This document shows positions 1 to 64,000 of a stretch of DNA of 64,000 bases, one piece after another. Source of the DNA: an uncultured Dokdonia sp. (GTDB taxonomy: Bacteria > Bacteroidota > Bacteroidia > Flavobacteriales > Flavobacteriaceae); contig NZ_CANMDS010000001.1 of the NCBI RefSeq assembly GCF_947496725.1, positions 124,001 to 188,000 on the forward strand, written 5' to 3'. The notes beneath the pieces are model-generated. The model did no database searches. It was not told the DNA's origin and was given only the letters and a program-made list of their open reading frames with translations. A program made the position numbers and the translations under genes. Numbering within the stretch: position 1 is the stretch's first letter; the number at the start of each line of letters is the position of its first letter.

Positions 1-412
1 AGTACGGTGCTGTATCTCGTAGCATACTGTATCCAGACACTTCGTCTTTTCTTCTTCCGTTTGCATCTAGTAGTAGTACGGTAGGGAAAGACTTGTCTCT
101 ATTATACTCGTCTTGCAGCTTCATATTTTTCTTTTTCTGCTCTGGTGTGATGATATCTTCTCTAAAAGGGATATCTATCTCTAGTAGCACAAAGTCGTCT
201 GCCTGCTGGATAAATTTATCTGTTTGCCAAAGATCTTTTTTAAGCATTTTGCACGGGCCACACCAGTCACTACCTGTAAAATACATTAAGATAGGCTTAC
301 CTTGACGCTGTGCTACTTTCTTTGCTTTATCAAAATCTGTGTACCATTTTGCCTGCTGCGCTTGCATAGTCGCTGCCGAAATGAGTAGTAAAAAGACGAT
401 GAATTTTTTCAT
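1..412 (-). CDS. Secreted thioredoxin-like protein (partial, C-terminus beyond window)
   Basis: Reading the minus strand from an ATG at 412 gives an open frame through base 1 (137 codons seen; the 3' end lies outside the window). The N-terminus MKKFIVFLLLISAATMQAQ looks like a Sec signal peptide. A thioredoxin active site, SDWCGPCKML, follows with Cys at residues 51 and 54, then a FPTVLLLDANG stretch that fits the cis-Pro beta-strand region. Proteins of this shape are periplasmic thiol-disulfide oxidoreductases of the DUF255/thioredoxin_7 type in Bacteroidota. The partner is unknown. The fold and redox motif are secure; the specific role is not. Confidence 0.8.
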   Translation of the reverse strand, partial: MKKFIVFLLLISAATMQAQQAKWYTDFDKAKKVAQRQGKPILMYFTGSDWCGPCKMLKKDLWQTDKFIQQADDFVLLEIDIPFREDIITPEQKKKNMKLQDEYNRDKSFPTVLLLDANGRRKDEVSGYSMLRDTAPY

Positions 413-508
413 TATAATTGTTTTAGGGCTATTGCAAATTTAAAAACTTCTAGAAATAAACAACAATCTTGCCACAAAATTGTAATTGCCTACAATTTAC
501 AAAACTTA

Positions 509-1141
509 CTATAATTCTAAAACTGCATTTGCAATAGGTTTTCTCACCTTCTTTAAGGAAGAAAACATATCATCTTCTGCCCTATGACCTACAGGCATAA
601 CCAGTACTGGTTGTATACCGTGTTTATCTAGGTTAAGGGCCTCGCTGTAACCTTCTGGAGAAAAACCTTCCATAGGGCAGGCGTCTATCTCTTCTAACGC
701 ACAAACGGTAAGTAAATTACCCATAGCGAGATATGCTTGCTTTGTCGCCCAGAGATGATTATCTGCAACACTTACGTTTTTAAAATGGTCTAATAGATAA
801 TCTTTAAAAGGTTTTAGAACCTCGTCTGGTGTGTTGCGTATAGCCTTAACGTTATTAAAGTAATCTTCTACATAGATACCATCTACGTTTTTTTCTATAC
901 AAAATACAAGTACGTGAGAAGCATCTGCCACCTGTTGCTGGTTCATTGTTACAGGTACTAAAGCCTCTTGCTGCTTTTTATCACTTATAATTACAAGTCG
1001 CACGGGCTGTAACCCAAAACTTGTGGCCGTAAGATTAAAGGCATTTTTTAAAATATCTATTTGAGCGGTAGAGAGCATACGCTTGTTATCAAACTTTTTA
1101 GTCGCATACCTCCATTTTAAAGCTTCTATTACTTGTAGCAT
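509..1141 (-). CDS. Nitroreductase-family NAD(P)H-dependent oxidoreductase
   Basis: A 210-aa flavoprotein of the NfsB/nitroreductase family. The N-terminal ALKWRYATKKFD is the typical FMN-phosphate-binding Arg/Lys segment, followed by TATSFGLQPVRLVII and a C-terminal PMEGFSPEGYSEALNL region characteristic of the family. It probably reduces nitro-aromatics or quinones with NAD(P)H via FMN in the cytoplasm. A GTG at 1177 would extend it by 12 codons, but a TAnnTTTG-like -7 element (1163-1170, minus strand) lies downstream of that GTG, so I prefer the ATG at 1141. It is divergent from the thioesterase gene. Substrate not predictable. Confidence 0.85.
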   Translation of the reverse strand: MLQVIEALKWRYATKKFDNKRMLSTAQIDILKNAFNLTATSFGLQPVRLVIISDKKQQEALVPVTMNQQQVADASHVLVFCIEKNVDGIYVEDYFNNVKAIRNTPDEVLKPFKDYLLDHFKNVSVADNHLWATKQAYLAMGNLLTVCALEEIDACPMEGFSPEGYSEALNLDKHGIQPVLVMPVGHRAEDDMFSSLKKVRKPIANAVLEL

Positions 1142-1162
1142 TTGTTCTGTTTTTAGACCTTG

Positions 1163-1170
1163 CAAAGATA
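1163..1170 (-). promoter_or_regulatory. Candidate -7 element of the nitroreductase gene
   Basis: TATCTTTG on the minus strand matches the Bacteroidota -7 consensus TAnnTTTG and lies 22 bases before the preferred ATG at 1141. No convincing -33 TTTG is seen 19 bases upstream, so support is partial. Confidence 0.3.
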
Positions 1171-1231
1171 CAGACACAAGGCTGCATATCTAGTATGTTA
1201 TGCAGTAAGAATTACTAAGTCACATCTACCT

Positions 1232-1627
1232 ATGCTTACAGTACAACAACGTATTAAAGAAAGTGAGACACGCATTTTTAAAGCGGTTTTTCCTAATACG
1301 ACTAATCATTATGATACCCTTTTTGGGGGTACCGCATTACATATGATGGATGAGGCTGCTTTTATATGTGCAACACGTTTTAGCCGTAAGAAAGTAGTAA
1401 CTATATCTACAGATAAAATAGATTTTACAAAGGCAATTCCAGAAGGTACCATTGTAGAACTTATTGCTCGGGTGGAAACTGTGGGCAATACAAGCTGTGT
1501 GGTACGCGTTGAGATTTACAAAGAAGATATGTATAGCTATGATCGCGAGCTAGCCGTGGCGGGTAAATTTACCTTTGTCGCTATAAATGATGACAAGAAA
1601 CCTATTAATATTATTGATAAGGCCTAG
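1232..1627 (+). CDS. Acyl-CoA thioesterase, hotdog fold (YciA-like)
   Basis: A 131-aa protein with the hotdog thioesterase signature NHYDTLFGGTALHMMDEAAF: Asn/His early, GG before the central helix, and an Asp in the MDEAA helix as the likely catalytic acid. Length agrees with single-domain hexameric YciA/BACH-type acyl-CoA thioesterases, which hydrolyse acyl-CoA to free acid and CoA in the cytoplasm. The frame is open upstream to an ATG at 1160, but the family N-terminus corresponds to MLTVQQRIKESETR at 1232, and the upstream residues look like translated leader. Its stop overlaps the next gene's GTG by one base, suggesting translational coupling. Confidence 0.85.
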   Translation: MLTVQQRIKESETRIFKAVFPNTTNHYDTLFGGTALHMMDEAAFICATRFSRKKVVTISTDKIDFTKAIPEGTIVELIARVETVGNTSCVVRVEIYKEDMYSYDRELAVAGKFTFVAINDDKKPINIIDKA

Positions 1628-2295
1628 TGAGAAAAATTATTAAGAAAATAACCATCCTACTTTTTGCTTTTTTGGCACTCCTTGCCTGTGGGATATTTAT
1701 ACTCTCTGGCCACGTTAAATCTAGCACTAAAGATCAAACTTATAATAACATTACCGAGGTACCTCAAGCTTATACAGTTATTGTACTAGGTGCTAGTGTG
1801 CGATCTAACGGTGATCTATCTACTATGCTAGAAGATAGGGTCTCGAGCGCGCTCTCCCTTTATCGCGCGGGTAAAGTGTCTAGATTTTTACTCTCTGGAG
1901 ATAATGGTACAAAATCTTATAATGAGCCTAAGGCTATGCAACAGTACCTTATTAACCAAGGAGTGCCAGAAGAAGATATATTTTTAGATTACGCAGGTTT
2001 TGACACCTATGATAGTATGTATCGAGCAAGCTCTGTTTTTAATGTAAAGGAAGCCATTGTAGTAACTCAAAAATTTCACCTACCTCGAGCACTTTTTATC
2101 GCAAATAGATTAGGTCTTGACTATTACGGCTTTATAGGAGATAAACATATCTACCAGCGTGAGAATGCTAATAAGCGCAGAGAACTTCTAGCAAATGTAA
2201 AAGCATACTTAGAGTTAGGCATAAGTAAAGAGCCTACCTATCTAGGGGCAAAAATCCCAATAGATGGCCCTCCTCAATCTACATACTCAGATTAA
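1627..2295 (+). CDS. SanA/YdcF-family (DUF218) membrane-anchored protein
   Basis: 222 aa from a GTG start that shares one base with the preceding stop. There is one N-terminal transmembrane segment (about residues 5-27), then the DUF218 core: YTVIVLGASVRSNGDLS, RVSSALSLYRAGKVSRFLLSGDNG, EPKAMQQYLINQGVPEEDIFLDYAGFDTYDS (read in parts) and a VTQKFHLPRALFIANRLG segment. SanA/ElyC/YdcF proteins act in envelope barrier function and possibly carrier-lipid metabolism; the biochemical reaction is not established. Likely co-transcribed with the thioesterase. Confidence 0.85.
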   Translation: MRKIIKKITILLFAFLALLACGIFILSGHVKSSTKDQTYNNITEVPQAYTVIVLGASVRSNGDLSTMLEDRVSSALSLYRAGKVSRFLLSGDNGTKSYNEPKAMQQYLINQGVPEEDIFLDYAGFDTYDSMYRASSVFNVKEAIVVTQKFHLPRALFIANRLGLDYYGFIGDKHIYQRENANKRRELLANVKAYLELGISKEPTYLGAKIPIDGPPQSTYSD

Positions 2296-2351
2296 ATTGT
2301 ATTTCAAAAATTAAAAAATCTACTGTAGTTTTACTCAAAAAAAGCAACCCA

Positions 2352-4781
2352 TTGTACGCAATATTAAAAAAGGAAATCACCACATTTTTCTCCTCACCTA
2401 TAGGCTACTTAGTCGTAGGGTTATTTCTAGTGGTCACAGGATTATTTTTATGGGTTTTTGAAGGAGAATTTAATATTCCTAACTCAGGCTTTGCAGACCT
2501 TGCTCCATTTTTTCTTATTGCCCCGTGGATGTTTACTTTCCTTATACCTGCGGTAACTATGCGCAGTTTTAGTGAAGAAAAAAAAGCAGGAACCTTAGAG
2601 CTATTACTCACAAAACCCATTACTACGTTACAACTTACGCTAGGTAAATATCTAGGTGCTTACAGCCTCATACTTATTGCTATTATACCTACGTTAATGT
2701 ATGTGCTCGCTATATATATGCTAGGTAACCCCCTAGGTAATCTCGACGTAGGTGTAACCATAGGGTCATATGCTGGACTTATACTGCTTGCTAGTATCTA
2801 TACGGCATTAGGAATATTTATATCTGCCTGTACTAGTAATCAAATTGTTGCCTTTATTGCATCAGTAGGGCTTTGCTTTTTTCTCTATTTTGGAATTGAG
2901 GGTGTCGTAGCTTACAGCAGCCTAGAGGGTAGCAAAACCTTCTTATCAAGCTTAAGTATTAAATCACATTATGAAAGTATAAGCAGAGGAGTTATAGACA
3001 CGAGAGACCTTATCTACTTTATAAGTGTAACTGCGTTTTTTATCATACTCACGGTATGGAGATTGCAAAAAAATCAACACACTTACGTGAAAATAATCTC
3101 TAACATAACCCAACCGCTACTCTTGTTTATAGGGTTACTACTCATAAACTATACAGGTTCATTTGCGCATAAACGTTATGACCTAACTCAAGATGGTAGG
3201 TATACCATAAGCACGCCTACTAAGGAATTATTAGACCAAATTAAAAGTCCGCTTATCATAGATGTTTTTCTTGAAGGAGACTTTCCTGCAGAATTTAAAA
3301 AGCTTCAGAACGAGACCCGCTACCTTCTTGAAGAAATGCAGGCTCACAATCCTAATATTTACTTTGAGTTTTCAAACCCAGTAGAGGCAGGTGAAACGAC
3401 CGCTCAAGTAGCAGGGCAGTTTAACGAGTTTGGAATGACCACTATCCCGCTTAAAGTAAAACAAGACGGCAAGGAGACTACACAAACTATTTTCCCCTGG
3501 GCTACGATTAATTTTAATGGTAAAGCCATTCCTGTTTCTTTAGTAAAAAATGTGGTAGGATCGTCACCAGAACAGCTGGTTTATGCCTCAATTCAAAATC
3601 TTGAGTATGCCTTTGCAGAGGGGCTTAACATCTCTTTAAATGCAAAGACTAAGCGCATAGCAGTACTACGAGATAATGGTGAGTTACCAGATGCAAAAAT
3701 TGCAGATATGTTCCGTAAGCTGGGCGATACTTATAATATTGCCCCCTTCCCAATGGAGGTGGCAAACCAAGACCCAGAAAAAGCACTAAAAGCCTTACAA
3801 AACACCTTTGACCTCGTAGTTATCGCAAAGCCTACAAAGGCATTTACAGAGCAACAAAAATATGTGATAGATCAATATATTATAAACGGCGGCAACAGTC
3901 TCTGGATGCTCGATGCTGTGGCAATAGAAGATGATAGTCTGCGTAATGATGCAGGTAAAACAGTTGCATTTCCTAGAGATCTCAATCTGGACGATCAACT
4001 CTTTAAGTATGGTGTACGCATAAATCCCTCACTAGTGGTAGACCTCTACTCTGCCCCGCTAAGTGTAGCATCTGGAGAAGGAAGTGAGTCACAATACATA
4101 CAACTACCGTGGTTATACAGACCACAGGTACCTAGCCTTAACACCCACCCTATAAATACTAATATTGAAAAACCGGTACGCTTTAACTACGCAAACCCTA
4201 TAGAACTTCTTGAGTCTAATAATGAACTCTCAAAAACAGTATTATTACAATCTAGTATCTATACAAAGCTAGAAGCAACTCCTAGAGAAATTGCACTTGC
4301 ACAAGTAGATATAGAACCTCAGGAGGCAGATTTTCAAGCAGGACAACAACCACTAGCTGTTTTAGTAGAAGGTGCATTTTCTTCGGCATTTACAAATCGT
4401 GTGTTACCAGATGGAAGTGATAAAGAACGCTTTCGCGAAAGCGCAACAAACCCCTCAAAACTCATACTCATATCTGACGGTGACATTATAGCAAACGAAC
4501 TAGATAGCCGCGGGCAGCCACTAGAATTAGGCTTTGACTACTACACAAGAACCAGCTATGGTAACAAAGAGTTTTTGCTTAATGCGGTTAATTACCTGCT
4601 CGATGATAATGGTCTTATTAACATAAGAAGTAAAGAAATTGCCCTTCCATTTATAGACACCCAGAAGGTTTCAAAAGAGATCACCACGTGGCAAGTCTTG
4701 ACCATTGGGCTTCCGCTTGTGATACTACTTATTTTTGGCGTCATATATACCGCAATAAGAAAGCGTCGTTACGCCCGCTAG
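2352..4781 (+). CDS. gldFG: GldF-GldG fusion: gliding-motility ABC transporter permease plus substrate-binding-like subunit
   Basis: An 809-aa uninterrupted frame. Residues 1 to about 241 are GldF: an N-terminal ILKKEITTFFSSPIGYL, six predicted membrane helices and the EEKKAGTLELLLTKPIT loop. Residues from about 247 on are GldG: a helix, SFAHKRYDLTQDGRYTIS, a long periplasmic region with FDLVVIAKP and NGGNSLWMLDAV, and a final helix near 778-800 with a basic tail. In Flavobacterium johnsoniae, GldF and GldG are separate proteins that work with the ATPase GldA; gldA is not seen here. Translation appears to start at TTG (2352) with no clear upstream ATG. Codons from 4428 are supplied by the CGCTTTCGCGAAAGCG palindrome, read as RFRES (residues 693-697). 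dnaN follows, a neighbourhood also known in other flavobacteria. Confidence 0.85.
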   Translation: MYAILKKEITTFFSSPIGYLVVGLFLVVTGLFLWVFEGEFNIPNSGFADLAPFFLIAPWMFTFLIPAVTMRSFSEEKKAGTLELLLTKPITTLQLTLGKYLGAYSLILIAIIPTLMYVLAIYMLGNPLGNLDVGVTIGSYAGLILLASIYTALGIFISACTSNQIVAFIASVGLCFFLYFGIEGVVAYSSLEGSKTFLSSLSIKSHYESISRGVIDTRDLIYFISVTAFFIILTVWRLQKNQHTYVKIISNITQPLLLFIGLLLINYTGSFAHKRYDLTQDGRYTISTPTKELLDQIKSPLIIDVFLEGDFPAEFKKLQNETRYLLEEMQAHNPNIYFEFSNPVEAGETTAQVAGQFNEFGMTTIPLKVKQDGKETTQTIFPWATINFNGKAIPVSLVKNVVGSSPEQLVYASIQNLEYAFAEGLNISLNAKTKRIAVLRDNGELPDAKIADMFRKLGDTYNIAPFPMEVANQDPEKALKALQNTFDLVVIAKPTKAFTEQQKYVIDQYIINGGNSLWMLDAVAIEDDSLRNDAGKTVAFPRDLNLDDQLFKYGVRINPSLVVDLYSAPLSVASGEGSESQYIQLPWLYRPQVPSLNTHPINTNIEKPVRFNYANPIELLESNNELSKTVLLQSSIYTKLEATPREIALAQVDIEPQEADFQAGQQPLAVLVEGAFSSAFTNRVLPDGSDKERFRESATNPSKLILISDGDIIANELDSRGQPLELGFDYYTRTSYGNKEFLLNAVNYLLDDNGLINIRSKEIALPFIDTQKVSKEITTWQVLTIGLPLVILLIFGVIYTAIRKRRYAR
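4428..4443. repeat. 16-bp palindrome copy 1 (coding)
   Basis: Perfect CGCTTTCGCGAAAGCG inside gldFG, read in frame as RFRES within a hydrophilic stretch of the GldG part. Confidence 0.95.
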
Positions 4782-4820
4782 ATGTTGATAAGTTAATTTC
4801 TAAAGCCGTCGCATTTCAAA

Positions 4821-4828
4821 TATATTTG
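4821..4828 (+). promoter_or_regulatory. Candidate -7 element upstream of dnaN
   Basis: TATATTTG matches TAnnTTTG in the 119-base gap before dnaN and lies about 73 bases before the ATG. No good -33 partner is visible. Confidence 0.35.
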
Positions 4829-4900
4829 TAAGTAGTGTGCAGGTAATTTATTGCATCACTTTATATTCAATTTTCTTGCATAGCAAAACCTAATAATACT

Positions 4901-6019
4901 ATGAAATTTATAGTCTCTAGCTCTTACCTTCTCAAACAACTACAAGTGTTGGGAGGGGTGATTAATAATAGCAACACATTACCTATACTAGATAATTTTC
5001 TTTTTGAACTTGATGGTAACGCCCTTACGGTTTCCGCATCAGATTTAGAAACTACAATGACTTCAAAACTTGATGTAGAGTCTAGTGATAATGGAGCTAT
5101 TGCATTACCAGCGCGTTTGTTACTAGACACGCTTAAAACATTTCCTGAGCAACCCCTAACTTTTACTCAGCACGAAAATAACACCATAGAGATAAGCTCT
5201 AACCACGGTAAATATGCACTAGCATATGCAGATGGTGCAGAGTTTCCTAACGCCGTATCACTAGAAGATCCTAGTGTGGTAAAAATACCAGGAAGCGTGC
5301 TTGCTACGGCTATAAGCAACACCATATTTGCAACAGGTAATGACGATTTACGCCCAGTGATGAGCGGCGTTTTCTTTCAGTTTGCGACAGATGGTTTAAC
5401 CTTTGTAGCAACAGATGCTCATAAGCTTGTAAAGTATGGTCGTACAGATGTTGTAGCATCACAGGCAGCAGAGTTTATTATGCCTAAAAAGCCACTTAAC
5501 TTACTTAAAGGAATCCTCTCTACGTCTGACGATGAGATCTCTGTAGAGTACAACGAGAGCAATGCAAAATTTACTTTTGATAACGTAGAGCTAGTATGTA
5601 GACTTATAGATGGTAAATACCCTAACTATGAGGCCGTAATACCTAAGGAAAACCCAAATAGACTTACTATAGACCGCAACCAGTTTTTAAACTCTGTGCG
5701 TCGTGTATCTATTTTCTCAAATAAAACAACACACCAGATACGTCTTAAAATTGCTGGAGCAGAACTTAACATCTCTGCCGAAGATATAGATTACAGCAAC
5801 AAGGCAGAAGAGAGACTTACTTGTGATTACCAAGGTGATGATATGCAAATAGGTTTTAACTCAAGATTCTTAACAGAGATGCTTAATAATATGAATGCAA
5901 ATGATGTTTCTCTAGAGATGTCACTTCCTAATAGAGCAGGTATCTTAACTCCAGTAGATGGTCTTGATGAAGGTGAGCAAGTAACAATGCTTGTAATGCC
6001 AGTAATGCTTAACAACTAA
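4901..6019 (+). CDS. dnaN: DNA polymerase III beta subunit (sliding clamp)
   Basis: 372 aa, the usual clamp length. Starts MKFIVSSSYLLKQLQVLGGVI and carries SNTLPILDNFLFEL and LTVSASDLETTM in domain 1, FVATDAHKLVKY in domain 2, and the C-terminal LVMPVMLNN that corresponds to the conserved MPMRL-type end. The protein forms the ring-shaped clamp that tethers DNA polymerase III and other repair and replication partners to DNA. A strong hairpin terminator follows. No DnaA-box cluster, dnaA or gyrB is next to it, so the gene does not mark an origin here. Confidence 0.98.
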   Translation: MKFIVSSSYLLKQLQVLGGVINNSNTLPILDNFLFELDGNALTVSASDLETTMTSKLDVESSDNGAIALPARLLLDTLKTFPEQPLTFTQHENNTIEISSNHGKYALAYADGAEFPNAVSLEDPSVVKIPGSVLATAISNTIFATGNDDLRPVMSGVFFQFATDGLTFVATDAHKLVKYGRTDVVASQAAEFIMPKKPLNLLKGILSTSDDEISVEYNESNAKFTFDNVELVCRLIDGKYPNYEAVIPKENPNRLTIDRNQFLNSVRRVSIFSNKTTHQIRLKIAGAELNISAEDIDYSNKAEERLTCDYQGDDMQIGFNSRFLTEMLNNMNANDVSLEMSLPNRAGILTPVDGLDEGEQVTMLVMPVMLNN

Positions 6020-6049
6020 GGGACTTACACCTCATAAAGTAATACCATA

Positions 6050-6079
6050 ATGCCACTCTTAACTAGAGTGGCATTTTTT
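6050..6079 (+). terminator. Rho-independent terminator after dnaN
   Basis: Arms ATGCCACTCT (6050-6059) and AGAGTGGCAT (6065-6074) pair perfectly and are followed by a T-run. Confidence 0.9.
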
Positions 6080-6093
6080 ATGCAGTTTCTTTA

Positions 6094-6109
6094 CGCTTTC
6101 GCGAAAGCG
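6094..6109. repeat. 16-bp palindrome copy 2 (intergenic)
   Basis: Perfect CGCTTTCGCGAAAGCG between the dnaN terminator and the M28 peptidase gene. Symmetry extends to 20 bp (6092-6111, TACGC...GCGTA). Confidence 0.95.
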
Positions 6110-6186
6110 TACTAACAGGCTTTACAGCACTCTCCTATTTTATTCGGTTGAATTCTGTACTTTTAGCAATCTTAAAATAAATTTGA

Positions 6187-7257
6187 ATGAAAAAATATTT
6201 TGCGCTTTTAGGTTTAAGCCTTGTAGCATTATCTTGTAATGAATCAAAAAAAGCAGTCGCTCCTACCCAAGCAGCAGACCCTGTAATAATAGATGTTACC
6301 GCTTTAGAAAGTGACGAGACAGACGTGCGTAAGTACACAAACACAATCACCGAAGGAGAACTCAAAGAAATGCTCTACGTGTATGCCAGTGATGAATTTG
6401 AAGGGCGTAACACAGGAGACCCAGGTCAAAAAAAGGCAGCAGCATACCTTGTAAACTATTACAAAGAGCTAAACGTACAACCAGGTAATAATGGTGATTA
6501 CTATCAAATCGTTCCTAATACATTTTTTAGAAAAGGAAGCGGACTTAATGATTCTGAAAATGTTCTTGCTTTTATAAAAGGATCAGAAAAGCCAGAAGAG
6601 GTTCTTGTGCTCTCTGCACACCTAGATCACGTAGGTATGGATGCAAAAGGAAATGTATATAACGGTGCAGACGATGATGGCTCTGGAACAGTAGCTTTAC
6701 TTGAGATTGCAGAGGCTTTTAAACAAGCTGTTAAAGATGGCAAGGGACCTAAACGCTCTATCCTATTTTTACACGTTACAGGTGAAGAAAAAGGTCTTTA
6801 TGGATCAAGATATTATTCAGAAAATCCAGTATACCCACTTGCAAATACCATTGCAGATCTTAACATTGATATGATAGGCCGTAATGATGACGCGCACAAA
6901 GAAGATAACAACTATGTATACCTCATAGGCTCTGATAAGCTTAGTACAGATTTACACAATATCTCATCTGCAGTAAATGCAAAGTACTTTGACATCAACC
7001 TAGACTACCGTTATAATGTAGAAAATGAGCCTAACAGATTTTACTACCGCTCAGACCACTATAACTTTGCAAAGCACAATGTGCCAGTAATCTTCTACTT
7101 TAATGGAACGCACGATGATTATCATAAAATAAGTGATACTCCAGATAAGATTAACTATCCTTTACTTGAGAAGCGCACAAAGCTCGTTTTTGCAACAGCG
7201 TGGGAACTTGCAAACAGAAAGGAAAAACCGGTAGTAGATAAAGCCGAAAAAGAGTAA
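6187..7257 (+). CDS. M28-family zinc aminopeptidase, lipoprotein
   Basis: 356 aa. MKKYFALLGLSLVALSC is a lipoprotein signal with Cys17. The M28 di-zinc ligands are visible in order: SAHLDH (H145, D147), NGADDDGSG (D162-164 region), TGEEKGLYGS (E200/E201), LNIDMIGR (D228) and a late THDDYH histidine. M28 enzymes remove N-terminal residues from peptides; this one would act at the cell envelope, probably in peptide scavenging. It has its own terminator and no obvious operon partner. Confidence 0.92.
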   Translation: MKKYFALLGLSLVALSCNESKKAVAPTQAADPVIIDVTALESDETDVRKYTNTITEGELKEMLYVYASDEFEGRNTGDPGQKKAAAYLVNYYKELNVQPGNNGDYYQIVPNTFFRKGSGLNDSENVLAFIKGSEKPEEVLVLSAHLDHVGMDAKGNVYNGADDDGSGTVALLEIAEAFKQAVKDGKGPKRSILFLHVTGEEKGLYGSRYYSENPVYPLANTIADLNIDMIGRNDDAHKEDNNYVYLIGSDKLSTDLHNISSAVNAKYFDINLDYRYNVENEPNRFYYRSDHYNFAKHNVPVIFYFNGTHDDYHKISDTPDKINYPLLEKRTKLVFATAWELANRKEKPVVDKAEKE

Positions 7258-7290
7258 AACAGAAATAACTCATTATCAGAATTATAAAAA

Positions 7291-7320
7291 ATGGAGCAAA
7301 AAAAATGCTCCATTTTTTTT
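7291..7320 (+). terminator. Rho-independent terminator after M28 peptidase
   Basis: Arms ATGGAGCA and TGCTCCAT enclose an A7 loop and are followed by eight T. Confidence 0.9.
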
Positions 7321-7329
7321 GATAAAAGG

Positions 7330-7359
7330 TTGTACATCTATTAATATTAATTATCTTTG
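7330..7359 (+). promoter_or_regulatory. Bacteroidota-type promoter of tRNA-His
   Basis: TTG at 7330-7332, then 19 bases, then TATCTTTG at 7352-7359. This matches the -33 TTTG / 19-nt spacer / -7 TAnnTTTG architecture. The predicted start is only a few bases before the tRNA at 7376. Confidence 0.6.
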
Positions 7360-7375
7360 CACTCGCAATTAAAAT

Positions 7376-7450
7376 GGTGGTTGTAGCTCAGCTGGTTAGA
7401 GCGCTGGTTTGTGGTACCAGAGGTCGCCGGTTCGAAACCGGTCTTCCACC
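7376..7450 (+). tRNA. tRNA-His (anticodon GTG)
   Basis: Cloverleaf elements in order: G-1 at 7376 opposite C73 at 7450, acceptor GTGGTTG, D-arm GCTCAGCTGGTTAGAGC, anticodon arm CTGGTTTGTGGTACCAG with GTG, and T-arm GCCGGTTCGAAACCGGT. The extra encoded G-1 is the identity mark of bacterial tRNA-His. CCA is not encoded. As read, acceptor pairs 5-68 and 6-67 are U-U. It stands alone with its own promoter and terminator. Confidence 0.95.
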
Positions 7451-7456
7451 CTTAAA

Positions 7457-7485
7457 AAAAGCTATCCTTCTGGATAGCTTTTTTG
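7457..7485 (+). terminator. Terminator after tRNA-His
   Basis: Arms AAAAGCTATCC and GGATAGCTTTT around a TTCT loop, followed by T-rich sequence. Confidence 0.88.
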
Positions 7486-7514
7486 TTTTTATATGCCTTG
7501 TGTGTTGTGAGCTC

Positions 7515-8231
7515 TTATATTAAGTCAAATAGGCTATTTACAGCTGCATATCGCTCTACAGTAAAACCTTCACCATACTCTGTACCTATAAGCCTACCTA
7601 GGTCTCTTGCTCTATAGTTTATGCTATCTTTAAAAGTCTTACTAGATATAGGCGTGTCTCCTTCCTTATTATTTGGATCGTGAAACTGTGATGTGTAAGC
7701 AAACACAGACTCACATTTTCTATCTATAAAGCCTGTAACATCTACCACTACATCTGGCTCTATATTTTGCCACTGTATATAGTGATACACAGTTTTGGGA
7801 CGCCATTTTTCTTGAGGCTTTCCTTCTACTATAGTTTCTATTTTTTTAAGACCGCTTAAAAAGCAAGCATCACTGGCCAGTTTACTCCCTTTACCGTGAT
7901 CTATGTGCCTATCTGTAATAGCATTACAGAGTACCATTTCTGGTTGATATTTACGTATGATTTCTATAATCTTGAGCTGGCTCTCTCTATCATTTACAAA
8001 GAATCCATCTGCAAGTGCGATATTTTCTCGTACGCTCACGCCTAATATCTCTGCTGCATTTGCTGCCTCTACATCACGTATCTCTGCAGATCCTCTTGTC
8101 CCTAACTCTCCCCTTGTAAGATCAAGAATACCTACTTTCTTTCCGTTTGCTATTTCCTTTGCTATCGTTGCACCACAGCCCAACTCTACGTCGTCTGGAT
8201 GCGCTCCTATAGCTAGTATGTCTAATTTCAT
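7515..8231 (-). CDS. bshB1: Bacillithiol biosynthesis deacetylase BshB1
   Basis: 238 aa of the PIG-L/LmbE zinc deacetylase family. Zinc-site motif AHPDDVELG (H11, D14) near the start, LTRGELGTRGSAEIRDVEA after it, and the second His motif ITDRHIDHG around residue 110. The strong match to the BshB1 pattern (LTRGE.GTRG) and the length indicate removal of the acetyl group from GlcNAc-malate, the second step of bacillithiol synthesis. Other bsh genes are not in the window. It lies 41 bases behind a lipoprotein gene on the same strand and could be read through from the upstream PLP-enzyme gene. Confidence 0.9.
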   Translation of the reverse strand: MKLDILAIGAHPDDVELGCGATIAKEIANGKKVGILDLTRGELGTRGSAEIRDVEAANAAEILGVSVRENIALADGFFVNDRESQLKIIEIIRKYQPEMVLCNAITDRHIDHGKGSKLASDACFLSGLKKIETIVEGKPQEKWRPKTVYHYIQWQNIEPDVVVDVTGFIDRKCESVFAYTSQFHDPNNKEGDTPISSKTFKDSINYRARDLGRLIGTEYGEGFTVERYAAVNSLFDLI

Positions 8232-8272
8232 TTTTTTATCTTTAGTTAGTAATCTTTGGAGATGGCAATAGG

Positions 8273-9067
8273 TTAATAAAAAAAATCTCTACAAATCTCA
8301 CTATAAACTTTTCCTTTCTTTGGAGATGTAGAATATATCTTTCTTTGAACAATCCAGTTTCCATATAAATCATATTCATACTCGTTTCTAAAGAATCGTG
8401 ATGACAATAAACTAGTATCTGAAATTGAATTTAACGGTTTTATGTAAGTATTTATGGGAACCATTATTAAGCTATCTGGTTGTAACTGATTTTGTAAATA
8501 AACACGATTTTTAGTTACAATTTGATTATTAATTGTGTCATATTTATATACGCTTACTGATCTAGCATCTCTGTGAATACTATCTCCAATTAAATTAACT
8601 TTAAAAGAAGACACACTCTTTAATAGATTACCTTTATTATTATACTTGACTATTTGCCCTACATAAAATGTATCGACATTAATCATTCGTAAATGTTTTA
8701 AAAATGAGTCATCAATTTTTTTGTCAAAATAAATATATTTTTCAATAAATATACCTCCTTGCTCATCTACTGTAGTATGAACCTCTAATTCATTGTCTTT
8801 AAAATTATATGAGTGATAAGAATATCCTAAATTTTTATCAAGATTATTATAAGCTTCTTGATAAAATGAAGTCACAACTTTTTTAGGATTATTGTATAAA
8901 GTGTCATTAAACAAAATTGTGTATTTACTTTTATTTGTAGTATTTTCTGATATTAATGAGTCTAAAGAACTATCAAATATTTCAAGAGCTTTTTCTACAC
9001 TATCATTATTCCGAGCAGTACAAGCGCTGATTATAATAGAAATAAAAAATAGGAATTTAGCTTTCAT
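8273..9067 (-). CDS. Unrecognised AT-rich lipoprotein
   Basis: 264 aa beginning MKAKFLFFISIIISACTARNND; a lipobox Cys at about residue 16 predicts an envelope lipoprotein. The rest contains YDLYGNWIVQR and YKYDTINN-type segments reminiscent of RHS/YD-like or sugar-binding beta-rich proteins, but I do not recognise a family. Its bases are visibly more AT-rich than its neighbours and it carries none of the repeated palindromes, so recent acquisition is possible. It sits 12 bases behind the PLP-enzyme gene and 41 before bshB1 on the same strand, consistent with insertion into an operon. Function unknown. Confidence 0.75.
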   Translation of the reverse strand: MKAKFLFFISIIISACTARNNDSVEKALEIFDSSLDSLISENTTNKSKYTILFNDTLYNNPKKVVTSFYQEAYNNLDKNLGYSYHSYNFKDNELEVHTTVDEQGGIFIEKYIYFDKKIDDSFLKHLRMINVDTFYVGQIVKYNNKGNLLKSVSSFKVNLIGDSIHRDARSVSVYKYDTINNQIVTKNRVYLQNQLQPDSLIMVPINTYIKPLNSISDTSLLSSRFFRNEYEYDLYGNWIVQRKIYSTSPKKGKVYSEICRDFFY

Positions 9068-9079
9068 TATTATAAAACT

Positions 9080-10255
9080 CTAGTCTGCTACTATTGTTGC
9101 TTTTTTAAGTACAACTTCAAGCGCTTGGTCAATATCTGCCATAAGATCTTTTTTCTCTTCTATACCTACAGAAAAGCGTATCAAGCCATCTGCAATCCCT
9201 TGTTTTGCACGCTCTTCTTCTCCTAGTAGGAAGTGAGAGGTTTGCGCTGGGCAAAGCATTGTACTCTCTACACCTGCAAGACTCATAGAAGGTTTTATGA
9301 GTTTAAGCGCTTTTTGAAACTCCTCTGCATCAATGTGTGGTGCTAACTCGAAGGACATCATACCGCCAAAACCGCTCATTTGCTTTTTTGCAAGAGCATA
9401 GTCAGGATGCGACTTGAGACCTGGATAATACACCTTATCTATTTCCTCCTTTTTATCGAGCCATTTGGCAAGTTTCTTTGCATTTCTATTTTGAGCTTTA
9501 ACACGTAGCGCCATTGTCTTGATACTACGCTCGAGCATCCAGACCATAAGATCACTTAAGCTTCCTCCTAGATTTTTACCTAGGTTCCAGATACGGTCTA
9601 TATGCTCTTGACTTGCTGCAACGGCTCCTGCACAGATATCACTATGACCACCCATATATTTTGTTGCCGAGTGTATCATTATATCTATCCCAAAATCTTT
9701 TGGATTTTGATTTACAGGTGATGCAAAGGTGTTATCTATCATCGTTACAATGCCGTGCTTTTTGGCTAGTGCAGAGACCATTTCCATATCTGTCACTTTC
9801 ATAAGCGGGTTAGACGGTGTCTCTATGTAGATAACTTTGGTTTGTGGGGTTATCGCTTTCGCGAAAGCGGCCTCACTAAGATCTTCTGTAAACGTATAGG
9901 TGATACCATATTTATCAAACTCCTCTACCACAAGGTTATAAGTCCCTCCGTATAAAGTTTCTTGTAATACAATGTGATCTCCACTTCTTAAAAACGCAAG
10001 TAACGTTGTGCTCACTGCAGCCATACCACTGCCAAAAATCATTCCCGCCTCAGTTTTTTCTAAAGCTGCAATTTTCTTGCTTAGACCTTCTTGGTTAGGT
10101 GTATTAAAATAACGTGGGTAGCGCTTTACATCTACATCCATAAAGGCATATGAAGATGACATAAATATAGGAGAAACAGCTCCTTGAAACTGCTCGTCTT
10201 TTACTTCTCCCGTGTGAGTACAAATGGTATTGAGACCCTGGTTTGACTTTGACAT
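9080..10255 (-). CDS. Cys/Met-metabolism PLP enzyme (cystathionine gamma-synthase / gamma-lyase type)
   Basis: 391 aa, fold-type I PLP enzyme. Visible: SSSYAF near 33-38, YFNTPNQEGLSKKIAALEKTE, FGSGMAAVSTTLLAF, IDNTFASP around 173-180, and the PLP lysine in SATKYMGGHSD (K199). The family acts on cystathionine, O-acylhomoserine or methionine; sequence alone does not settle which. Residues 130-134 (AFAKA) come from the 16-bp palindrome at 9854-9869, in the segment just before TPQTKVIYIETP. It is the first gene of a three-gene minus-strand group ending in bshB1; sulfur amino-acid supply would fit bacillithiol synthesis, but that link is inference. Confidence 0.9.
   Translation of the reverse strand: MSKSNQGLNTICTHTGEVKDEQFQGAVSPIFMSSSYAFMDVDVKRYPRYFNTPNQEGLSKKIAALEKTEAGMIFGSGMAAVSTTLLAFLRSGDHIVLQETLYGGTYNLVVEEFDKYGITYTFTEDLSEAAFAKAITPQTKVIYIETPSNPLMKVTDMEMVSALAKKHGIVTMIDNTFASPVNQNPKDFGIDIMIHSATKYMGGHSDICAGAVAASQEHIDRIWNLGKNLGGSLSDLMVWMLERSIKTMALRVKAQNRNAKKLAKWLDKKEEIDKVYYPGLKSHPDYALAKKQMSGFGGMMSFELAPHIDAEEFQKALKLIKPSMSLAGVESTMLCPAQTSHFLLGEEERAKQGIADGLIRFSVGIEEKKDLMADIDQALEVVLKKATIVAD
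9854..9869. repeat. 16-bp palindrome copy 3 (coding)
   Basis: Perfect CGCTTTCGCGAAAGCG inside the Cys/Met PLP enzyme gene, read as AFAKA (residues 130-134). Confidence 0.95.
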
Positions 10256-10421
10256 AACTTTACTTTTTTTAATGTTCTAAAAATACAAAAAACACCTAGA
10301 GCACCTCTCTCATTATTAAAGAATAAAATAGTGCACTCTGGGCCAATGGCTTAGCACAGTTTTAGACATTCTCTTAAAAATGTTAATGCAATAGTCGTAT
10401 AAAGTTGCTACCTTTAAAAGG

Positions 10422-11651
10422 ATGAAATTGATTACTAACATATATCAGCTTTTAGTAACTGGAGAATATGATAAGCCTCTTTGTGGCAAGGAGATGGGCA
10501 CTATGCCGTATATTGAGAATGCGTATCTCGTAATAGATGAAGATCGCATTTATGAGTATGGTAGTATGGATGATTTACATCCCATCGCTGTAGATGAAGT
10601 TATAGACGCAACAGGCCAAATAGTATTACCTATGTGGTGTGACTCTCACACGCATCTAGTATTTGCTACAACTCGTGAAGATGAGTTTGTAGATCGCATA
10701 AAAGGCTTGAGTTATCAAGAGATTGCTGCCAGAGGTGGTGGAATTTTGAACAGCGCTCGCAAGTTACAGGCAATGAGCGAAGATGAACTTTATGAAGATG
10801 CATTAGAGCGCTTATTACAATGTATTAAAACGGGTACTGGGGCTATAGAGATTAAAACAGGTTATGGCCTTACAGTAGCGTCAGAACTTAAGATGCTGCG
10901 CGTTATTAAAAGACTCAGTACTGCCGTAGATATCCCTGTAAAAGCAACGCTACTAGCTGCTCACGCTATACCAGAGCGACACAAACAAAATAGAGAAGCT
11001 TATATAGATGAGATTGTAAATGAGATGATACCAGCATTTACAAAGGAGTCATTAGTAGATTTTATAGACATATTTTGTGAGACAGGATACTTTACGGTGT
11101 CAGAAATGGATACCATAGTAAACGCAGGAAAGGCGCACGGCTTAAAACCTAAGGTACACGTAAACCAGTTTACAAGTATAGGTGGTATACAGAAAGCTAT
11201 AGAGCTTGAAGCGCTCACTGTAGATCATCTAGAAGAACTTACCGAAAAAGATATAGATGCATTAAAAACATCAAATACGATACCGGTAGCCTTACCAGGC
11301 TGTTCTTTCTTCTTAAATATACCATATACACCCGCACGCAAGATTATAGATGCAGGCCTATCTCTTGCTGTGGCAACAGACTATAATCCAGGATCATCAC
11401 CTAGCAGCTCTATGAATTTTATAGTATCACAGGCGTGCATCAATCTTAAAATGACCCCTGCAGAGGCAATTGTTGCAGCTACTATAAACGGTGCATTTGC
11501 AATGGATGTCGCAAAAGAAACTGGAAGTATTACAAAAGGAAAAAAAGCAAATTTAATAATTACTAAACCCCTACCCTCTTACAATGCAATTCCCTATCAC
11601 TTTGGACAACACCAGATTGATAAGGTAATTGTAAATGGAGAAGTCTTATGA
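10422..11651 (+). CDS. hutI: Imidazolonepropionase
   Basis: 409 aa amidohydrolase. Metal-binding HxH in CDSHTHLVFA (H76, H78), the imidazolonepropionase-type GTGAIEIKTGYGL and RGGGILNSARKLQ segments, and AHAIPERHK (third His region). The ATDYNPGSSPSSSMNF motif with the catalytic Asp is highly typical of HutI. Catalyses 4-imidazolone-5-propanoate to N-formimidoyl-L-glutamate in histidine degradation. The ATG is preceded by AAAAGG and a near-consensus TACCTTTA. It overlaps the next gene by 4 bases. hutH and hutU are not in the window. Confidence 0.97.
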   Translation: MKLITNIYQLLVTGEYDKPLCGKEMGTMPYIENAYLVIDEDRIYEYGSMDDLHPIAVDEVIDATGQIVLPMWCDSHTHLVFATTREDEFVDRIKGLSYQEIAARGGGILNSARKLQAMSEDELYEDALERLLQCIKTGTGAIEIKTGYGLTVASELKMLRVIKRLSTAVDIPVKATLLAAHAIPERHKQNREAYIDEIVNEMIPAFTKESLVDFIDIFCETGYFTVSEMDTIVNAGKAHGLKPKVHVNQFTSIGGIQKAIELEALTVDHLEELTEKDIDALKTSNTIPVALPGCSFFLNIPYTPARKIIDAGLSLAVATDYNPGSSPSSSMNFIVSQACINLKMTPAEAIVAATINGAFAMDVAKETGSITKGKKANLIITKPLPSYNAIPYHFGQHQIDKVIVNGEVL

Positions 11652-12226
11652 TTATACCTAATTTTTTTATCGTACCGGGAAGCCCGGTAAGTGACACATT
11701 TATTGAACACGGAGTTACTACTTTTTATGACGCGATACGCAAAGTGCATCATCTTCCTTATGGGAGAGTAGAAAACCCGTTAGAGTTTGGAAACATTATT
11801 ACAAATGGTCGAGGCACTTGTAGTACAAAACACGCCACATTAAAAACACTCACAGATGAGCACGCAATTTATGGCTTACAACTAGAACTTGCTATTTATG
11901 CTATGAATGAAGAGAACACCCCAGGTGTGGGAGCGACTCTTGATAAATACAACCTGCCATATATGCTAGAAGCACACACGTTTTTATGTTATGATGACGA
12001 AGTATATGATTACACATTTGCTCAGTCTAAAAACCTTAAGTGGAAAGATGCAATACTAATGCAAACCACAATAGATACAGACCAGATAGGTGAGTATAAA
12101 AAGAACTATCACAAATCTGTACTCGCAGACTGGATAAAAAGAGATAACCTACCATATACGCTAGACGAACTTTACATTATAAGAGAGCAATGTATAGAAG
12201 CGCTCTCAGACGCGATAACGCATTGA
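11648..12226 (+). CDS. Hut-operon protein with transglutaminase-like Cys-His-Asp arrangement
   Basis: 192 aa, no recognised name. RGTCSTKHATLKTL (C58) resembles the nucleophile motif of transglutaminase-like proteins. H110 in MLEAHTFLCYDD and D121 in VYDYTFAQ fall where the other catalytic residues would be. It is locked between hutI (4-base overlap, ATGA) and hutG (one base apart), so translation is probably coupled. Position suggests a role in histidine or formimidoylglutamate breakdown, such as an amidase step or removal of a side product. That role and the fold assignment are inference from motif spacing only. Confidence 0.8.
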   Translation: MIIPNFFIVPGSPVSDTFIEHGVTTFYDAIRKVHHLPYGRVENPLEFGNIITNGRGTCSTKHATLKTLTDEHAIYGLQLELAIYAMNEENTPGVGATLDKYNLPYMLEAHTFLCYDDEVYDYTFAQSKNLKWKDAILMQTTIDTDQIGEYKKNYHKSVLADWIKRDNLPYTLDELYIIREQCIEALSDAITH

Positions 12227-12227
12227 T

Positions 12228-13229
12228 ATGATACAGCTACACATTGCAACAGAAAGTGACATTAAACCATTCACACATCTTCGAGCTGGTGAGACCAAGC
12301 TAGGAGAAACCTTGCAACTATGTGATAGCCTAGATGACATTGTAAATAATAATTGCACCTATGTTCTTTTTGGAATTTGTGAGGATATTGGTATTCGTGC
12401 AAACTACGGTAAGCCCGGGGCAATAAAAGCTTGGGGAAGTTTTGTAAAAGCTTTTGTAAACGTTCAAGACAATCAATTTAATAATGGTAACGATATCCTA
12501 CTATTAGGTCATATAGCTGTATCGCCAGATATAGACGATATAGATAAAGAGAATCCAGAAACCTTAGGTAGTATTGTAGCAAGAATAGATAGTAAAGTAG
12601 CAACCGTGGTAAACCGCATAGTAAGTGCGGGCAAAATACCTATAGTTATAGGAGGCGGTCATAATAACGCCTACGGAAATATAAAAGGTACTGCAACGGC
12701 TTTGCAAAAAGCTATAAATGTCATCAATTTTGATGCTCATACAGATTTAAGAAAAGCAGAGTATAGACATAGTGGTAATGGCTTTACATATGCGCTAGAA
12801 AGTGAGAACTCATACCTCAAGACCTATTGTATCTTCGGGTTACATAAAAACTACACACCACAGTATATTTACAATATGATAGCTACTAGCAATCATATCA
12901 CCGCTTTTGATATGGAGGATATGCTTCTCGAAAGTAAACAGGTGGAAAATTTTAAAACTGCTATCTCCCAGTTAAGTGACAATACATTAGGTATTGAGGT
13001 AGATGTAGATAGTATTGCCAATTTCTCAAGTAGTGCACAAACGCCTTCTGGATTTAACTTAGAGATGATGCGTTATTTTTTAGGACAGCTTGCGCGAAAT
13101 AATAAATGTGGTTATTTACATATTTGTGAGGCCGCTCCAACAAAGAAAAATTATCAACAAGTAGGTAAAGCATTATCTTACCTCGTTACGGACTTTATAA
13201 GAAATCATCGTGAATATTATACCCTATAA
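12228..13229 (+). CDS. hutG: Formimidoylglutamase (arginase/ureohydrolase family)
   Basis: 333 aa. Arginase-family di-manganese ligands: GGGHNNAYGN (H145), INFDAHTDLR (D169, H171, D173) and a late IEVDVDSI with paired Asp. HutG hydrolyses N-formimidoyl-L-glutamate to glutamate and formamide, directly following the HutI product. It begins one base after the transglutaminase-like gene and overlaps the GNAT gene by 20 bases. The family also contains agmatinase and arginase, but hut context makes formimidoylglutamase the best call. Confidence 0.92.
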   Translation: MIQLHIATESDIKPFTHLRAGETKLGETLQLCDSLDDIVNNNCTYVLFGICEDIGIRANYGKPGAIKAWGSFVKAFVNVQDNQFNNGNDILLLGHIAVSPDIDDIDKENPETLGSIVARIDSKVATVVNRIVSAGKIPIVIGGGHNNAYGNIKGTATALQKAINVINFDAHTDLRKAEYRHSGNGFTYALESENSYLKTYCIFGLHKNYTPQYIYNMIATSNHITAFDMEDMLLESKQVENFKTAISQLSDNTLGIEVDVDSIANFSSSAQTPSGFNLEMMRYFLGQLARNNKCGYLHICEAAPTKKNYQQVGKALSYLVTDFIRNHREYYTL

Positions 13230-13677
13230 CACAAAACATAAAGACGCCTTCAAGCATCTTAATATAGAATGGCTAGAGACCTATTTTTATGTAGAACCTT
13301 ATGACTTAGAAGTATTAAGTAAGCCAGAAACTTACATTATAAATAAAGGAGGATACATATTTTTTGCCCAGCACAATGATGAGATTGTAGGCACCGTGGC
13401 GCTTATGCCCACACAAATAAACGGTGTATTAGAACTTACAAAAATGGCAGTATCTCCACAGGCTAGAGGTCTAGGCATAGGTCAAAAATTAATGGAGCAT
13501 TGTATCGCTTTCGCGAAAGCGGAAAACCTTTCAAAACTCATACTTTATTCAAACACCGTTTTAGAAAACGCTATTCATATTTATAAAAAATGGGGTTTTA
13601 TTGAGATTCCCGTAGAAGAAAATGCATCATACGAGCGAGCAAACATAAAAATGGAAAAAATAATTAACCATAAATAA
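13210..13677 (+). CDS. GNAT-family N-acetyltransferase
   Basis: 155 aa from a GTG inside the end of hutG. Contains the GNAT core: IVGTVALMP, LTKMAVSPQARGLGIGQKLM (the acetyl-CoA pyrophosphate-binding R/Q-x-x-G-x-G/A loop) and a C-terminal AIHIYKKWGFIE. Acceptor unknown. The palindrome at 13506-13521 supplies AFAKA (residues 100-104) in the helix after the acetyl-CoA loop. The 20-base overlap places it in the hut run, so an acceptor among histidine catabolites or glutamate derivatives is conceivable, but unproven. Confidence 0.88.
   Translation: MNIIPYNTKHKDAFKHLNIEWLETYFYVEPYDLEVLSKPETYIINKGGYIFFAQHNDEIVGTVALMPTQINGVLELTKMAVSPQARGLGIGQKLMEHCIAFAKAENLSKLILYSNTVLENAIHIYKKWGFIEIPVEENASYERANIKMEKIINHK
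13506..13521. repeat. 16-bp palindrome copy 4 (coding)
   Basis: Perfect CGCTTTCGCGAAAGCG in the GNAT gene, read as AFAKA. Confidence 0.95.
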
Positions 13678-13683
13678 CAGAAA

Positions 13684-14475
13684 ATGAAATTACTCAACAT
13701 TATACTCTTAGCCGCCCTTACCATAGGTATTACAAGCTGTAAAGAAAACACACCAAACGAAACCAAAACAACTACAGAGGTTGTAAAAGAGGAGAAAGCA
13801 AAGAAAAGTAACTTTGAGATTTACCCAGTATCGCACGCTACTATGGTTTTAAAATGGGATGATAATGCTATTTATATTGATCCCGTAGGAGGTCCAGAAA
13901 ATTTTGACCTTTATGATGCGCCAGATCTTATCTTGATTACAGATATACACGGTGATCACTTAAACGTAAACACTGTACAAGGTATTCTAACAGAATCTAC
14001 AAAGATTATTGCACCACAAGCAGTAGTAGATAAACTCCCAGAAGATTTACAAAAAATCACAACCGTACTTAGTAATGATAATTCCTTAATGAAAAATGAT
14101 TTTAACATCACTGCGATCCCTATGTACAACCTTAGAGAGGAAGCACTTAAATTTCACTCAAAAGGCAGAGGAAATGGCTATGTAATTGAAAAAGATGATA
14201 AACGAGTTTACATCTCTGGAGATACAGAAGACATACCAGAAATGCGCAATCTAGCAAATATAGATATAGCTTTTGTATGTATGAACTTGCCATACACAAT
14301 GACGGTAGAGAGCGCTGCGAGTGCGGTATTAGACTTTAAGCCAGAGACCGTATTTCCATATCATTACAGAGGTACAGAAGGTCTAAGCGACGTTTCAAAA
14401 TTTAAAGAACTAGTAAATAAAGGCGATAGTAGTATTAATGTTGCCCAGCTAGACTGGTACCCTACAGTAGAATAA
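13684..14475 (+). CDS. Metallo-beta-lactamase-fold lipoprotein (UlaG-like)
   Basis: 263 aa. MKLLNIILLAALTIGITSC is a lipoprotein signal (Cys19), followed by a Lys/Glu/Thr-rich linker. The hydrolase core starts with NFEIYPVSHATMVLKW and has ITDIHGDHL as the metal motif (the first His of HxHxDH replaced by Asp, common in UlaG-type proteins), then YISGDTED and a C-terminal PYHYRG. Probably an envelope-located metal hydrolase of unknown substrate. It begins 6 bases after the GNAT stop and ends in a hairpin, so it is the likely last gene of the hut run. Confidence 0.85.
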   Translation: MKLLNIILLAALTIGITSCKENTPNETKTTTEVVKEEKAKKSNFEIYPVSHATMVLKWDDNAIYIDPVGGPENFDLYDAPDLILITDIHGDHLNVNTVQGILTESTKIIAPQAVVDKLPEDLQKITTVLSNDNSLMKNDFNITAIPMYNLREEALKFHSKGRGNGYVIEKDDKRVYISGDTEDIPEMRNLANIDIAFVCMNLPYTMTVESAASAVLDFKPETVFPYHYRGTEGLSDVSKFKELVNKGDSSINVAQLDWYPTVE

Positions 14476-14479
14476 AAAA

Positions 14480-14514
14480 ACACCGCTTTAAGATGGATAT
14501 CTTAGAGCGGTGTA
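14480..14514. terminator. Hairpin terminator between convergent genes
   Basis: CACCGCTTTAAGA and TCTTAGAGCGGTG pair with one mismatch around a short loop, with A-rich sequence on the left side. It lies between convergent genes and could serve both. Confidence 0.65.
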
Positions 14515-14538
14515 ATATGCTTTTAAATATGGTCTCTT

Positions 14539-15420
14539 TTACTTTAGACTAAAAGAAGTTTGAGCAAGAAGCGCCCCTTTATCATACACAAAGACTTTGT
14601 AAGTTCCTTCTGGAAAAAACTTTGTGGTCTTCCCTATATTCTCACAAATATCTAGCGCTGTATTCTCATAATAAAACTTAGAGATTGTACTGTATGTAAC
14701 CACTGTCCCGTCAAAGGCTACTTGCTTGTTATCACCTAGCGTGTTTCCTTCTGGGTCTACAACCTGTACATAAAGCATACGGTCACCAGCTTCGGCAAGA
14801 CGATTTTGTGGTACTGTATAACACGCACGTAGCTTATCTACACGTCTATTATTTGAGTTCTCTATAAGCTTACCAGAAGAGCGTTCTATCACTCCAGTGG
14901 CACTAAGCTTATTTGCCGCCAGTGCAGATCCTAAAGTTACACGCTCTGCTAGTGCTTGATTTTCTAGTGATAGAGAATCTCCTACACCTCTTTGTACCTC
15001 TAGCTCATACGTTGTACTGTCTACGCGCATCGCGAGCATCTGGTTACTACCGCGTAGGGAGTCATTTTGAGCAAATAAGAAATCACGCTCGTTACGTAGT
15101 TTAAACACTTCTGCTCTATACTTCCCAAGACTCGCTATGGTGGCATCTTTTGCATTTATGTCAGATATAAGACCTTGTATTCTATCACGAGCTTCGTTAA
15201 GCTCTGTGTCTTTAAGGTTATTTTCTTCTATAACTACATCATACTTACTCACCATTTCCTTAAGATCTGCAAGCACTACATTCTTCTCTTTTGTAAGTTG
15301 GCTTTTTGTATCTTTTTCTTGGTTATACAGTTTTACTGCAAAGGCACCGGCAACGACTAAAAGTACTGCAAGAATCCCTGCAATGATCTTAATACCGTTT
15401 CCACTTTTTCCGTTGTCCAT
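14539..15420 (-). CDS. Membrane-anchored coiled-coil protein
   Basis: 293 aa. One transmembrane helix at about residues 10-30 (IIAGILAVLLVVAGAFAV), then a heptad-rich, charged coiled coil to roughly residue 165. The C-terminal globular region of about 120 aa contains RRVDKLRACYTVPQNRLAEAG and FFPEGTYKVFVYDKG. The topology suggests a periplasmic coiled coil and beta-rich end domain. I do not recognise a named family with certainty. It is monocistronic and convergent with the hut run. Confidence 0.8.
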   Translation of the reverse strand: MDNGKSGNGIKIIAGILAVLLVVAGAFAVKLYNQEKDTKSQLTKEKNVVLADLKEMVSKYDVVIEENNLKDTELNEARDRIQGLISDINAKDATIASLGKYRAEVFKLRNERDFLFAQNDSLRGSNQMLAMRVDSTTYELEVQRGVGDSLSLENQALAERVTLGSALAANKLSATGVIERSSGKLIENSNNRRVDKLRACYTVPQNRLAEAGDRMLYVQVVDPEGNTLGDNKQVAFDGTVVTYSTISKFYYENTALDICENIGKTTKFFPEGTYKVFVYDKGALLAQTSFSLK

Positions 15421-15698
15421 AATATTTAGTTTAATTTTATTGGTTATACGTCTAATGCAAAGAATTGGATTTTATTTTAATTGCTTCTGCTAAAATATTC
15501 TTTTTACCATACAATTAACGCCCGATATTAAAAATTGTTAAAATTAGATATTCACATCATCCAAAGAGCGACAACATACGTAGTAAAGATGCTGATATAC
15601 AATCGTATAACAAGACATAGCCATCCAGAGCAAGCACATTGATTTGAGCAAGAAAATTACATTGCAATTGGTAATAAACAAGGTGAAAATTTTAATCA

Positions 15699-15714
15699 CG
15701 CTTTCGCGAAAGCG
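15699..15714. repeat. 16-bp palindrome copy 5 (intergenic)
   Basis: Perfect CGCTTTCGCGAAAGCG, symmetric over 18 bp (15698-15715), about 80 bases before the DUF2254 gene. Confidence 0.95.
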
Positions 15715-15726
15715 TAAAAACAACCC

Positions 15727-15740
15727 TTAACAGCTGTTAA
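15727..15740. promoter_or_regulatory. Perfect palindrome TTAACAGCTGTTAA, possible operator
   Basis: Fourteen-base inverted repeat 52 bases before the DUF2254 start, distinct from the recurring palindrome. Position and symmetry fit a dimeric regulator site; no regulator gene is adjacent. Confidence 0.4.
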
Positions 15741-15792
15741 CGTAGTTCTAAAAGCAATGCTATCCTTAAGTTTTTTACGGAAATTGTAACTT

Positions 15793-17088
15793 ATGAATAG
15801 ACTGTACACAAAACTTGAGCTTTTATACAGCCGTATTACTGGTAATGTAGCCTTCTACCCTAGCCTCATTGCCTTTATGGGACTCGGGTTAGGGTTCTTA
15901 ATGTCTTATGCAGAGCAGCAAGGAATCTCAAAGTATCTTATAGACGTTGTACCAGCGCTTGTAATTAATGATGCAGATACGGCTCGTACGCTACTCAGCA
16001 CCTTTATAGGCGGTATTTTTAGTCTAATGGTTTTTAGCTTTTCTATGGTTATGCTCATACTTAACCAGGCATCTAGTAATTATTCACCACGCATATTACC
16101 AGGACTTATTGCAAATAAACGTCACCAGGTGGTACTAGGCTTTTATATTGCTGTCATCATTTACTGTATCATTATCTTACTTAGTATTGAGCCAGAACAG
16201 TCTAAAACACAACTACCAGGCTTTGCTGTACTTGTAGGGATTGTATTGAGCATACACGTGCTTGCAGCTTTTATATACTTTATACACTCTATATCTCAAG
16301 CCATACAGATTAATAATATTATAGATCGTATTTACAAAGTATCAAGAGATCGCATCCAGCAACTTATAGACACAGAGAGTGACCCCACTGGAGTAGCCGT
16401 TTTTAAGGACAGTAACTCTTGGCAAAGCTATACCACAAAATTCTCTGGACATCTTAATGATATAGCACTAGACTCTCTTGTAGATTTTTGTAATGAGCAC
16501 TCTTGTAAGGTATCACTACTAATTCCTAAAGGATCATTTGTACTAGATAGTACAAAAATAGTAAGTGTAAATAAGGATCTTAACGAGGATGCTATTGAAG
16601 CGCTACGCTCTTGTTTTGGCTTTTCTAGATCTGAGATTGTAAAAAATAATTATATACTCGGTTTTAAACAGCTTACAGAGATTGCTGTAAAAGCAATGAG
16701 CCCAGGTATAAATGATCCCGGAACGGCAATTACCTGTCTAGACTACCTTACCGAGCTATTTGTATTACGTATGCAAAAGAGAGATAACAGCTTTGTGACA
16801 GATAAAGATGGTAATGCCCTCGTATCACTACGCACTATAAACTTTGAAGAAGTCCTCTATTTTATTTTTGCATCCCTAAGACAGTATTGCAAAGAAGACT
16901 TTATTATGCTACACAAAATGTTGCAAAGCTTGAGATACCTAAGTACATCTGATGCGTTAAAGGACGAGTATACAGAGGCTATTATCAACCAAGTACAACT
17001 CATCATAGATGATGCAAACCAATTTATTAAAAACGAGTCAGATCTTGCTATTTTAAACAAGGTGGCTAGTGAAGTGCAAACAAGCTAG
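15793..17088 (+). CDS. DUF2254 integral membrane protein
   Basis: 431 aa. N-terminal YSRITGNVAFYPSLIAFMG, then four predicted membrane helices within the first about 170 residues, including LLSTFIGGIFSLMVFSFSMV and ASSNYSPRILPGLIANKRHQ. A large soluble C-terminal part contains KAMSPGINDPGTAITCLDYL, the most recognisable DUF2254 segment. The family has no established function; an inner-membrane channel- or receptor-like role is speculation. Monocistronic, preceded by a candidate operator. Confidence 0.88.
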   Translation: MNRLYTKLELLYSRITGNVAFYPSLIAFMGLGLGFLMSYAEQQGISKYLIDVVPALVINDADTARTLLSTFIGGIFSLMVFSFSMVMLILNQASSNYSPRILPGLIANKRHQVVLGFYIAVIIYCIIILLSIEPEQSKTQLPGFAVLVGIVLSIHVLAAFIYFIHSISQAIQINNIIDRIYKVSRDRIQQLIDTESDPTGVAVFKDSNSWQSYTTKFSGHLNDIALDSLVDFCNEHSCKVSLLIPKGSFVLDSTKIVSVNKDLNEDAIEALRSCFGFSRSEIVKNNYILGFKQLTEIAVKAMSPGINDPGTAITCLDYLTELFVLRMQKRDNSFVTDKDGNALVSLRTINFEEVLYFIFASLRQYCKEDFIMLHKMLQSLRYLSTSDALKDEYTEAIINQVQLIIDDANQFIKNESDLAILNKVASEVQTS

Positions 17089-17189
17089 ATGATATTATTA
17101 CCACCAGATAAGGTTTTTTGACTGGTTTTCTTTTTCTTTATACACATTACATAATGCGTGCTGCATTACTTAAAACTACATTTACTTTT

Positions 17190-17729
17190 ATGAAAAATTT
17201 GCTTCTTATTGCTTTATGTTTCGCTTTCGCGAAAGCGTACTCACAACAACCCTCATCACAACCTGGTAACGTCATCAAAGATTTTGGAAAAACCTTTGAC
17301 GTACCAGAACCAGATTTTAAAACCGATACTGAAGCCCAATTTTATATTGTTTTTGATGTGGCAAAAGCCCCAGAAGACCCTAGTGTAAGAAACCCATACA
17401 TAGAGACGATGGCTCGCTTTTTAAATATGCACGATAAAGCAGGTGTGCCTAAGGAGAATATGCACATACGTGCAGCTATACACGGCAAGGCGGCATATGG
17501 CGTACTTACAAATGAACTTTATAAAGAAAAATATGGGGTAGATAATCCCAATATTGCACTTCTAGAAGCACTAAACGATGCAGGAGTAGAACTTATACTC
17601 TGCGGGCAAACGGCGGGATCACGCAACATTACTTCGGCACGAAGATTGGAAATGATAGATGTAGCTCTCTCTGCAATGACCGTTTTAAGCCAGTCACAAA
17701 TGAGTGGATACTCGCTTATTGCATTTTAA
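17190..17729 (+). CDS. Exported DsrE/DsrF-like protein
   Basis: 179 aa. MKNLLLIALCFAFAKAYSQ is a signal peptide whose C-region (residues 12-16, AFAKA) is encoded by the 16-bp palindrome. The mature part matches the DsrE/F-like fold: AQFYIVFDVAKAP, RFLNMHDKAGVP, MHIRAAIHGKAAYGVL, and a single Cys in ELILCGQTAG at the position of the family's sulfur-carrying Cys. The frame is open upstream to 17118, but the start at 17190 gives the proper signal peptide. Periplasmic sulfur- or redox-related role likely; partner unknown. Confidence 0.85.
   Translation: MKNLLLIALCFAFAKAYSQQPSSQPGNVIKDFGKTFDVPEPDFKTDTEAQFYIVFDVAKAPEDPSVRNPYIETMARFLNMHDKAGVPKENMHIRAAIHGKAAYGVLTNELYKEKYGVDNPNIALLEALNDAGVELILCGQTAGSRNITSARRLEMIDVALSAMTVLSQSQMSGYSLIAF
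17222..17237. repeat. 16-bp palindrome copy 6 (coding, signal peptide)
   Basis: Perfect CGCTTTCGCGAAAGCG read as AFAKA immediately before the likely signal-peptidase site of the DsrE-like protein. Confidence 0.95.
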
Positions 17730-17774
17730 AAAACCGTTACAAGCATACCTTACACAATAAATTAAACCAGATTA

Positions 17775-19394
17775 ATGCGTTACCTATTTTTACTGGGCTT
17801 TATACTCACGAGCCTATCTTCATACTCTCAAAAAATAACTCGTCAAGACAGTTTACGTGGTAGCATCACACCACAAAGAGCGTGGTGGGACCTTGTACAT
17901 TATGACCTTTCTGTAGAGGTGATGCCAGAGTCAAAGACAATTATAGGGACTAATGTGATGACCTACAAAGTGCTTAATGAAGGCACTAATGAGTTACAAA
18001 TAGATCTACAAGCACCTATGGAGCTTACCGCTGTAATGCAAGATGGTCACTCGCTGGATGTACGGTCAGAAGGTAATGCCCATTTTATACAACTTGAAGA
18101 TCCACAGAGTGAGGGTGAGCTAAGGAAGATTTCGCTAAGTTTTGAAGGTAAACCTAGAATTGCAAAAAACCCGCCGTGGGATGGTGGTATCACCTGGAAA
18201 AAAGATAGCAACGGGAAACACTTTATCGCTAGTTCAAATCAAGGCATAGGCTCTAGTGTATGGTGGCCTAACAGAGATCACCCGGCAGACGAGGTAGACA
18301 GTCTTGATATGCACGTTACCGTACCTAAAGATCTCATAGACGTGTCAAACGGAAGACTTGTACACATAGATACAGACGCAACTACAAAAACATACCACTG
18401 GACAGTAAAAAACCCAATAAATAACTACGGTGTGAACTTAAATATAGGGGATTATGTAAACTTCTCTGAAGTTTATAAAGGAGAGAAAGGCCCTCTAGAT
18501 ATGAGCTACTGGGTGCTCAAGGAGGATGAAGAGAAGGCTCGAGAGCAGTTTAAACAAGCCCCTATGATGATGGAGGCTTTTGAGCACTGGTTTGGTCCGT
18601 ACCCGTTTTATGAGGATAGTTTTAAACTCGTGCAAGCACCTTATCTTGGGATGGAACATCAAAGCTCTGTAACCTATGGCAATAGATTTAAAAATGGATA
18701 CCTAGGTAGAGATCTCTCTGGTACAGGTGAGGGATTAAAATTTGATTTTATCATCATTCACGAGGCTGGTCACGAGTGGTTTGCAAATAATATTACAAAT
18801 AAAGACGTAGCAGATATGTGGATACACGAAGGCTTTACCTCATATTCTGAAAATCTATATCTCGATTACCACTTTGGAAAAGAAACTGCAGCAACTTATA
18901 CCATAGGTACTCGTGATAAAATACGTAATGATAGACCCATAATAGGCACCTATAATGTAGATAAGGAAGGAAGTGGTGATATGTATTACAAAGGTGCAAA
19001 CATACTACTCACCTTACGTACCATAGCGCAAGATGATGATTTATGGCGAGCAACACTGCGAGGCTTAAGCAAAGAATTTTATCACCAAACTACAACAACC
19101 GCTGCTGTAGAAAATTATATTGCAAATGCGCTAAATCTAGACTTAACGCCCTTCTTTAATCAATATCTCAGAGAAAAAGATATCCCAACATTTGAGTATA
19201 AAATCAATAAAAAAGAAATGCACTATCGATTTAATAATACCATACAAGGTTTTACAATGCCCTTACGTATTAAGATTAATGAGGAGTACATATGGCTTGA
19301 TCCTACAGATATATGGCAGTGCCTAGATGTAGCTAAAGGAACTAGCACCGTACAAATAGATCGTAATATGTATGTAGATATAAGAAAGATGTAG
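17775..19394 (+). CDS. M1-family metallopeptidase (aminopeptidase N-like)
   Basis: 539 aa with signal peptide MRYLFLLGFILTSLSSYSQ. Zinc site IIHEAGHEWF (H329, E330, H333) with the third ligand E352 in WIHEGF, the standard HExxH-x18-E spacing of gluzincins. GMEHQSSVTYGN corresponds to the exopeptidase GAMEN motif. The protein lacks the long C-terminal helical domain of full-size aminopeptidase N, so it is a short M1 form. It is exported, probably periplasmic or surface-exposed, and serves peptide breakdown. Confidence 0.93.
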   Translation: MRYLFLLGFILTSLSSYSQKITRQDSLRGSITPQRAWWDLVHYDLSVEVMPESKTIIGTNVMTYKVLNEGTNELQIDLQAPMELTAVMQDGHSLDVRSEGNAHFIQLEDPQSEGELRKISLSFEGKPRIAKNPPWDGGITWKKDSNGKHFIASSNQGIGSSVWWPNRDHPADEVDSLDMHVTVPKDLIDVSNGRLVHIDTDATTKTYHWTVKNPINNYGVNLNIGDYVNFSEVYKGEKGPLDMSYWVLKEDEEKAREQFKQAPMMMEAFEHWFGPYPFYEDSFKLVQAPYLGMEHQSSVTYGNRFKNGYLGRDLSGTGEGLKFDFIIIHEAGHEWFANNITNKDVADMWIHEGFTSYSENLYLDYHFGKETAATYTIGTRDKIRNDRPIIGTYNVDKEGSGDMYYKGANILLTLRTIAQDDDLWRATLRGLSKEFYHQTTTTAAVENYIANALNLDLTPFFNQYLREKDIPTFEYKINKKEMHYRFNNTIQGFTMPLRIKINEEYIWLDPTDIWQCLDVAKGTSTVQIDRNMYVDIRKM

Positions 19395-19401
19395 GTACTA
19401 C

Positions 19402-20634
19402 CTACTCAAATCTTATAGCTCTAACGGGGCTAATTTTTGTGATGATATAAGATGGTATAAGGAGTACAAGTACACATATAGTAAAAACTCCCAAGTTAAG
19501 AGATACAATATGCCACACGTTTATGAGTACAGGCGCCTCACTTACATAATAAGTAGATGGATCTAGTTTTATAAACCCAAAATACTTCTGAGCAAATAAA
19601 ATTCCTAGTCCTATAAGGTTACCCCAGAAGAGTCCCAGACCTATAAGATACATTGCATTGTAGATAAATATCTTACGCACATTCCAGTCTGTGCTGCCCA
19701 GTGCTTTAAGAATACCTATCATACGTGTGCGCTCAAGTACAAGTACAAGAAGTGCCACAGCGATATTTATACCTGCTATAAGAATCATCACAATGATAAT
19801 GAGCATTATATTAAAGTCAAATAACTTGATCCACTCAAAGATATTATAGTTGCGCTGTATGATAGATATGGATCTAAGCATAGAGCCAGAGTTTTCATAC
19901 ACTTCATTATTAACTCGCTCTATATTATCAAAATCATCTACAAAAACCTCAAACGCTCCTACCTCGTCCTTTTCCCATTTATTTATAAAAGTAAGATGGC
20001 GGCGGTCTCCTATGATGTAAATCTTATCAAACTCTTGATAAGCGCTTTCATAAAGACCTACAATATCAAGTGATCGTGATCTAAAGCGTGTGTTTTCTTT
20101 ATTTACAAAGTGCATTACAGCTTTATCCCCTACCGTAAAACCCAAACGCTTTGCAAGATAGGTACTCATTAAAATTTCATTATTGAGGTCACCTGTAAGC
20201 TCTGGCTTGCGGCCTTCTATGATATAATCTTCTATGCGAGACCAGTCATAATCATCACCCACACCTTTGTAAACCACACCCTCAAAGGTCTCTGCAGTGC
20301 GTATCATTCCTGCCTTAGTCGTGATTGCCTGTACGTGTGTTACTTCTGGTACAGCATCAAAGTTTGGGTAAAAGTCTTGATTAATGGTAATAGGGTTTAC
20401 GGTCTCCTCACTATTATTTCCATCAAAGTTTGAGACAAGTATATCACCAGAAAAGGCAGACACCTTCTGTCTAATCTCACGTTGCAGCCCTACACCGGTA
20501 GCTATAGAAATAAGCATCATCACCATACCTATTGCGATTGCTGCAATCGCAATTTTAATTATCGTACTGGAAGCACTACTTTTATACGATGTCCCGCCAT
20601 TTAGGCGTTTGGCTATAAAATACTCTAGATTCAA
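19402..20634 (-). CDS. ABC transporter permease, FtsX/LolC-like
   Basis: 410 aa. N-terminal LEYFIAKRLNGG, first membrane helix at about residues 25-47, a periplasmic MacB_PCD-like domain of about 220 residues (VSAFSGDILVSNFD onward), then three C-terminal helices with the FtsX motif RTRMIGILKALGSTDWNVRKIF. This is the LolC/E arrangement, so lipoprotein release is a plausible role. There is no ATG in frame: the first codon is TTG at 20632-20634, directly abutting the ATG of the divergent NamZ gene. The matching ATPase is not adjacent. Confidence 0.88.
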   Translation of the reverse strand: MNLEYFIAKRLNGGTSYKSSASSTIIKIAIAAIAIGMVMMLISIATGVGLQREIRQKVSAFSGDILVSNFDGNNSEETVNPITINQDFYPNFDAVPEVTHVQAITTKAGMIRTAETFEGVVYKGVGDDYDWSRIEDYIIEGRKPELTGDLNNEILMSTYLAKRLGFTVGDKAVMHFVNKENTRFRSRSLDIVGLYESAYQEFDKIYIIGDRRHLTFINKWEKDEVGAFEVFVDDFDNIERVNNEVYENSGSMLRSISIIQRNYNIFEWIKLFDFNIMLIIIVMILIAGINIAVALLVLVLERTRMIGILKALGSTDWNVRKIFIYNAMYLIGLGLFWGNLIGLGILFAQKYFGFIKLDPSTYYVSEAPVLINVWHIVSLNLGVFTICVLVLLIPSYIITKISPVRAIRFE

Positions 20635-21897
20635 ATGCGTCTCATTTTATTCAAAAATACCCTTTTTTTAACGCTCACACTCTTAATTTCTTGTGCAAAT
20701 ACGGGTGGGGATAAGACCGCTTTCGCGAAAGCGGAATCCAAACAACCCACGACAAGTAACGTAGTAGTCATAGATTCTAGCATTACTGTGGGTGCAAATA
20801 GAACAGAGCTGTACCTCCCATTACTAGTAAATAAAAATGTAGGAGTAGTTACAAACAAAAGTGGACTCATCTTTACCGAGACACTGCATACGGAAGCGCA
20901 AAGTACTCACCTGGTAGACTCCTTACTAAGTATGGGAGTTACGATAAAGAAGGTTTTCTCGCCAGAGCACGGCTTTAGAGGAAATGTAGATGCCGGCGAA
21001 AAGGTAAAGGACGGTAAGGACCCAAAAACGGGTCTCAACATTATCTCTCTTTACGGAAAGAATAAAAAACCCACAGCACAACAATTAGAAGGGGTTGATG
21101 TCTTACTCTTTGACATACAAGATGTGGGCGTGCGTTTTTACACCTACATATCTACCCTCACCTATGTTATGGAAGCAGCCGCCGAAAGTGGGATTCCTGT
21201 CATAGTGCTAGACAGACCTAATCCTAATGCACATTACATAGACGGTCCTACACTAGAAAAAGAACACACTAGCTTTTTAGGTATGCACGAGATACCACTT
21301 GTATATGGTATGACGATAGGCGAATATGCAAAAATGGTAAATGGAGAAGGCTGGCTAAAAGATAAGATCACAGTAGATCTTACGGTAATACCGCTTGAAA
21401 ACTGGTCATACCAGAAAAAGTATGCACTCCCTACAAGACCATCGCCTAACTTGCCTAATGATAAGAGTATCAATTTATATCCTAGCTTAGGTTTTTTTGA
21501 AGGAACTACGGTAAATGCTGGTCGCGGGACAGAGATGCAGTTTCAAATCTTTGGCGCACCAGATTTTCCTAAAGAGCACTTTTCATTCTTATACACGCCA
21601 CAACCTAATTTTGGATCAAAATCACCAAAACATAAGGGAGTCACCTGTAACGGTAAAGACCTACGTGATGAGGCCTATATGAACAGGGTAAATCTTGAAT
21701 GGCTCATAGAAGCCTATGCTGCTAGTAGCAAGAAGGATGCTTTCTTTAAAACAGCCAGTTTTACACTTCACGCAGGTTCAACACAATTACAGCAAGACAT
21801 TGAGGCGGGCTACACCTTTAAGGAGATTAAAAGAAAATGGTTGCCAGGTATAGAACGATTTAAAAAGATACGCTCAAAATATCTAATGTATGAGTAG
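20635..21897 (+). CDS. namZ: NamZ-like (DUF1343) exo-beta-N-acetylmuramidase, lipoprotein
   Basis: 420 aa. Lipoprotein signal with Cys20 (LLISCANTGG); the following linker carries AFAKA (residues 29-33) from the 16-bp palindrome. The DUF1343 core is clear: GVVTNKSGL, FSPEHGFRGNVDAGEKV, LLFDIQDVGVRFYTYISTL, VLDRPNPN, GMTIGEYAKMVNGEGWL, LPTRPSPNLP, FFEGTTVNAGRGTE. The characterised member, Tannerella forsythia NamZ, cleaves MurNAc from peptidoglycan fragments. The start codon abuts the divergent permease start; the gene overlaps the next one by 8 bases. Confidence 0.9.
   Translation: MRLILFKNTLFLTLTLLISCANTGGDKTAFAKAESKQPTTSNVVVIDSSITVGANRTELYLPLLVNKNVGVVTNKSGLIFTETLHTEAQSTHLVDSLLSMGVTIKKVFSPEHGFRGNVDAGEKVKDGKDPKTGLNIISLYGKNKKPTAQQLEGVDVLLFDIQDVGVRFYTYISTLTYVMEAAAESGIPVIVLDRPNPNAHYIDGPTLEKEHTSFLGMHEIPLVYGMTIGEYAKMVNGEGWLKDKITVDLTVIPLENWSYQKKYALPTRPSPNLPNDKSINLYPSLGFFEGTTVNAGRGTEMQFQIFGAPDFPKEHFSFLYTPQPNFGSKSPKHKGVTCNGKDLRDEAYMNRVNLEWLIEAYAASSKKDAFFKTASFTLHAGSTQLQQDIEAGYTFKEIKRKWLPGIERFKKIRSKYLMYE
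20718..20733. repeat. 16-bp palindrome copy 7 (coding, lipoprotein linker)
   Basis: Perfect CGCTTTCGCGAAAGCG read as AFAKA nine residues after the lipid-modified Cys of the NamZ-like protein; symmetric over 18 bp. Confidence 0.95.
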
Positions 21898-22540
21898 GGA
21901 TGCGTTTTTGCTTTCGCTTAAAGCGAAAATTGAAACCCTATTTACCACCTACACAAAGCTTCTTCATACACAAGAACAGCAAGACATTATACGTAATGGC
22001 TTTGTATTCTCTAAGATAGATCCTACGGCAAACGTGCTGGTTATGGGTATAAATCCATCGTTACGCACAGATTTTATAAGTGATGATATGTGTAGCTATG
22101 ATTATAGTAAATTGCACGAGGATAGGTACTTTAAAAAATTTTACAACTTACTATCAGCTTTTGAATCTCAAGGAATTACCTATTGCGATTTATTCTATCA
22201 ACGACATACCGAGCAAAAACAAATAGCAAACTTTCTTAACAATGAGCTAGGTAAACAGTTTCTCAGAGATCAACTTGAGATTACTAAGGAGGTCATTACC
22301 TATGTCGCTCCTAAGCTTATCTTACTTTTTAATAGACAAGGCGCTCAGTTTTTTTCTTCAGAGTGGATGGATATTAGTCTAGATCTAGATAAAAAACTGT
22401 CTACACATAATAAACTTGCTTATAGTCACAAACTTGAATCTTACATTTACTTTGCCCCCTTCTTAGGGTATAGAACACCAAAAACCGCGTTTGAGCAACT
22501 AGATCACGATTTACCGCTGTTAGCAAAGCTTGTTAATTAA
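21890..22540 (+). CDS. Uracil-DNA-glycosylase-like fold protein
   Basis: 216 aa. ANVLVMGINPSLRTDF resembles the first active-site strand of the uracil-DNA glycosylase superfamily (vlvvGxnPg), and PKLILLFNRQGAQFF a second core strand. Apart from that I do not recognise a family. Its ATG overlaps the end of the NamZ-like gene by 8 bases, so translation is probably coupled, although a DNA glycosylase and a muramidase have no obvious common task. Bases 21912-21928 contain an inverted repeat resembling the halves of the recurring palindrome. Confidence 0.75.
   Translation: MSRDAFLLSLKAKIETLFTTYTKLLHTQEQQDIIRNGFVFSKIDPTANVLVMGINPSLRTDFISDDMCSYDYSKLHEDRYFKKFYNLLSAFESQGITYCDLFYQRHTEQKQIANFLNNELGKQFLRDQLEITKEVITYVAPKLILLFNRQGAQFFSSEWMDISLDLDKKLSTHNKLAYSHKLESYIYFAPFLGYRTPKTAFEQLDHDLPLLAKLVN
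21912..21928. repeat. Degenerate relative of the 16-bp palindrome
   Basis: TTTCGCTTAAAGCGAAA: 8-bp arms around one base, keeping the GCTTTCGC half-site at 21910-21917. Located in the gap between copies 7 and 8. Confidence 0.5.
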
Positions 22541-22638
22541 TTTCAAAACTTTAAGGCAGACAATGTAATTGTAGTGACTTTTTTACGTTTAACTATATTT
22601 GATACTAGATTACGATATACTCCCTTAATATTAACCCT

Positions 22639-24081
22639 ATGAAAAAGATTACCCTACTCCTACTCGTCTTTACAATGCTCTTTTTTTCTTGTAATGACGA
22701 TCTTGATGATATTATAAGACCAGCGACTACAGTAGAGCTCTCTGACTTTGTTTACAGAGGTCTCAATTACTGGTCATTATATAAAGACCAAGTGCCAGAG
22801 CTAGCAAATGATTTTTTTAGTAATGATGGAGAAAAATTTGACTACTTATCGCAGTTTGCTTCTGTAGAGGATGCTTTTGATGCACTTACGGCGCCTGTAG
22901 ACCGTTTCAGTATATTACGAGATGATTATACAGAATTAGAAAACTCGCTAGCGGGAATTCGCACCGCCTCTGGTATGAATATCTCCCTGCTTATTATACC
23001 TAACGACCCTACTAGAGCCTTTGGTATTGTGAGATATGTGGTAAATGATAGTCCGGCAGCTATTGCGGGTGTACAGCGAGGTATGATTTTTACACTTGTA
23101 GACGGGCAACCATTACAAGATACGACTGGACAACCTATAGATGGTAACACAAGTTTTTCTAGCTTTTTTAGTGCAGAAAGCTATACCATAAGTACAGCAA
23201 CCTTTAATGGTACAGACTTTGACCTTACGGGAGAAGAAATCGTTATAAATAAAATACAGCTCGTTATAAACCCTGTACATACCGTAAATGTTTTAAGTGT
23301 AGGTGGTAATGATATAGGGTACTTACATTATACCGGCTTTACAAATGAGTTTGATAGTGATCTTAATAATGCTTTTGCAGAGTTTCAGGCAGCTGGTATT
23401 ACAGATCTTGTGCTTGATTTACGCTATAATGGTGGTGGCTCTATAGAGACGGCAAACGACCTCTCATCTATGATTACTGGTCAGTTTGAGGGACAAACAT
23501 TTATCACTCAAGAGTATAACTCAGATCGCAATCCAGAGAATCAATTTACACGTACTTTCAATAATAATCTAGGAAGTGGCAATGATGGAGCAACTATAAA
23601 CAGCTTAGGTCTTTCTAGAGTATTCATACTCACTACGGGAAGAACAGCAAGTGCCAGCGAACTTATACTAAGTGGTCTAGATCCATATATTGAGATTATA
23701 CAGATAGGTACAAACACTGTAGGAAAATTTGAAGGATCCTTCTTATTATATGATGCGCCAGCTCCAGGTTTTAGAAGATCTGAGGCAAATCCAAATCACA
23801 GATATGTAATGCTACCACTTGTACTTAAGTCTGTAAATGCAAATGGTCTTACAGACTATTTTGACGGCTTTACACCAGATATTGAAATAGCCGAAGATTT
23901 TACAAACTATGGCCAGCTAGGTGAGCAAGGCGAGCCACTTCTAGACGCAGCCATAGATGTTATTCTTAACGGAAGAAGCAACGCACTATATAACACGACG
24001 ATACAACCCTCATATTATGACACAGAGCAACAAGACCCGCTCGACCAGCGTATGATAGTTGATCAACTTGATATAAACTAG
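22639..24081 (+). CDS. S41-family (C-terminal-processing type) peptidase, lipoprotein
   Basis: 480 aa. Lipoprotein signal MKKITLLLLVFTMLFFSC (Cys18). A PDZ-like domain follows around residues 110-190 (VNDSPAAIAGVQRGMIFTLVDG). The S41 catalytic region includes GYLHYTGF, VLDLRYNGGGS, and the nucleophile motif GRTASASEL near residues 335-342, with NTVGKFEG downstream for the catalytic Lys. It would cleave C-terminal regions of envelope proteins. Stands alone, ended by a strong hairpin shared with the convergent BtuG-like gene. Confidence 0.92.
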   Translation: MKKITLLLLVFTMLFFSCNDDLDDIIRPATTVELSDFVYRGLNYWSLYKDQVPELANDFFSNDGEKFDYLSQFASVEDAFDALTAPVDRFSILRDDYTELENSLAGIRTASGMNISLLIIPNDPTRAFGIVRYVVNDSPAAIAGVQRGMIFTLVDGQPLQDTTGQPIDGNTSFSSFFSAESYTISTATFNGTDFDLTGEEIVINKIQLVINPVHTVNVLSVGGNDIGYLHYTGFTNEFDSDLNNAFAEFQAAGITDLVLDLRYNGGGSIETANDLSSMITGQFEGQTFITQEYNSDRNPENQFTRTFNNNLGSGNDGATINSLGLSRVFILTTGRTASASELILSGLDPYIEIIQIGTNTVGKFEGSFLLYDAPAPGFRRSEANPNHRYVMLPLVLKSVNANGLTDYFDGFTPDIEIAEDFTNYGQLGEQGEPLLDAAIDVILNGRSNALYNTTIQPSYYDTEQQDPLDQRMIVDQLDIN

Positions 24082-24086
24082 CACAA

Positions 24087-24118
24087 AAAAAGGGGTGACA
24101 ATTATGTCACCCCTTTTT
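24087..24118. terminator. Bidirectional terminator
   Basis: AAAAGGGGTGACA and TGTCACCCCTTTT pair perfectly around a short loop, between convergent genes. Confidence 0.9.
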
Positions 24119-24137
24119 AATTAACTATTAGAATAAC

Positions 24138-25208
24138 CTAGTTAATCTCGTAAACGTTACCTGGTACAATACCTACATTAAGCGTATTTAATAAAGTACC
24201 CGTAGTAGTATCATAAAGCTCTACAGTTCCATTACTAGCAAAGTCTGCAGCGTTACATCCTGCAAGTGTACCGTCGCTAAGTATGGTCATATTATAGAAA
24301 AATGATCCAGATATAATTGCAGTACTAGTCGTTGTAAAATCTGCTATTGTTGTTTTATAAACTGCTCCACCTAGATAATAAAACACATCATCACCTACTA
24401 CATTTAAGAAGCTAGGATGTTCGGTATCTGTAAATAAAACTGTTTCTACAGCAGTATTTGTATCTGTATCTATAATAGTAAATTGTCCTCCTGTCTCATT
24501 ACCTGTAAATGCTGGAGCGCCACTAGCTAGAACTACAAGGCGTCCCGCTGTATCAAACTGTAATGAGTTAGGTACATCACCAACCTCTATTGTAGTAACA
24601 ACATTTTCTTGCTCACTAGAGATTACAGATACAATATTATTTACTCCAAAACCTCCTTTGTGTGCTACATAAATAGCATCTCCTTTTGCTACGATTTGCT
24701 CTGGCCCTTCTGCCACAGCAATTGTACTTACTATCTCATTTGTATTTAAATCTAAAACAGCCACATAATCATCCGTAGCAACAGCTGGATCTCCCCAGTT
24801 AGTCACATAACCGTTATCCCCTATTATTACCATATTACGTGGGTTATTAAGTCCTTCTGTAATCTGGATTATTTCTTCAAAGGTATCTTTTTCTACTACC
24901 GTGATACGTGAGCTTACGTTTGTAACTACATAAACATTATCATCTGTCATAGTTAGTGATTGCACGATGTTACCCAGATTATCACCATTTACAGCTTGAT
25001 ATATAGATGATGTCACCGTAGTAAGGCTTTCATCTATATGATCTACCGTTCCAAAACCATTTGAAAAAGGTCCTTCATTTGTTACTAAAAATCCAGTAGC
25101 ATATGGTCCTTCAACCTCTGGGGTAACTGGTATAAAAATATCATCATCTGTATTACAAGAAAATAATAAGAGTGTTGCAATACAAAATGTGTAAAAAGAA
25201 TGTTTCAT
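24138..25208 (-). CDS. btuG: BtuG-like surface lipoprotein, YncE-type beta-propeller
   Basis: 356 aa. Lipoprotein signal with Cys18 followed by an Asp-rich NTDDD stretch, which in Bacteroidota can favour surface export. The rest consists of repeated beta-propeller blades: DNVYVVTNVSSRITVVEKDTF, GDNGYVTNWG, AIYVAHKG, FTIIDTDTNTAVE and DTTTGTLLNTLNVG. BtuG proteins are seven-bladed propeller lipoproteins that bind vitamin B12 and cap BtuB. This gene lies 8 bases downstream of the riboswitch-led TonB receptor, which supports that role. Direct B12 binding is not visible in sequence. Confidence 0.82.
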   Translation of the reverse strand: MKHSFYTFCIATLLLFSCNTDDDIFIPVTPEVEGPYATGFLVTNEGPFSNGFGTVDHIDESLTTVTSSIYQAVNGDNLGNIVQSLTMTDDNVYVVTNVSSRITVVEKDTFEEIIQITEGLNNPRNMVIIGDNGYVTNWGDPAVATDDYVAVLDLNTNEIVSTIAVAEGPEQIVAKGDAIYVAHKGGFGVNNIVSVISSEQENVVTTIEVGDVPNSLQFDTAGRLVVLASGAPAFTGNETGGQFTIIDTDTNTAVETVLFTDTEHPSFLNVVGDDVFYYLGGAVYKTTIADFTTTSTAIISGSFFYNMTILSDGTLAGCNAADFASNGTVELYDTTTGTLLNTLNVGIVPGNVYEIN

Positions 25209-25216
25209 AAGTGTGT

Positions 25217-27073
25217 TTAAAAAGTAATTGTTGTTTGTAATAAAAAGTTTCTTCCAGGGTTAGGTCTAAAAGCAACCGTCTGGTAGTTCGTATTAAATAA
25301 GTTATTGACTCTCGCCATTACTTGGAGCTTAGTACCTTGCTTGTGTAAGATGTCATAGCTTGTCCCTATGTGAGCAATCGCATAGCCGTCTACCTGCGCC
25401 GAGTTATCTGTAGTTGTAAAAACACGATCTACAAAGGTAGTTTGCACATAACTACTCAGCCTGCCATAGTTATGCGCGATACCTAGTGTCGCTTTATGAG
25501 CTGGTACATAGATAAGCTGTTTGCCTCTGGCTACATCTTCGGCCTGTGTATAGGCATACTGAGCAGTGGTTGTAACTTTATGGCTACCCATAATAGCCGT
25601 ATAATCAAGTGCTCCCTCAATACCATAATGCTCAGAATCTGCTATGTTTATAGGTGACCAGATACCGCTCAGATTAGGCTGCCATTGTATCAAATCATCT
25701 GTGTTTATGTAAAATCCTCTCAGTCCTAAAGTGAGGTTTTTACGTGTTCTTTTTAAGCCTATTTCGGCTTGTATGCTTGTTTCAGGTTTTAAATCTGGGT
25801 TACCTACAGCACCTGGTCCAGACCAGTAAGCATCGTTAAATGTGGGGATTCTATAATTTTTTGACGCGTTAAATGTGAGTGTATACGCTTTCGCGAAAGC
25901 GTAATCAAAACCAGCTCCCAAAAGAAATGGGCTATCAAAACCTTCTACCAGCTCTTGTCTAGCCTGAATCTCATAGGTAAATTGATTAGTAAGTTGCTGT
26001 TTCCACAAGGCGACTATAGATCCTTGATTTCTAGTAGTCGAAACGATAGACGCACCAGCTGCCGAAATATGGTTTACCTCACCTATTACGGTAAGTTCCT
26101 TTTTACGATCCAGCTTATAAGTTGCCTCGTAGTTTGCGAGGTAGCGTATAGATTTACCTAGATCATTATCGTCAGTTTGGTTATTTGCAAAATATCGAAA
26201 CTGTTCAAAAATATGAGCCGCACGTAACTTGCCATTAAATCTTGTACCCAGGTTTTCCCATATGGCGAGTGTTCTTGTATTTCTGTCTTCATACCCATCA
26301 TTAGACGGTGCCGTGAGTGTGCCAGAAAAGTTACGATTACCTACATAGGTATTGTGGTGCAGTTTTAATAAATGTGTACGATCACCCTTATTTTTAAGGA
26401 GATAACCCATATTAAAAATGGCGTTAAGATTATCATATTGACCATTTTCATTAAACTGATTATTTGTATCGAGATAGTCAAAATCATTTTCAGAACGTTG
26501 GTAATCTAGGCCGGCATCTATGTAAAAATTAGTATTTGAAAATTGCGTTTTGGCCGTTGCGATTTGAGTATCAAAACTTCCGTAACCTGGGGTTACTGTC
26601 GTGCTCAGTCCTTTATTAAATCTAATATCATTACCTAGATGAACACTACCACCTACTGCTCCAGAGCCATATATAATGCTCCCGCCGCCCGCTCTCACAT
26701 CGAGCTGATCATAATTTTTTGACGATAAGGTATTAAAATCAGACTGGCCAGTGAGTTGGCTATTTATGTTTATACCGTTCCACACGACGGCTGTCTGTGC
26801 CGCGTTAGTCCCTCTAAAAGAGGCAGAGGCTACGCCGCCTGGCCCATTTTCTCTAAAGTATATGGTGCTATTTGCTCGCAACACCTCTGTAAGAGCCGTG
26901 CGCGAGCGCTGTATGGTGCTATCACTTATCTTCTCAAGAGCTATACCTACACTGTGGTTTTTTAACTTTGAGTCACTAAGTATCACTTCAGGTAAAACTT
27001 GAAGTGTATCTATTTGTGCGGCGGTTGTAAGTGCGCATAGCACGACAACAATAAAAAGGAATCTATGTTTCAT
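25217..27073 (-). CDS. btuB: TonB-dependent outer-membrane receptor, BtuB-like (cobalamin)
   Basis: 618 aa. Signal peptide MKHRFLFIVVVLCALTTAAQ, then a TonB-box-like LPEVILSDS and a plug domain (RTALTEVLRANSTIYFRENGPGG, SFRGTNAAQTAVVWNGININ, IIYGSGAVGGSVHL). A beta-barrel follows, ending with the terminal aromatic FLLQTTITF; NPDLKPETS is a typical receptor barrel motif. Its leader is a cobalamin riboswitch, so B12 or a corrinoid is the expected substrate. AFAKA in DYAFAKAYTLTF comes from the palindrome at 25886-25901. Transcribed with the BtuG-like gene. Confidence 0.92.
   Translation of the reverse strand: MKHRFLFIVVVLCALTTAAQIDTLQVLPEVILSDSKLKNHSVGIALEKISDSTIQRSRTALTEVLRANSTIYFRENGPGGVASASFRGTNAAQTAVVWNGININSQLTGQSDFNTLSSKNYDQLDVRAGGGSIIYGSGAVGGSVHLGNDIRFNKGLSTTVTPGYGSFDTQIATAKTQFSNTNFYIDAGLDYQRSENDFDYLDTNNQFNENGQYDNLNAIFNMGYLLKNKGDRTHLLKLHHNTYVGNRNFSGTLTAPSNDGYEDRNTRTLAIWENLGTRFNGKLRAAHIFEQFRYFANNQTDDNDLGKSIRYLANYEATYKLDRKKELTVIGEVNHISAAGASIVSTTRNQGSIVALWKQQLTNQFTYEIQARQELVEGFDSPFLLGAGFDYAFAKAYTLTFNASKNYRIPTFNDAYWSGPGAVGNPDLKPETSIQAEIGLKRTRKNLTLGLRGFYINTDDLIQWQPNLSGIWSPINIADSEHYGIEGALDYTAIMGSHKVTTTAQYAYTQAEDVARGKQLIYVPAHKATLGIAHNYGRLSSYVQTTFVDRVFTTTDNSAQVDGYAIAHIGTSYDILHKQGTKLQVMARVNNLFNTNYQTVAFRPNPGRNFLLQTTITF
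25886..25901. repeat. 16-bp palindrome copy 8 (coding)
   Basis: Perfect CGCTTTCGCGAAAGCG inside the btuB-like gene, symmetric over 20 bp (25884-25903), read as AFAKA in a barrel strand. Confidence 0.95.
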
Positions 27074-27121
27074 CTATCTACCAACTTTTTACCCGAAAGT
27101 TGCTTGATTTTAATTATGAAT

Positions 27122-27290
27122 AGTGGCAGGTCTCCTGGCTTGCTTTTGTTACACCTTCCCATCATAACACCTTATGACAGTGGCTTTGTAGTAGTAACAA
27201 ACCCTTTATGGGCTTAGCTTACAGTTGCGGGAACAGCTTCCGATTTATACGGAATTCCCTTTTAATTTTCTGCACCCGTGTGATGCATCA
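27122..27290 (-). promoter_or_regulatory. Cobalamin riboswitch upstream of btuB-like gene
   Basis: In minus-strand order the canonical elements are present: AAAAGGGAAT near 27254-27263, CCGCAACTGTAAG (27218-27230), GCCACTGTCATAAGG (27170-27184), ATGGGAAGGT (27153-27162) and the B12 box AGCCAGGAGACCTGCC (27125-27140). The B12 box ends about 50 bases before the btuB-like start codon. It should lower expression of the receptor and BtuG-like gene when cobalamin is plentiful. The divergent ABC-importer genes are on the other strand and not under it. The 5' boundary is approximate. Confidence 0.93.
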
Positions 27291-27306
27291 AAACCAAAAT
27301 TCGTCG

Positions 27307-27314
27307 CAAATATA
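27307..27314 (-). promoter_or_regulatory. -7 element driving the riboswitch transcript
   Basis: TATATTTG on the minus strand matches TAnnTTTG and lies just upstream of the riboswitch aptamer. No clear -33 TTTG at ideal spacing. Confidence 0.45.
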
Positions 27315-27364
27315 CATAACATTACTACCATACCTAGCAGTAAATCAAAAAGAAGAAAGCCCTC

Positions 27365-27396
27365 TTGCGGCATTGGATATTTTAATACTACTTTTG
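27365..27396 (+). promoter_or_regulatory. Candidate promoter of the BtuF/C/D genes
   Basis: TTG at 27365-27367 and TACTTTTG (TAnnTTTG) at 27389-27396, spacer 21 bases. The -7 element ends four bases before the ATG at 27401, so the transcript would have almost no leader or the gene would use a different promoter. Confidence 0.35.
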
Positions 27397-27400
27397 GCAA

Positions 27401-28579
27401 ATGAAGTACTTACACCTTTTAGTCTGTCTTATACTTCTGGTAACATCTTGTAAAAATGAACCAGAAGTCACGACTGTTACTCCCACAATGAGTGCATCAC
27501 AGGCAGTAACCTATGCAGATGGTTTTACCATTACAAAGTATGAAAACTACACATTGCTATCGGTTACAGAAGCATTCCCAAATGCAGATAAAACCTTTAC
27601 CTACGCCCTTGTGCCAGAAGGAGGGTTGCAAGCTTCTATAGAAGAAGAAAACAGTAAAAGCCTCACCGAGTTACTTACTAATCGAGGTGTAGATGCCATT
27701 ATAAAAACGCCTATAAAAAATGTAGTCGTTACCTCTACTACGCACATCCCCTCGTTAGAAATGCTTGGGGTTATTGAAACTCTAAAAGGTTTTCCTAATC
27801 TTGATTATGTGTCGAGTCCGCTTTCGCGAAAGCGTATTGAAAACAATCTCATTACAGAGCTAGGTCAAAACGAATCGCTTAACACAGAACTTGCAATAAA
27901 TCTCAATCCAGATGCGGTTATCACCTTTGGTGTAGAAGGAGAAAACAAATCTGTAAACACGCTACAACGTGCAGGAATCCCTGTGCTTTACAACGGCGAC
28001 TGGGTAGAAAAAGAACCGCTAGGCAAAGCAGAGTGGATCAAATTCTTTGGCGCTCTGTACGGCAAAGAAAAAGAGGCAGATAGCATTTTTACAAACATAA
28101 AAAATCAATATCTAGCCACTAAGAAACAACTTGCATCTGTAACGTCAAGTCCTACTATTTTAAGTGGTGCGATGTATAAAGACGTTTGGTATTTACCTAA
28201 GGGTGATAGCTGGCAGGCTAAAGTTCTAGAAGATGCCGGAGGCTCATACCTATGGGCAGATACCGAGGGAGTGGGAAGTATTGCCTTGAGTATAGAATCT
28301 GTGCTGGAAAAAGGACAGCAAGCAGACTTCTGGATTGCACCTGGGCAGTATACATCATATTCAAAACTACTAAGTGACAACCCTGCCTACGGACAGTTTG
28401 ATGCATTTAAAAATAAGAAGGTCTATACCTTTGCAAAGAGTAAGGGAGCAACGGGTGGTTTATTATATTATGAACTTGCGCCTAACAGGCCAGACCTTGT
28501 CTTAAGAGATCTTACCAAAATCTTACACCCAGAGCTTATTACAGAAGAGTTTACATTTTTTGCACCGCTAGATGAGTAA
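27401..28579 (+). CDS. btuF: ABC-importer substrate-binding lipoprotein, BtuF-like
   Basis: 392 aa. Lipoprotein signal with Cys17 (LLVTSCKNEP). Class III periplasmic-binding fold: TTHIPSLEMLG, NPDAVITFG, AGIPVLYNGDWVEKEPLGKAEWIKFFG and a C-terminal FWIAPGQYTSYS to KNKKVYTF. The first ABC gene of a three-gene overlapping set and divergent from the B12 receptor, so cobalamin delivery to the permease is the likely task; siderophore import cannot be excluded from sequence. LSRKR (residues 141-145) is encoded by the palindrome at 27819-27834. Confidence 0.85.
   Translation: MKYLHLLVCLILLVTSCKNEPEVTTVTPTMSASQAVTYADGFTITKYENYTLLSVTEAFPNADKTFTYALVPEGGLQASIEEENSKSLTELLTNRGVDAIIKTPIKNVVVTSTTHIPSLEMLGVIETLKGFPNLDYVSSPLSRKRIENNLITELGQNESLNTELAINLNPDAVITFGVEGENKSVNTLQRAGIPVLYNGDWVEKEPLGKAEWIKFFGALYGKEKEADSIFTNIKNQYLATKKQLASVTSSPTILSGAMYKDVWYLPKGDSWQAKVLEDAGGSYLWADTEGVGSIALSIESVLEKGQQADFWIAPGQYTSYSKLLSDNPAYGQFDAFKNKKVYTFAKSKGATGGLLYYELAPNRPDLVLRDLTKILHPELITEEFTFFAPLDE
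27819..27834. repeat. 16-bp palindrome copy 9 (coding)
   Basis: Perfect CGCTTTCGCGAAAGCG in the btuF-like gene, read in the third frame as LSRKR. Confidence 0.95.
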
Positions 28580-29597
28580 TAAAAGTTACATCATACCCTT
28601 TTGCATATTAGTTTTCATACTAGTGTTGTGCTTTATTGTAAACATAAGTTTAGGCTCCGTAAACATTCCTTTTACAGAGGTTATCTCTGGGTTACTGGGT
28701 GGTGATGTGTCTAAAACATCTTGGTTATATATTATCGTAGATTATAGATTACCTAAGGCTATTACAGCAATTATTGCTGGTGCAGGTCTTGCGGTTTCTG
28801 GCTTGTTAATGCAAACGCTTTTTCGCAATCCGCTGGCGGGGCCATTTGTATTAGGTATAAGTAGTGGTGCTAGTCTAGGCGTCGCTTTATACATCTTAGG
28901 GGGTACGGCACTGGGGCTATCTTCTACCCTATTATCTGGTAAATGGGGGCTCATCATATCGGCTAGTGTAGGAAGTTTTTTAGTCTTACTTATGGTGCTA
29001 GGTGTAGCTACGCGTATAAAAGATACAATGGCGCTCCTTATCATAGGTTTAATGGTAGGAAGCCTTACAAGTGCCGTAGTAAGTGTGCTAGCCTATTTTA
29101 GTAAAGCAGAAGAGTTACAACGATTTGTATTTTGGTCCTTTGGGAGTCTTGGTGACGTCTCTTGGCGTGGCGTGGGAATCCTTTCTATTTGTTTTGTCAT
29201 TGGGATTATGGGCGCTGTTTTTTGTCTCAAATCACTTAACAGCCTTCTTTTAGGAGATGCATATGCACGTACGATAGGTACAAAATTTAGTCAGTCACGT
29301 CTACTCATTATTATTGCGACAAGTTTGCTAGCGGGCAGTATCACTGCTTTTGCAGGTCCCATTGCCTTTATAGGGCTTGCAGTACCACATTTAGTACGCC
29401 AGCTTATACCTACGGCAAATCATCGCATACTATTACCAGCTGTTATTATAGGAGGGGCAATCCTTATGCTCGTTTGTGATACAATAGCACAGGTACCGTA
29501 TAGTGAGTATACATTACCTATAAACGCTATCTCTGCAATGGTGGGTGCTCCTGTAGTGATATGGCTATTAGTTCGTAAAAAGAAACTTCTTTTTTAA
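28572..29597 (+). CDS. btuC: ABC-importer permease of the FecCD/BtuC family
   Basis: 341 aa with about ten hydrophobic segments. FecCD motifs: DYRLPKAITAIIAGAGLAVSG, QTLFRNPLAGPFVLGISSGA, WSFGSLGDVSW, GPIAFIGLAVPHLVRQL and a final NAISAMVGAPVVIWLLVRKK. Forms the inner-membrane channel of a BtuCD/FhuB-type importer. Overlaps the binding-protein gene by 8 bases and shares one base with the ATPase gene. Confidence 0.92.
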   Translation: MSNKSYIIPFCILVFILVLCFIVNISLGSVNIPFTEVISGLLGGDVSKTSWLYIIVDYRLPKAITAIIAGAGLAVSGLLMQTLFRNPLAGPFVLGISSGASLGVALYILGGTALGLSSTLLSGKWGLIISASVGSFLVLLMVLGVATRIKDTMALLIIGLMVGSLTSAVVSVLAYFSKAEELQRFVFWSFGSLGDVSWRGVGILSICFVIGIMGAVFCLKSLNSLLLGDAYARTIGTKFSQSRLLIIIATSLLAGSITAFAGPIAFIGLAVPHLVRQLIPTANHRILLPAVIIGGAILMLVCDTIAQVPYSEYTLPINAISAMVGAPVVIWLLVRKKKLLF

Positions 29598-30391
29598 TGC
29601 AATCTATAAACAATCATATCACCCTCCGCACAAAAGATCTTGTTATAGGCTATAACAATAATCGTGAGGAAACACCTATTGCAAAAAATCTCAATATAGA
29701 TTGTAAAAAAGGAGAACTCATTGCGCTAGTAGGGATAAACGGGTCTGGTAAATCTACATTGCTTAGAACACTCACAGGACTTCAAGAACCGCTTGCTGGT
29801 GCTGTCTATATTAATGATAAAGAGATTACCAAAGTAACTCCAGCATTACTCGCACAGCAACTTAGTGTTGTATTAACTAATCAAGCTATTTCAAAAAATC
29901 TTACGGTAGCAGAGCTAGTAGCACTGGGCAGACAGCCTTATACAAACTGGCTAGGCACGCTCACAGAGGTAGATAAGGATATTATAATAACAGCTTTAAA
30001 ACGTACCGAAACCTATATACTCAAAGACAAGAAGTGTTACGAGCTTAGTGACGGGCAACTGCAGCGTGTCCTCATAGCAAGAGCACTTGCTCAAGACACT
30101 CCTATAATTATGCTAGATGAACCTATGACACATCTAGACCTACATCACAAAGCCTCTGTTTTAAACCTGCTAGCTAGAATCGCAACAGAAGAGCATAAAA
30201 CCATCATTTTTAGTACACACGAGATAGATTATGCCATTACCCGTTGTGATAAAATGATTGTGATGAAAGAGCGACAAGCCTTATACGACACTCCAGAAGC
30301 ACTTATTGCTCAGGGAGTTTTTGATGTACTCTTTCCTTCTCACAATGTGGGGTTTGACCGTAAAAACCGTATCTTTTTTCTCAAAAAGTAA
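29597..30391 (+). CDS. btuD: ABC-importer ATPase, BtuD-like
   Basis: 264 aa. Walker A GINGSGKST (residues 46-54 region), Q-loop near SVVLTNQ, Walker B IIMLDEP and switch His in FSTHEIDYA. The signature motif reads LSDGQLQR rather than LSGGQ, a conservative variant seen in this subfamily. Powers the permease encoded just upstream; begins inside its stop codon (TAATG). Completes a BtuFCD-like importer opposite the riboswitch-controlled receptor. Confidence 0.92.
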   Translation: MQSINNHITLRTKDLVIGYNNNREETPIAKNLNIDCKKGELIALVGINGSGKSTLLRTLTGLQEPLAGAVYINDKEITKVTPALLAQQLSVVLTNQAISKNLTVAELVALGRQPYTNWLGTLTEVDKDIIITALKRTETYILKDKKCYELSDGQLQRVLIARALAQDTPIIMLDEPMTHLDLHHKASVLNLLARIATEEHKTIIFSTHEIDYAITRCDKMIVMKERQALYDTPEALIAQGVFDVLFPSHNVGFDRKNRIFFLKK

Positions 30392-30395
30392 GACG

Positions 30396-30920
30396 ATGCG
30401 TTTTCTTCAATTATTTCTAGCAGCTATGGTGCTCGCTAGCTGTTCTGCCCACTCTATTAAGGGTAAAGAAGAACGCTTTCGCGAAAGCGTAAAAACATCC
30501 ATCCCAACTGCTACAGAGGCAGTTTATAAGGTTATAGACACATCAAAAATTTATAAGCTCGTGGCGAGTTATTATAAATATGATACCAATCAAACCAATG
30601 TAGTAGCTGAATATAATTACAAGAAATATCTAAAATTTTACAAAGATGGAAAGCTAGCGGTTTTTGATGATTTTGACCTCACAAGCATTGATACGCTTAA
30701 AGCGAAAGTAACCGACCACGGTTATTACGATTATACATACAACACCTTATATACAAGGCATCACCTCACAAATAAGAGTGGAAAACAATTTTACAACCCA
30801 CAAGTGCACCAGCCTAACGGTGACACCTTATCACTCTACTCTCAAAGCACAAAAAGCGTAAGTCATTACCTAGCCATAGCTATTCCGGCAAACGTGGTTA
30901 TTGCCGAGGCGGAGTGGTAA
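30396..30920 (+). CDS. Unrecognised small lipoprotein
   Basis: 174 aa. MRFLQLFLAAMVLASC gives a lipobox Cys16. RFRES (residues 27-31), eleven residues behind the Cys, comes from the palindrome at 30474-30489. The remainder is Tyr/Lys-rich with beta-strand-like segments (VVAEYNYKKYLKFYKDGKLAVFDDF) and no known motif. It starts 4 bases after the ATPase stop, so it may be the last gene of the importer transcript, but a role in B12 uptake is not shown. The frame is open upstream into the ATPase gene; the lipoprotein signal fixes the start at 30396. Confidence 0.78.
   Translation: MRFLQLFLAAMVLASCSAHSIKGKEERFRESVKTSIPTATEAVYKVIDTSKIYKLVASYYKYDTNQTNVVAEYNYKKYLKFYKDGKLAVFDDFDLTSIDTLKAKVTDHGYYDYTYNTLYTRHHLTNKSGKQFYNPQVHQPNGDTLSLYSQSTKSVSHYLAIAIPANVVIAEAEW
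30474..30489. repeat. 16-bp palindrome copy 10 (coding, lipoprotein linker)
   Basis: Perfect CGCTTTCGCGAAAGCG, symmetric over 18 bp, read as RFRES just after the lipidated N-terminus. Confidence 0.95.
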
Positions 30921-31027
30921 TGAGTTTTGAAAACTTTGTACAATTTTGAATACCCTCCACTCACAATTTACTCCTAACATCATCTTTTAAAATACGTATT
31001 GCACTATCTTCTTTATATCTTTACCAT

Positions 31028-32434
31028 ATGAATGATACTTTATTACTTTTTCTTATTGCTTTCATATGCTTAGTGGGCGGTACGCTCTTAGGGATATTTA
31101 TCTCAAATCTTAAAAAGAAGGGAGAACTTAGTGGTTTACAAGAGCGCTTGCGTCAAGAAGAACTTAAGCTAGAAGAGGCTAGAAACACAAGCCTTAAAGT
31201 AGAGACACAAATGCAGCAACTTCGCGCAGAAAACAATGAGCAACTCCAGCTGCTACGAGCAGATAGTGAGAAACAACTTAGCTACCTTAGAGAAGAAAAA
31301 GATCAGTTTCAAAACGAACTTACCGCTCGTAACGTAGCCTTTGAAGGCTTAGAGAAACGTATGGAAGAAAAAACTGCAGAGCTAGAACAGCTGCAAGAAA
31401 AGTTTACCAAAGATTTTGAACTCATCGCTAGTAAAATTCTTGATGAAAAGTCTAATAAGTTCACCTTACAAAACAAACAAAACCTTGATATCATCTTAAA
31501 ACCGCTTCAAGAAAAAATTCAAAACTTTGAGAAGCGTGTAGAAGAAACTAATAAAGAGGCAATAGATAGAACCTCTGCCCTTAGAGAGCAAATAAAAGGT
31601 CTTACAGCGCTTAACGAGCAAATGACAAAGGAAGCCAGTAACCTTACTAAAGCGCTCAAAGGAGATAGTAAGATGCAGGGTAACTGGGGCGAGCTTGTAC
31701 TAGAGCGTGTGCTAGAAAAATCTGGGCTAGAAAAAGACCGCGAGTATTTTATACAACAAAGCTTTACTACAGAAGAGGGTAAACGTGTACTTCCAGATGT
31801 GGTGATACACTTACCGGCAAATAAGAAGATGATTGTAGATAGTAAAGTATCCCTACGTGCCTACGAGCGCTTTGTAAATGAAGAAGACCCACATCTTAGA
31901 GATGCCCACTTAAAGCAGCACGTAAATGATTTAAAGCGCCACGTACAACAGCTTAGTGATAAAAACTATCAAGATATCTACCAGATAGAAAGCCCAGATT
32001 TTGTACTGCTATTTATACCTATCGAGCCAGCTTTTGCCATTGCCATAAATGCCGAAAATGAACTCTATAATAAAGCTTTTGAGCAAAATATTGTTATCGT
32101 CACACCTTCTACCCTACTTGCCACACTGCGCACTATAGACTCAATGTGGAATAATGAGAAGCAACAACAAAATGCGCTAGAGATCGCAAAACAGGCTGGA
32201 GGACTTTATGATAAATTTCACGGGCTAGTAACAGATCTTACGGCCGTAGGTAAAAAGATGGATGATGCAAAAAGTGGGTACTCTGCCGCTATGAATAAAC
32301 TTGTAGAAGGTAATGGTAACCTAATCACAAGAGTAGAACGCCTTAAAAAAATGGGTGCCAAAGCAAAAAAAGCACTTCCAGAAGCTATCATTAAGCGTGC
32401 AAATGCAGATGATGACCTAACTTTACTAGACTAA
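31028..32434 (+). CDS. rmuC: DNA recombination protein RmuC
   Basis: 468 aa. N-terminal membrane anchor (about residues 4-24), long coiled coil to roughly residue 210, then the RmuC nuclease-like domain: KMQGNWGELVLERVLEKSGL, LPDVVIHLPANKKMIVDSKVSLRAYERF, SPDFVLLFIPIEPAFAIA and IVTPSTLLATLRTI. RmuC limits inversions at short inverted repeats in E. coli, an interesting neighbour in a genome full of palindromes, though that link is speculation. Followed 6 bases later by a small membrane protein gene. Confidence 0.95.
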   Translation: MNDTLLLFLIAFICLVGGTLLGIFISNLKKKGELSGLQERLRQEELKLEEARNTSLKVETQMQQLRAENNEQLQLLRADSEKQLSYLREEKDQFQNELTARNVAFEGLEKRMEEKTAELEQLQEKFTKDFELIASKILDEKSNKFTLQNKQNLDIILKPLQEKIQNFEKRVEETNKEAIDRTSALREQIKGLTALNEQMTKEASNLTKALKGDSKMQGNWGELVLERVLEKSGLEKDREYFIQQSFTTEEGKRVLPDVVIHLPANKKMIVDSKVSLRAYERFVNEEDPHLRDAHLKQHVNDLKRHVQQLSDKNYQDIYQIESPDFVLLFIPIEPAFAIAINAENELYNKAFEQNIVIVTPSTLLATLRTIDSMWNNEKQQQNALEIAKQAGGLYDKFHGLVTDLTAVGKKMDDAKSGYSAAMNKLVEGNGNLITRVERLKKMGAKAKKALPEAIIKRANADDDLTLLD

Positions 32435-32440
32435 ATAATT

Positions 32441-32809
32441 ATGAAAAAAATACTATTTGTAGTCCTTACTACCATCTTTTTACTGGCAGCAGCTTGGTTT
32501 GCCTTCATTTACTACGTCCCTTATAGTAAAGGAACACGCGCCGGCGAACTTATAAAATTCTCTAGCAAAGGAGTAATTTTTAAAACTTGGGAAGGTGAGA
32601 TAAGCCAGGGTATAAGTGGAGCACAAATCTTTAGCTTTTCGGTATTAGATCAAGAAGAGGAGGCTATTGAGGCGCTTAATAAATATCAAGGTCAATATGT
32701 AAAGGTTGAGTATATAGAGCGCTTTGGGACCTTCTCTTTCTGGGGAGATACTAAGTACTTTATTACAAGTGTAGTACCAGAGCAATCACCACATTTTAAT
32801 AGACAATAG
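32441..32809 (+). CDS. Small single-pass membrane protein
   Basis: 122 aa with one N-terminal helix (about residues 4-26). The remainder has YSKGTRAGELIKFSSKGVIFKTWEGEI and GQYVKVEYIERFGTFSFWGDTKYFI, conserved-looking segments of a family widespread in Bacteroidota and often left as hypothetical. Starts 6 bases after rmuC. Function unknown. Confidence 0.8.
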   Translation: MKKILFVVLTTIFLLAAAWFAFIYYVPYSKGTRAGELIKFSSKGVIFKTWEGEISQGISGAQIFSFSVLDQEEEAIEALNKYQGQYVKVEYIERFGTFSFWGDTKYFITSVVPEQSPHFNRQ

Positions 32810-32831
32810 AGAGCATTAAGAGTGTTTATTA

Positions 32832-32847
32832 CGCTTTCGCGAAAGCG
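32832..32847. repeat. 16-bp palindrome copy 11 (intergenic)
   Basis: Perfect CGCTTTCGCGAAAGCG between convergent genes, symmetric over 20 bp (32830-32849), just before the shared terminator. Confidence 0.95.
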
Positions 32848-32870
32848 TACTCAAAACCCCATAAACTTAA

Positions 32871-32900
32871 AAAGGTCTACTCATTGAGTAGACCTTTTTT
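32871..32900. terminator. Bidirectional terminator between rmuC group and carB
   Basis: AAAGGTCTACTC and GAGTAGACCTTT pair perfectly around ATT, with A-run and T-run flanks. Confidence 0.9.
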
Positions 32901-32924
32901 AATACTGTAATTTGAGTAGTTAAA

Positions 32925-35777
32925 TTAGTTACTCAAGTACATCTTTCTTCTTGCGTATAAATCGTAAAAAGCATCATCACGAAGGTTATCTATAAATAAG
33001 ATACTCTCTCCTGTACTCTTCATCTCTGGTCCTAAGTTCTTATTTACATTTGGAAACTTATTAAAAGAGAATACTGGTTGCTTGATTGCATATCCTTCTA
33101 GCTGTGGGTTGAAGTTAAAGTCTTTTACCTTCTTCTCACCTAGCATCACCTTAGTTGCATAGTTTACATATGGCTCTTTGTAAGCTTTTGCTATAAATGG
33201 AACCGTACGAGATGCTCTTGGGTTTGCCTCAATGATGTATACTTTATCATCTTTTACAGCAAACTGTATGTTTATAAGACCTACTGTATCAAGTGCTAGT
33301 GCAATTTTTCTAGTGTGATCTTTAATTTGCTCTAGTATAAGGTCTCCAAGGTTAAATGGAGGTAATGTTGCATTACTATCACCAGAGTGTATACCACAAG
33401 GCTCAATGTGCTCCATAATACCTATAATGTATACATCTTCTCCATCACAAATAGCATCTGCCTCTGCCTCTATCGCTCCGTCTAGGTAGTGATCTAGTAG
33501 GAGTTTGTTATTAGGTATCTTACGTAGTAAGTCTACAACGTGCTCTTCTAGCTCGTCGTCGTTTATTACAATCTTCATTCCTTGTCCTCCTAGTACATAA
33601 GATGGTCTTACAAGGATAGGGTAATCTAGTTTTTGTGCTACTGCAAGCGCCTCGTCTGCCGTCTCTGCTGTATCAAATTCTGGATAAGGAATATCAAGAT
33701 TTTTTAATAATGTAGAGAAGCTTCCTCTGTCTTCGGCAAGATCTAGTGCTTGGTAACTTGTACCTAAAATTTTGATCCCGTAACGGTCAAGCTTTTCGGC
33801 AAGTTTAAGTGCTGTTTGTCCTCCTAGTTGTACGATTACACCTTCTGGCTTTTCGTGACGTATAATGTCATAAATATGCTCCCAGAATACAGGCTCAAAG
33901 TATAACTTATCTGCCGTGTCAAAATCTGTAGATACAGTCTCAGGGTTACAGTTTATCATTATAGTTTCATAACCACACTCTGCAGCGGCAAGTACACCGT
34001 GTACACAGCAGTAATCAAACTCGATACCTTGCCCTATACGGTTAGGTCCTGAACCTAGTACTACTATCTTTTTCTTGTCTGAAACTACACTTTCGTTTTG
34101 AGCAAATCGAGTTCCGTCAGGAAGCTCCATTTCATTTTCAAAAGTTGAGTAAAAGTATGGCGTTTGTGCTACAAACTCTGCCGCACACGTATCTACCAGT
34201 TTATAAACTCTATTAATTTTTAATTCATCTCGCTTGCTTGTTACTGCACTTTCGAGACATCCTAGCATATGTGCTATTTGTCTATCTGCAAAACCTCTTT
34301 GTTTTGCCTCGAGTAATAAATTTCGCGGAAGCGTATCTACCTTAAAAGTAGATATCTCTTTTTCCATTGCATATAGCTCCTCATATTGTTTAAGGAACCA
34401 CATATCTATTTTTGTAATCTCGTGTATACGTTTAAGCGGGATACCCATCTGGATAGCATCATAAATCACAAATACACGGTCCCAGCTTGCGTGGGTAAGC
34501 TTGTCTATAATCTGGTCGTAACTCTTATACCCTTTACCATCTGCTCCTAGACCATTACGTTTAATCTCTAGTGACTGTGTTGCTTTGTGTAAGGCTTCTT
34601 GAAAAGAGCGTCCTATACCCATTACTTCTCCTACAGATTTCATCTGTAAGCCTAGGGTGCGGTCACTTCCTTCAAATTTATCAAAGTTCCAACGCGGTAT
34701 TTTTACAATCACGTAATCTAATGTAGGCTCAAAAAGCGCCGATGTAGATTTTGTAATTTGGTTATCTAGTTCATCAAGGTTATATCCTATCGCTAGTTTT
34801 GTAGCGATTTTTGCAATAGGGTATCCCGTTGCTTTTGATGCCAGCGCAGATGATCTAGATACACGTGGGTTAATCTCAATAGCGATAATTTCTTCTTCAT
34901 TATCTGGGTTTACCGCAAACTGTACGTTACACCCTCCAGCAAAGTCACCTATACTGCGCATCATATGGATAGCCATATCACGCATTTTTTGGTAAGTAAC
35001 ATCAGATAATGTCATTGCAGGTGCCACAGTAATAGAGTCTCCTGTGTGGATACCCATAGGATCCATATTTTCTATAGCACAGATAATAACCACATTATCA
35101 TTTGCATCACGTAGTAACTCTAGCTCATACTCTTTCCAACCTAGTAAGGCTTTATCTATCATCACCTCGTGTACTGGTGATACTTCTAGACCGTGAGATA
35201 GGAGTCTATCAAAATCTTCTTCTTCAAAAACGAAAGATGCTCCCGCTCCTCCTAGTGTAAAAGAAGAACGTATTACTAATGGAAAACCAAACTCTTGAGC
35301 AATCTCTTTTCCTTTTAAGAATGAGTTTGCACTTGCCTGTGGTGCCATAGGTATACCTATCTCTCCCATAAGTGTTTTAAACTGATCGCGATCTTCTGTA
35401 ATATTAATAGCCGCGATATCTACACCTATAAGCTCTACGTCAAAATCTTTCCAGATACCCTTCTCATCTGCCTCAATACAAAGGTTAAGCGCAGTCTGCC
35501 CTCCCATAGTAGGAAGCACTGCATCTATATTAGGATGCTTTTTGAGTATCTCTACAATAGACTTTGTAGTAAGTGGCAATAAATAGACGTGATCTGCCAT
35601 AGAGGGATCTGTCATAATCGTTGCCGGGTTAGAATTGATTAGAATAGTCTCAATTCCATCCTCTCTTAATGATCTTAATGATTGTGATCCTGCGTAATCA
35701 AATTCACACGCTTGACCAATAACAATAGGTCCAGAACCTATGAGTAGAATCGATTTTAAGTCTTTATTTTTAGGCAT
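32925..35777 (-). CDS. carB: Carbamoyl-phosphate synthase large subunit, without allosteric domain
   Basis: 950 aa. Starts MPKNKDLKSILLIGSGPIVIGQACEFDYAG (read in parts) and contains both ATP-grasp synthetase halves; the second begins at KIVVLGSGPNRIGQGIEFDY near residue 560. The chain ends shortly after FPNVNKNLGPEMKSTGE, which in the about 1073-aa E. coli enzyme is followed by the C-terminal MGS-like regulatory domain. That domain is missing here, so IMP/UMP/ornithine control of the E. coli type is not expected. The catalytic parts appear complete. carA is not in the window. A 12-of-13 degenerate palindrome lies at 34321-34333. Confidence 0.95.
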   Translation of the reverse strand: MPKNKDLKSILLIGSGPIVIGQACEFDYAGSQSLRSLREDGIETILINSNPATIMTDPSMADHVYLLPLTTKSIVEILKKHPNIDAVLPTMGGQTALNLCIEADEKGIWKDFDVELIGVDIAAINITEDRDQFKTLMGEIGIPMAPQASANSFLKGKEIAQEFGFPLVIRSSFTLGGAGASFVFEEEDFDRLLSHGLEVSPVHEVMIDKALLGWKEYELELLRDANDNVVIICAIENMDPMGIHTGDSITVAPAMTLSDVTYQKMRDMAIHMMRSIGDFAGGCNVQFAVNPDNEEEIIAIEINPRVSRSSALASKATGYPIAKIATKLAIGYNLDELDNQITKSTSALFEPTLDYVIVKIPRWNFDKFEGSDRTLGLQMKSVGEVMGIGRSFQEALHKATQSLEIKRNGLGADGKGYKSYDQIIDKLTHASWDRVFVIYDAIQMGIPLKRIHEITKIDMWFLKQYEELYAMEKEISTFKVDTLPRNLLLEAKQRGFADRQIAHMLGCLESAVTSKRDELKINRVYKLVDTCAAEFVAQTPYFYSTFENEMELPDGTRFAQNESVVSDKKKIVVLGSGPNRIGQGIEFDYCCVHGVLAAAECGYETIMINCNPETVSTDFDTADKLYFEPVFWEHIYDIIRHEKPEGVIVQLGGQTALKLAEKLDRYGIKILGTSYQALDLAEDRGSFSTLLKNLDIPYPEFDTAETADEALAVAQKLDYPILVRPSYVLGGQGMKIVINDDELEEHVVDLLRKIPNNKLLLDHYLDGAIEAEADAICDGEDVYIIGIMEHIEPCGIHSGDSNATLPPFNLGDLILEQIKDHTRKIALALDTVGLINIQFAVKDDKVYIIEANPRASRTVPFIAKAYKEPYVNYATKVMLGEKKVKDFNFNPQLEGYAIKQPVFSFNKFPNVNKNLGPEMKSTGESILFIDNLRDDAFYDLYARRKMYLSN
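34321..34333. repeat. Degenerate palindrome copy in carB
   Basis: TTTCGCGGAAGCG differs from the right 13 bases of the consensus at one position; the left CGC is lost. It lies in the long gap between copies 11 and 12. Confidence 0.6.
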
Positions 35778-35832
35778 TTACTGTGGTTTTTCTAGAATTA
35801 TCTAAAATTATGAACTGATAGGGTATAAAAAA

Positions 35833-35859
35833 AGGTGTTACTTAAAAAAAGTAACACCT
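35833..35859 (-). terminator. Terminator after rpmH (minus strand)
   Basis: AGGTGTTACT and AGTAACACCT around an A-rich loop; on the minus strand the hairpin is followed by a T-run. It separates rpmH from carB. Confidence 0.85.
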
Positions 35860-35883
35860 ATATATTTACATCAACGAGATGCA

Positions 35884-36045
35884 TTATTTTTTGTGACGAA
35901 GCTCAGAAGATACACTTATTTTCTTTCTTCCTTTAGCACGACGACGTGCTAAAACTTTACGACCGTTTACAGAAGCCATACGCTCTCTAAAACCGTGTTT
36001 GTTTCTTCTTTTTCTTTTTGATGGCTGAAACGTTCTCTTGCTCAT
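35884..36045 (-). CDS. rpmH: 50S ribosomal protein L34
   Basis: 53 aa read on the minus strand: [20 protein letters not shown], then [20 protein letters not shown] and a short tail ending SSELRHKK. This is the highly basic, strongly conserved L34 sequence (KRTFQPS...HGFR.RM...GR.VL..RR.KGR). It forms part of the large ribosomal subunit. Here it is not next to rnpA or dnaA, so it stands apart from the usual dnaA-rpmH-rnpA arrangement. It has a textbook promoter and its own terminator. Confidence 0.97.
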
Positions 36046-36117
36046 TTTGTATCTTCTTTAATGTCTTGTTAGGACCGCCTTATAATTTCTTTTATTTACA
36101 GCTTTCTAAGCTGGGCG

Positions 36118-36148
36118 CAAATATACGAGAAGTTTTTACTTCTACAAA
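36118..36148 (-). promoter_or_regulatory. Promoter of rpmH
   Basis: On the minus strand TTTG (36145-36148), 19 bases, then TATATTTG (36118-36125). Both elements and the spacing match the Bacteroidota housekeeping-promoter consensus exactly. It leaves a leader of about 65 bases before the ATG. Confidence 0.75.
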
Positions 36149-36181
36149 TGGAAAAATAAATTTTTTTTATCTCCTTTTATA

Positions 36182-36189
36182 TACCTTTG
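36182..36189 (+). promoter_or_regulatory. Candidate -7 element of the TPR-protein gene
   Basis: TACCTTTG matches TAnnTTTG about 55 bases before the ATG at 36244; no good -33 partner. Confidence 0.35.
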
Positions 36190-36243
36190 CTCCCGCCTGT
36201 ATATAGGGCAAAAATAAGAAAACAAACGGTCTAAATATAATCT

Positions 36244-36822
36244 ATGTTTAATAAAAACATCAAACTCGTTCTAGCTATAGCAACTCTTGCAGCAGCAATA
36301 TGGCAATTTACAGAGAATGAAATAGGTAATGGTATAATGCTACTCTTACTTATGGGAATCTTTATATTCTTATATTTTAAAAACGAAATTATCTTACTTG
36401 CCTTTTTACGTTTACGTAAGCAAGACTTCCCTGGAGCTCAAAAGTGGCTTTCAAAAATTAAAAACCCAAGCAGTGCTCTAGTTACAAAACAAGAAGGATA
36501 CTATAACTACCTACAAGGACTTATGGTATCACAGACTAATATGACCCAGGCAGAAAAATATTTTAAGAAAGCCATAAGCCTAGGTCTCTCTATGGATGCA
36601 GATCTTGCAATGGCAAAATTAAGTCTTGCAGGTATTGCAATGAGTAAAAATAGAAGACGTGAGGCACAAACCCTTATGAAAGAGGCAGAAGCTCACGATA
36701 AGCACGGTATGCTAGGAGAGCAACTCAAGACTATGAAGGCAAACTTCAAGGCCGCTGGTAATCAACCAAAACACCAGTACGGTAGACCTACATCTGCCAG
36801 AGCTGGGAGAAGACAGCGATAG
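36244..36822 (+). CDS. Membrane protein with TPR-like repeats
   Basis: 192 aa. Two closely spaced hydrophobic helices (about residues 8-20 and 26-48). Helical repeats follow, with YYNYLQGLMVSQTNMTQAEKYFKKAISLGL and MAKLSLAGIAMSKNRRREAQTLMKEA (read in parts) fitting TPR units. The tail is basic (SARAGRRQR). Probably an inner-membrane scaffold protein. Followed 18 bases later by the aminotransferase gene. Confidence 0.82.
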   Translation: MFNKNIKLVLAIATLAAAIWQFTENEIGNGIMLLLLMGIFIFLYFKNEIILLAFLRLRKQDFPGAQKWLSKIKNPSSALVTKQEGYYNYLQGLMVSQTNMTQAEKYFKKAISLGLSMDADLAMAKLSLAGIAMSKNRRREAQTLMKEAEAHDKHGMLGEQLKTMKANFKAAGNQPKHQYGRPTSARAGRRQR

Positions 36823-36840
36823 TATACTTTTTACTACACA

Positions 36841-38040
36841 ATGAAAGCTGACTTTCTAACATACCAAGCACAAACCACTCCTCACCCACTAGCGATGGAG
36901 GTAGCAAAGGCAGAAGGCAGTTACATATATAATACAGAGGGCAAGAAGTTTTTAGATTTTGTAGCAGGCGTCTCTGCCTGTAGCTTAGGACATCAACATC
37001 CTAGAGTGAAAGCTGCAATTATCAATCAGCTAGATAAGTATGCTCACGTGATGGTGTATGGAGAATATGCACAGTCTCCAGCCGTACAGCTCACAAAGCT
37101 CCTTGCAGCGCACTTACCTCCATCTTTACAGAGTACATACCTTGTAAACAGTGGTACAGAAGCTATAGATGGCGCTATAAAACTCGCTCGTAGAGCGACG
37201 GGTCGCACAGAGATTATCGCCGCCGTAGATGCCTATCACGGTAATAGCTATGGAGCACTAAGCCTTATGAGTAATGAAGAGCGCACCGCGCCCTTTAAAC
37301 CTATGATAGGTGATGTCTCTTTTATAAAATTTAATTGTGACCGCTATCTTGAACGCATCACAGAACATACAGCCGGAGTTGTATTAGAAACCATACAAGG
37401 CGGTGCAGGTTTTATAGAGCCTACTAATGACTTTCTATCTAAGGTAAAACAACGATGTAAAGACGTAGGCGCTCTACTCATACTTGATGAGATACAACCA
37501 GGTATGGGGCGCACAGGTAAACTTTTTGGTTTTGAGCACTACGATGTAGTTCCAGATATTCTTGTAACAGGTAAAGGGCTAGGCGGCGGTATGCCTATAG
37601 GTGCATTTACTGCATCACGAGACACAATGGCGTTACTATCAGATAATCCTAAGCTTGGACATATTACCACCTTTGGCGGGCATCCAGTGATTGCTGCGGC
37701 GGCGCTAGCCACACTACAAGAAATCACAGAGACCACTCTTATAGAAGACACCTTAGTAAAAGAACAACTCATACGCGAGCAACTCGTACACCCATATATT
37801 ACAGAAATAAGAGGGCGCGGCCTTATGCTTGCAGCACTCACCCCTTCGGCAGCAATTACTTCTGAGGTAATACTTGCTTGTCAAGATGCGGGTCTTATAT
37901 TGTTTTGGCTACTTTTTGAAGATCGCGCCATACGCATTACTCCACCACTTACCATCACAACAGAAGAAATCATAGAAGGATGCGCTATTCTTCTAGCTGC
38001 CTTAGACCAAGCACTAGAGAAGCACGGTAGCTTAACATAA
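36841..38040 (+). CDS. Class-III PLP aminotransferase
   Basis: 399 aa. Visible: NSGTEAIDGAIKLARRATGR (about 103-122), AYHGNSYGAL, the PLP-ring Asp in LLILDEIQPGMGRTG (D216), and the PLP lysine in LVTGKGLGGG (K245), followed by THTFGGHP-like TTFGGHPV. The family includes acetylornithine, ornithine, GABA and lysine aminotransferases. No arginine- or lysine-pathway genes are adjacent, so the substrate is unresolved. Acts in the cytoplasm. Confidence 0.9.
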   Translation: MKADFLTYQAQTTPHPLAMEVAKAEGSYIYNTEGKKFLDFVAGVSACSLGHQHPRVKAAIINQLDKYAHVMVYGEYAQSPAVQLTKLLAAHLPPSLQSTYLVNSGTEAIDGAIKLARRATGRTEIIAAVDAYHGNSYGALSLMSNEERTAPFKPMIGDVSFIKFNCDRYLERITEHTAGVVLETIQGGAGFIEPTNDFLSKVKQRCKDVGALLILDEIQPGMGRTGKLFGFEHYDVVPDILVTGKGLGGGMPIGAFTASRDTMALLSDNPKLGHITTFGGHPVIAAAALATLQEITETTLIEDTLVKEQLIREQLVHPYITEIRGRGLMLAALTPSAAITSEVILACQDAGLILFWLLFEDRAIRITPPLTITTEEIIEGCAILLAALDQALEKHGSLT

Positions 38041-38075
38041 TTAAAATACTTTATAACAATTCATTGGGATAGTTA

Positions 38076-38091
38076 CGCTTTCGCGAAAGCG
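38076..38091. repeat. 16-bp palindrome copy 12 (intergenic)
   Basis: Perfect CGCTTTCGCGAAAGCG, with symmetry over 22 bp (38073-38094), 33 bases before the uvrB start. Confidence 0.95.
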
Positions 38092-38124
38092 TAAAAACTC
38101 GTAATTTTATAAAAAAAGCTGCTC

Positions 38125-40125
38125 TTGAAATTTAAACTACAATCTGACTTTAAACCTACTGGTGATCAACCCTCTGCAATCAAACAACTAGTAGACGGTA
38201 TCAATAAAAATGAAACCTACCAGACACTACTAGGTGTTACCGGAAGTGGTAAAACATTTACGGTCGCAAATGTGATACAAGAGACAGAAAAGCCCACACT
38301 CATACTCGCTCATAACAAAACACTCGCAGCTCAATTATACAGCGAGTTTAAAGCATTTTTTCCAGATAATGCGGTAGAGTATTTTGTATCATACTATGAC
38401 TATTACCAGCCGGAGGCCTTTATTCCTTCTTCTGGGGTGTATATAGAGAAAGATCTTTCTATCAATGAAGAGATAGAAAAAATGCGACTAAGCACCACCA
38501 CTTCCCTACTCTCTGGGCGTCGCGATGTGATTGTGGTTGCATCTGTATCGTGCTTATACGGTATAGGTAACCCCGCCGAGTTTGAGAAAAACATAACAGA
38601 AATTAAGCAAGACCAAGTTATGGCACGCACGATGTTTCTTAAAAAACTCGTACAAGGCCTCTACTCACGTACAGAGGGAGAATTTAATCGTGGTAATTTT
38701 AGAATAAAGGGAGACACGGTAGAGGTGTTCCCGGGATATGCAGATATGGCTTTTAGAGTTCACTTTTTTGGTGATGAGATAGAAGAGATAGAGGCTTTTG
38801 ACCCAGCATCTGCAGAGGTGATTGAGAAGTATTCTCGCTTGCGCATCTATCCTGCAAATATGTTTGTAACCTCTCAAGATGTACTACAAGGAGCCATAAA
38901 TCAAATAGGTGAAGATCTTACTAAACAGGTAAGCTTTTTTGAAGAAGTAGGTAAACATCTAGAAGCAAAAAGGCTAGATGAACGCACAAATTTTGACTTA
39001 GAAATGATACGAGAGCTAGGCTATTGCTCAGGTATTGAAAATTACTCAAGATATCTAGACGGTCGCGAGCCAGGTACAAGACCTTTCTGTCTACTAGATT
39101 TCTTTCCAGATGACTACTTGATGGTAGTAGATGAGAGTCACGTGACGGTCTCGCAAGTAAGTGCGATGTATGGAGGTGATAGAAGTCGTAAGGAAAACCT
39201 AGTAGAATATGGTTTTAGGCTACCCGCGGCGATGGATAATCGCCCGCTTAAATTTGAAGAGTGGGAAATGATGCAAAATCAAGTTATATATGTTTCGGCT
39301 ACCCCAGCAGACTATGAATTGCAAAAGTCTGAAGGAACTTATGTTGAGCAAATTATACGTCCTACAGGTCTTTTAGACCCTATAGTAGAAGTACGCCCAT
39401 CTCTCAACCAGATAGATGATCTTATAGAAGAAATAAACAAAGTCACAGAGCGCAATGAGCGCGTGCTTGTCACCACGCTTACTAAGCGTATGGCAGAAGA
39501 GCTTACAAAATACCTCACCCGTATAGACATACGTACCCGCTACATACACTCTGATGTAGATACACTTGAGCGTGTAGAAATAATGCAAGATTTACGTAAA
39601 GGTGTTTATGATGTACTTGTGGGTGTTAACCTACTTAGAGAAGGTCTAGATTTACCAGAGGTATCTCTAGTAGCTATACTTGATGCAGATAAGGAAGGTT
39701 TTTTACGTAGTAACAGATCACTTACCCAAACTATAGGACGTGCCGCACGTAACGTAAATGGGAAGGCTATTATGTATGCAGATAAGATTACAAAGTCTAT
39801 GCAAGAAACCATAGATGATAGTAACTACCGTCGCCAGAAGCAAATAGACTATAATACTAAAAATGGCTTTACCCCTATGGCTATTAAAAAGAGTCTTGAT
39901 AATGCGCTTACGCGAAAGGAAACCTATAAGATTGAAGCCGAAGAGCTCGTAAATCTCGCCGCCGAAGATGCAGAAGAGTATCTTACTAAGCCACAAATAG
40001 AAAAGAAAATACGAAGCACTAGAAAGGCAATGGAAGCTGCTGCCAAAGAACTAGACTTTATGCAGGCTGCAAAGCTTAGAGACCAGATTAAAGTATACCA
40101 AGAGCAAATTAAGGAACTAGCATAA
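38125..40125 (+). CDS. uvrB: UvrABC excinuclease subunit B
   Basis: 666 aa, normal length. Walker A LGVTGSGKT (about 36-44), the DNA-gripping beta-hairpin around YYDYYQPEAFIP, DEAD-like VVDESHV, the helicase end LREGLDLPEVSLVAILDADKEGFLRS with QTIGRAARN, and the C-terminal UVR motif for UvrC contact (KAMEAAAKELDFMQAAKLRDQI, in parts). Damage verification in nucleotide excision repair. The start codon appears to be TTG at 38125. An imperfect palindrome copy (39905-39918) lies near the 3' end. Confidence 0.98.
   Translation: MKFKLQSDFKPTGDQPSAIKQLVDGINKNETYQTLLGVTGSGKTFTVANVIQETEKPTLILAHNKTLAAQLYSEFKAFFPDNAVEYFVSYYDYYQPEAFIPSSGVYIEKDLSINEEIEKMRLSTTTSLLSGRRDVIVVASVSCLYGIGNPAEFEKNITEIKQDQVMARTMFLKKLVQGLYSRTEGEFNRGNFRIKGDTVEVFPGYADMAFRVHFFGDEIEEIEAFDPASAEVIEKYSRLRIYPANMFVTSQDVLQGAINQIGEDLTKQVSFFEEVGKHLEAKRLDERTNFDLEMIRELGYCSGIENYSRYLDGREPGTRPFCLLDFFPDDYLMVVDESHVTVSQVSAMYGGDRSRKENLVEYGFRLPAAMDNRPLKFEEWEMMQNQVIYVSATPADYELQKSEGTYVEQIIRPTGLLDPIVEVRPSLNQIDDLIEEINKVTERNERVLVTTLTKRMAEELTKYLTRIDIRTRYIHSDVDTLERVEIMQDLRKGVYDVLVGVNLLREGLDLPEVSLVAILDADKEGFLRSNRSLTQTIGRAARNVNGKAIMYADKITKSMQETIDDSNYRRQKQIDYNTKNGFTPMAIKKSLDNALTRKETYKIEAEELVNLAAEDAEEYLTKPQIEKKIRSTRKAMEAAAKELDFMQAAKLRDQIKVYQEQIKELA
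39905..39918. repeat. Degenerate palindrome copy in uvrB
   Basis: CGCTTACGCGAAAG differs from the consensus at a single base over 14 positions. Confidence 0.55.
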
Positions 40126-40180
40126 ATAAAGAAAGGGCTCCCTTGCGGGAACCCAATCTCAAACTAACCAACCAAATTTA

Positions 40181-40615
40181 TTATTGTATCTCAATTAACC
40201 TTGAAGGTTGCACTTGAGCCTCTTCACGCTTAGGTAAAGAAACCGCAAGAACACCATCTGTATAACTTGCTGTAATTTTTGCCGTATCTACAGATTCTGG
40301 TAAATTAAATGAGCGTTTAAAAGAAGCATAGTTAAACTCTCTACGAGTAAACTTTGCTGTCTCTTTTATTTCTTCCTCGTTCTTAATTTCTGAGGAGATT
40401 GTAAGTAAGTCATTGTCAAGATTTATATTAAAATCTTCTTTCTTTAAGCCCGGAGCGGCTACGTGAAGCTCAAACGCATCATCTTTTTCTATAATGTTTA
40501 CAGAAGGTGTTGCGTTTGTAAATGTGTTTGTTCTTCCACCTAGCCAGTCTGTGTTAAGTAATTCTTCAAAAACAGATGGTAAGTATGGAGCTGTATTTTT
40601 TCTAACTAATGTCAT
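40181..40615 (-). CDS. Small heat-shock protein (Hsp20/alpha-crystallin)
   Basis: 144 aa. The alpha-crystallin domain is evident: FELHVAAPGLKKEDFNINLDNDLLTISSE (in parts), a RREFNYASFKRSFNLPESVD segment, ASYTDGVLAVSLPK and a C-terminal IEI-like LIEIQ that anchors oligomers. ATP-independent holdase chaperone in the cytoplasm. Monocistronic. Confidence 0.95.
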   Translation of the reverse strand: MTLVRKNTAPYLPSVFEELLNTDWLGGRTNTFTNATPSVNIIEKDDAFELHVAAPGLKKEDFNINLDNDLLTISSEIKNEEEIKETAKFTRREFNYASFKRSFNLPESVDTAKITASYTDGVLAVSLPKREEAQVQPSRLIEIQ

Positions 40616-40736
40616 AACTATAATTTTTAAATTGTTTTCAAACTTGTACAGCTATAGACAAATTCAGTTCCAATAATAAAATTATGACATTATGGCAGAT
40701 TTTAAAATTTATATAGTGACTTTTTGTCGTTTTTTA

Positions 40737-41132
40737 TTAATTATAGAATCTTTTAAAGATTTCTACAAGTCGTTCTGACGGTATAAGTTTACCATCATAA
40801 TTACCCATCTCCCCTAGTATTTGTTCTACCGCTTCTGGTCGTATACCCAGCTTGAGACCATAATTTCTCAGCGCATCAATCTCTACAAAATGTGTTTGCT
40901 CATCTACATTCATTACTAGCAATAGTCTATGAAACTGTGTGATGCGCTGTAACTCTGTACTAAAAACCATTTCCTGCAGCGGATTTTTAATAAGCTCATC
41001 TACCGCTTCCTTAGATATCTCAAGACGCTTTGCAACCTCGAGTATAAAATGATATTCACGCTCGTGTAAGTGGCTATCTGCTTTTGCCATAGCAATCATA
41101 TCTGATATAATTTGTAGATTTTCGGTAGTCAT
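40737..41132 (-). CDS. TerB-like helical protein
   Basis: 131 aa, all-helical. IISDMIAMAKADSHLHEREYHFILEVAKRL (in parts) matches the TerB-fold pattern, in which an acidic D-x-x-x-x-x-E-x-x element in the first helices binds metal. MNVDEQTHFVEIDALRNYGLKLG is the second half. TerB-fold proteins are linked to tellurite and stress responses, but this stand-alone member gives no further clue. Confidence 0.75.
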   Translation of the reverse strand: MTTENLQIISDMIAMAKADSHLHEREYHFILEVAKRLEISKEAVDELIKNPLQEMVFSTELQRITQFHRLLLVMNVDEQTHFVEIDALRNYGLKLGIRPEAVEQILGEMGNYDGKLIPSERLVEIFKRFYN

Positions 41133-41225
41133 TTATAATGGTTTAATGGCGCAATGTAACTTATATTTTGGAGTCATAAAAATGTTTTGGTTGCTGTATA
41201 ATTTGTAGTTTTAGGGGATTAATTA

Positions 41226-41241
41226 CGCTTTCGCGAAAGCG
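41226..41241. repeat. 16-bp palindrome copy 13 (intergenic)
   Basis: Perfect CGCTTTCGCGAAAGCG with symmetry over 22 bp (41223-41244), 28 bases before the amidohydrolase start, in a divergent gene gap. Confidence 0.95.
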
Positions 41242-41269
41242 TAACTCACCTAGTATCTAGACCTATTAT

Positions 41270-42661
41270 ATGAATCTATCTGTACGCTCTTACTATTTAA
41301 TTGCTTTTGTAAGTCTTAGTATTCTAAACGCTTGTCAAGAGCATACTTTTCAAAATACATATGACCTTGCTATAAAGAACATCACGATTATAAATGAGAA
41401 AGGTATAAGCGATGGCGATCTTTACACAGTTTATATTAAAGATGGATTAATAGCCGAAATTGATCCTCTAGACACTTCAAAATCCTTATTTGCCACAAAG
41501 GAAATAGATGGAAGTGGCAAGTATATTTTACCTGGATTTTGGGATAATCACACACATTTTAGAGGAGGGCCTGAACTGGTTACTCAAAACGAACTTTTTT
41601 TAAAGCAGTTTATAAAGTACGGTATCACTACTGTAAGAGATGCAGGTGGTGACCTCACACCGCAAGTACAGCAGTGGAACAAAGAGATACAAAATGGCAC
41701 ACGCATAGGTCCTACAATTTATACCTCTGGACCTAAGCTAGATGGTAAAAATGCACGCTGGGCAGGCTCTATAGGTGTTTCTAACAGTGATGAAATAAGC
41801 AAAGCACTAGACTCATTACAATCTATAAATGTAGATTATGTAAAGCTTTATGATAGTACACTATCTGGAGAGCAGTACCTAGAGATTATAAAACAAGCAG
41901 AGTCTCGCGGTATGATAACTTCTGGACATATGCCATTTACCGTCACCCTTGATGAAACTATAGATGCGGGAATAGACAACATTGAACATCTTTACTACAT
42001 CTTAAAGGGTTGCTCATCTCAAGAAAAAGAAATCACAGCACAAATAAAAGAAGGTAAACTAGGCTTTTGGGGAAGTATGGCACAACTTATAGAAACCTAT
42101 GATGAAGATACCGCGCAGCGCACTTTTAAAAAACTCAAAGACAATAATGTATATGTCACTCCTACCCTTTTTATAGGTGACATTCTGAGCTATATGGACG
42201 AGGTAGACCATAATAAGGACTCATACTTAGCACTACTAGAAGAAGATTTTATCGCGACCTACGAGGGTAGAGTAAACAGTGCATTAAATGCTAGTGATGA
42301 AGCAAAACAAAATAGAAAGGACTTACAAGAATTCTTTTTACAGTTAGTAAAAAAACTAGATGACGCAGGTGTTACCCTACTATCTGGATCTGATAGTGGA
42401 GCTTATAATGCTTATACATATCCTGGCCCATCACTACACGGCGAACTAAGAGAGATGACCAGAGCGGGTATATCTACGAGCACCGCACTAAGTAGTATGT
42501 ATGATGGTGCTCATTTCTTAAATAAATCATTATATCAATTCTCAAAAGGAGGTATAGCAGACCTTGTTATTTTAAATAGTAATCCGCTTAGAGACATTAA
42601 AGCGACTGAGGATATCTGGCTTGTTATTAAAAACGGAGCAATTATACATAGCAATGATTAA
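41270..42661 (+). CDS. Amidohydrolase-family lipoprotein (imidazolonepropionase-like)
   Basis: 463 aa. Lipoprotein signal ending LNAC (Cys22). Metal-binding HxH in FWDNHTHFRGG (H94, H96), candidate carboxylated Lys in DYVKLYDS, then SGHMPF and NIEHLYYI histidines and a late Asp in LSGSDSGAYN: the complete order of a di-metal amidohydrolase. C-terminal ADLVILNSNPL is the usual closing strand. Probably an envelope dipeptidase or related hydrolase; substrate unknown. Confidence 0.88.
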   Translation: MNLSVRSYYLIAFVSLSILNACQEHTFQNTYDLAIKNITIINEKGISDGDLYTVYIKDGLIAEIDPLDTSKSLFATKEIDGSGKYILPGFWDNHTHFRGGPELVTQNELFLKQFIKYGITTVRDAGGDLTPQVQQWNKEIQNGTRIGPTIYTSGPKLDGKNARWAGSIGVSNSDEISKALDSLQSINVDYVKLYDSTLSGEQYLEIIKQAESRGMITSGHMPFTVTLDETIDAGIDNIEHLYYILKGCSSQEKEITAQIKEGKLGFWGSMAQLIETYDEDTAQRTFKKLKDNNVYVTPTLFIGDILSYMDEVDHNKDSYLALLEEDFIATYEGRVNSALNASDEAKQNRKDLQEFFLQLVKKLDDAGVTLLSGSDSGAYNAYTYPGPSLHGELREMTRAGISTSTALSSMYDGAHFLNKSLYQFSKGGIADLVILNSNPLRDIKATEDIWLVIKNGAIIHSND

Positions 42662-42662
42662 T

Positions 42663-42741
42663 CTATAAGTCAAAACACTTATAAATACAACTTATAAGTA
42701 AATACACTTATAAAACAATAATATAAGTAAATATGCTTATA
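42663..42741. promoter_or_regulatory. Operator-like array of ACTTATA / TATAAGT half-sites
   Basis: Six half-sites in 79 bases: TATAAGT (42664-42670), ACTTATA (42677-42683), the full palindrome ACTTATAAGT (42690-42699), ACTTATA (42706-42712), TATAAGT (42722-42728) and GCTTATA (42735-42741), with starts 13-16 bases apart. The last overlaps a -7 promoter element. It directly precedes the SatD-like HTH gene, so autoregulation is likely but unproven. Confidence 0.65.
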
Positions 42742-42745
42742 TTTG
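42738..42745 (+). promoter_or_regulatory. -7 element of the SatD-like gene
   Basis: TATATTTG fits TAnnTTTG and lies 20 bases before the GTG start, overlapping the last operator half-site. Confidence 0.5.
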
Positions 42746-42764
42746 AATTATATAAACTATCTAA

Positions 42765-43457
42765 GTGAAAGACAAACAACATATAGTTATCTCTGGAGAC
42801 TTTATTGCTTATACAAGTTTAAGTACAGATGAAAAGAAAATTCTTGAGCAATCACTGTACAAACTGTTTGACCAGCTTCAAGAAAAATTTGACACCTTCT
42901 CTAGACTCATAAAGGGTGACTACTTAGAGTGTGTAGTGCCAGATCCTGCAAATGGACTATCTGTAATGCTTGCTATAAAGACTTTTATTAAGTCACTAGA
43001 GATAGAAGATAAACCAGAAAATAATAGATCAAAAGTATTCCAGACGTACAGCATACGCCTGGCAATGGGTCTAGGTACTTTAGATCGTTTTGACATTGCA
43101 AATAATATCATAGATGGCGACGCCATTTATAGAAGTGGTCGCGCTATAAGCGACGAGAGTACGCACAACAAGGAGCGTATGGTTATAAAAAACACATTAT
43201 TCTTTAGCTCAGATAACGAGGAGCTCACTTTTAATATAGAAACCATACTCGCACTACTAGATCACCTGCTCGCCAGAGCTACAAGTAGACAAAATGAAGT
43301 GTTGTTTTTAAAAATTATGGGTAACAGTGAGAAGACCATTGCAAAGCAGTTATCTGTGAGCCAGTCATCTATAAACCAGCACTCAACCGCCTCTGGGTGG
43401 AACGGTATGGATAAATCCATTCGTTATTTTTCTCATCTTTTAAGCACTCTTAATTAA
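42765..43457 (+). CDS. SatD-like regulator: cyclase-homology-like N-domain plus HTH
   Basis: 230 aa from GTG. The N-terminal about 150 residues follow the order of a degenerate class III nucleotide-cyclase homology domain: VISGDFIAYTSLS, FSRLIKGDYLECVVPDPANGL, SIRLAMGLGTLDR, GDAIYRSGRAISDE. The metal-binding Asp pair is not convincingly complete, so it may bind rather than make a nucleotide. The C-terminus KTIAKQLSVSQSSINQHSTAS is a helix-turn-helix. SatD-family proteins are known by name but lack a clear function. The next gene begins at its stop (TAATG), so the two are coupled; the operator array upstream suggests self-control. Confidence 0.78.
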   Translation: MKDKQHIVISGDFIAYTSLSTDEKKILEQSLYKLFDQLQEKFDTFSRLIKGDYLECVVPDPANGLSVMLAIKTFIKSLEIEDKPENNRSKVFQTYSIRLAMGLGTLDRFDIANNIIDGDAIYRSGRAISDESTHNKERMVIKNTLFFSSDNEELTFNIETILALLDHLLARATSRQNEVLFLKIMGNSEKTIAKQLSVSQSSINQHSTASGWNGMDKSIRYFSHLLSTLN

Positions 43458-44185
43458 TGGAAATAGCAACCTTAATCGCCCTACAGACTATAGCTCACTT
43501 ACTAGGAGACTATACCTTTCAATCTAAGAAAACAGCAAAATCTAAGGCAAAAAAAGGGTTTAAAAGCAAACACCTCAAGTGGCATATATTAATAGTTTTT
43601 GTGTGTTCTTACCTTCTCTCTTTTGATTATAGATTTCTTCCTGCAGCTATACTCATAGGTGCATTACACTGGGTGATAGACGGTTTTAAACCTCAAATAC
43701 TAGCTAGCAAAAGACTACATAAAGGAGCCTTTTTTATAGATCAGTTATTGCACATTCTCATATACGCGCTAGTGAGTACTACTTTTATAAAACTTATAGG
43801 ATGGCAACCTATATTTATAGACACTACACACTTTACATACACCTGTCTTATTGCGGTATTTTTATTATGTACAAAGCCGGCAAATATCCTTATTAAAGAA
43901 ATTTTTACGCTCTTCTCTGTATCGTTTACAGAGAAGTCACAAGACTTACCTAATGCAGGTAGACTCATAGGTATCACAGAGCGCTGGCTCGTGCTTGTAC
44001 TTATCATAATAGGCCAGTTTAGTGCTGTAGGCTTTTTAATTACCGCAAAATCTATCTTAAGATTTAAAGATGGTGATTACCTTAAAACCGAATATGTTTT
44101 AATAGGTACAATGCTCAGTTTTGCCATTGCAATTGCTTGTGCACTGGTCATAACACTCTTTGTACTTCCCATTTCGGGACGTTAA
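43457..44185 (+). CDS. DUF3307 integral membrane protein
   Basis: 242 aa with about six hydrophobic segments. The DUF3307 hallmark is the N-terminal LIALQTIAHLLGDYTFQSKKTAKSKAKKGF region (in parts), followed by SKHLKWHILIVF and LIGALHWVIDGFKP, with conserved His and Asp in membrane helices. Shares one base with the SatD-like regulator gene; the pair forms a two-gene unit. The function of DUF3307 is not known. A membrane effector or transport role under control of the regulator is inference. Confidence 0.85.
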   Translation: MEIATLIALQTIAHLLGDYTFQSKKTAKSKAKKGFKSKHLKWHILIVFVCSYLLSFDYRFLPAAILIGALHWVIDGFKPQILASKRLHKGAFFIDQLLHILIYALVSTTFIKLIGWQPIFIDTTHFTYTCLIAVFLLCTKPANILIKEIFTLFSVSFTEKSQDLPNAGRLIGITERWLVLVLIIIGQFSAVGFLITAKSILRFKDGDYLKTEYVLIGTMLSFAIAIACALVITLFVLPISGR

Positions 44186-44255
44186 AAATTTCCCAATTTT
44201 GAAATAATAAAATGTCAGTTGGTATTTTAGGAGTCACAACCAAAATATCCAACCT

Positions 44256-45755
44256 ATGTATTTCAAACACCTACTCACTGGGCTGCTTGTTGTTTCCGCT
44301 TTCGCGAAAGCGTATTCTCAAAAAATCCCAGTACCTGTAGACACTACAATTGTCACAAAACACACCACCACCATAAAAGGAAAAACCATTCCTTATACGG
44401 CAACCGCTGGGTTTCAACCCGTTTTTAACCAAGAAGGAACACCAGTAGCTAGTCTACTTTACACCTATTACAAAAGATCTGACATAAAAGATGATCAAGA
44501 GAGACCACTAGTAATCTCCTTTAATGGAGGACCAGGCTCTGCCTCTGTTTGGATGCACATTGCATACACAGGGCCACGCATCTTAAAGATAGATAATGAG
44601 GGCTACCCTGTACAACCCTACGGTATAAAAAGCAATCCTAACTCGATACTTGACGTGGCAGACATTGTTTTTGTAAACCCTGTAAACACAGGATACAGTA
44701 GAATGTTACCTAATGAAAAAGGAGAAATGCCAGACAAGAAACAATTTTTTGGCGTTAATGCAGATATTAAATATCTAGCAGACTGGGTAAACACTTTTGT
44801 TACAAGAAATAACCGCTGGAGATCACCTAAGTTTCTTATAGGAGAAAGCTACGGTACAACAAGAGTTTCTGGACTTGCCGCAGCGCTTCAAGACAGTAAA
44901 TGGATGTTTATAAATGGAGTGATACTTGTATCGCCTACAGAAATAGGTTTTGACTTTGACGGTCCTGTAGAAGTAGCAAACAGGCTTCCTTACTTTACTG
45001 CGGCTGCTTGGTACCACAATATGCTACCACCAGCATTACAACAAAAAGACCTTACAGAAGCACTAGCTGAAAGTGAAGACTATGCAGTAAATGAGCTCCT
45101 ACCACTTATTGTAAAGTCTGGTTACCTAGATGCATCAAAAAAGGAGGCTGCTATCAAAAAAATGGCATATTATTCTGGCCTTTCTGAAAAAACAATACGT
45201 CAAAACAATCTAGAAGTACCCTTTAACTACTTCTGGAAAGATCTCTTAAGAGATCGTGACGGCCTTACTATAGGTAGACTAGACTCCCGCTATAAGGGAA
45301 TGGATGTAAAAGAATCTGGAGATCGACCAGATTACAATAGTGAGCTTACCTCGTGGTTACACTCATTTACACCAGCGATAAATTACTACTTTAGTCAAGA
45401 GCTAGGATTAAAGACAGATCTATCTTATAATATGTTTGGCCCAGTACGACCTTGGGACAGATCAAATAATAATGCAGGACCAAGTCTGCGCAGAGCGATG
45501 GGTGTGAACCCTAACCTTAATGTAATGATACAGAGCGGTTATTATGACGGCGCTACAACTTACTTTAATGCAAAGTATGTAATGTGGCAGCTTAACGCCA
45601 GCGGTAAACTAGCAGATAGATTAAGCTTTAAAGGTTATAGATCTGGACATATGATGTACTTACGTAATGAGGATTTAATCAAGGCAAATGATGATATACG
45701 TGAGTTTATCAAAAAATCATCTGTTGGGATTGAGAAAGGTGCAATGCATAAATAA
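44256..45755 (+). CDS. Exported S10-family serine carboxypeptidase-like protein
   Basis: 499 aa. The signal peptide MYFKHLLTGLLVVSAFAKAYSQ contains palindrome-encoded AFAKA (residues 15-19). S10 motifs: SFNGGPGSASVW (oxyanion region), FLIGESYGTTR with the nucleophile S198, and a late FKGYRSGHMMYL with the catalytic His; the catalytic Asp is probably in the SGYYDGATTYF region. Serine carboxypeptidases remove C-terminal residues from peptides. Exported; monocistronic. Confidence 0.92.
   Translation: MYFKHLLTGLLVVSAFAKAYSQKIPVPVDTTIVTKHTTTIKGKTIPYTATAGFQPVFNQEGTPVASLLYTYYKRSDIKDDQERPLVISFNGGPGSASVWMHIAYTGPRILKIDNEGYPVQPYGIKSNPNSILDVADIVFVNPVNTGYSRMLPNEKGEMPDKKQFFGVNADIKYLADWVNTFVTRNNRWRSPKFLIGESYGTTRVSGLAAALQDSKWMFINGVILVSPTEIGFDFDGPVEVANRLPYFTAAAWYHNMLPPALQQKDLTEALAESEDYAVNELLPLIVKSGYLDASKKEAAIKKMAYYSGLSEKTIRQNNLEVPFNYFWKDLLRDRDGLTIGRLDSRYKGMDVKESGDRPDYNSELTSWLHSFTPAINYYFSQELGLKTDLSYNMFGPVRPWDRSNNNAGPSLRRAMGVNPNLNVMIQSGYYDGATTYFNAKYVMWQLNASGKLADRLSFKGYRSGHMMYLRNEDLIKANDDIREFIKKSSVGIEKGAMHK
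44297..44312. repeat. 16-bp palindrome copy 14 (coding, signal peptide)
   Basis: Perfect CGCTTTCGCGAAAGCG read as AFAKA before YSQ in the signal peptide of the S10-like protein, the same phase and context as copy 6. Confidence 0.95.
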
Positions 45756-45780
45756 TAGATTACAAAATAGGTGAGAATTA

Positions 45781-45796
45781 CGCTTTCGCGAAAGCG
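45781..45796. repeat. 16-bp palindrome copy 15 (intergenic)
   Basis: Perfect CGCTTTCGCGAAAGCG between convergent genes, 35 bases before their shared terminator. Confidence 0.95.
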
Positions 45797-45830
45797 CATA
45801 ATAAACGCTCTCACAATCTATAAAATTAAA

Positions 45831-45858
45831 AACGCCCTATCCAGATGGATAGGGCGTT
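45831..45858. terminator. Bidirectional terminator
   Basis: AACGCCCTATCC and GGATAGGGCGTT pair perfectly around AGAT between convergent genes. Confidence 0.88.
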
Positions 45859-45894
45859 TACTTACTAGCTAGTAATCTTTGTAAACCTCAATTC

Positions 45895-46767
45895 TTAGTA
45901 CATAGCTCGCAATGCGGTAATATCATTATTGCTAAACTCTCCATCCTCATTATTTGAGAAACAAGCTTGCATTATTGAGTCAAAATCTCTTGTAGGTGTA
46001 CCTGGTAATTGTACTGCTCCAGTAGATCCTGCAGACTCTCCACCTCCACTACCACAACTCTGGCGGTCATAGTAATCTGAGTGACGGAAACCTATAGAGT
46101 GACCTATCTCGTGTGTAATTACGTGCTCATTTACATTTGTACTAGAACCTTCAAGGTTGTAAATCTGTACAAATTTATTAGGACGTCCTTGTGCATCTGG
46201 AAAACCTGCTACACCTCCAGAACCAGAGTTATTTGCAGAGTTATCATAAACAACCATATCGCTGTTTGAGAAGTTTGTTCCAAATGTAAGTCTAAAACGT
46301 AGTGCAGATCCTGAGATACGGTTAAAGTTATTTACCGCCCACTGTAAAGCTGTTCTACCTTTATTAGTAAGACCAAAGTTATCATTACCTGTGTAACCTA
46401 TAATGTCTATTGTTCTGTTTGCTCCAGTTACTAGGTTAAACGTTCTAAACTGGCGCTGGTCATTGACCTGCATTTCCTGTAAGTCCTTTGCAGTTGTTAC
46501 AATGTCATCACCTATGTAGATACGCTGCTCTACAGTACCATCTGGAAGGTGAAAATCTCCTTTTGTGATCGCAGCTATATCTATAGCCATACCACGCACT
46601 TGATCAATAATAGCTTGATCTGTAACCTCAACACGATTGTTTTCGACTACTAGTTCTACATTTGCTTGATCATCTTGAATGGCATCTGCTTCTTCTTTTT
46701 CACAAGAAGTAAAAGATACTGCTACTAGCGCTAGTGCCATCGCACTAAATTTGAATTTGTTTTTCAT
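45895..46767 (-). CDS. M57-type zinc metalloprotease, lipoprotein
   Basis: 290 aa. Lipoprotein signal ending FTSC (Cys22) followed by an acidic stretch. Zinc site THEIGHSIGFRH (H219, E220, H223, H229), the HExxHxxGxxH form of metzincin-like proteases, with DSIMQACFS downstream providing the Met-turn-like Met. This corresponds to the dual-action HEIGH metallopeptidase family. Probably surface-located protein degradation. An ATG at 46779 would add four residues; 46767 gives the standard signal start. Confidence 0.88.
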   Translation of the reverse strand: MKNKFKFSAMALALVAVSFTSCEKEEADAIQDDQANVELVVENNRVEVTDQAIIDQVRGMAIDIAAITKGDFHLPDGTVEQRIYIGDDIVTTAKDLQEMQVNDQRQFRTFNLVTGANRTIDIIGYTGNDNFGLTNKGRTALQWAVNNFNRISGSALRFRLTFGTNFSNSDMVVYDNSANNSGSGGVAGFPDAQGRPNKFVQIYNLEGSSTNVNEHVITHEIGHSIGFRHSDYYDRQSCGSGGGESAGSTGAVQLPGTPTRDFDSIMQACFSNNEDGEFSNNDITALRAMY

Positions 46768-47140
46768 TTTGGGTTGCATATTTTAGGATTAATATTAGTT
46801 TCAAAATTAACTCTTTTTAACACTTATATTAATCTATTATCACCACTACAACGTTTTCGCTAGTATTTTTATCATATTATTAAATAATTTACTGATTAAT
46901 CTATAATGCAATAAAGGAAATCCTTTAAATAAAAACAACTTACTGATTAACAGATATTTCTAGAAGATTATTCACCACAAAGTCTAGTAATTTACTAGGA
47001 TAAATACATACTTAGGCCAATAAATACGTTTGAATATGAAAAAAGGTAGCACTAAGTTTTATCTGATAAATTATCATTTTTGAGAATTTGATAATTTTAC
47101 AGCTATTTTGTTATAATCTTAAATAATATGCAACAAAAAT
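46768..47140. other. About 370-base AT-rich intergenic region with a direct repeat
   Basis: No gene recognised. Contains TTACTGATTAA twice (46889-46899 and 46940-46950), an AAAGGA/TCCTTT inverted repeat at 46912-46925, and a TAnnTTTG-like TAATTTTG on the minus strand at 46802-46809 that could serve the M57 gene. The region is unusually long for this window and otherwise blank. Confidence 0.5.
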
Positions 47141-47791
47141 CTACTCAAGCTTATAATCCTTGAAGTCTAATGGGTCAAAGTTTTTAAAATGACCATTGAG
47201 CTTTATGAGCTCTTTGGTACGGTTTACAGACTTTAAGGTAGGTATTGCAGCTTGTAAATGCGCTATGAGATATACAAAACAGTCCATCTCTGAAGAAATC
47301 TGAAGTAGCTCATACTGCTGCTCGATATTAAGTCCCATTTTATGAGCAAACCTAAACGCACTTACGGTTTGTATAGCAACCTCTGGTGTCTTTACATCAA
47401 GAAGGTTATAAAATATAGTAAGCAGGCTTACAAATTCTTCCTTTATCTGTAAGGAAGCATCATTTTGCGAAATTTGAAAAACCACTTCTCCCCCGGCATA
47501 TAATCGTTCTCCTAGTGTGTTATAAAAATCTACTAGTTTAAAGACACGTTCTCCTCTACATATAATATCTGCCGCACCAGAGGGATATCTTTTCACCACT
47601 TCTACAACACGCATTTCTGTGCCATAAGATAAGGTGTTATTTATATAGGTTGGGATACCAAAGGTTATATTACCCTCCTCACAATCCTTAAGTAATTGTT
47701 GATATCGCTCCTCAAATATATGTAGAGAAAGTAGCTCTCCTGGGTATGCCACCATCTCAAGAGGAAACATAGGTAACACGGCTGTAGTCAT
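47141..47791 (-). CDS. LON N-terminal-domain protein (stand-alone)
   Basis: 216 aa consisting only of the Lon substrate-binding domain: VLPMFPLEMVAYPGELLSLHIFEERY (in parts), then GAADIICRGERVFKL and a helical end. No AAA+ ATPase or protease domain follows, so it is not a Lon protease. Stand-alone LON-domain proteins are common and poorly characterised; protein quality-control roles are suggested for some. Confidence 0.88.
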   Translation of the reverse strand: MTTAVLPMFPLEMVAYPGELLSLHIFEERYQQLLKDCEEGNITFGIPTYINNTLSYGTEMRVVEVVKRYPSGAADIICRGERVFKLVDFYNTLGERLYAGGEVVFQISQNDASLQIKEEFVSLLTIFYNLLDVKTPEVAIQTVSAFRFAHKMGLNIEQQYELLQISSEMDCFVYLIAHLQAAIPTLKSVNRTKELIKLNGHFKNFDPLDFKDYKLE

Positions 47792-47930
47792 CTGTTTTTA
47801 TATGAAATTTACAAAAGCCTCTTGAGGCTGTTATATAATGAACATTTTTTAACCTTATTGTTCAACATTTATAACAAAAGTATTCTGTCTATTTATAGAA
47901 GTCTTTTAATTTTACTTTAAATATAAAGTA

Positions 47931-49136
47931 ATGACCAATAAAGACCTCTTAAACGTAGTAAAAAACTACGGTAGCCCTGTTTACGTCTATGATGCAGACA
48001 CTATTACCGCTCAATATAATAGACTTACAAACGCTTTTAAAAGTGTAAAACAGCTACGCCTTAACTATGCAGTAAAGGCGCTAAGCAATTTATCTGTTCT
48101 TCAACACTTAAAAGGCTTAGGTTCTGGTCTTGATACCGTATCTATACAAGAAGTACAACTTGGTCTTAAGGCTGGCTTTACTCCAGATCGTATCATTTTT
48201 ACACCTAACGGTGTCTCGCTAGGAGAAATAGAAGAAGTTGCAGCAATGGGCGTGCAAATCAATATAGATAACCTATCTATATTAGAGCAGTTTGGCACAA
48301 AACACCCAGAGACACCTGTTTGTATACGTATTAATCCACACGTGATGGCAGGAGGAAATACAAATATCTCTGTAGGACATATAGATAGTAAATTTGGGAT
48401 TAGTATCCACCAGTTACCACACGTACTGCGCATAGTAGAAAACACGGGTATGAATATAAACGGTATACATATGCATACCGGTAGTGATATACTAGATATA
48501 GATGTCTTTGTGTATGCTACAGAAATCCTTTTTGAGACGGCAAAACAGTTCAGCGACCTTACTTTTATCGATTTTGGAAGTGGTTTTAAGGTACCTTATA
48601 AAGAGGGAGATATAGAAACTAATATTGAGGAACTAGGAGAAAAACTAGGGAAACGTTTTAACGCTTTCGCGAAAGCGTATAAAAAACCATTAACACTCAC
48701 CTTTGAGCCAGGTAAGTTTCTGGTAAGTGAGTCTGGTAAATTTCTGGTACAAGTAAACGTAGTAAAACAAACTACCTCAACAGTATTTGCCCAAGTAGAC
48801 AGTGGTTTTAACCATCTTATACGACCTATGCTATACGGTAGCCAGCACGAGATACATAACATAAGCAATCCTAACGGAAGAGAGCGTTTTTATAGCGTAG
48901 TAGGCTACATCTGTGAGACAGATACCTTTGCAAATAATAGACGCATCGCCGAAATTTCTGAAGGAGACATACTCGCTTTTGATAATGCGGGTGCCTACTG
49001 CTTTACAATGGCAAGTAATTACAATAGCCGTTACAGACCTGCAGAGGTACTCATAAAAGGCGGTAAAGCTCACCTTATACGCAAGCGAGAGACCTTTGAT
49101 GATCTTATTGCAAATCAAGTTCTCATAGAAGAATAG
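47931..49136 (+). CDS. lysA: Diaminopimelate decarboxylase
   Basis: 401 aa, fold-type III PLP enzyme. PLP lysine in LNYAVKALSN (K49), GLDTVSIQEVQLGLKAG, IHMHTGSDI, FIDFGSGFKVPY (Gly-rich phosphate loop), FEPGKFLVSESG and CETDTF. Converts meso-diaminopimelate to L-lysine, the last step of lysine synthesis. Residues 245-249 (AFAKA in RFNAFAKAYKK) are palindrome-encoded and fall in the helix before LTLTFEPG. A terminator follows. Confidence 0.95.
   Translation: MTNKDLLNVVKNYGSPVYVYDADTITAQYNRLTNAFKSVKQLRLNYAVKALSNLSVLQHLKGLGSGLDTVSIQEVQLGLKAGFTPDRIIFTPNGVSLGEIEEVAAMGVQINIDNLSILEQFGTKHPETPVCIRINPHVMAGGNTNISVGHIDSKFGISIHQLPHVLRIVENTGMNINGIHMHTGSDILDIDVFVYATEILFETAKQFSDLTFIDFGSGFKVPYKEGDIETNIEELGEKLGKRFNAFAKAYKKPLTLTFEPGKFLVSESGKFLVQVNVVKQTTSTVFAQVDSGFNHLIRPMLYGSQHEIHNISNPNGRERFYSVVGYICETDTFANNRRIAEISEGDILAFDNAGAYCFTMASNYNSRYRPAEVLIKGGKAHLIRKRETFDDLIANQVLIEE
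48662..48677. repeat. 16-bp palindrome copy 16 (coding)
   Basis: Perfect CGCTTTCGCGAAAGCG in lysA, symmetric over 18 bp, read as AFAKA. Confidence 0.95.
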
Positions 49137-49153
49137 TAATGATATATTTTATA

Positions 49154-49182
49154 AAAAGACCAGTCCTAAGCTGGTCTTTTTT
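49154..49182 (+). terminator. Terminator after lysA
   Basis: AAAAGACCAG and CTGGTCTTTT pair around a 7-base loop; the T-run ends at 49182, which argues against the ATG at 49183 as a start for the next gene. Confidence 0.88.
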
Positions 49183-49206
49183 ATGAATACTAACTACATT
49201 TATAAT

Positions 49207-50322
49207 ATGAGATATGTACTTATATTATGTTTATTTATGGCAAGCTGCTCTACACCCATAGAGAAAGCCCTTAACTCATCTAGCCCGCTTATCACAAGGG
49301 TTACAGATGGTATAGACAAATACGAAGTCCAGATTCTTTTTACTCAGATTGACTCCACAGATAGTGGTGAAGTTCAGTTTACAGATTACAGTTACGGACT
49401 CAATGAACAGAATTACTTTTACCCAGCAAGCACTGTAAAACTTCCAGTTGCTGTACTCGCCGCAGAATATACAGATGCTAGAGAAGATATAACCCTAGAT
49501 ACACCTTACATCATAGACGGTGATGAGGAGTTGCACAGCATAAGTAATGACCTACGACAGATTTTTGCCGTAAGCGATAATAAAGCGTATAACCGTCTTT
49601 ATGAATTACTAGGTAGAGATTATATAAACTCCCGCTTACGCGAAAAAGGCTACACACAAACTACCATACAACATAGACTAGCTACACCTGAAGCAGCAGT
49701 TAATGCTAGAAAAACAATTCAATTTTTCCCAAGCTATACAGCCGAAAGTGTTATTATCACAAATAAAGAAGACAAAGACCTCATTCCTAACAATGTGGTA
49801 GGTAATAAAAAAGGACAGGGCTATATTGAAAATGGAAAACTTGTAAATGAGCCTATGGATTTTGGTTTAAAAAATCACTTCCCATTACAAGAGCAACATC
49901 ATTTTGTAAAAAGTCTGGTATTTCCAAACTCTTTTGAAACCTCAAAAAGATTAGAACTATCTGAAACATCTAGACAAAGAGTACTTAAGGCTATGAAAAC
50001 GCTCCCACGTGATGCAAAGTATAATCAAGAAGAATACTACGACAGCTATGTAAAATTCTTTATGTATGGAGATGTAACAACACCCATCCCAGATAATATA
50101 CATATCTATAACAAAGTAGGGTTTGCATACGGCACGCTTACAGAAACCGCCTATATTGAGGATACTCAAAATGATTTACGCTTTATACTCTCTGCCACCA
50201 TACTTGTTAATGAGAATCAAATTTTTAATGACGACACTTATGAGTATGAGCAAATAGGTATTCCCTTTCTCGCTCAATTAGGACGTGAATTTTACGAGCA
50301 AGAAAAAGAGCGAAAGGAATAA
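49207..50322 (+). CDS. Class A beta-lactamase-like serine hydrolase, lipoprotein
   Basis: 371 aa. Lipoprotein signal MRYVLILCLFMASC (Cys14). Penicillin-interacting motifs: YPASTVKLP (S75-x-x-K78), AVSDNKAYN (S123-D124-N125) and KVGFAYG in place of KTG. This is the arrangement of class A beta-lactamase-fold proteins, but the late KVG motif and the long inserts make true antibiotic hydrolysis uncertain. Start chosen at 49207 because an ATG at 49183 abuts the lysA terminator. A degenerate palindrome lies at 49633-49645. Confidence 0.82.
   Translation: MRYVLILCLFMASCSTPIEKALNSSSPLITRVTDGIDKYEVQILFTQIDSTDSGEVQFTDYSYGLNEQNYFYPASTVKLPVAVLAAEYTDAREDITLDTPYIIDGDEELHSISNDLRQIFAVSDNKAYNRLYELLGRDYINSRLREKGYTQTTIQHRLATPEAAVNARKTIQFFPSYTAESVIITNKEDKDLIPNNVVGNKKGQGYIENGKLVNEPMDFGLKNHFPLQEQHHFVKSLVFPNSFETSKRLELSETSRQRVLKAMKTLPRDAKYNQEEYYDSYVKFFMYGDVTTPIPDNIHIYNKVGFAYGTLTETAYIEDTQNDLRFILSATILVNENQIFNDDTYEYEQIGIPFLAQLGREFYEQEKERKE
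49633..49645. repeat. Degenerate palindrome copy in serine-hydrolase gene
   Basis: CGCTTACGCGAAA matches 12 of 13 consensus bases, with the same T-to-A change as the copy in uvrB. It lies in the long gap between copies 16 and 17. Confidence 0.55.
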
Positions 50323-50396
50323 CTAGCTTACGGCTAAATTTTGTTTCTTCGCGCTATTACCCTACATATTCTTTTTATCAATAAAAACTAATTGCC

Positions 50397-50960
50397 GTGA
50401 GCTTAAGAGAACTTAATAAACGTACCATCATTTGTGAACTTTGTAGTAATGAGTATGACCTCTCCCCTTTTATAGTAGTTCCTAAAGAAGAAGATATACT
50501 CGCTTGCAAGACTTGTATTACTCAGATAGAAAATCCTGAGGAGGTAGATGTAAATCACTGGCGCTGTCTTAATGATAGTATGTGGAGTACTGTACCAGCT
50601 GTACAAGTCGTGGCGTGGCGTATGCTTACTAAACTTCGTAAAGAAGGCTGGCCACAAGATCTTCTTGATATGATGTATTTAGAAGAAGAAACCTTAGAGT
50701 GGGCAAAAGCTACAGGTGAGCATATAGAAGAAGATGAGAATACAGTAATACACAAAGACGCAAATGGTACACGCCTAGCAAATGGTGATAGCGTCGTGCT
50801 CATAAAGGATCTTGATGTAAAAGGAGCAAACTTTACAGCAAAGCGTGGAGAGTTTATGAGAAACATAAGTCTAGTACACGATAATGCAGAGCATATAGAA
50901 GGTAGAATACAAGGGCAACAAGTTGTTATTGTAACAAAATATGTAAAGAAGAGCAACTAG
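50397..50960 (+). CDS. PhnA/YjdM zinc-ribbon protein
   Basis: 187 aa from GTG. N-terminal zinc ribbon with CELC (C13, C16) and CKTC (C37, C40), a central helical part, and the C-terminal PhnA domain (NGDSVVLIKDLDVKGANFTAKRG, VIVTKYVKKSN). Although named PhnA, members of this family are not phosphonoacetate hydrolases by necessity; the E. coli homologue YjdM has no settled function. Terminator follows. Confidence 0.9.
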   Translation: MSLRELNKRTIICELCSNEYDLSPFIVVPKEEDILACKTCITQIENPEEVDVNHWRCLNDSMWSTVPAVQVVAWRMLTKLRKEGWPQDLLDMMYLEEETLEWAKATGEHIEEDENTVIHKDANGTRLANGDSVVLIKDLDVKGANFTAKRGEFMRNISLVHDNAEHIEGRIQGQQVVIVTKYVKKSN

Positions 50961-51006
50961 TAAATAACAAGATTCATACATCTCAAAGGTGTTTATAAAT
51001 TGAATA

Positions 51007-51043
51007 AAAAAGACCAACTATCACATTAGATAGTTGGTCTTTT
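51007..51043. terminator. Bidirectional terminator
   Basis: AAAAGACCAACTATC and GATAGTTGGTCTTTT pair perfectly between convergent genes. Confidence 0.92.
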
Positions 51044-51063
51044 TTTAATCTATAATAGTAGTA

Positions 51064-52011
51064 TTACCAGTTATCAAAATTGAGTAATGCATTTTTTGCC
51101 TCCGTATACTCAGCTATCATATCGCTTACTATAGTTGCAGCAGGTTTTATGTCATTTATAAGTCCAGATATTTGTCCTATTTCAAGTTCTCCTTGTTCTA
51201 GGTCTCCCTCAAACATCCCTTTTTTTGCTCTTGCACGACCTAATAATTGAACTAATTGCTCTTTAGTAGGTGCTGTAGTATATAAGGCTGCTACCTCTTC
51301 ATAAAATTTATTTTTTATAAGTCTTACAGGTGCCAGTTCTTTAAGAGTTAATACCGTATCTCCCTCTTGCGTATCTATAATGGCTTGTTTAAATAATTGA
51401 TGCGCGCTAGACTCATCACTTGCTGCAAACCTACTTCCTACCTGCACACCGTCTGCTCCTAGTGTCATTGCGGCAAGCATACCTCTACCTGTAGCAATAC
51501 CTCCAGCTGCAATAAGAGGTACATCTATCTTATCTTTTACCATAGGGATGAGTGTAAAAGTTGTTGTTTCCTCACGACCATTATGACCACCCGCTTCAAA
51601 ACCTTCGGCTACAACGGCATCTACACCAGCTTCTTGAGCCTTTAGTGCAAACTTCACACTACTTACTACGTGTACAACTTTAATACCGTGCTTCTTTAAT
51701 TCTTTAGTCCAAAGCTTTGGATTACCTGCGCTTGTAAAAACAATAGGCACCTTATAATCTACCACAGTCTTCATATGCTCTTCTATGTTAGGGTACAACA
51801 TAGGTATGTTAACCCCAAAAGGTTTATCTGTAGCTTTCTTGCACTTCTCAACGTGCTCTACAAGCACATCTGGATACATAGAAGCAGCACCTATGATACC
51901 AAGACCGCCAGCGTTACTTACAGCACTAGCAAGACGCCATCCAGAGTTCCAAATCATTCCTCCCTGTATAAGAGGATATTTTATTTTAAATAACGAAGTA
52001 ATTCTATTCAT
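51064..52011 (-). CDS. Nitronate monooxygenase-family flavoenzyme
   Basis: 315 aa FMN-dependent TIM barrel. N-terminal IKYPLIQGGMIWNSGWRLASAVSNAGGLG (in parts), VVAEGFEAGGHNGREE with the catalytic-region His, PLIAAGGIATGRGMLAAMTLGADGVQVGSRF (in parts) for phosphate binding. Oxidises nitronates, or serves as an enoyl-ACP reductase (FabK) relative; context does not decide. Its ATG shares a base with the stop of the upstream subtilase gene, so both are likely on one transcript. Confidence 0.88.
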   Translation of the reverse strand: MNRITSLFKIKYPLIQGGMIWNSGWRLASAVSNAGGLGIIGAASMYPDVLVEHVEKCKKATDKPFGVNIPMLYPNIEEHMKTVVDYKVPIVFTSAGNPKLWTKELKKHGIKVVHVVSSVKFALKAQEAGVDAVVAEGFEAGGHNGREETTTFTLIPMVKDKIDVPLIAAGGIATGRGMLAAMTLGADGVQVGSRFAASDESSAHQLFKQAIIDTQEGDTVLTLKELAPVRLIKNKFYEEVAALYTTAPTKEQLVQLLGRARAKKGMFEGDLEQGELEIGQISGLINDIKPAATIVSDMIAEYTEAKNALLNFDNW

Positions 52012-53624
52012 TAGGACTTTATAAATTTTTGTGTGATAAGCGTGGTACCATCATTTATCTGTATGAGATACACTCCTTTTTTTAGATTTGATACAGGTAG
52101 ATAACTTGCCTGAGACTCTACTGTTTTTGTCGCTACGAGTTTTCCAAGAATATCATAGATATGTACATCTACTTTGCTTACATCTTGAGGAAATACTATC
52201 ATAGCAATCTCCGAGGCAGGATTAGGCACGATTTGGTACGTGCTCTTATTATTATAATCTTCTAGAGTTAATAAATCATCTAGTGCTGCGCCAAAATCTG
52301 GTATTCCGTACCCAAGCTGTGCCGTAGGGTTTGTATATAGAGAAGCAGACTCCCTCACTATTTGCATAACATCTGCATTAGTACGTTGCGGGTTTGCTTG
52401 CCAAAAGCTTGTAATAGCACCAGCCATTATAGGTGAACTAAAGCTCGTACCATTGTTTGTAGTTATGTTATTATTTTGATCTATCACAGCACTACCAGCA
52501 CCCTTTGCAACCACATCTGGTTTGATACGACCATCACTAGAAGGACCTATACTACTAAAACTCGCATAATCGCCGTTTTCATCTACAGCTCCTACCGTAA
52601 AAGATCCAAAAGCATCTGCTGGGGCACTTATCATCCCATTACCACTGTTGCCAGCACTAGTTACGACAAGCATTCCTTTCTCAAAAGCGAGATTTGCACC
52701 GCGCGATATAAAGGTAGTCTGGCCATCCATATCTGCATATGTATAGTCATAATCTGGATTGTCAAAAGTGCGATAGCCTAGTGAGGTATTTATAACATCT
52801 ACACCCAGACTATCTGCTCGCTCTGCTGCTTCTACCCAGTAAGACTCCTCTACAGGATTTTCACTAGCTACATCTTCTGTACGGAAACAATAAACAGCAG
52901 CATCTGGAGCTGTTCCCACAAACTCATCTTCTATAAAACCTACAATATCGCTCAACACACGTGTACCGTGACTGCTATTTGAAAATGCAAACTCATTATC
53001 TTCTCTACTTACAAAATCATAACCATCTAGTAACTTTCCTGCATCTCTTAATCGTGCAAAACCTTCATTTTCATCTACTCCAGGAAAACCAGAATCCATA
53101 ACGGCTACAACCATCCCCTCGCCTGTATAATCTTGCAAATGCAACTCATCTACCGATAGCATAGTAACTTGATTATCTGTCACCCCATAATTAAAAACTA
53201 CTCTACTTTGAGATTGTAAAGGATCTTCTTTAGAAAAAAGTATTGGTGTCGCAGCTCTAGTAATATTCTTATTTGCATACTCAATAGCGCTAACAAATGA
53301 TAGGCTTTCTAGTGTTGCTATCTGGGTTTCTGTACCACGTACGTGTACACAGTTCATCCATTTTGATTTTGCAAGCACTGTAATACCTGTTTGTGATTTT
53401 ATCTCAGTAATGTAACTTTCATTTACAGGGACATCACGCTCATCTATAATAACACCGTGTAGTTCTTTACGATCAAGTGCTTCTTGTGAGAGTATCGTTA
53501 TGGGATTTTCTAGGCTCTGGGTGACATTTTCTTTATCTACAAAATAAACCCAGGCATCTTGTGCGTCTTGAGCATTTGTGTAAAAGGATACAAACAGTAG
53601 ACTTAAAAATAATAGGGATCTCAT
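52011..53624 (-). CDS. Secreted subtilisin-family protease with T9SS sorting domain
   Basis: 537 aa. Signal peptide MRSLLFLSLLFVSFYTNAQ, a propeptide-like region, then the S8 catalytic triad D177 (VAVMDSGFPG), H219 (SSHGTRVL) and S394 (NGTSFSSPIMAG). The last about 75 residues, from YQIVPNPASEIAMIVFP to GVYLIQINDG and a basic KFIKS end, are a type A Por secretion (T9SS) C-terminal domain. So it should be secreted and anchored through the type 9 system. The frame is open upstream to 53705, but 53624 gives the proper signal peptide. Confidence 0.93.
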   Translation of the reverse strand: MRSLLFLSLLFVSFYTNAQDAQDAWVYFVDKENVTQSLENPITILSQEALDRKELHGVIIDERDVPVNESYITEIKSQTGITVLAKSKWMNCVHVRGTETQIATLESLSFVSAIEYANKNITRAATPILFSKEDPLQSQSRVVFNYGVTDNQVTMLSVDELHLQDYTGEGMVVAVMDSGFPGVDENEGFARLRDAGKLLDGYDFVSREDNEFAFSNSSHGTRVLSDIVGFIEDEFVGTAPDAAVYCFRTEDVASENPVEESYWVEAAERADSLGVDVINTSLGYRTFDNPDYDYTYADMDGQTTFISRGANLAFEKGMLVVTSAGNSGNGMISAPADAFGSFTVGAVDENGDYASFSSIGPSSDGRIKPDVVAKGAGSAVIDQNNNITTNNGTSFSSPIMAGAITSFWQANPQRTNADVMQIVRESASLYTNPTAQLGYGIPDFGAALDDLLTLEDYNNKSTYQIVPNPASEIAMIVFPQDVSKVDVHIYDILGKLVATKTVESQASYLPVSNLKKGVYLIQINDGTTLITQKFIKS

Positions 53625-53670
53625 AGCGACATAGTTTATGAGCCAAGGCTCGTAGGATTTCGTACGTAAG

Positions 53671-54864
53671 TTACGAAATAACCCCAGAACCAAGACACTC
53701 CTCACCGTGATGCCAGGCTACAAATTGCCCCTCGGCTATGGCTGTTTGTGGGTTGTCAAATATGACATACATACCCCCATCTACTCTATATAAAGTGGCT
53801 TTCTCAAGAGGTTGACGGTAACGTATGCGTGCCTCTACCTGCATTGTCTCATCTACCGCAAGTGTAAGATCTTCTCGTATCCAGTGTATCTCTTCTTCCT
53901 TTACAAAAAGTCCTTTACGGTATAAACCTCTATGGTTTTTACCTTGACCGGTGTATATCACATTATCCTTTACATCTGTATCTATTACAAAGAGTGGCTC
54001 TACCGTTCCTCCTACGCCTAGTCCTTTGCGCTGGCCTATGGTAAAATAATGAGCCCCTTGATGCTTCCCTACTACTTTTCCTTCGGCTACGGTATATGAT
54101 GGTTTTTTTACAAGGTTTTCTAATTCCGCTTTCGCGAAAGCGTTACTAGCCTTCTCCCCACCCGCAACTTCAGGTATAACGGTCTCTGGCACCTCAACGA
54201 TAACACCTTCCTTAGGTTTAAGCTGCTGCTGAAGAAAATCTGGCAGACGTACCTTCCCTATAAAACAAAGTCCTTGAGAATCTTTCTTACCTGCAGTAAC
54301 GAGTTCTTGTTGTAGTGCAATGTCACGTACCTCTGGCTTTTGTAAATGGCCTATAGGAAACAACGTTTTTGCCAGTTGCTCCTGCGATAGCTGACATAAA
54401 AAGTAAGATTGATCTTTATTATTATCTGCCCCAGCGATAAGTTGGTATACTGTCTTACCATCTACCTCTATAGATGATTTCTGACAGTAATGTCCCGTTG
54501 CGACGTAGTCTGCACCCAGTGAAAGTGCAATTTTCATAAACACGTCAAATTTAATCTCGCGATTACATAAAACATCTGGATTAGGCGTGCGCCCCATCTC
54601 ATACTCTCTAAACATATAATCTACAATACGTTCTTGGTACTGCTCACTAAGATCTACCGTTTGAAAAGGGATTCCTAACTTTTCGGCAACAAGCATCGCA
54701 TCGTTACTATCATCTAGCCACGGGCACTCATCAGAGATTGTTACAGAGTCATCGTGCCAGTTTTTCATAAAAAGGCCTATCACATTGTATCCCTGCTCCT
54801 TAAGCAAGTATGCTGTAACACTACTATCTACTCCTCCACTTAGACCTACTACTACCGTTTTCAT
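53671..54864 (-). CDS. mnmA: tRNA 2-thiouridine(34) synthase MnmA
   Basis: 397 aa. PP-loop [28 protein letters not shown], the catalytic Cys pair in NPDVLCN and [14 protein letters not shown], and [21 protein letters not shown]. Thiolates U34 of tRNAs for Lys, Glu and Gln. Compared with E. coli, about 35 extra residues lie between GVIVEVP and [10 protein letters not shown]; the palindrome (54127-54142) encodes NAFAKAE inside this insertion. The 3' end is 46 bases upstream of the subtilase start, on the same strand. Confidence 0.96.
54127..54142. repeat. 16-bp palindrome copy 17 (coding)
   Basis: Perfect CGCTTTCGCGAAAGCG in mnmA, read as AFAKA in a lineage-specific loop. Confidence 0.95.
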
Positions 54865-55068
54865 AACTTTTACTTAGATATTGTATACTCAATAGTCTCT
54901 TTTGAGACTCGCATAAAGTGTCTAGAAACACTTAAAAAAATTGTGGCGCAAAATTACAAAATAACAAGCCATTATAAGAATGGCAAAATGTTACTTATAT
55001 ACCCACTATATAACTACATATTTATACTAGTCTATTGTAGTAGTAACTGGTAAGATATCCTTACAGTA

Positions 55069-55761
55069 CTATTGTACGCCTATTTTATTGCGAGGATACT
55101 TAATCTCCTTGTCTACTTGACCATTTTTGAAATACTTCCAGAGGCCGTGTTTTCTATTATTCTTATAATTACCCTCTACCTCTTTCTGTCCATAACCGTT
55201 ATAGAAGATGGCTGGTCCTTCTAGTTTATCTTGTTTATAGGTTACACTTTTAAGCACCTTTCCCTCTTCTGTATATGTGAGAGCCTTTCCTTCTTTGTTT
55301 CCATCTACATACTGCTCGACTAGTGCTGGAAGTCCGCTTATAAAAAAGACATTGCGCTGTCCTTCAAGAAGACCATTACTATAAGCTTCTTTTATCATCA
55401 CAGTTACACCATCTTGATGATAAGACAGCCACTCACCTCGTCTTTTACGGTCCTTCATCTTACCTGAGCTTACTTTCTTTCCTTCTGTGGTATAAAAAGT
55501 AACGTCTACAAAGGGTGTATCTGTCGTATATTCTTTTATAGCCGTGGGGTGACCACCACTAGAATCAAAAAATTTAAATACTCCTACTTCTTTACCGTGG
55601 TTAAAAGATCCGGTATATCTTAGTTGTTTTGAGCTGTCATAAAACTTTTGCCAGCTACCGTGACGCTTACCTTGAGCGTCATATTCATTGAGAGCTTGCG
55701 CAGATGCTGTAAGGTTAATATGGGCAGTTATTAAGAAAAAAAGGATTGTTAATTTTGACAT
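55069..55761 (-). CDS. Exported MORN-type repeat protein
   Basis: 230 aa with signal peptide ending TASAQ. Contains at least five repeats of the G-x-W/F-x-x-Y-x-x-x-G-x type: KRHGSWQKFYDSSK, KEVGVFKFFDSSG, KRRGEWLSYHQDG, LEGQRNVFFISG, KEGKALTYTEEG, LEGPAIFYNGYGQ and KHGLWKYFKNGQ. These MORN_2 repeats are annotated in places as YwqK-family antitoxin, but no toxin gene is adjacent and the protein is exported. Role unknown; structural or binding. Confidence 0.85.
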   Translation of the reverse strand: MSKLTILFFLITAHINLTASAQALNEYDAQGKRHGSWQKFYDSSKQLRYTGSFNHGKEVGVFKFFDSSGGHPTAIKEYTTDTPFVDVTFYTTEGKKVSSGKMKDRKRRGEWLSYHQDGVTVMIKEAYSNGLLEGQRNVFFISGLPALVEQYVDGNKEGKALTYTEEGKVLKSVTYKQDKLEGPAIFYNGYGQKEVEGNYKNNRKHGLWKYFKNGQVDKEIKYPRNKIGVQ

Positions 55762-55830
55762 TTTAACTTTCTGTTGGGATTATTTTTTGTTTATCTATTC
55801 TAGTTTTACATTAAACAAAAACTACAAACT

Positions 55831-57231
55831 ATGAAAAATCTATTTAATTTTACAAAACTAGCGTTTCTTGCATTAACGCTATTAGTCTCAGTATCGTGTG
55901 ATGATGATGATGATAATGGAAATATTATTGAAGGTGAAAGCAATACCATCGCAGATTTTGTGGCCGGTAATGATGATTACAGTTCGCTACTAGCTGCGCT
56001 ACAAGAGACAGATCTAGATGCAACACTTGCAGGTAGTGGTACTTTTACAGTATTTGCTCCTAACAATGCGGCTTTTGAAACATTTCTAGATGGAGCAGCC
56101 CTAGAAGACGTAGATACAGATGTATTACGTGAGGTATTACTAAATCACGTTCTTAACACGACACTTACATCTACAGACCTAACAACTGGTTATGTAACAA
56201 ACCTCGCAACAGAACCTTCTTCTAATGCAAACATTAGTCTCTATGTAGACACAACAGATGGTGTTGTTCTTAATGGACAGTCTACTGTAACAACACCAGA
56301 TATTGAAACTGATAATGGTGTCATACACGCTGTAGATACGGTTATAGCCCTACCTACCATAGCAACATTTGCCACAACAAACCCTGCACTTACCTCACTA
56401 GTTGCAGCACTAACAGATGAGGGAAACACAACGTTTACAACACTACTAAGCGACACAGAACAAGACTTTACAGTATTTGCTCCTACTAATGATGCTTTTG
56501 CAGCTTTTCTTGATGGTGCAGCGCTAGAGGATGTAGATAATGATGTACTAGCACAGGTATTATCTAACCACGTGGTTCCAGGTGCAGTTGCCATCTCTGG
56601 AACACTTACTAATAGTTATGTAAATACTGCAGCTACCTTTAATGGTGAGGTAGATGCTCCTTTAAGTTTATATATTAATACAGATAACGGTGTCACTCTT
56701 AACGGTGGGTCTGATGTAATCATCGCCGATATTGTTGCGGTAAATGGTGTCGTACACGTAGTAGATACAGTAATAGGGTTGCCAGATGTAACAACATTTG
56801 CTACGGCAGATCCTAACTTTTCTACACTAGTTGCAGCGCTTACAGCAGATGCATCATTTGGATACGTAGGTGCTTTACAAACTCCTAATGGAACAGATCC
56901 TGCGCCATTTACTGTGCTTGCTCCCGTAAACACGGCTTTTGAAAATTTACTTACTGATCTTGGCGTAGATTCTCTAGATGATATTGATACTGCTACACTC
57001 GCTGCTACACTAGAACTACACGTTATTGCTGGAGCAAATGTAAGAGCAGAAGATCTTGCTGGTCTTGATGGAATGATGGTAGAAACACTAGGCGGTACAA
57101 ATATTACTATCCAGGCAGATCCTGCTGCGGCAATTGATCCAGATAATGGTGAAAACCCAATAGTTGCTACAAATGTACAGGCTACAAATGGCGTTATACA
57201 CGCTGTGAGCAGAGTATTAAGAGACTTATAA
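55831..57231 (+). CDS. Fasciclin-domain lipoprotein (three domains)
   Basis: 466 aa. Lipoprotein signal ending VSC (Cys23), then the acidic run DDDDDNG, which fits a surface-export signal in Bacteroidota. Three fasciclin repeats follow: about 45-180, 185-315 and 320-466, each with TVFAPNNAAF / TVFAPTNDAF / TVLAPVNTAF as H1-type motif and GVIHAVDTVI / GVVHVVDTVI / GVIHAVSRVL as H2. Repeats 1 and 2 share the identical FLDGAALEDVD and are most alike, indicating a recent duplication. Adhesion at the cell surface is the usual role. Confidence 0.93.
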   Translation: MKNLFNFTKLAFLALTLLVSVSCDDDDDNGNIIEGESNTIADFVAGNDDYSSLLAALQETDLDATLAGSGTFTVFAPNNAAFETFLDGAALEDVDTDVLREVLLNHVLNTTLTSTDLTTGYVTNLATEPSSNANISLYVDTTDGVVLNGQSTVTTPDIETDNGVIHAVDTVIALPTIATFATTNPALTSLVAALTDEGNTTFTTLLSDTEQDFTVFAPTNDAFAAFLDGAALEDVDNDVLAQVLSNHVVPGAVAISGTLTNSYVNTAATFNGEVDAPLSLYINTDNGVTLNGGSDVIIADIVAVNGVVHVVDTVIGLPDVTTFATADPNFSTLVAALTADASFGYVGALQTPNGTDPAPFTVLAPVNTAFENLLTDLGVDSLDDIDTATLAATLELHVIAGANVRAEDLAGLDGMMVETLGGTNITIQADPAAAIDPDNGENPIVATNVQATNGVIHAVSRVLRDL

Positions 57232-57255
57232 TTTTCCCCCGAAATTTGTTTAGAT

Positions 57256-57290
57256 AAGCTCCATTGTCCTTCTCAGACAGTGGAGCTTTT
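57256..57290 (+). terminator. Terminator after fasciclin gene
   Basis: AAGCTCCATTGTC and GACAGTGGAGCTT pair with one G-T, followed by a T-run. Confidence 0.8.
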
Positions 57291-57314
57291 GTTTACTTAG
57301 ATTTCTATTGATAA

Positions 57315-57350
57315 AAAAGGCTCTCTTTCAATGTTGAAAGAGAGCCTTTT
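57315..57350. terminator. Long-stem terminator between convergent genes
   Basis: Seventeen-base arms starting AAAAGGCTCTCTTTC and ending GAAAGAGAGCCTTTT, with a two-base centre; probably serves the DPP III gene on the minus strand. Confidence 0.9.
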
Positions 57351-57354
57351 TACT

Positions 57355-57367
57355 TTTCGCGAAAGCG
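57355..57367. repeat. Partial palindrome copy (intergenic)
   Basis: TTTCGCGAAAGCG keeps the right 13 bases of the consensus; the left CGC is replaced by ACT. It is adjacent to the long-stem terminator and lies in the long gap between copies 17 and 18. Confidence 0.75.
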
Positions 57368-57372
57368 CTATC

Positions 57373-59400
57373 CTATTTTAGTGAGCCATACTTAGATGCA
57401 TACTCTAGCATTTGTGACTCAAAGCTTTCTGGTTGCTGTATAGAAAAACCAGTGATCTCCTCACCATCCATAGTAGGTACAATAGCTGGGTTTACAAAAC
57501 CGCTGTAAGGTGCACTTTTAAACTGGCTGTTACGGTCAAGCACTTCTTTGTGAATGTCTTGATCTACTTGTACTCCATAATCTTCTACAAGATTTTTTGC
57601 AGCTTCATAATCTCCTTCAGAAGTAATGCGTTGTGTTTCTCTAAGAAGTTCTCCAAAAATCTCACGCAGCTTTACATAGTCATTTATGTTATAGTATGTC
57701 TTACCATCTCTAGTAACTTTTTCTATCACATTATCTTCTAGGCCACGCTCGTAAGACCAAGCACTCACCCACTGGCGGTTTACCATATGTGCTTCTTCTA
57801 CCATATCACCAAGTTCTAATCGTATAAGTTGCGTCATAAGACCGTTACGTATGTAACCGTCATAGGCCGCCTTACCAGTTTTCTCCCAGTCTTCTACAAG
57901 ACCTAGTTCTTGAAGTTTTGGATCCATAAGATAGTACAGCCCAAAAAGATCTGCTCTACCCTCTTCTATGGTAGACTTATAACGTTTAAGCGTTTCCTTA
58001 GGTGTACCTACTCCTTTATTAATTTGACCAGAGGCGTGACCTACTACTTCGTGTAGCGCTGTGTGAAGTTTATCTCCTAGTTGACCATATTGCTCCTCTA
58101 GTGCAACCTCTTCTTCATCGTGTGCAAATTCTTTAAGACGTCCAGAACCTCCCGCATTGTTATATGCGTTTATAATATTACCTAGCGATACAGACTTACT
58201 ACCGTGCGTCTGGCGTATCCAGTTATTGTTAGGTAAGTTTACTCCTATAGGTGTAGAAGGTGATGCATCTCCAGCCTCACCAGCAACAATTACTGTTTTA
58301 TAAGAAACACCTTTTACAGTTTCCTTTTTATGCTCTGGCATAAGTGGTGAGTTATCTTCAAACCATTGTGCCTCTGTAGAGAGTACAGCCATCTTTTTTG
58401 ACATATCAAAATCTTTGATTTGTACGATGGTTTCATAAGACCCCTTATATCCCTTAGGGTCATTATATACTTCTATAAAACCGTTTATCCAGTCTATATT
58501 TCCCTCGGTAGAAGTTGCCCAGGCGATACAGTAATCATCCCACGTGTCTAGACTTCCCGTCTGGTAGTACTCGATAAGTAATCCTAAGGCTTTTTCTTGT
58601 TGCTCATTTTCGGCAACAGTTTTTGCCTTTTCTAGCCATCCTATGATATTATCTATCGCCTCTCCATAAAGACCTCCGCTCTTATAGACTTGCTCTACAA
58701 GTTTTCCGTTTTCTTTTACTAGACGTGTATTAAGTCCTTTTTCTATAGGCTCATTTGCATCTACTTTTATGGCGTCATAAAACTGCTCTGCCTCTGCTGT
58801 GGTAACATCTGGACCATAAAAATTTATCGCACTCTCAAGTACAATATCTGCATCTTTAGAAAGGTTTACTTTCTTGCTGTCTTTATCATTAAAAAGTACA
58901 TCAAAAGCCTCACCTTCTAGCGTAGCACCGCTCTCTACAAGTACTTTTTTAAGATACTCTGGTGAGAACGCAGGTTTCATCTTTGCATTGCTATAATGGT
59001 GGTGTATCCCGTTTGCAAACCAGATTCTCTTTAGGTATGTTTCAAACTGTGCCCACTCTTCGCCTGTTTTTTCAACCTTATCTGATGTATATACAGTCTC
59101 AAGAGCCTCTCTAATAGTAAGATTATGTCTGTAGTTTTGTGCCCACATAATATCACGACCAGCAAGACCAGCCTGTGTCATATAGTACACTAGTTTTTGC
59201 TCTTTTAGTGTAAGATCTTCAAATCCTGGTATTTGATAACGTAGTATTTTAATATCTGCAAACTGACCTACTGTAAAATCAAAGTCTGTTGTGGCGGTTT
59301 TTTCCGCTTTCGCGAAAGCGTTATCACCCTTCTTTTCTTCTGCACATCCTACTGCTACCATAGCGGCAATGGCAAGTGCGTATACTCCTTTATATTTCAT
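57373..59400 (-). CDS. Dipeptidyl-peptidase III-type (M49) lipoprotein
   Basis: 675 aa. Lipoprotein signal ending VGC (Cys19); AFAKA (residues 28-32) in the following linker is encoded by the palindrome at 59305-59320. Zinc motif LHEVVGHASG (HExxxH of M49) and the second-motif EEGRADLFGLY with Glu ligands are both present. M49 enzymes release N-terminal dipeptides. Homologues in flavobacteria are sometimes mislabelled dihydrofolate reductase. Start 59400 chosen for the lipoprotein signal; the frame is open to 59445. Confidence 0.93.
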   Translation of the reverse strand: MKYKGVYALAIAAMVAVGCAEEKKGDNAFAKAEKTATTDFDFTVGQFADIKILRYQIPGFEDLTLKEQKLVYYMTQAGLAGRDIMWAQNYRHNLTIREALETVYTSDKVEKTGEEWAQFETYLKRIWFANGIHHHYSNAKMKPAFSPEYLKKVLVESGATLEGEAFDVLFNDKDSKKVNLSKDADIVLESAINFYGPDVTTAEAEQFYDAIKVDANEPIEKGLNTRLVKENGKLVEQVYKSGGLYGEAIDNIIGWLEKAKTVAENEQQEKALGLLIEYYQTGSLDTWDDYCIAWATSTEGNIDWINGFIEVYNDPKGYKGSYETIVQIKDFDMSKKMAVLSTEAQWFEDNSPLMPEHKKETVKGVSYKTVIVAGEAGDASPSTPIGVNLPNNNWIRQTHGSKSVSLGNIINAYNNAGGSGRLKEFAHDEEEVALEEQYGQLGDKLHTALHEVVGHASGQINKGVGTPKETLKRYKSTIEEGRADLFGLYYLMDPKLQELGLVEDWEKTGKAAYDGYIRNGLMTQLIRLELGDMVEEAHMVNRQWVSAWSYERGLEDNVIEKVTRDGKTYYNINDYVKLREIFGELLRETQRITSEGDYEAAKNLVEDYGVQVDQDIHKEVLDRNSQFKSAPYSGFVNPAIVPTMDGEEITGFSIQQPESFESQMLEYASKYGSLK
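59305..59320. repeat. 16-bp palindrome copy 18 (coding, lipoprotein linker)
   Basis: Perfect CGCTTTCGCGAAAGCG read as AFAKA nine residues after the lipid-modified Cys of the M49 peptidase, the same phase and setting as copy 7. Confidence 0.95.
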
Positions 59401-59487
59401 ATGTTTTGTGTAAATAATGGTCGTAAATATAACGAAATTCCACACGATGAATTTTATTATCTTTACCCATAAACCAAACCACCACCA

Positions 59488-60519
59488 ATGAAATTTTTAA
59501 AATTCTTCCTTTTTCTTATCCTTATCGTAGTTATAGGAGGTGCTATTTATTTTGGTACGCAAGACGGTACCTATAAAATAGAATCTACTCGTACTATAAA
59601 TGCACCAAAAGAGGTGATTTATGATATAGTAAATGAGTATAAAACTTGGGAAGACTGGGGACCTTGGAAAAAAGAAGAACCTACAATGGTTTTTAATTAT
59701 GCAGATAAAACATCTGGCGAGGGAGCTTCATATAGCTGGCAAGGTGAGATGGATGGTAGTATGACTACTACAGAAGCTGTACCACACACTTCTATAAAAC
59801 AAAATATGACTTTACAAACTCCTGGAGGAGAGCGCAAGCCAGAGGTTTACTGGACTTTTGAAACAACACCAGAACTAGCAACCATTGTTACCTGGGGTAT
59901 ACAGGGAGAGCATACACTTATGGATAAAGTATATTATGCTATCACAGGGATGGACTTTGACGGTGATATGATGGCAATGTATGAAGAAGGACTTACTGGT
60001 CTTGAAACGGCTGCAAGAAAAGAAATCTCAAAATACACGATAAATGTAGATGGTATCACGCAATACAGTGGTGGCTTCTACCTCTATAGAACTACCTCTG
60101 CAAAGGCTAGTAAAGTCTCTCAAATAATGGGCGAGAACTATGGTGGCATAACGTCATTTATGAGTGAGAATAACATTGCAATAACTGGAATGCCATTTAC
60201 AATTTATAACGAGACACTTGAGAATGGAGATGTTATTATGACTAATGCACTTCCAGTAAGAGAAAAAATAATCGTTGCAGGTGATGCAAACGTCTTTAGC
60301 GGTTATATGCCTACCGTAACAGCTGTAAAAGCAACTTTAAAAGGCAATTATGTAAAACTAGGAGAAGCCTGGGCAACTGCAATGCAATATGTACAAGATC
60401 AAGGATACACCTTATCAAGCGAAAAACCGTTTGAGGTGTATGTGACAGATCCTCAAAATCACCCTAATCCTGCAAACTGGGTTACAGAGATTTATGTACC
60501 TATAGAAGATATAAAATAA
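59488..60519 (+). CDS. SRPBCC plus GyrI-like domain membrane-anchored protein
   Basis: 343 aa. N-terminal helix (about 4-24), then a START/SRPBCC domain (KIESTRTINAPKEVIYDIVNEYKTWEDWGPW, in parts) to about residue 175. A second domain from about 190 resembles GyrI/AraC effector-binding folds. Such two-domain proteins are common in Bacteroidota; a small-molecule-binding role is likely but the ligand is unknown. crcB begins 6 bases after its stop. Confidence 0.85.
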   Translation: MKFLKFFLFLILIVVIGGAIYFGTQDGTYKIESTRTINAPKEVIYDIVNEYKTWEDWGPWKKEEPTMVFNYADKTSGEGASYSWQGEMDGSMTTTEAVPHTSIKQNMTLQTPGGERKPEVYWTFETTPELATIVTWGIQGEHTLMDKVYYAITGMDFDGDMMAMYEEGLTGLETAARKEISKYTINVDGITQYSGGFYLYRTTSAKASKVSQIMGENYGGITSFMSENNIAITGMPFTIYNETLENGDVIMTNALPVREKIIVAGDANVFSGYMPTVTAVKATLKGNYVKLGEAWATAMQYVQDQGYTLSSEKPFEVYVTDPQNHPNPANWVTEIYVPIEDIK

Positions 60520-60525
60520 GCTATT

Positions 60526-60897
60526 TTGAAATCGCTCTTACTCGTTTTTATAGGTGGTGGTACTGGTAGTGTAGCCAGATATTTATTAGGTAAATATCTT
60601 AACAGCACGACAACGGGAATACCCTATGGTACCTTTGCAGCAAACGTACTGGGTAGTTTGCTTATAGGTATCATCTTAGGGTGGGCGCTTAAAAACAATT
60701 CTCTTTCTAGTAATACTGCTCTGTTGCTCGCTACAGGTTTTTGTGGTGGCTTTACGACCTTCTCAACCTTTGCTTATGAGAACCACGTGTTTCTTAAATC
60801 TGGAGATTTTATGACCTTTGCCCTCTATGCAATTGCTAGCTTTGCGCTAGGGATACTTGCCGTTTTTGGCGGTATGGAAATTGCCAAAGCTTTATAA
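60526..60897 (+). CDS. crcB: Fluoride ion channel/exporter CrcB (Fluc)
   Basis: 123 aa with four membrane helices. GGGTGSVARYLLGKYL near the start, GTFAANVLGSLLIGI and the hallmark GFCGGFTTFSTFAYE with the fluoride-coordinating Phe and Thr/Ser residues. Works as a dual-topology dimer that lets fluoride out. Start TTG at 60526, six bases after the previous stop. No fluoride riboswitch seen. Confidence 0.95.
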   Translation: MKSLLLVFIGGGTGSVARYLLGKYLNSTTTGIPYGTFAANVLGSLLIGIILGWALKNNSLSSNTALLLATGFCGGFTTFSTFAYENHVFLKSGDFMTFALYAIASFALGILAVFGGMEIAKAL

Positions 60898-60922
60898 ATA
60901 AGAAGCACGCACTACAACATTG

Positions 60923-61417
60923 TTATAGTTTAATACGCTTTTTCATTTCTTCTACTATATTAAAAGCAGCTGGGCACATTTTTACATTTTGTAATGTAAG
61001 CTTAGAGATTTGTTGAAATTTCTTTCTATCCGTATGCGGAAACTCTCTGCAAGCCTTAGGACGCACATCATATATAGAACAGTAATTATCTGTACCTAGA
61101 AACGTACACGGCGTTTCTTGCAGTACATAGTCCTTATCTTCATCTATTCTAAGGTATGCGTTTATAAAATCAAATTCCTTCATTCTAAAATGTTTAGAAA
61201 TACGTTTTATATCCTTATCTGTAAATAAAGGTCCCGTGGTTTTACAACAGTTTGCACACGTAAGGCAGTCTGTCCTTTCAAACTCCTCTTCGTGCAATTC
61301 TTGCATTATGTAGTCAAGCTTTTTTGGCGGTTTATTACGCAACTTTGCAAAGAACTTTTTGTTCTCATTCTGCTTATCTTTGGCCAGCTGTGGGAGGCTT
61401 TTTAATACTTCTTCCAT
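60923..61417 (-). CDS. YkgJ-family cysteine-cluster protein
   Basis: 164 aa. Cysteines in CLTCANCCKTTG (C51, C54, C57, C58), TPCTFLG (C104), NYCSIYDVRPKACREFPH (C113, C123): the pattern of the zinc/iron-chelating CxxCxxCC family. Start at ATG 61417; an upstream frame to 61450 overlaps the divergent methyltransferase start and is unlikely. Substrate or partner unknown. Confidence 0.88.
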   Translation of the reverse strand: MEEVLKSLPQLAKDKQNENKKFFAKLRNKPPKKLDYIMQELHEEEFERTDCLTCANCCKTTGPLFTDKDIKRISKHFRMKEFDFINAYLRIDEDKDYVLQETPCTFLGTDNYCSIYDVRPKACREFPHTDRKKFQQISKLTLQNVKMCPAAFNIVEEMKKRIKL

Positions 61418-61440
61418 CGCGCAAAGGTAATAATAAAGGT

Positions 61441-62151
61441 ATGGGTACAAAGGCAGATATTTTTGGGGCAGCGCTTCTTGATTTTATAAATGATGAGTAT
61501 ACAGAAGATATTCTGGTACACTCTTCTATAGCCGAAGATGATGTAATACCTGTTCCTTACCTATTCAGAGATTTTAAAGAAATGCCTCTGCTTGAACAGA
61601 AAGCCTTATCCCTTTCTAAAGGAAAAACACTTGATATAGGGAGTGGTGCCGGTAGCCATAGCCTTTGGTTACAAGAGCAAGGTCTTGATGTTACTGGCAT
61701 TGATATAAGTGAGGGTGCTGTTACGCTTTCGCGAAAGCGTGGTCTTAAAAATTCTATACACGGTACTATACTTGATCACAAGGGCACTTATGACACGCTA
61801 CTATTACTTATGAACGGCACGGGAATATTTGAAAAAGTGCAAAAAATAGATAGCTACTTAAAACATCTCAAATCACTCTTATCGCCGGAAGGGCAAATTC
61901 TCATAGATGGGTCTGATATTGCCTATATGTTTGAAGACGAAGATGGTGGTTTCTGGGTAGATACACATCGTGATTATTATGGTGAAGTTACTTACAGTAT
62001 GAGCTACAAGGGTGAGCAGGGAGACACTTTTGACTGGTTATATCTAGATTATGCAAAGCTTGAGTGGTATGCAAAAAAAAATGAGCTCAAGTGTGAGCTC
62101 ATTTTTGAAGGTGATCATTATGATTATCTTGCAAGGCTATCGCTTACATAG
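61441..62151 (+). CDS. SAM-dependent class I methyltransferase
   Basis: 236 aa. Motif I KTLDIGSGAGSHSLWL, acidic motif II VTGIDISEGAV, and TLLLLMNGTGIFEK as motif IV region. Followed by an acidic FEDEDGGFWVDTHRDYYGEV section. Residues 96-100 LSRKR, in the helix after motif II, come from the palindrome at 61724-61739. Methyl acceptor unknown. Start at ATG 61441, divergent from the YkgJ-type gene with a gap of 23 bases. Confidence 0.88.
   Translation: MGTKADIFGAALLDFINDEYTEDILVHSSIAEDDVIPVPYLFRDFKEMPLLEQKALSLSKGKTLDIGSGAGSHSLWLQEQGLDVTGIDISEGAVTLSRKRGLKNSIHGTILDHKGTYDTLLLLMNGTGIFEKVQKIDSYLKHLKSLLSPEGQILIDGSDIAYMFEDEDGGFWVDTHRDYYGEVTYSMSYKGEQGDTFDWLYLDYAKLEWYAKKNELKCELIFEGDHYDYLARLSLT
61724..61739. 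repeat. 16-bp palindrome copy 19 (coding)
   Basis: Perfect CGCTTTCGCGAAAGCG, symmetric over 18 bp, read as LSRKR in the methyltransferase gene. Confidence 0.95.
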
Positions 62152-62674
62152 AGTATCCCTTTTCGGCAAGTTTATCTACCATAGAGCGATATAAATCTCT
62201 ACTCCATATTTGAGAAATCTCTCCTATATTTTGTGCTATATCTGGCTCTGCCATTAATATTTTTTGTCCTGTAGGTGTGTTGTAAAATACAGATGCTTCT
62301 TTTTGCTGTTCATAATCTAGCGCTGTTCTATCTGCAAGTAACTGGCGACCTGTACCTGTTTCATAAAAGGCAAGCATATTCTGTATATCCTCGTGACTAT
62401 ATGTCCCTCTGTAAGCAGAAACTAGCATATTTAATACACGCTCTACCTGTTTTGGAGAGTCTGCTTTAAGCTCTGTCCATACAGATTCTGGCACATTTTG
62501 ACTTTCATATTGCTTTTTAAGTAAATCAAATAATCCGTCTGTTGCATTACTGTACTGAGCGGCGGTTCCATTTACTTTAAAATAAGCAAGTACATCTTCG
62601 TGATAACTAGTATCTTGAGCCTGAATAGTCAGAGAAGAAATAAAAAATATGGCTAAAAGTAATTTTTTCATCAT
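62144..62674 (-). CDS. DUF2059-type exported protein
   Basis: 176 aa beginning MMKKLLLAIFFISSLTIQAQ, a clear signal peptide. The mature part is helical; YRGTYSHEDIQNMLAFYETGTGRQLL (in parts) is the DUF2059 signature. Periplasmic protein of unknown role. Its 3' end overlaps the convergent methyltransferase gene by 8 bases. A longer frame to 62881 runs through the divergent metalloprotease start and is not used. Confidence 0.85.
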   Translation of the reverse strand: MMKKLLLAIFFISSLTIQAQDTSYHEDVLAYFKVNGTAAQYSNATDGLFDLLKKQYESQNVPESVWTELKADSPKQVERVLNMLVSAYRGTYSHEDIQNMLAFYETGTGRQLLADRTALDYEQQKEASVFYNTPTGQKILMAEPDIAQNIGEISQIWSRDLYRSMVDKLAEKGYSM

Positions 62675-62717
62675 TTTTACGATTAAATTATAGCGATAAA
62701 TATAGAACATATTACAT

Positions 62718-63491
62718 ATGAAATCCTCACAATGGCTCACATTTTTATTTGTATTCCTTACTATCACTTTAGGTTGTAGTGACGATGATACAACAACCGT
62801 TCCAGAAACAAATGAAAATGCAGCAAACCAACAACCTCTAGGTAGCTCTGCTGCAGAATTACTCTCAAGCGAAGACTTCACGAGCTTACGTGTAGAGGTA
62901 GCTTACCCGCAAGGCTTTAGACCTACACAGCAAACTCTAGATTTATTGATTCCGTTTTTAGAAGAAAGACTAGATAAACCAGACGGTATTACAATGGTGG
63001 AATCTATAATAACAACAGATGAAACAGGACCTTATGATATAAACGAGATAGTAGCTATTGAGGATGCTAATAGGACGGTGTTTAACAATGGTGATGAACT
63101 AGGCGTGTGGCTTTTCTTTTCTGACGAGCGTAGCGAGGGAGACAGTGGCAACTCTGTGGTACTAGGCTCTGCTTATAGAAACACATCTATGGTTATTTAT
63201 GAGAAAACTTTTATTGATATAGCAAATAACTCAACTACACCTGTTAATAGAACACTTATAGAGACCTCTACCATACGTCACGAGTTTGGACATATATTTG
63301 GCCTTGTGAATGTGGGAACTCCAGATCTATCTGCTCACGAAGATTTAGATAACCCTAGACATTGTAATGTAGAAGATTGTCTTATGTATTTCCAGACGGT
63401 AACAAACTCTTTTAATACAAGTTCATTAGAAAGTATACCAGACTTTGATGATTTATGTATTCAAGATTTACAAGCAAATGGTGGGCTATAA
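62718..63491 (+). CDS. Zinc metalloprotease-like lipoprotein
   Basis: 257 aa. Lipoprotein signal ending LGC (Cys20) and an acidic SDDD stretch. Zinc motif RHEFGHIFGLVN: H188, E189, H192 as in HExxHxxG metzincin-type sites, but the third position holds Asn198 instead of His. A nearby His in SAHEDLD or RHCN may replace it. DCLMYFQT gives a Met-turn-like Met. Surface proteolysis likely; activity not certain. Confidence 0.8.
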   Translation: MKSSQWLTFLFVFLTITLGCSDDDTTTVPETNENAANQQPLGSSAAELLSSEDFTSLRVEVAYPQGFRPTQQTLDLLIPFLEERLDKPDGITMVESIITTDETGPYDINEIVAIEDANRTVFNNGDELGVWLFFSDERSEGDSGNSVVLGSAYRNTSMVIYEKTFIDIANNSTTPVNRTLIETSTIRHEFGHIFGLVNVGTPDLSAHEDLDNPRHCNVEDCLMYFQTVTNSFNTSSLESIPDFDDLCIQDLQANGGL

Positions 63492-63509
63492 CGCACACTA
63501 ACTTGAATA

Positions 63510-63543
63510 AAAAAGGGCGATTGATTACTCAATCGCCCTTTTT
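63510..63543. terminator. Bidirectional terminator
   Basis: AAAAAGGGCGATTGA and TCAATCGCCCTTTTT pair perfectly around TTAC. Confidence 0.92.
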
Positions 63544-63565
63544 TGTTATCTAATAAGATAAAGGT

Positions 63566-64000
63566 TTAATCTTCTACCTCTGTAAAAAGTACTTCTTCTA
63601 GTTGTAAACCATCTGTGTACTTTAGTAAGTACACTGCCTGATTAGAAAAACCACCTGCCCCTCTTCTATCGTACTTAAATTTATTCTCTATATAATCTGT
63701 CTCTACTCCAGAAGAAGCTGCACTATATAAATCTTGTGCATATGCTAGACGTAATAACGTATCATACATAAGGTCATACCCACGTATTGCATACTCACTA
63801 GGACTTACATTATATCTACTCTCATAGCTGTCTACAAAAGCTTTTACATCTTTATACTTATACTCTTTCTCTACAGATGGAAAATGAAAAGAAAGATTTT
63901 TTAAATGCTCGTGTTGTATCTCATCGCTGTCATAAGCACTACCTCTGTTTGTAGTAAATAATATAACCTTACGAGCTCCTACTTGCGCATTAAGATTAGT
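63566..64000 (-). CDS. Periplasmic-binding-protein-fold protein (partial, N-terminus beyond window)
   Basis: The minus-strand frame is open from base 64000 to the stop near 63566 (about 144 codons seen); an internal Met at 63769 is not the start. Segments RKVILFTTNRG, FVDSYESRYNVSPSEYAIRGYDLMYDTL (in parts) and GGFSNQAVYLLKY match the C-terminal half of class I periplasmic binding proteins. In flavobacteria this end is often joined to LysM repeats, which would be outside the window. Assigned to that type with moderate confidence. Confidence 0.7.
   Translation of the reverse strand, partial: TNLNAQVGARKVILFTTNRGSAYDSDEIQHEHLKNLSFHFPSVEKEYKYKDVKAFVDSYESRYNVSPSEYAIRGYDLMYDTLLRLAYAQDLYSAASSGVETDYIENKFKYDRRGAGGFSNQAVYLLKYTDGLQLEEVLFTEVED

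Follow-up and report, generated by a model that had tools for sequence, protein, structure and literature searches.

The 64,000-nucleotide window of Dokdonia DNA analysed here contains, at 19 places, exact copies of a 16-bp perfect palindrome (Table 1). A search of the window recovered the palindrome at every start reported in the first-pass annotation and nowhere else, and its division into 13 copies inside genes and six intergenic copies also held, with genes taken as ORFs of at least 100 aa. The labels ABC_transp_aux, PLP enzyme, NamZ/DUF1343, TonB receptor, periplasmic binding protein, S10 and M49 are based on Pfam. The reading frame of each ORF copy was determined and is named by its peptide (AFAKA, RFRES or LSRKR); copies are listed without strand.

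Table 1. Exact copies of the 16-bp palindrome in the 64-kb window
Copy	Positions	ORF	Strand	Product or location	Frame	Remarks
1	4428..4443	2352-4781	+	ABC_transp_aux protein	RFRES	arms ~24 nt per side
2	6094..6109			intergenic		lost in G005; new 14-mer ~30 bp off there
3	9854..9869	9080-10255	-	Cys/Met metabolism PLP enzyme	AFAKA	
4	13506..13521	13210-13677	+		AFAKA	
5	15699..15714			intergenic		
6	17222..17237	17118-17729	+		AFAKA	3' of hydrophobic leader
7	20718..20733	20635-21897	+	NamZ/DUF1343	AFAKA	close to N-terminus
8	25886..25901	25217-27073	-	TonB-dependent receptor	AFAKA	one substitution in G016
9	27819..27834	27401-28579	+	periplasmic binding protein	LSRKR	
10	30474..30489	30306-30920	+		RFRES	
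11	32832..32847			intergenic		
12	38076..38091			intergenic		
13	41226..41241			intergenic		
14	44297..44312	44256-45755	+	peptidase S10	AFAKA	close to N-terminus
15	45781..45796			intergenic		
16	48662..48677	47931-49136	+		AFAKA	one substitution in G005
17	54127..54142	53671-54864	-	MnmA-like (by eye)	AFAKA	in-place origin in variable loop
18	59305..59320	57373-59445	-	peptidase M49	AFAKA	close to N-terminus
19	61724..61739	61324-62151	+		LSRKR	

Abundance, consensus and range

The genome-wide count that the first-pass annotation had called for gave 711 palindromes in the 3.29 Mb of the source genome (one per 4.6 kb) versus none for a reversed control, so the motif is not local to the window. 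Likewise, each of 999 shuffled palindromes with equal half composition scored zero in the 464 kb searched. Over 464 kb, perfect 16-mers numbered 109 versus 27 with one mismatch, 24 of these in the outer base pair, and the outer base also varies between species. Information in the source genome amounts to about 37 bits per site, a value that includes sites with up to three mismatches and in this way favours the core, versus the roughly 11.5 bits needed to locate it, as would be expected of a drive to consensus.

All 17 sampled Dokdonia congeners carry the palindrome, with 138-704 copies each, and saturation is also seen in two further genera of Flavobacteriaceae, one of them presumably Nonlabens. 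Most other genera of the family are without it. In a sample of 392 genomes from across the phylum, more than six copies of the 14-mer occur in the source genome alone, and 80 kb from each of five motif-free relatives yielded no analogous palindrome. The motif distribution needs at least two changes on a CarB tree, and the palindrome was possibly acquired more than once; two changes are needed on the AddB tree, on which it may have had one origin. We found no description of this palindrome in the literature, nor of any such self-DNA tag for the flavobacterial group.

Origin of the copies and anatomy of the element

Alignment of 19 coding sites to a motif-free relative was ungapped in 14 cases and gapped in five, and insertion-like gaps of at least 4 aa occurred at four sites, namely in one leader region, in one MnmA loop and at two sites of low identity. 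In the MnmA orthologs, the palindrome arose in place by point substitution. Judged by sequence comparison, copies arise in place, mostly without gaps. A transposon or insert as their source was rejected on the gap analysis of alignable sites. The first-pass opinion that the copies are not remnants of transposons or gene families is supported, and the ungapped sites disfavour the selfish replicating motif listed among its candidates. Between the source genome and G005, 27 of 43 aligned sites are intact at an alignment identity of about 77%. Altogether, 40 of the 43 are intact, outer-base variants or altered by one to three substitutions, one has eight substitutions and two contain indels.

On each side of the palindrome, the strand running outward 5' to 3' is G-poor for about 24 nt, also at intergenic copies. 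At one-armed sites the G-poor arm lies only next to the intact half, and hence the element consists of two directional half-sites set back to back. The unit is an element of about 64 bp, larger than the palindrome. The first-pass statement that the unit is the palindrome itself is therefore superseded, since each half has its arm, and its remark that the motif carries no direction holds for the whole palindrome but not for the half-sites, whose direction is evident from one-armed sites. These few one-armed sites have no orientation bias (10:14).

Copies have no flanking sequence in common beyond composition. The first-pass annotation was right that no conserved mobile-family sequence extends past 22 bp, but it missed the G-depletion. 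Its T-T-A/T-A-A symmetry of intergenic copies recurs in 114 Dokdonia intergenic copies, with T at flank position 1 in 86%, A at position 2 in 89% and A at position 3 in 58%. Flank T peaks lie about one helical turn apart (significance not computed). The arms have a three-base period in the mixed copy set, for which coding accounts in part; among intergenic copies, a 3-nt component in A and T remains beside the 10-bp one (significance not computed).

Spacing and placement

Copies are over-evenly spaced in the source genome, with a coefficient of variation (CV) of 0.529 versus 1.028 in a null with the genic/intergenic split preserved, and with five gaps below 1 kb versus 23 expected. Spacing CVs of the 14-mer were 0.65 in G005 and 0.78 in G016, and in G230 the spacing CV was 0.68 with no gap below 1.3 kb versus 16 expected. 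For the 16-mers alone, a single 38-kb gap raised the CV to 0.99 over the initial 340 kb of G016. No 16-mer occurs in that stretch, though two 14-mers differing in the outer base do; giant adhesin-like genes lie there, and a genomic island was rejected as the cause of the gap. In G005, the density of ori-proximal copies (60 in 400 kb) equals that of the genome (505 in 3.4 Mb), and thus there is no parS-like clustering at the origin. Over-even spacing, in-place origin and a strong consensus with its surplus of information are all points in favour of an uptake signal.

DNA between ORFs, 10% of the sequence, holds 52 of 108 copies. Within genes the palindrome occurs in three frames, with a skew to AFAKA (36 of 56 coding copies). 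An intrinsic terminator was rejected, as the palindrome is followed by TAA and A-rich sequence without a T run, and convergent gene pairs flank 15 of 123 copies, as expected from spacer bases. A promoter role was likewise rejected, gene orientation around copies having no link to them. The helical phasing of flank T, the intergenic and AFAKA-frame biases, and the lack of terminator, promoter or orientation links would also suit an uptake signal.

Candidate machinery and mobile DNA

ComEC is present in 12 of 12 genomes. DUF5689, of which a homolog is required for transformation in Riemerella (PMC8459023), occurs in 10 of 10 motif genomes. Both presences would accord with uptake. DUF5689 is also found in 17 of the 20 other genomes, and the motif genera do not group together in its tree; both results speak against uptake, and on the tree a DUF5689 receptor shared by transfer was rejected. 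A pilus-type ATPase exceeded the cut-off in three of 12 genomes and fell below it in the source genome, making a ComP-like pilin route unlikely for most genomes. The RecC family (PF04257) was absent from all 30 genomes, while the E. coli positive control matched, so that RecC is rejected as motif determinant. An AddB-like gene (PF12705) is present in 29 of 29 genomes, equally in motif-free genera, and the AddB tree does not support an AddB shared among motif genera through transfer. Comparison of RecC, DUF5689 and AddB yielded no protein determinant of the palindrome, and our literature search returned no paper on competence in Dokdonia or Nonlabens.

Copies are found on conjugative elements and on an integrase-bearing phage, and none in the 65.7 kb of the Nonlabens phages P12024L and P12024S, a distribution in favour of uptake. 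Some phages have up to six copies in 37 kb, which would be unexpected if uptake alone mattered. The palindrome is a possible tracer of DNA flow, as conjugative elements that carry copies in motif-poor genera indicate motif-bearing hosts.

Interpretation

Copy number, two-armed anatomy, even spacing, in-place origin, strong consensus and genus restriction are observed. Among the candidates of the first-pass annotation a self-DNA signal fits best, and our preferred reading, held with a little less than even confidence, is that the palindrome may be a recognition signal whose spread is due to preferential uptake and recombination of self DNA. In this model the half-site CGAAAGCG-TAA, together with the ~24 nt of G-poor outward strand that follow it, would be recognised by a dsDNA-binding receptor belonging to the competence machinery, and with two half-sites back to back one palindrome could serve both directions. 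Uptake and recombination would be more frequent for site-bearing fragments, and the motif would be driven into tolerant stretches until every fragment-sized piece has one, without any single copy needing a function. Three points are inferred: the existence of a receptor for the element, its role in uptake, and a drive that stems from uptake bias and not from selection on each site.

An unlikely but substantial rival is a chromosome-wide site for an intracellular protein (nucleoid organiser, SMC loader, nucleoid-occlusion or topoisomerase-like protein). On this view a dimer would sit on the core, the arms would wrap in helical phase, and loop size or coverage would follow from the even spacing. 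An architectural protein would be in keeping with the two-fold symmetry, the roughly helical phasing of flank T, the 64-bp footprint, the even spacing and the conservation of sites relative to G005. However, the information per site far exceeds what is needed to locate the motif, the 38-kb stretch of G016 lacks the 16-mer (though not the two variant 14-mers), copies do not cluster at the G005 origin, and most other genera of the family manage without the palindrome. Quite improbable is a bidirectional Chi-like or self marker at which a nuclease processing DNA ends would switch, protecting the chromosome, conjugative elements and some phages. The density is close to that of E. coli Chi, mobile DNA carries copies, an AddB-like gene is universal in the sample, and RecA could load more readily at the C-poor 5' arm of each strand. 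But RecC is missing, the AddB-like gene is as frequent in motif-free genera, one-armed sites, few as they are, lack orientation bias, P12024L and P12024S are free of copies, and the known Chi sites of RecBCD/AddAB are short, directional, non-palindromic and read as single strand.

Slightly more doubtful again is a highly iterated HIP1-like palindrome that an orphan methyltransferase or a repair bias at the inner TCGCGA would maintain. Palindromy, hundreds of copies and genus restriction fit, and further HIPs occur in rare cyanobacteria according to the available part of PMC4390886. Yet of 27 TCGCGA in the window 19 lie within the palindrome and the other eight equal a hand-computed base-composition expectation, and a 64-bp element with directional arms far exceeds a methylation site in size. 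A mobile palindromic repeat (REP, MITE or Rickettsia-type element) inserting in genes and spacers is barely credible: hundreds of copies, three frames in genes and the four insertion-like gaps would accord with it, but the ungapped majority of coding sites, the point-substitution states of orthologs, flanks alike in composition only and over-even spacing do not.

Returning to biased uptake, we tentatively suggest, with marginally less confidence than in that reading itself, that this could be the first uptake or self-recognition signal of Bacteroidota: a symmetric ~64-bp element in which two directional half-sites each have an outward arm poor in G. Its receptor would have no relation to type IV pilins, and in Dokdonia, Nonlabens and a third genus the signal would have spread to whole chromosomes, to conjugative elements and to some phages, possibly after more than one acquisition. 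About 700 evenly spaced sites with defined arms, half of them in ORFs, imply that a strong force acts across entire genomes. If the element is an uptake signal, it would give a first model of self-DNA preference in Flavobacteriaceae and make the DNA receptor of their competence directly testable; should it instead organise the chromosome, so many and such evenly placed copies would be unusual. On either reading, the 64 bp are a sequence-defined bait for finding the binding protein.

Comparison with known systems

parS/Noc sites are likewise palindromes, 14-16 bp long, and both of their halves contain GAAA. The spacing of the two GAAA blocks in our palindrome differs from that of parS by 2 bp, its copy number is far higher, and origin clustering is lacking in G005. 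Chi resembles it in density and chromosome-wide occurrence, with the RecC family absent here. The DUS of Neisseriaceae is, like the palindrome, genome-wide and clade-restricted; its receptor is a pilin, whereas only three of 12 genomes here have a pilus-type ATPase above the cut-off. Outer-base differences between species resemble DUS dialects as outlined in part of PMC3630211, and DUS is an asymmetric 10-bp core without flanking motifs in the portion of PMC1626085 that treats it. The first-pass likening to HIP1 and to uptake signals was apt. HIP1 of cyanobacteria is also palindromic and highly iterated, but its core, GCGATCGC, is 8 bp long and linked to methyltransferases, and the available part of PMC4390886 describes no such arms.

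The USS of Pasteurellaceae, as presented in the relevant part of PMC1626085, shares many copies, strong consensus, non-insertional origin, flank features about one helical turn apart and lack of orientation bias with the palindrome. It differs in having an asymmetric 9 bp core with AT-rich motifs on one side at about one per kb, versus 16 symmetric bp with G-poor arms on both sides at one per 4.6 kb in Bacteroidota; this lower density, and the non-palindromic nature of USS and DUS, speak against uptake. Even spacing of USS was reported by Karlin, as cited in part of PMC1939737, where it is also described as less even than expected of compaction sites; the spacing of the palindrome is more even than that of USS, again a point against uptake.

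Abundance and distribution of the palindrome

The first-pass annotation had claimed 19 copies of a 16-bp perfect palindrome in the window, and all 19 were recovered at exactly the positions noted, with its division into 13 copies inside ORFs and 6 intergenic copies also borne out. The window spans C1:124001-188000 of the 3.29-Mb own assembly, which carries 711 copies and none of the reversed pattern, and 999 shuffled control palindromes with matching half composition were each absent from 464 kb of this genome. The 16-mer is present at 138-704 copies in 17 out of 17 same-genus (Dokdonia) genomes. Outside the genus but within the family, 18 genomes were counted: one has 495 copies, one has 4 and 16 have none; all 23 genomes from the order's other families also have none.

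For wider counts we used the palindrome without its outer base pair, i.e., the 14-mer GCTTTCGCGAAAGC. It exceeds 100 copies in 5 of 299 family genomes (own 905, G011 857, G281 664, G027 578, and 408 in G230, which represents a third motif-rich genus beside Dokdonia and the presumed Nonlabens), with 0-19 copies in the remaining ones; it is present at all in 61 of the 299. In a phylum-wide sample, 24 of 392 genomes have any copy, and the own genome alone exceeds 6. Named sequences yielded at least 105 stretches with the motif, namely 44 from Dokdonia, 46 from Nonlabens (five of them from strain BBFL7, which we take to be a Nonlabens) and, among the matches listed, 15 others, for most of which there were single matches. 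The G230 stretches were only 64-85% identical to named loci. In the open-licence PMC literature, neither the 16-mer nor the 14-mer string matched any full text, a search on a Dokdonia palindrome gave no paper on the motif by title or abstract start, and broader searches gave none by title among the matches listed.

The three motif genera do not form one clade in the CarB tree (28 rows, gene identified by eye), which forces at least two changes, and they are likewise not united in the DUF5689 tree. The AddB tree is compatible with one origin of the motif. The AddB-like protein of presumed Nonlabens genomes (L402, L403) sits on a very long branch of 2.07 changes per column, in contrast to other Flavobacteriaceae. 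G184 belongs to a genus that adjoins G230 on both the CarB and the AddB tree (neither fork starred). Its copies of the 14-mer, 9 in number and scattered for the most part, lie on six contigs (C1, C2, C4, C10, C15 and C17) and may represent either remnants or an incipient stage.

Genomic context and conservation of sites

Between-ORF DNA, which makes up 10% of the sequence, holds 52 of 108 copies, and the orientation of neighbouring genes at 123 copies (76 tandem, 32 divergent and 15 convergent) is in line with the share of spacer bases. Coding copies are read as the peptides AFAKA (36), RFRES (11) or LSRKR (9), with 14 of the 36 AFAKA copies lying no more than 50 codons from the ORF start.

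When 96 own sites were compared with G016 (median identity 95.7%), 25 had no homolog in the sequence compared and 2 were unspanned; among the 69 alignable sites, 65 were intact, 2 had one substitution and 2 had a different outer base. In the G005 comparison (median identity 77.5%), 48 sites had no homolog in the sequence compared and 5 were unspanned. The 43 alignable ones comprise 27 intact sites, 4 with an outer-base difference, 2 with indels, and substituted sites with one (six sites), two (one), three (two) or eight (one) changes. The copy at 6094 is absent in G005, where a new 14-mer sits approximately 30 bp away. MnmA (identified by eye) carries the motif in a variable loop, with the length unchanged or nearly so relative to most motif-free relatives; 16 Dokdonia rows, excluding G001, show the exact 16-mer in 9, the 14-mer with another outer base in 3 and neither in 4. 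From 236 sites falling in the longest open frame (150 codons minimum; presumed rather than confirmed genes), 19 could be aligned across the motif with motif-free DNA, 14 of them ungapped, 1 with a small gap and 4 with a gap of at least 4 aa; these 19 include three ortholog pairs, and several matches are distant (29-40% identity).

Arms and half-sites

The palindrome is flanked by G-poor arms of about 24 nt on the outward strand, i.e., 5' to 3' away from the core (see table), so that the 5' arm of each strand is C-poor and the 3' arm G-poor. Coding does not account for the depletion, because it is also seen in intergenic copies (114 from Dokdonia and 18 from Nonlabens; removal of near-duplicates reduced the flank set from 295 to 280 copies). 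TAA at flank positions 1-3 is common to intergenic copies of both genera, with position 1 weaker in Nonlabens, and T peaks near positions 4 and 13-14 in both and weakly at 23 in Dokdonia. A 10-bp T component is numerically the largest of those computed in Nonlabens, and in Dokdonia it is nominally exceeded by the 3-nt component.

Features located by position
Feature	Location	Strand	Observation
Flank of 106 copies	positions 1-10	outward	G 5.9%
Flank of 106 copies	positions 11-20	outward	G 8.0%
Flank of 106 copies	positions 21-30	outward	G 13.7%
Flank of 106 copies	positions 31-40	outward	G 16.2% (background 18.9%)
DUF1343/NamZ gene	window 20635-21897	+	copy 7 near N-terminus
38-kb gap in G016 (L369-L371)	G016:C1:282420-320876		no 16-mer; two 14-mers with different outer base

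In the own genome, the core holds about 30 bits and the arms about 7 bits, where 11.5 bits would suffice to pick out the sites; the estimate uses sites with no more than 3 mismatches, a choice that favours the core. The corresponding values in G005 are 28.7 and 5.4 bits, and in G230 the arms are weak, at 0.5 bits over 21 sites. In a second class of sites, TTTTCGCGAAAGC, one half is replaced by a T run; it occurs 10 times in 464 kb of the own genome, 24 times in 400 kb of G005, three times in named Dokdonia sequences and not at all in named Nonlabens sequences. Taking every kind of asymmetric Dokdonia site together (53), G makes up 8.6% of the intact-side arm versus 15.3% on the opposite side. 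The best reading of the unit is thus a directional half-site that brings its own arm, with the palindrome consisting of two such half-sites.

Spacing

One hundred own copies over 404 kb are spaced with a CV of 0.529 versus 1.028 under a null preserving the 47 intergenic and 53 genic copies (0 of 5000 draws as low), and gaps below 1 kb number 5 versus 23 expected. The first 100 places listed in the own genome gave 0.51 versus 0.99 (0 of 20000 draws as low). CVs were 0.646 for G005 14-mers at 0-260 kb (p 0.0004), 0.784 for G016 14-mers at 2.52-2.92 Mb (p 0.007) and 0.68 for G230, with no gaps below 1.3 kb versus 16 expected. The 16-mers in the first 340 kb of G016 were no more even than chance (CV 0.99, p 0.57), owing to a single 38-kb gap. 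Within it lie two giant adhesin-like open frames (at least 3857 and at least 4951 aa within the stretches), each accompanied by a look-alike pair of smaller genes.

Mobile DNA and phages

Sparse copies in other genera often occur in clusters. Fourteen clustered stretches from seven genomes have long similar segments in common, and ORFs were determined in four of them. Pfam matches include metal-efflux and P-type ATPase proteins (L247, L260) and the conjugation proteins TraG and TraM (L252). Three further stretches of G116 hold 12 copies in 60 kb. L247-L260 and L372-L374, from eight other Flavobacteriaceae genomes that otherwise have few copies, are related elements with metal-efflux genes (in L252 also conjugation genes) in which the motif recurs at certain places: an outer-membrane efflux gene of L247 contains two sites with a separation of 933 bp, and this spacing is found again in L249, L250, L257 and L373.

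The motif was found in 41 IMG/VR stretches, some of them GC-rich matches that are probably due to chance. UViG_3300040781_000495 (L206, L223, L226) has 6 distinct copies together with terminase, portal and tail sheath genes, and UViG_3300036669_000050 (L191, L207, L214) has 4 with integrase and tape measure. Both contigs are tailed phages, and the L223 copies read as LSRKR and RFRES. No copy occurs in P12024L (35.7 kb) or in the first 30 kb of P12024S, two Nonlabens phages that amount to little more than one case because their gene maps are near-identical.

Possible function

Our analysis points, tentatively, to a signal for the uptake of self-DNA, a role the motif may well have while falling short of an even chance. 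An architectural site at which the DNA is bound and compacted inside the cell is a rather unlikely alternative, for which the clearly over-even spacing speaks somewhat. A Chi-like site is improbable; one-armed sites in G005 showed no orientation bias about the DnaA-like signature at the contig start (4:4 to its right, 6:10 to its left). A HIP-like palindrome is a shade more doubtful again, and that the motif is itself a mobile element is very improbable.

With regard to uptake, ComEC was found in 12 of 12 genomes and DUF5689 in 27 of 30, including 10 of 10 motif genomes. A pilus-type ATPase scored above the cut-off in 3 of 12 genomes (G003, G010 and G281, all motif genomes) but not in the own genome. 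According to PMC8459023, transformation of Riemerella anatipestifer requires ComEC, DprA, ComF and RecA, as well as proteins with DUF5689, carboxypeptidase-like, HHH and DUF1343 domains; the DUF1343/NamZ gene of the window belongs to the family of the last. In R. columbina, PMC7965970 describes a preference for own DNA and a k-mer table that includes A-rich words.
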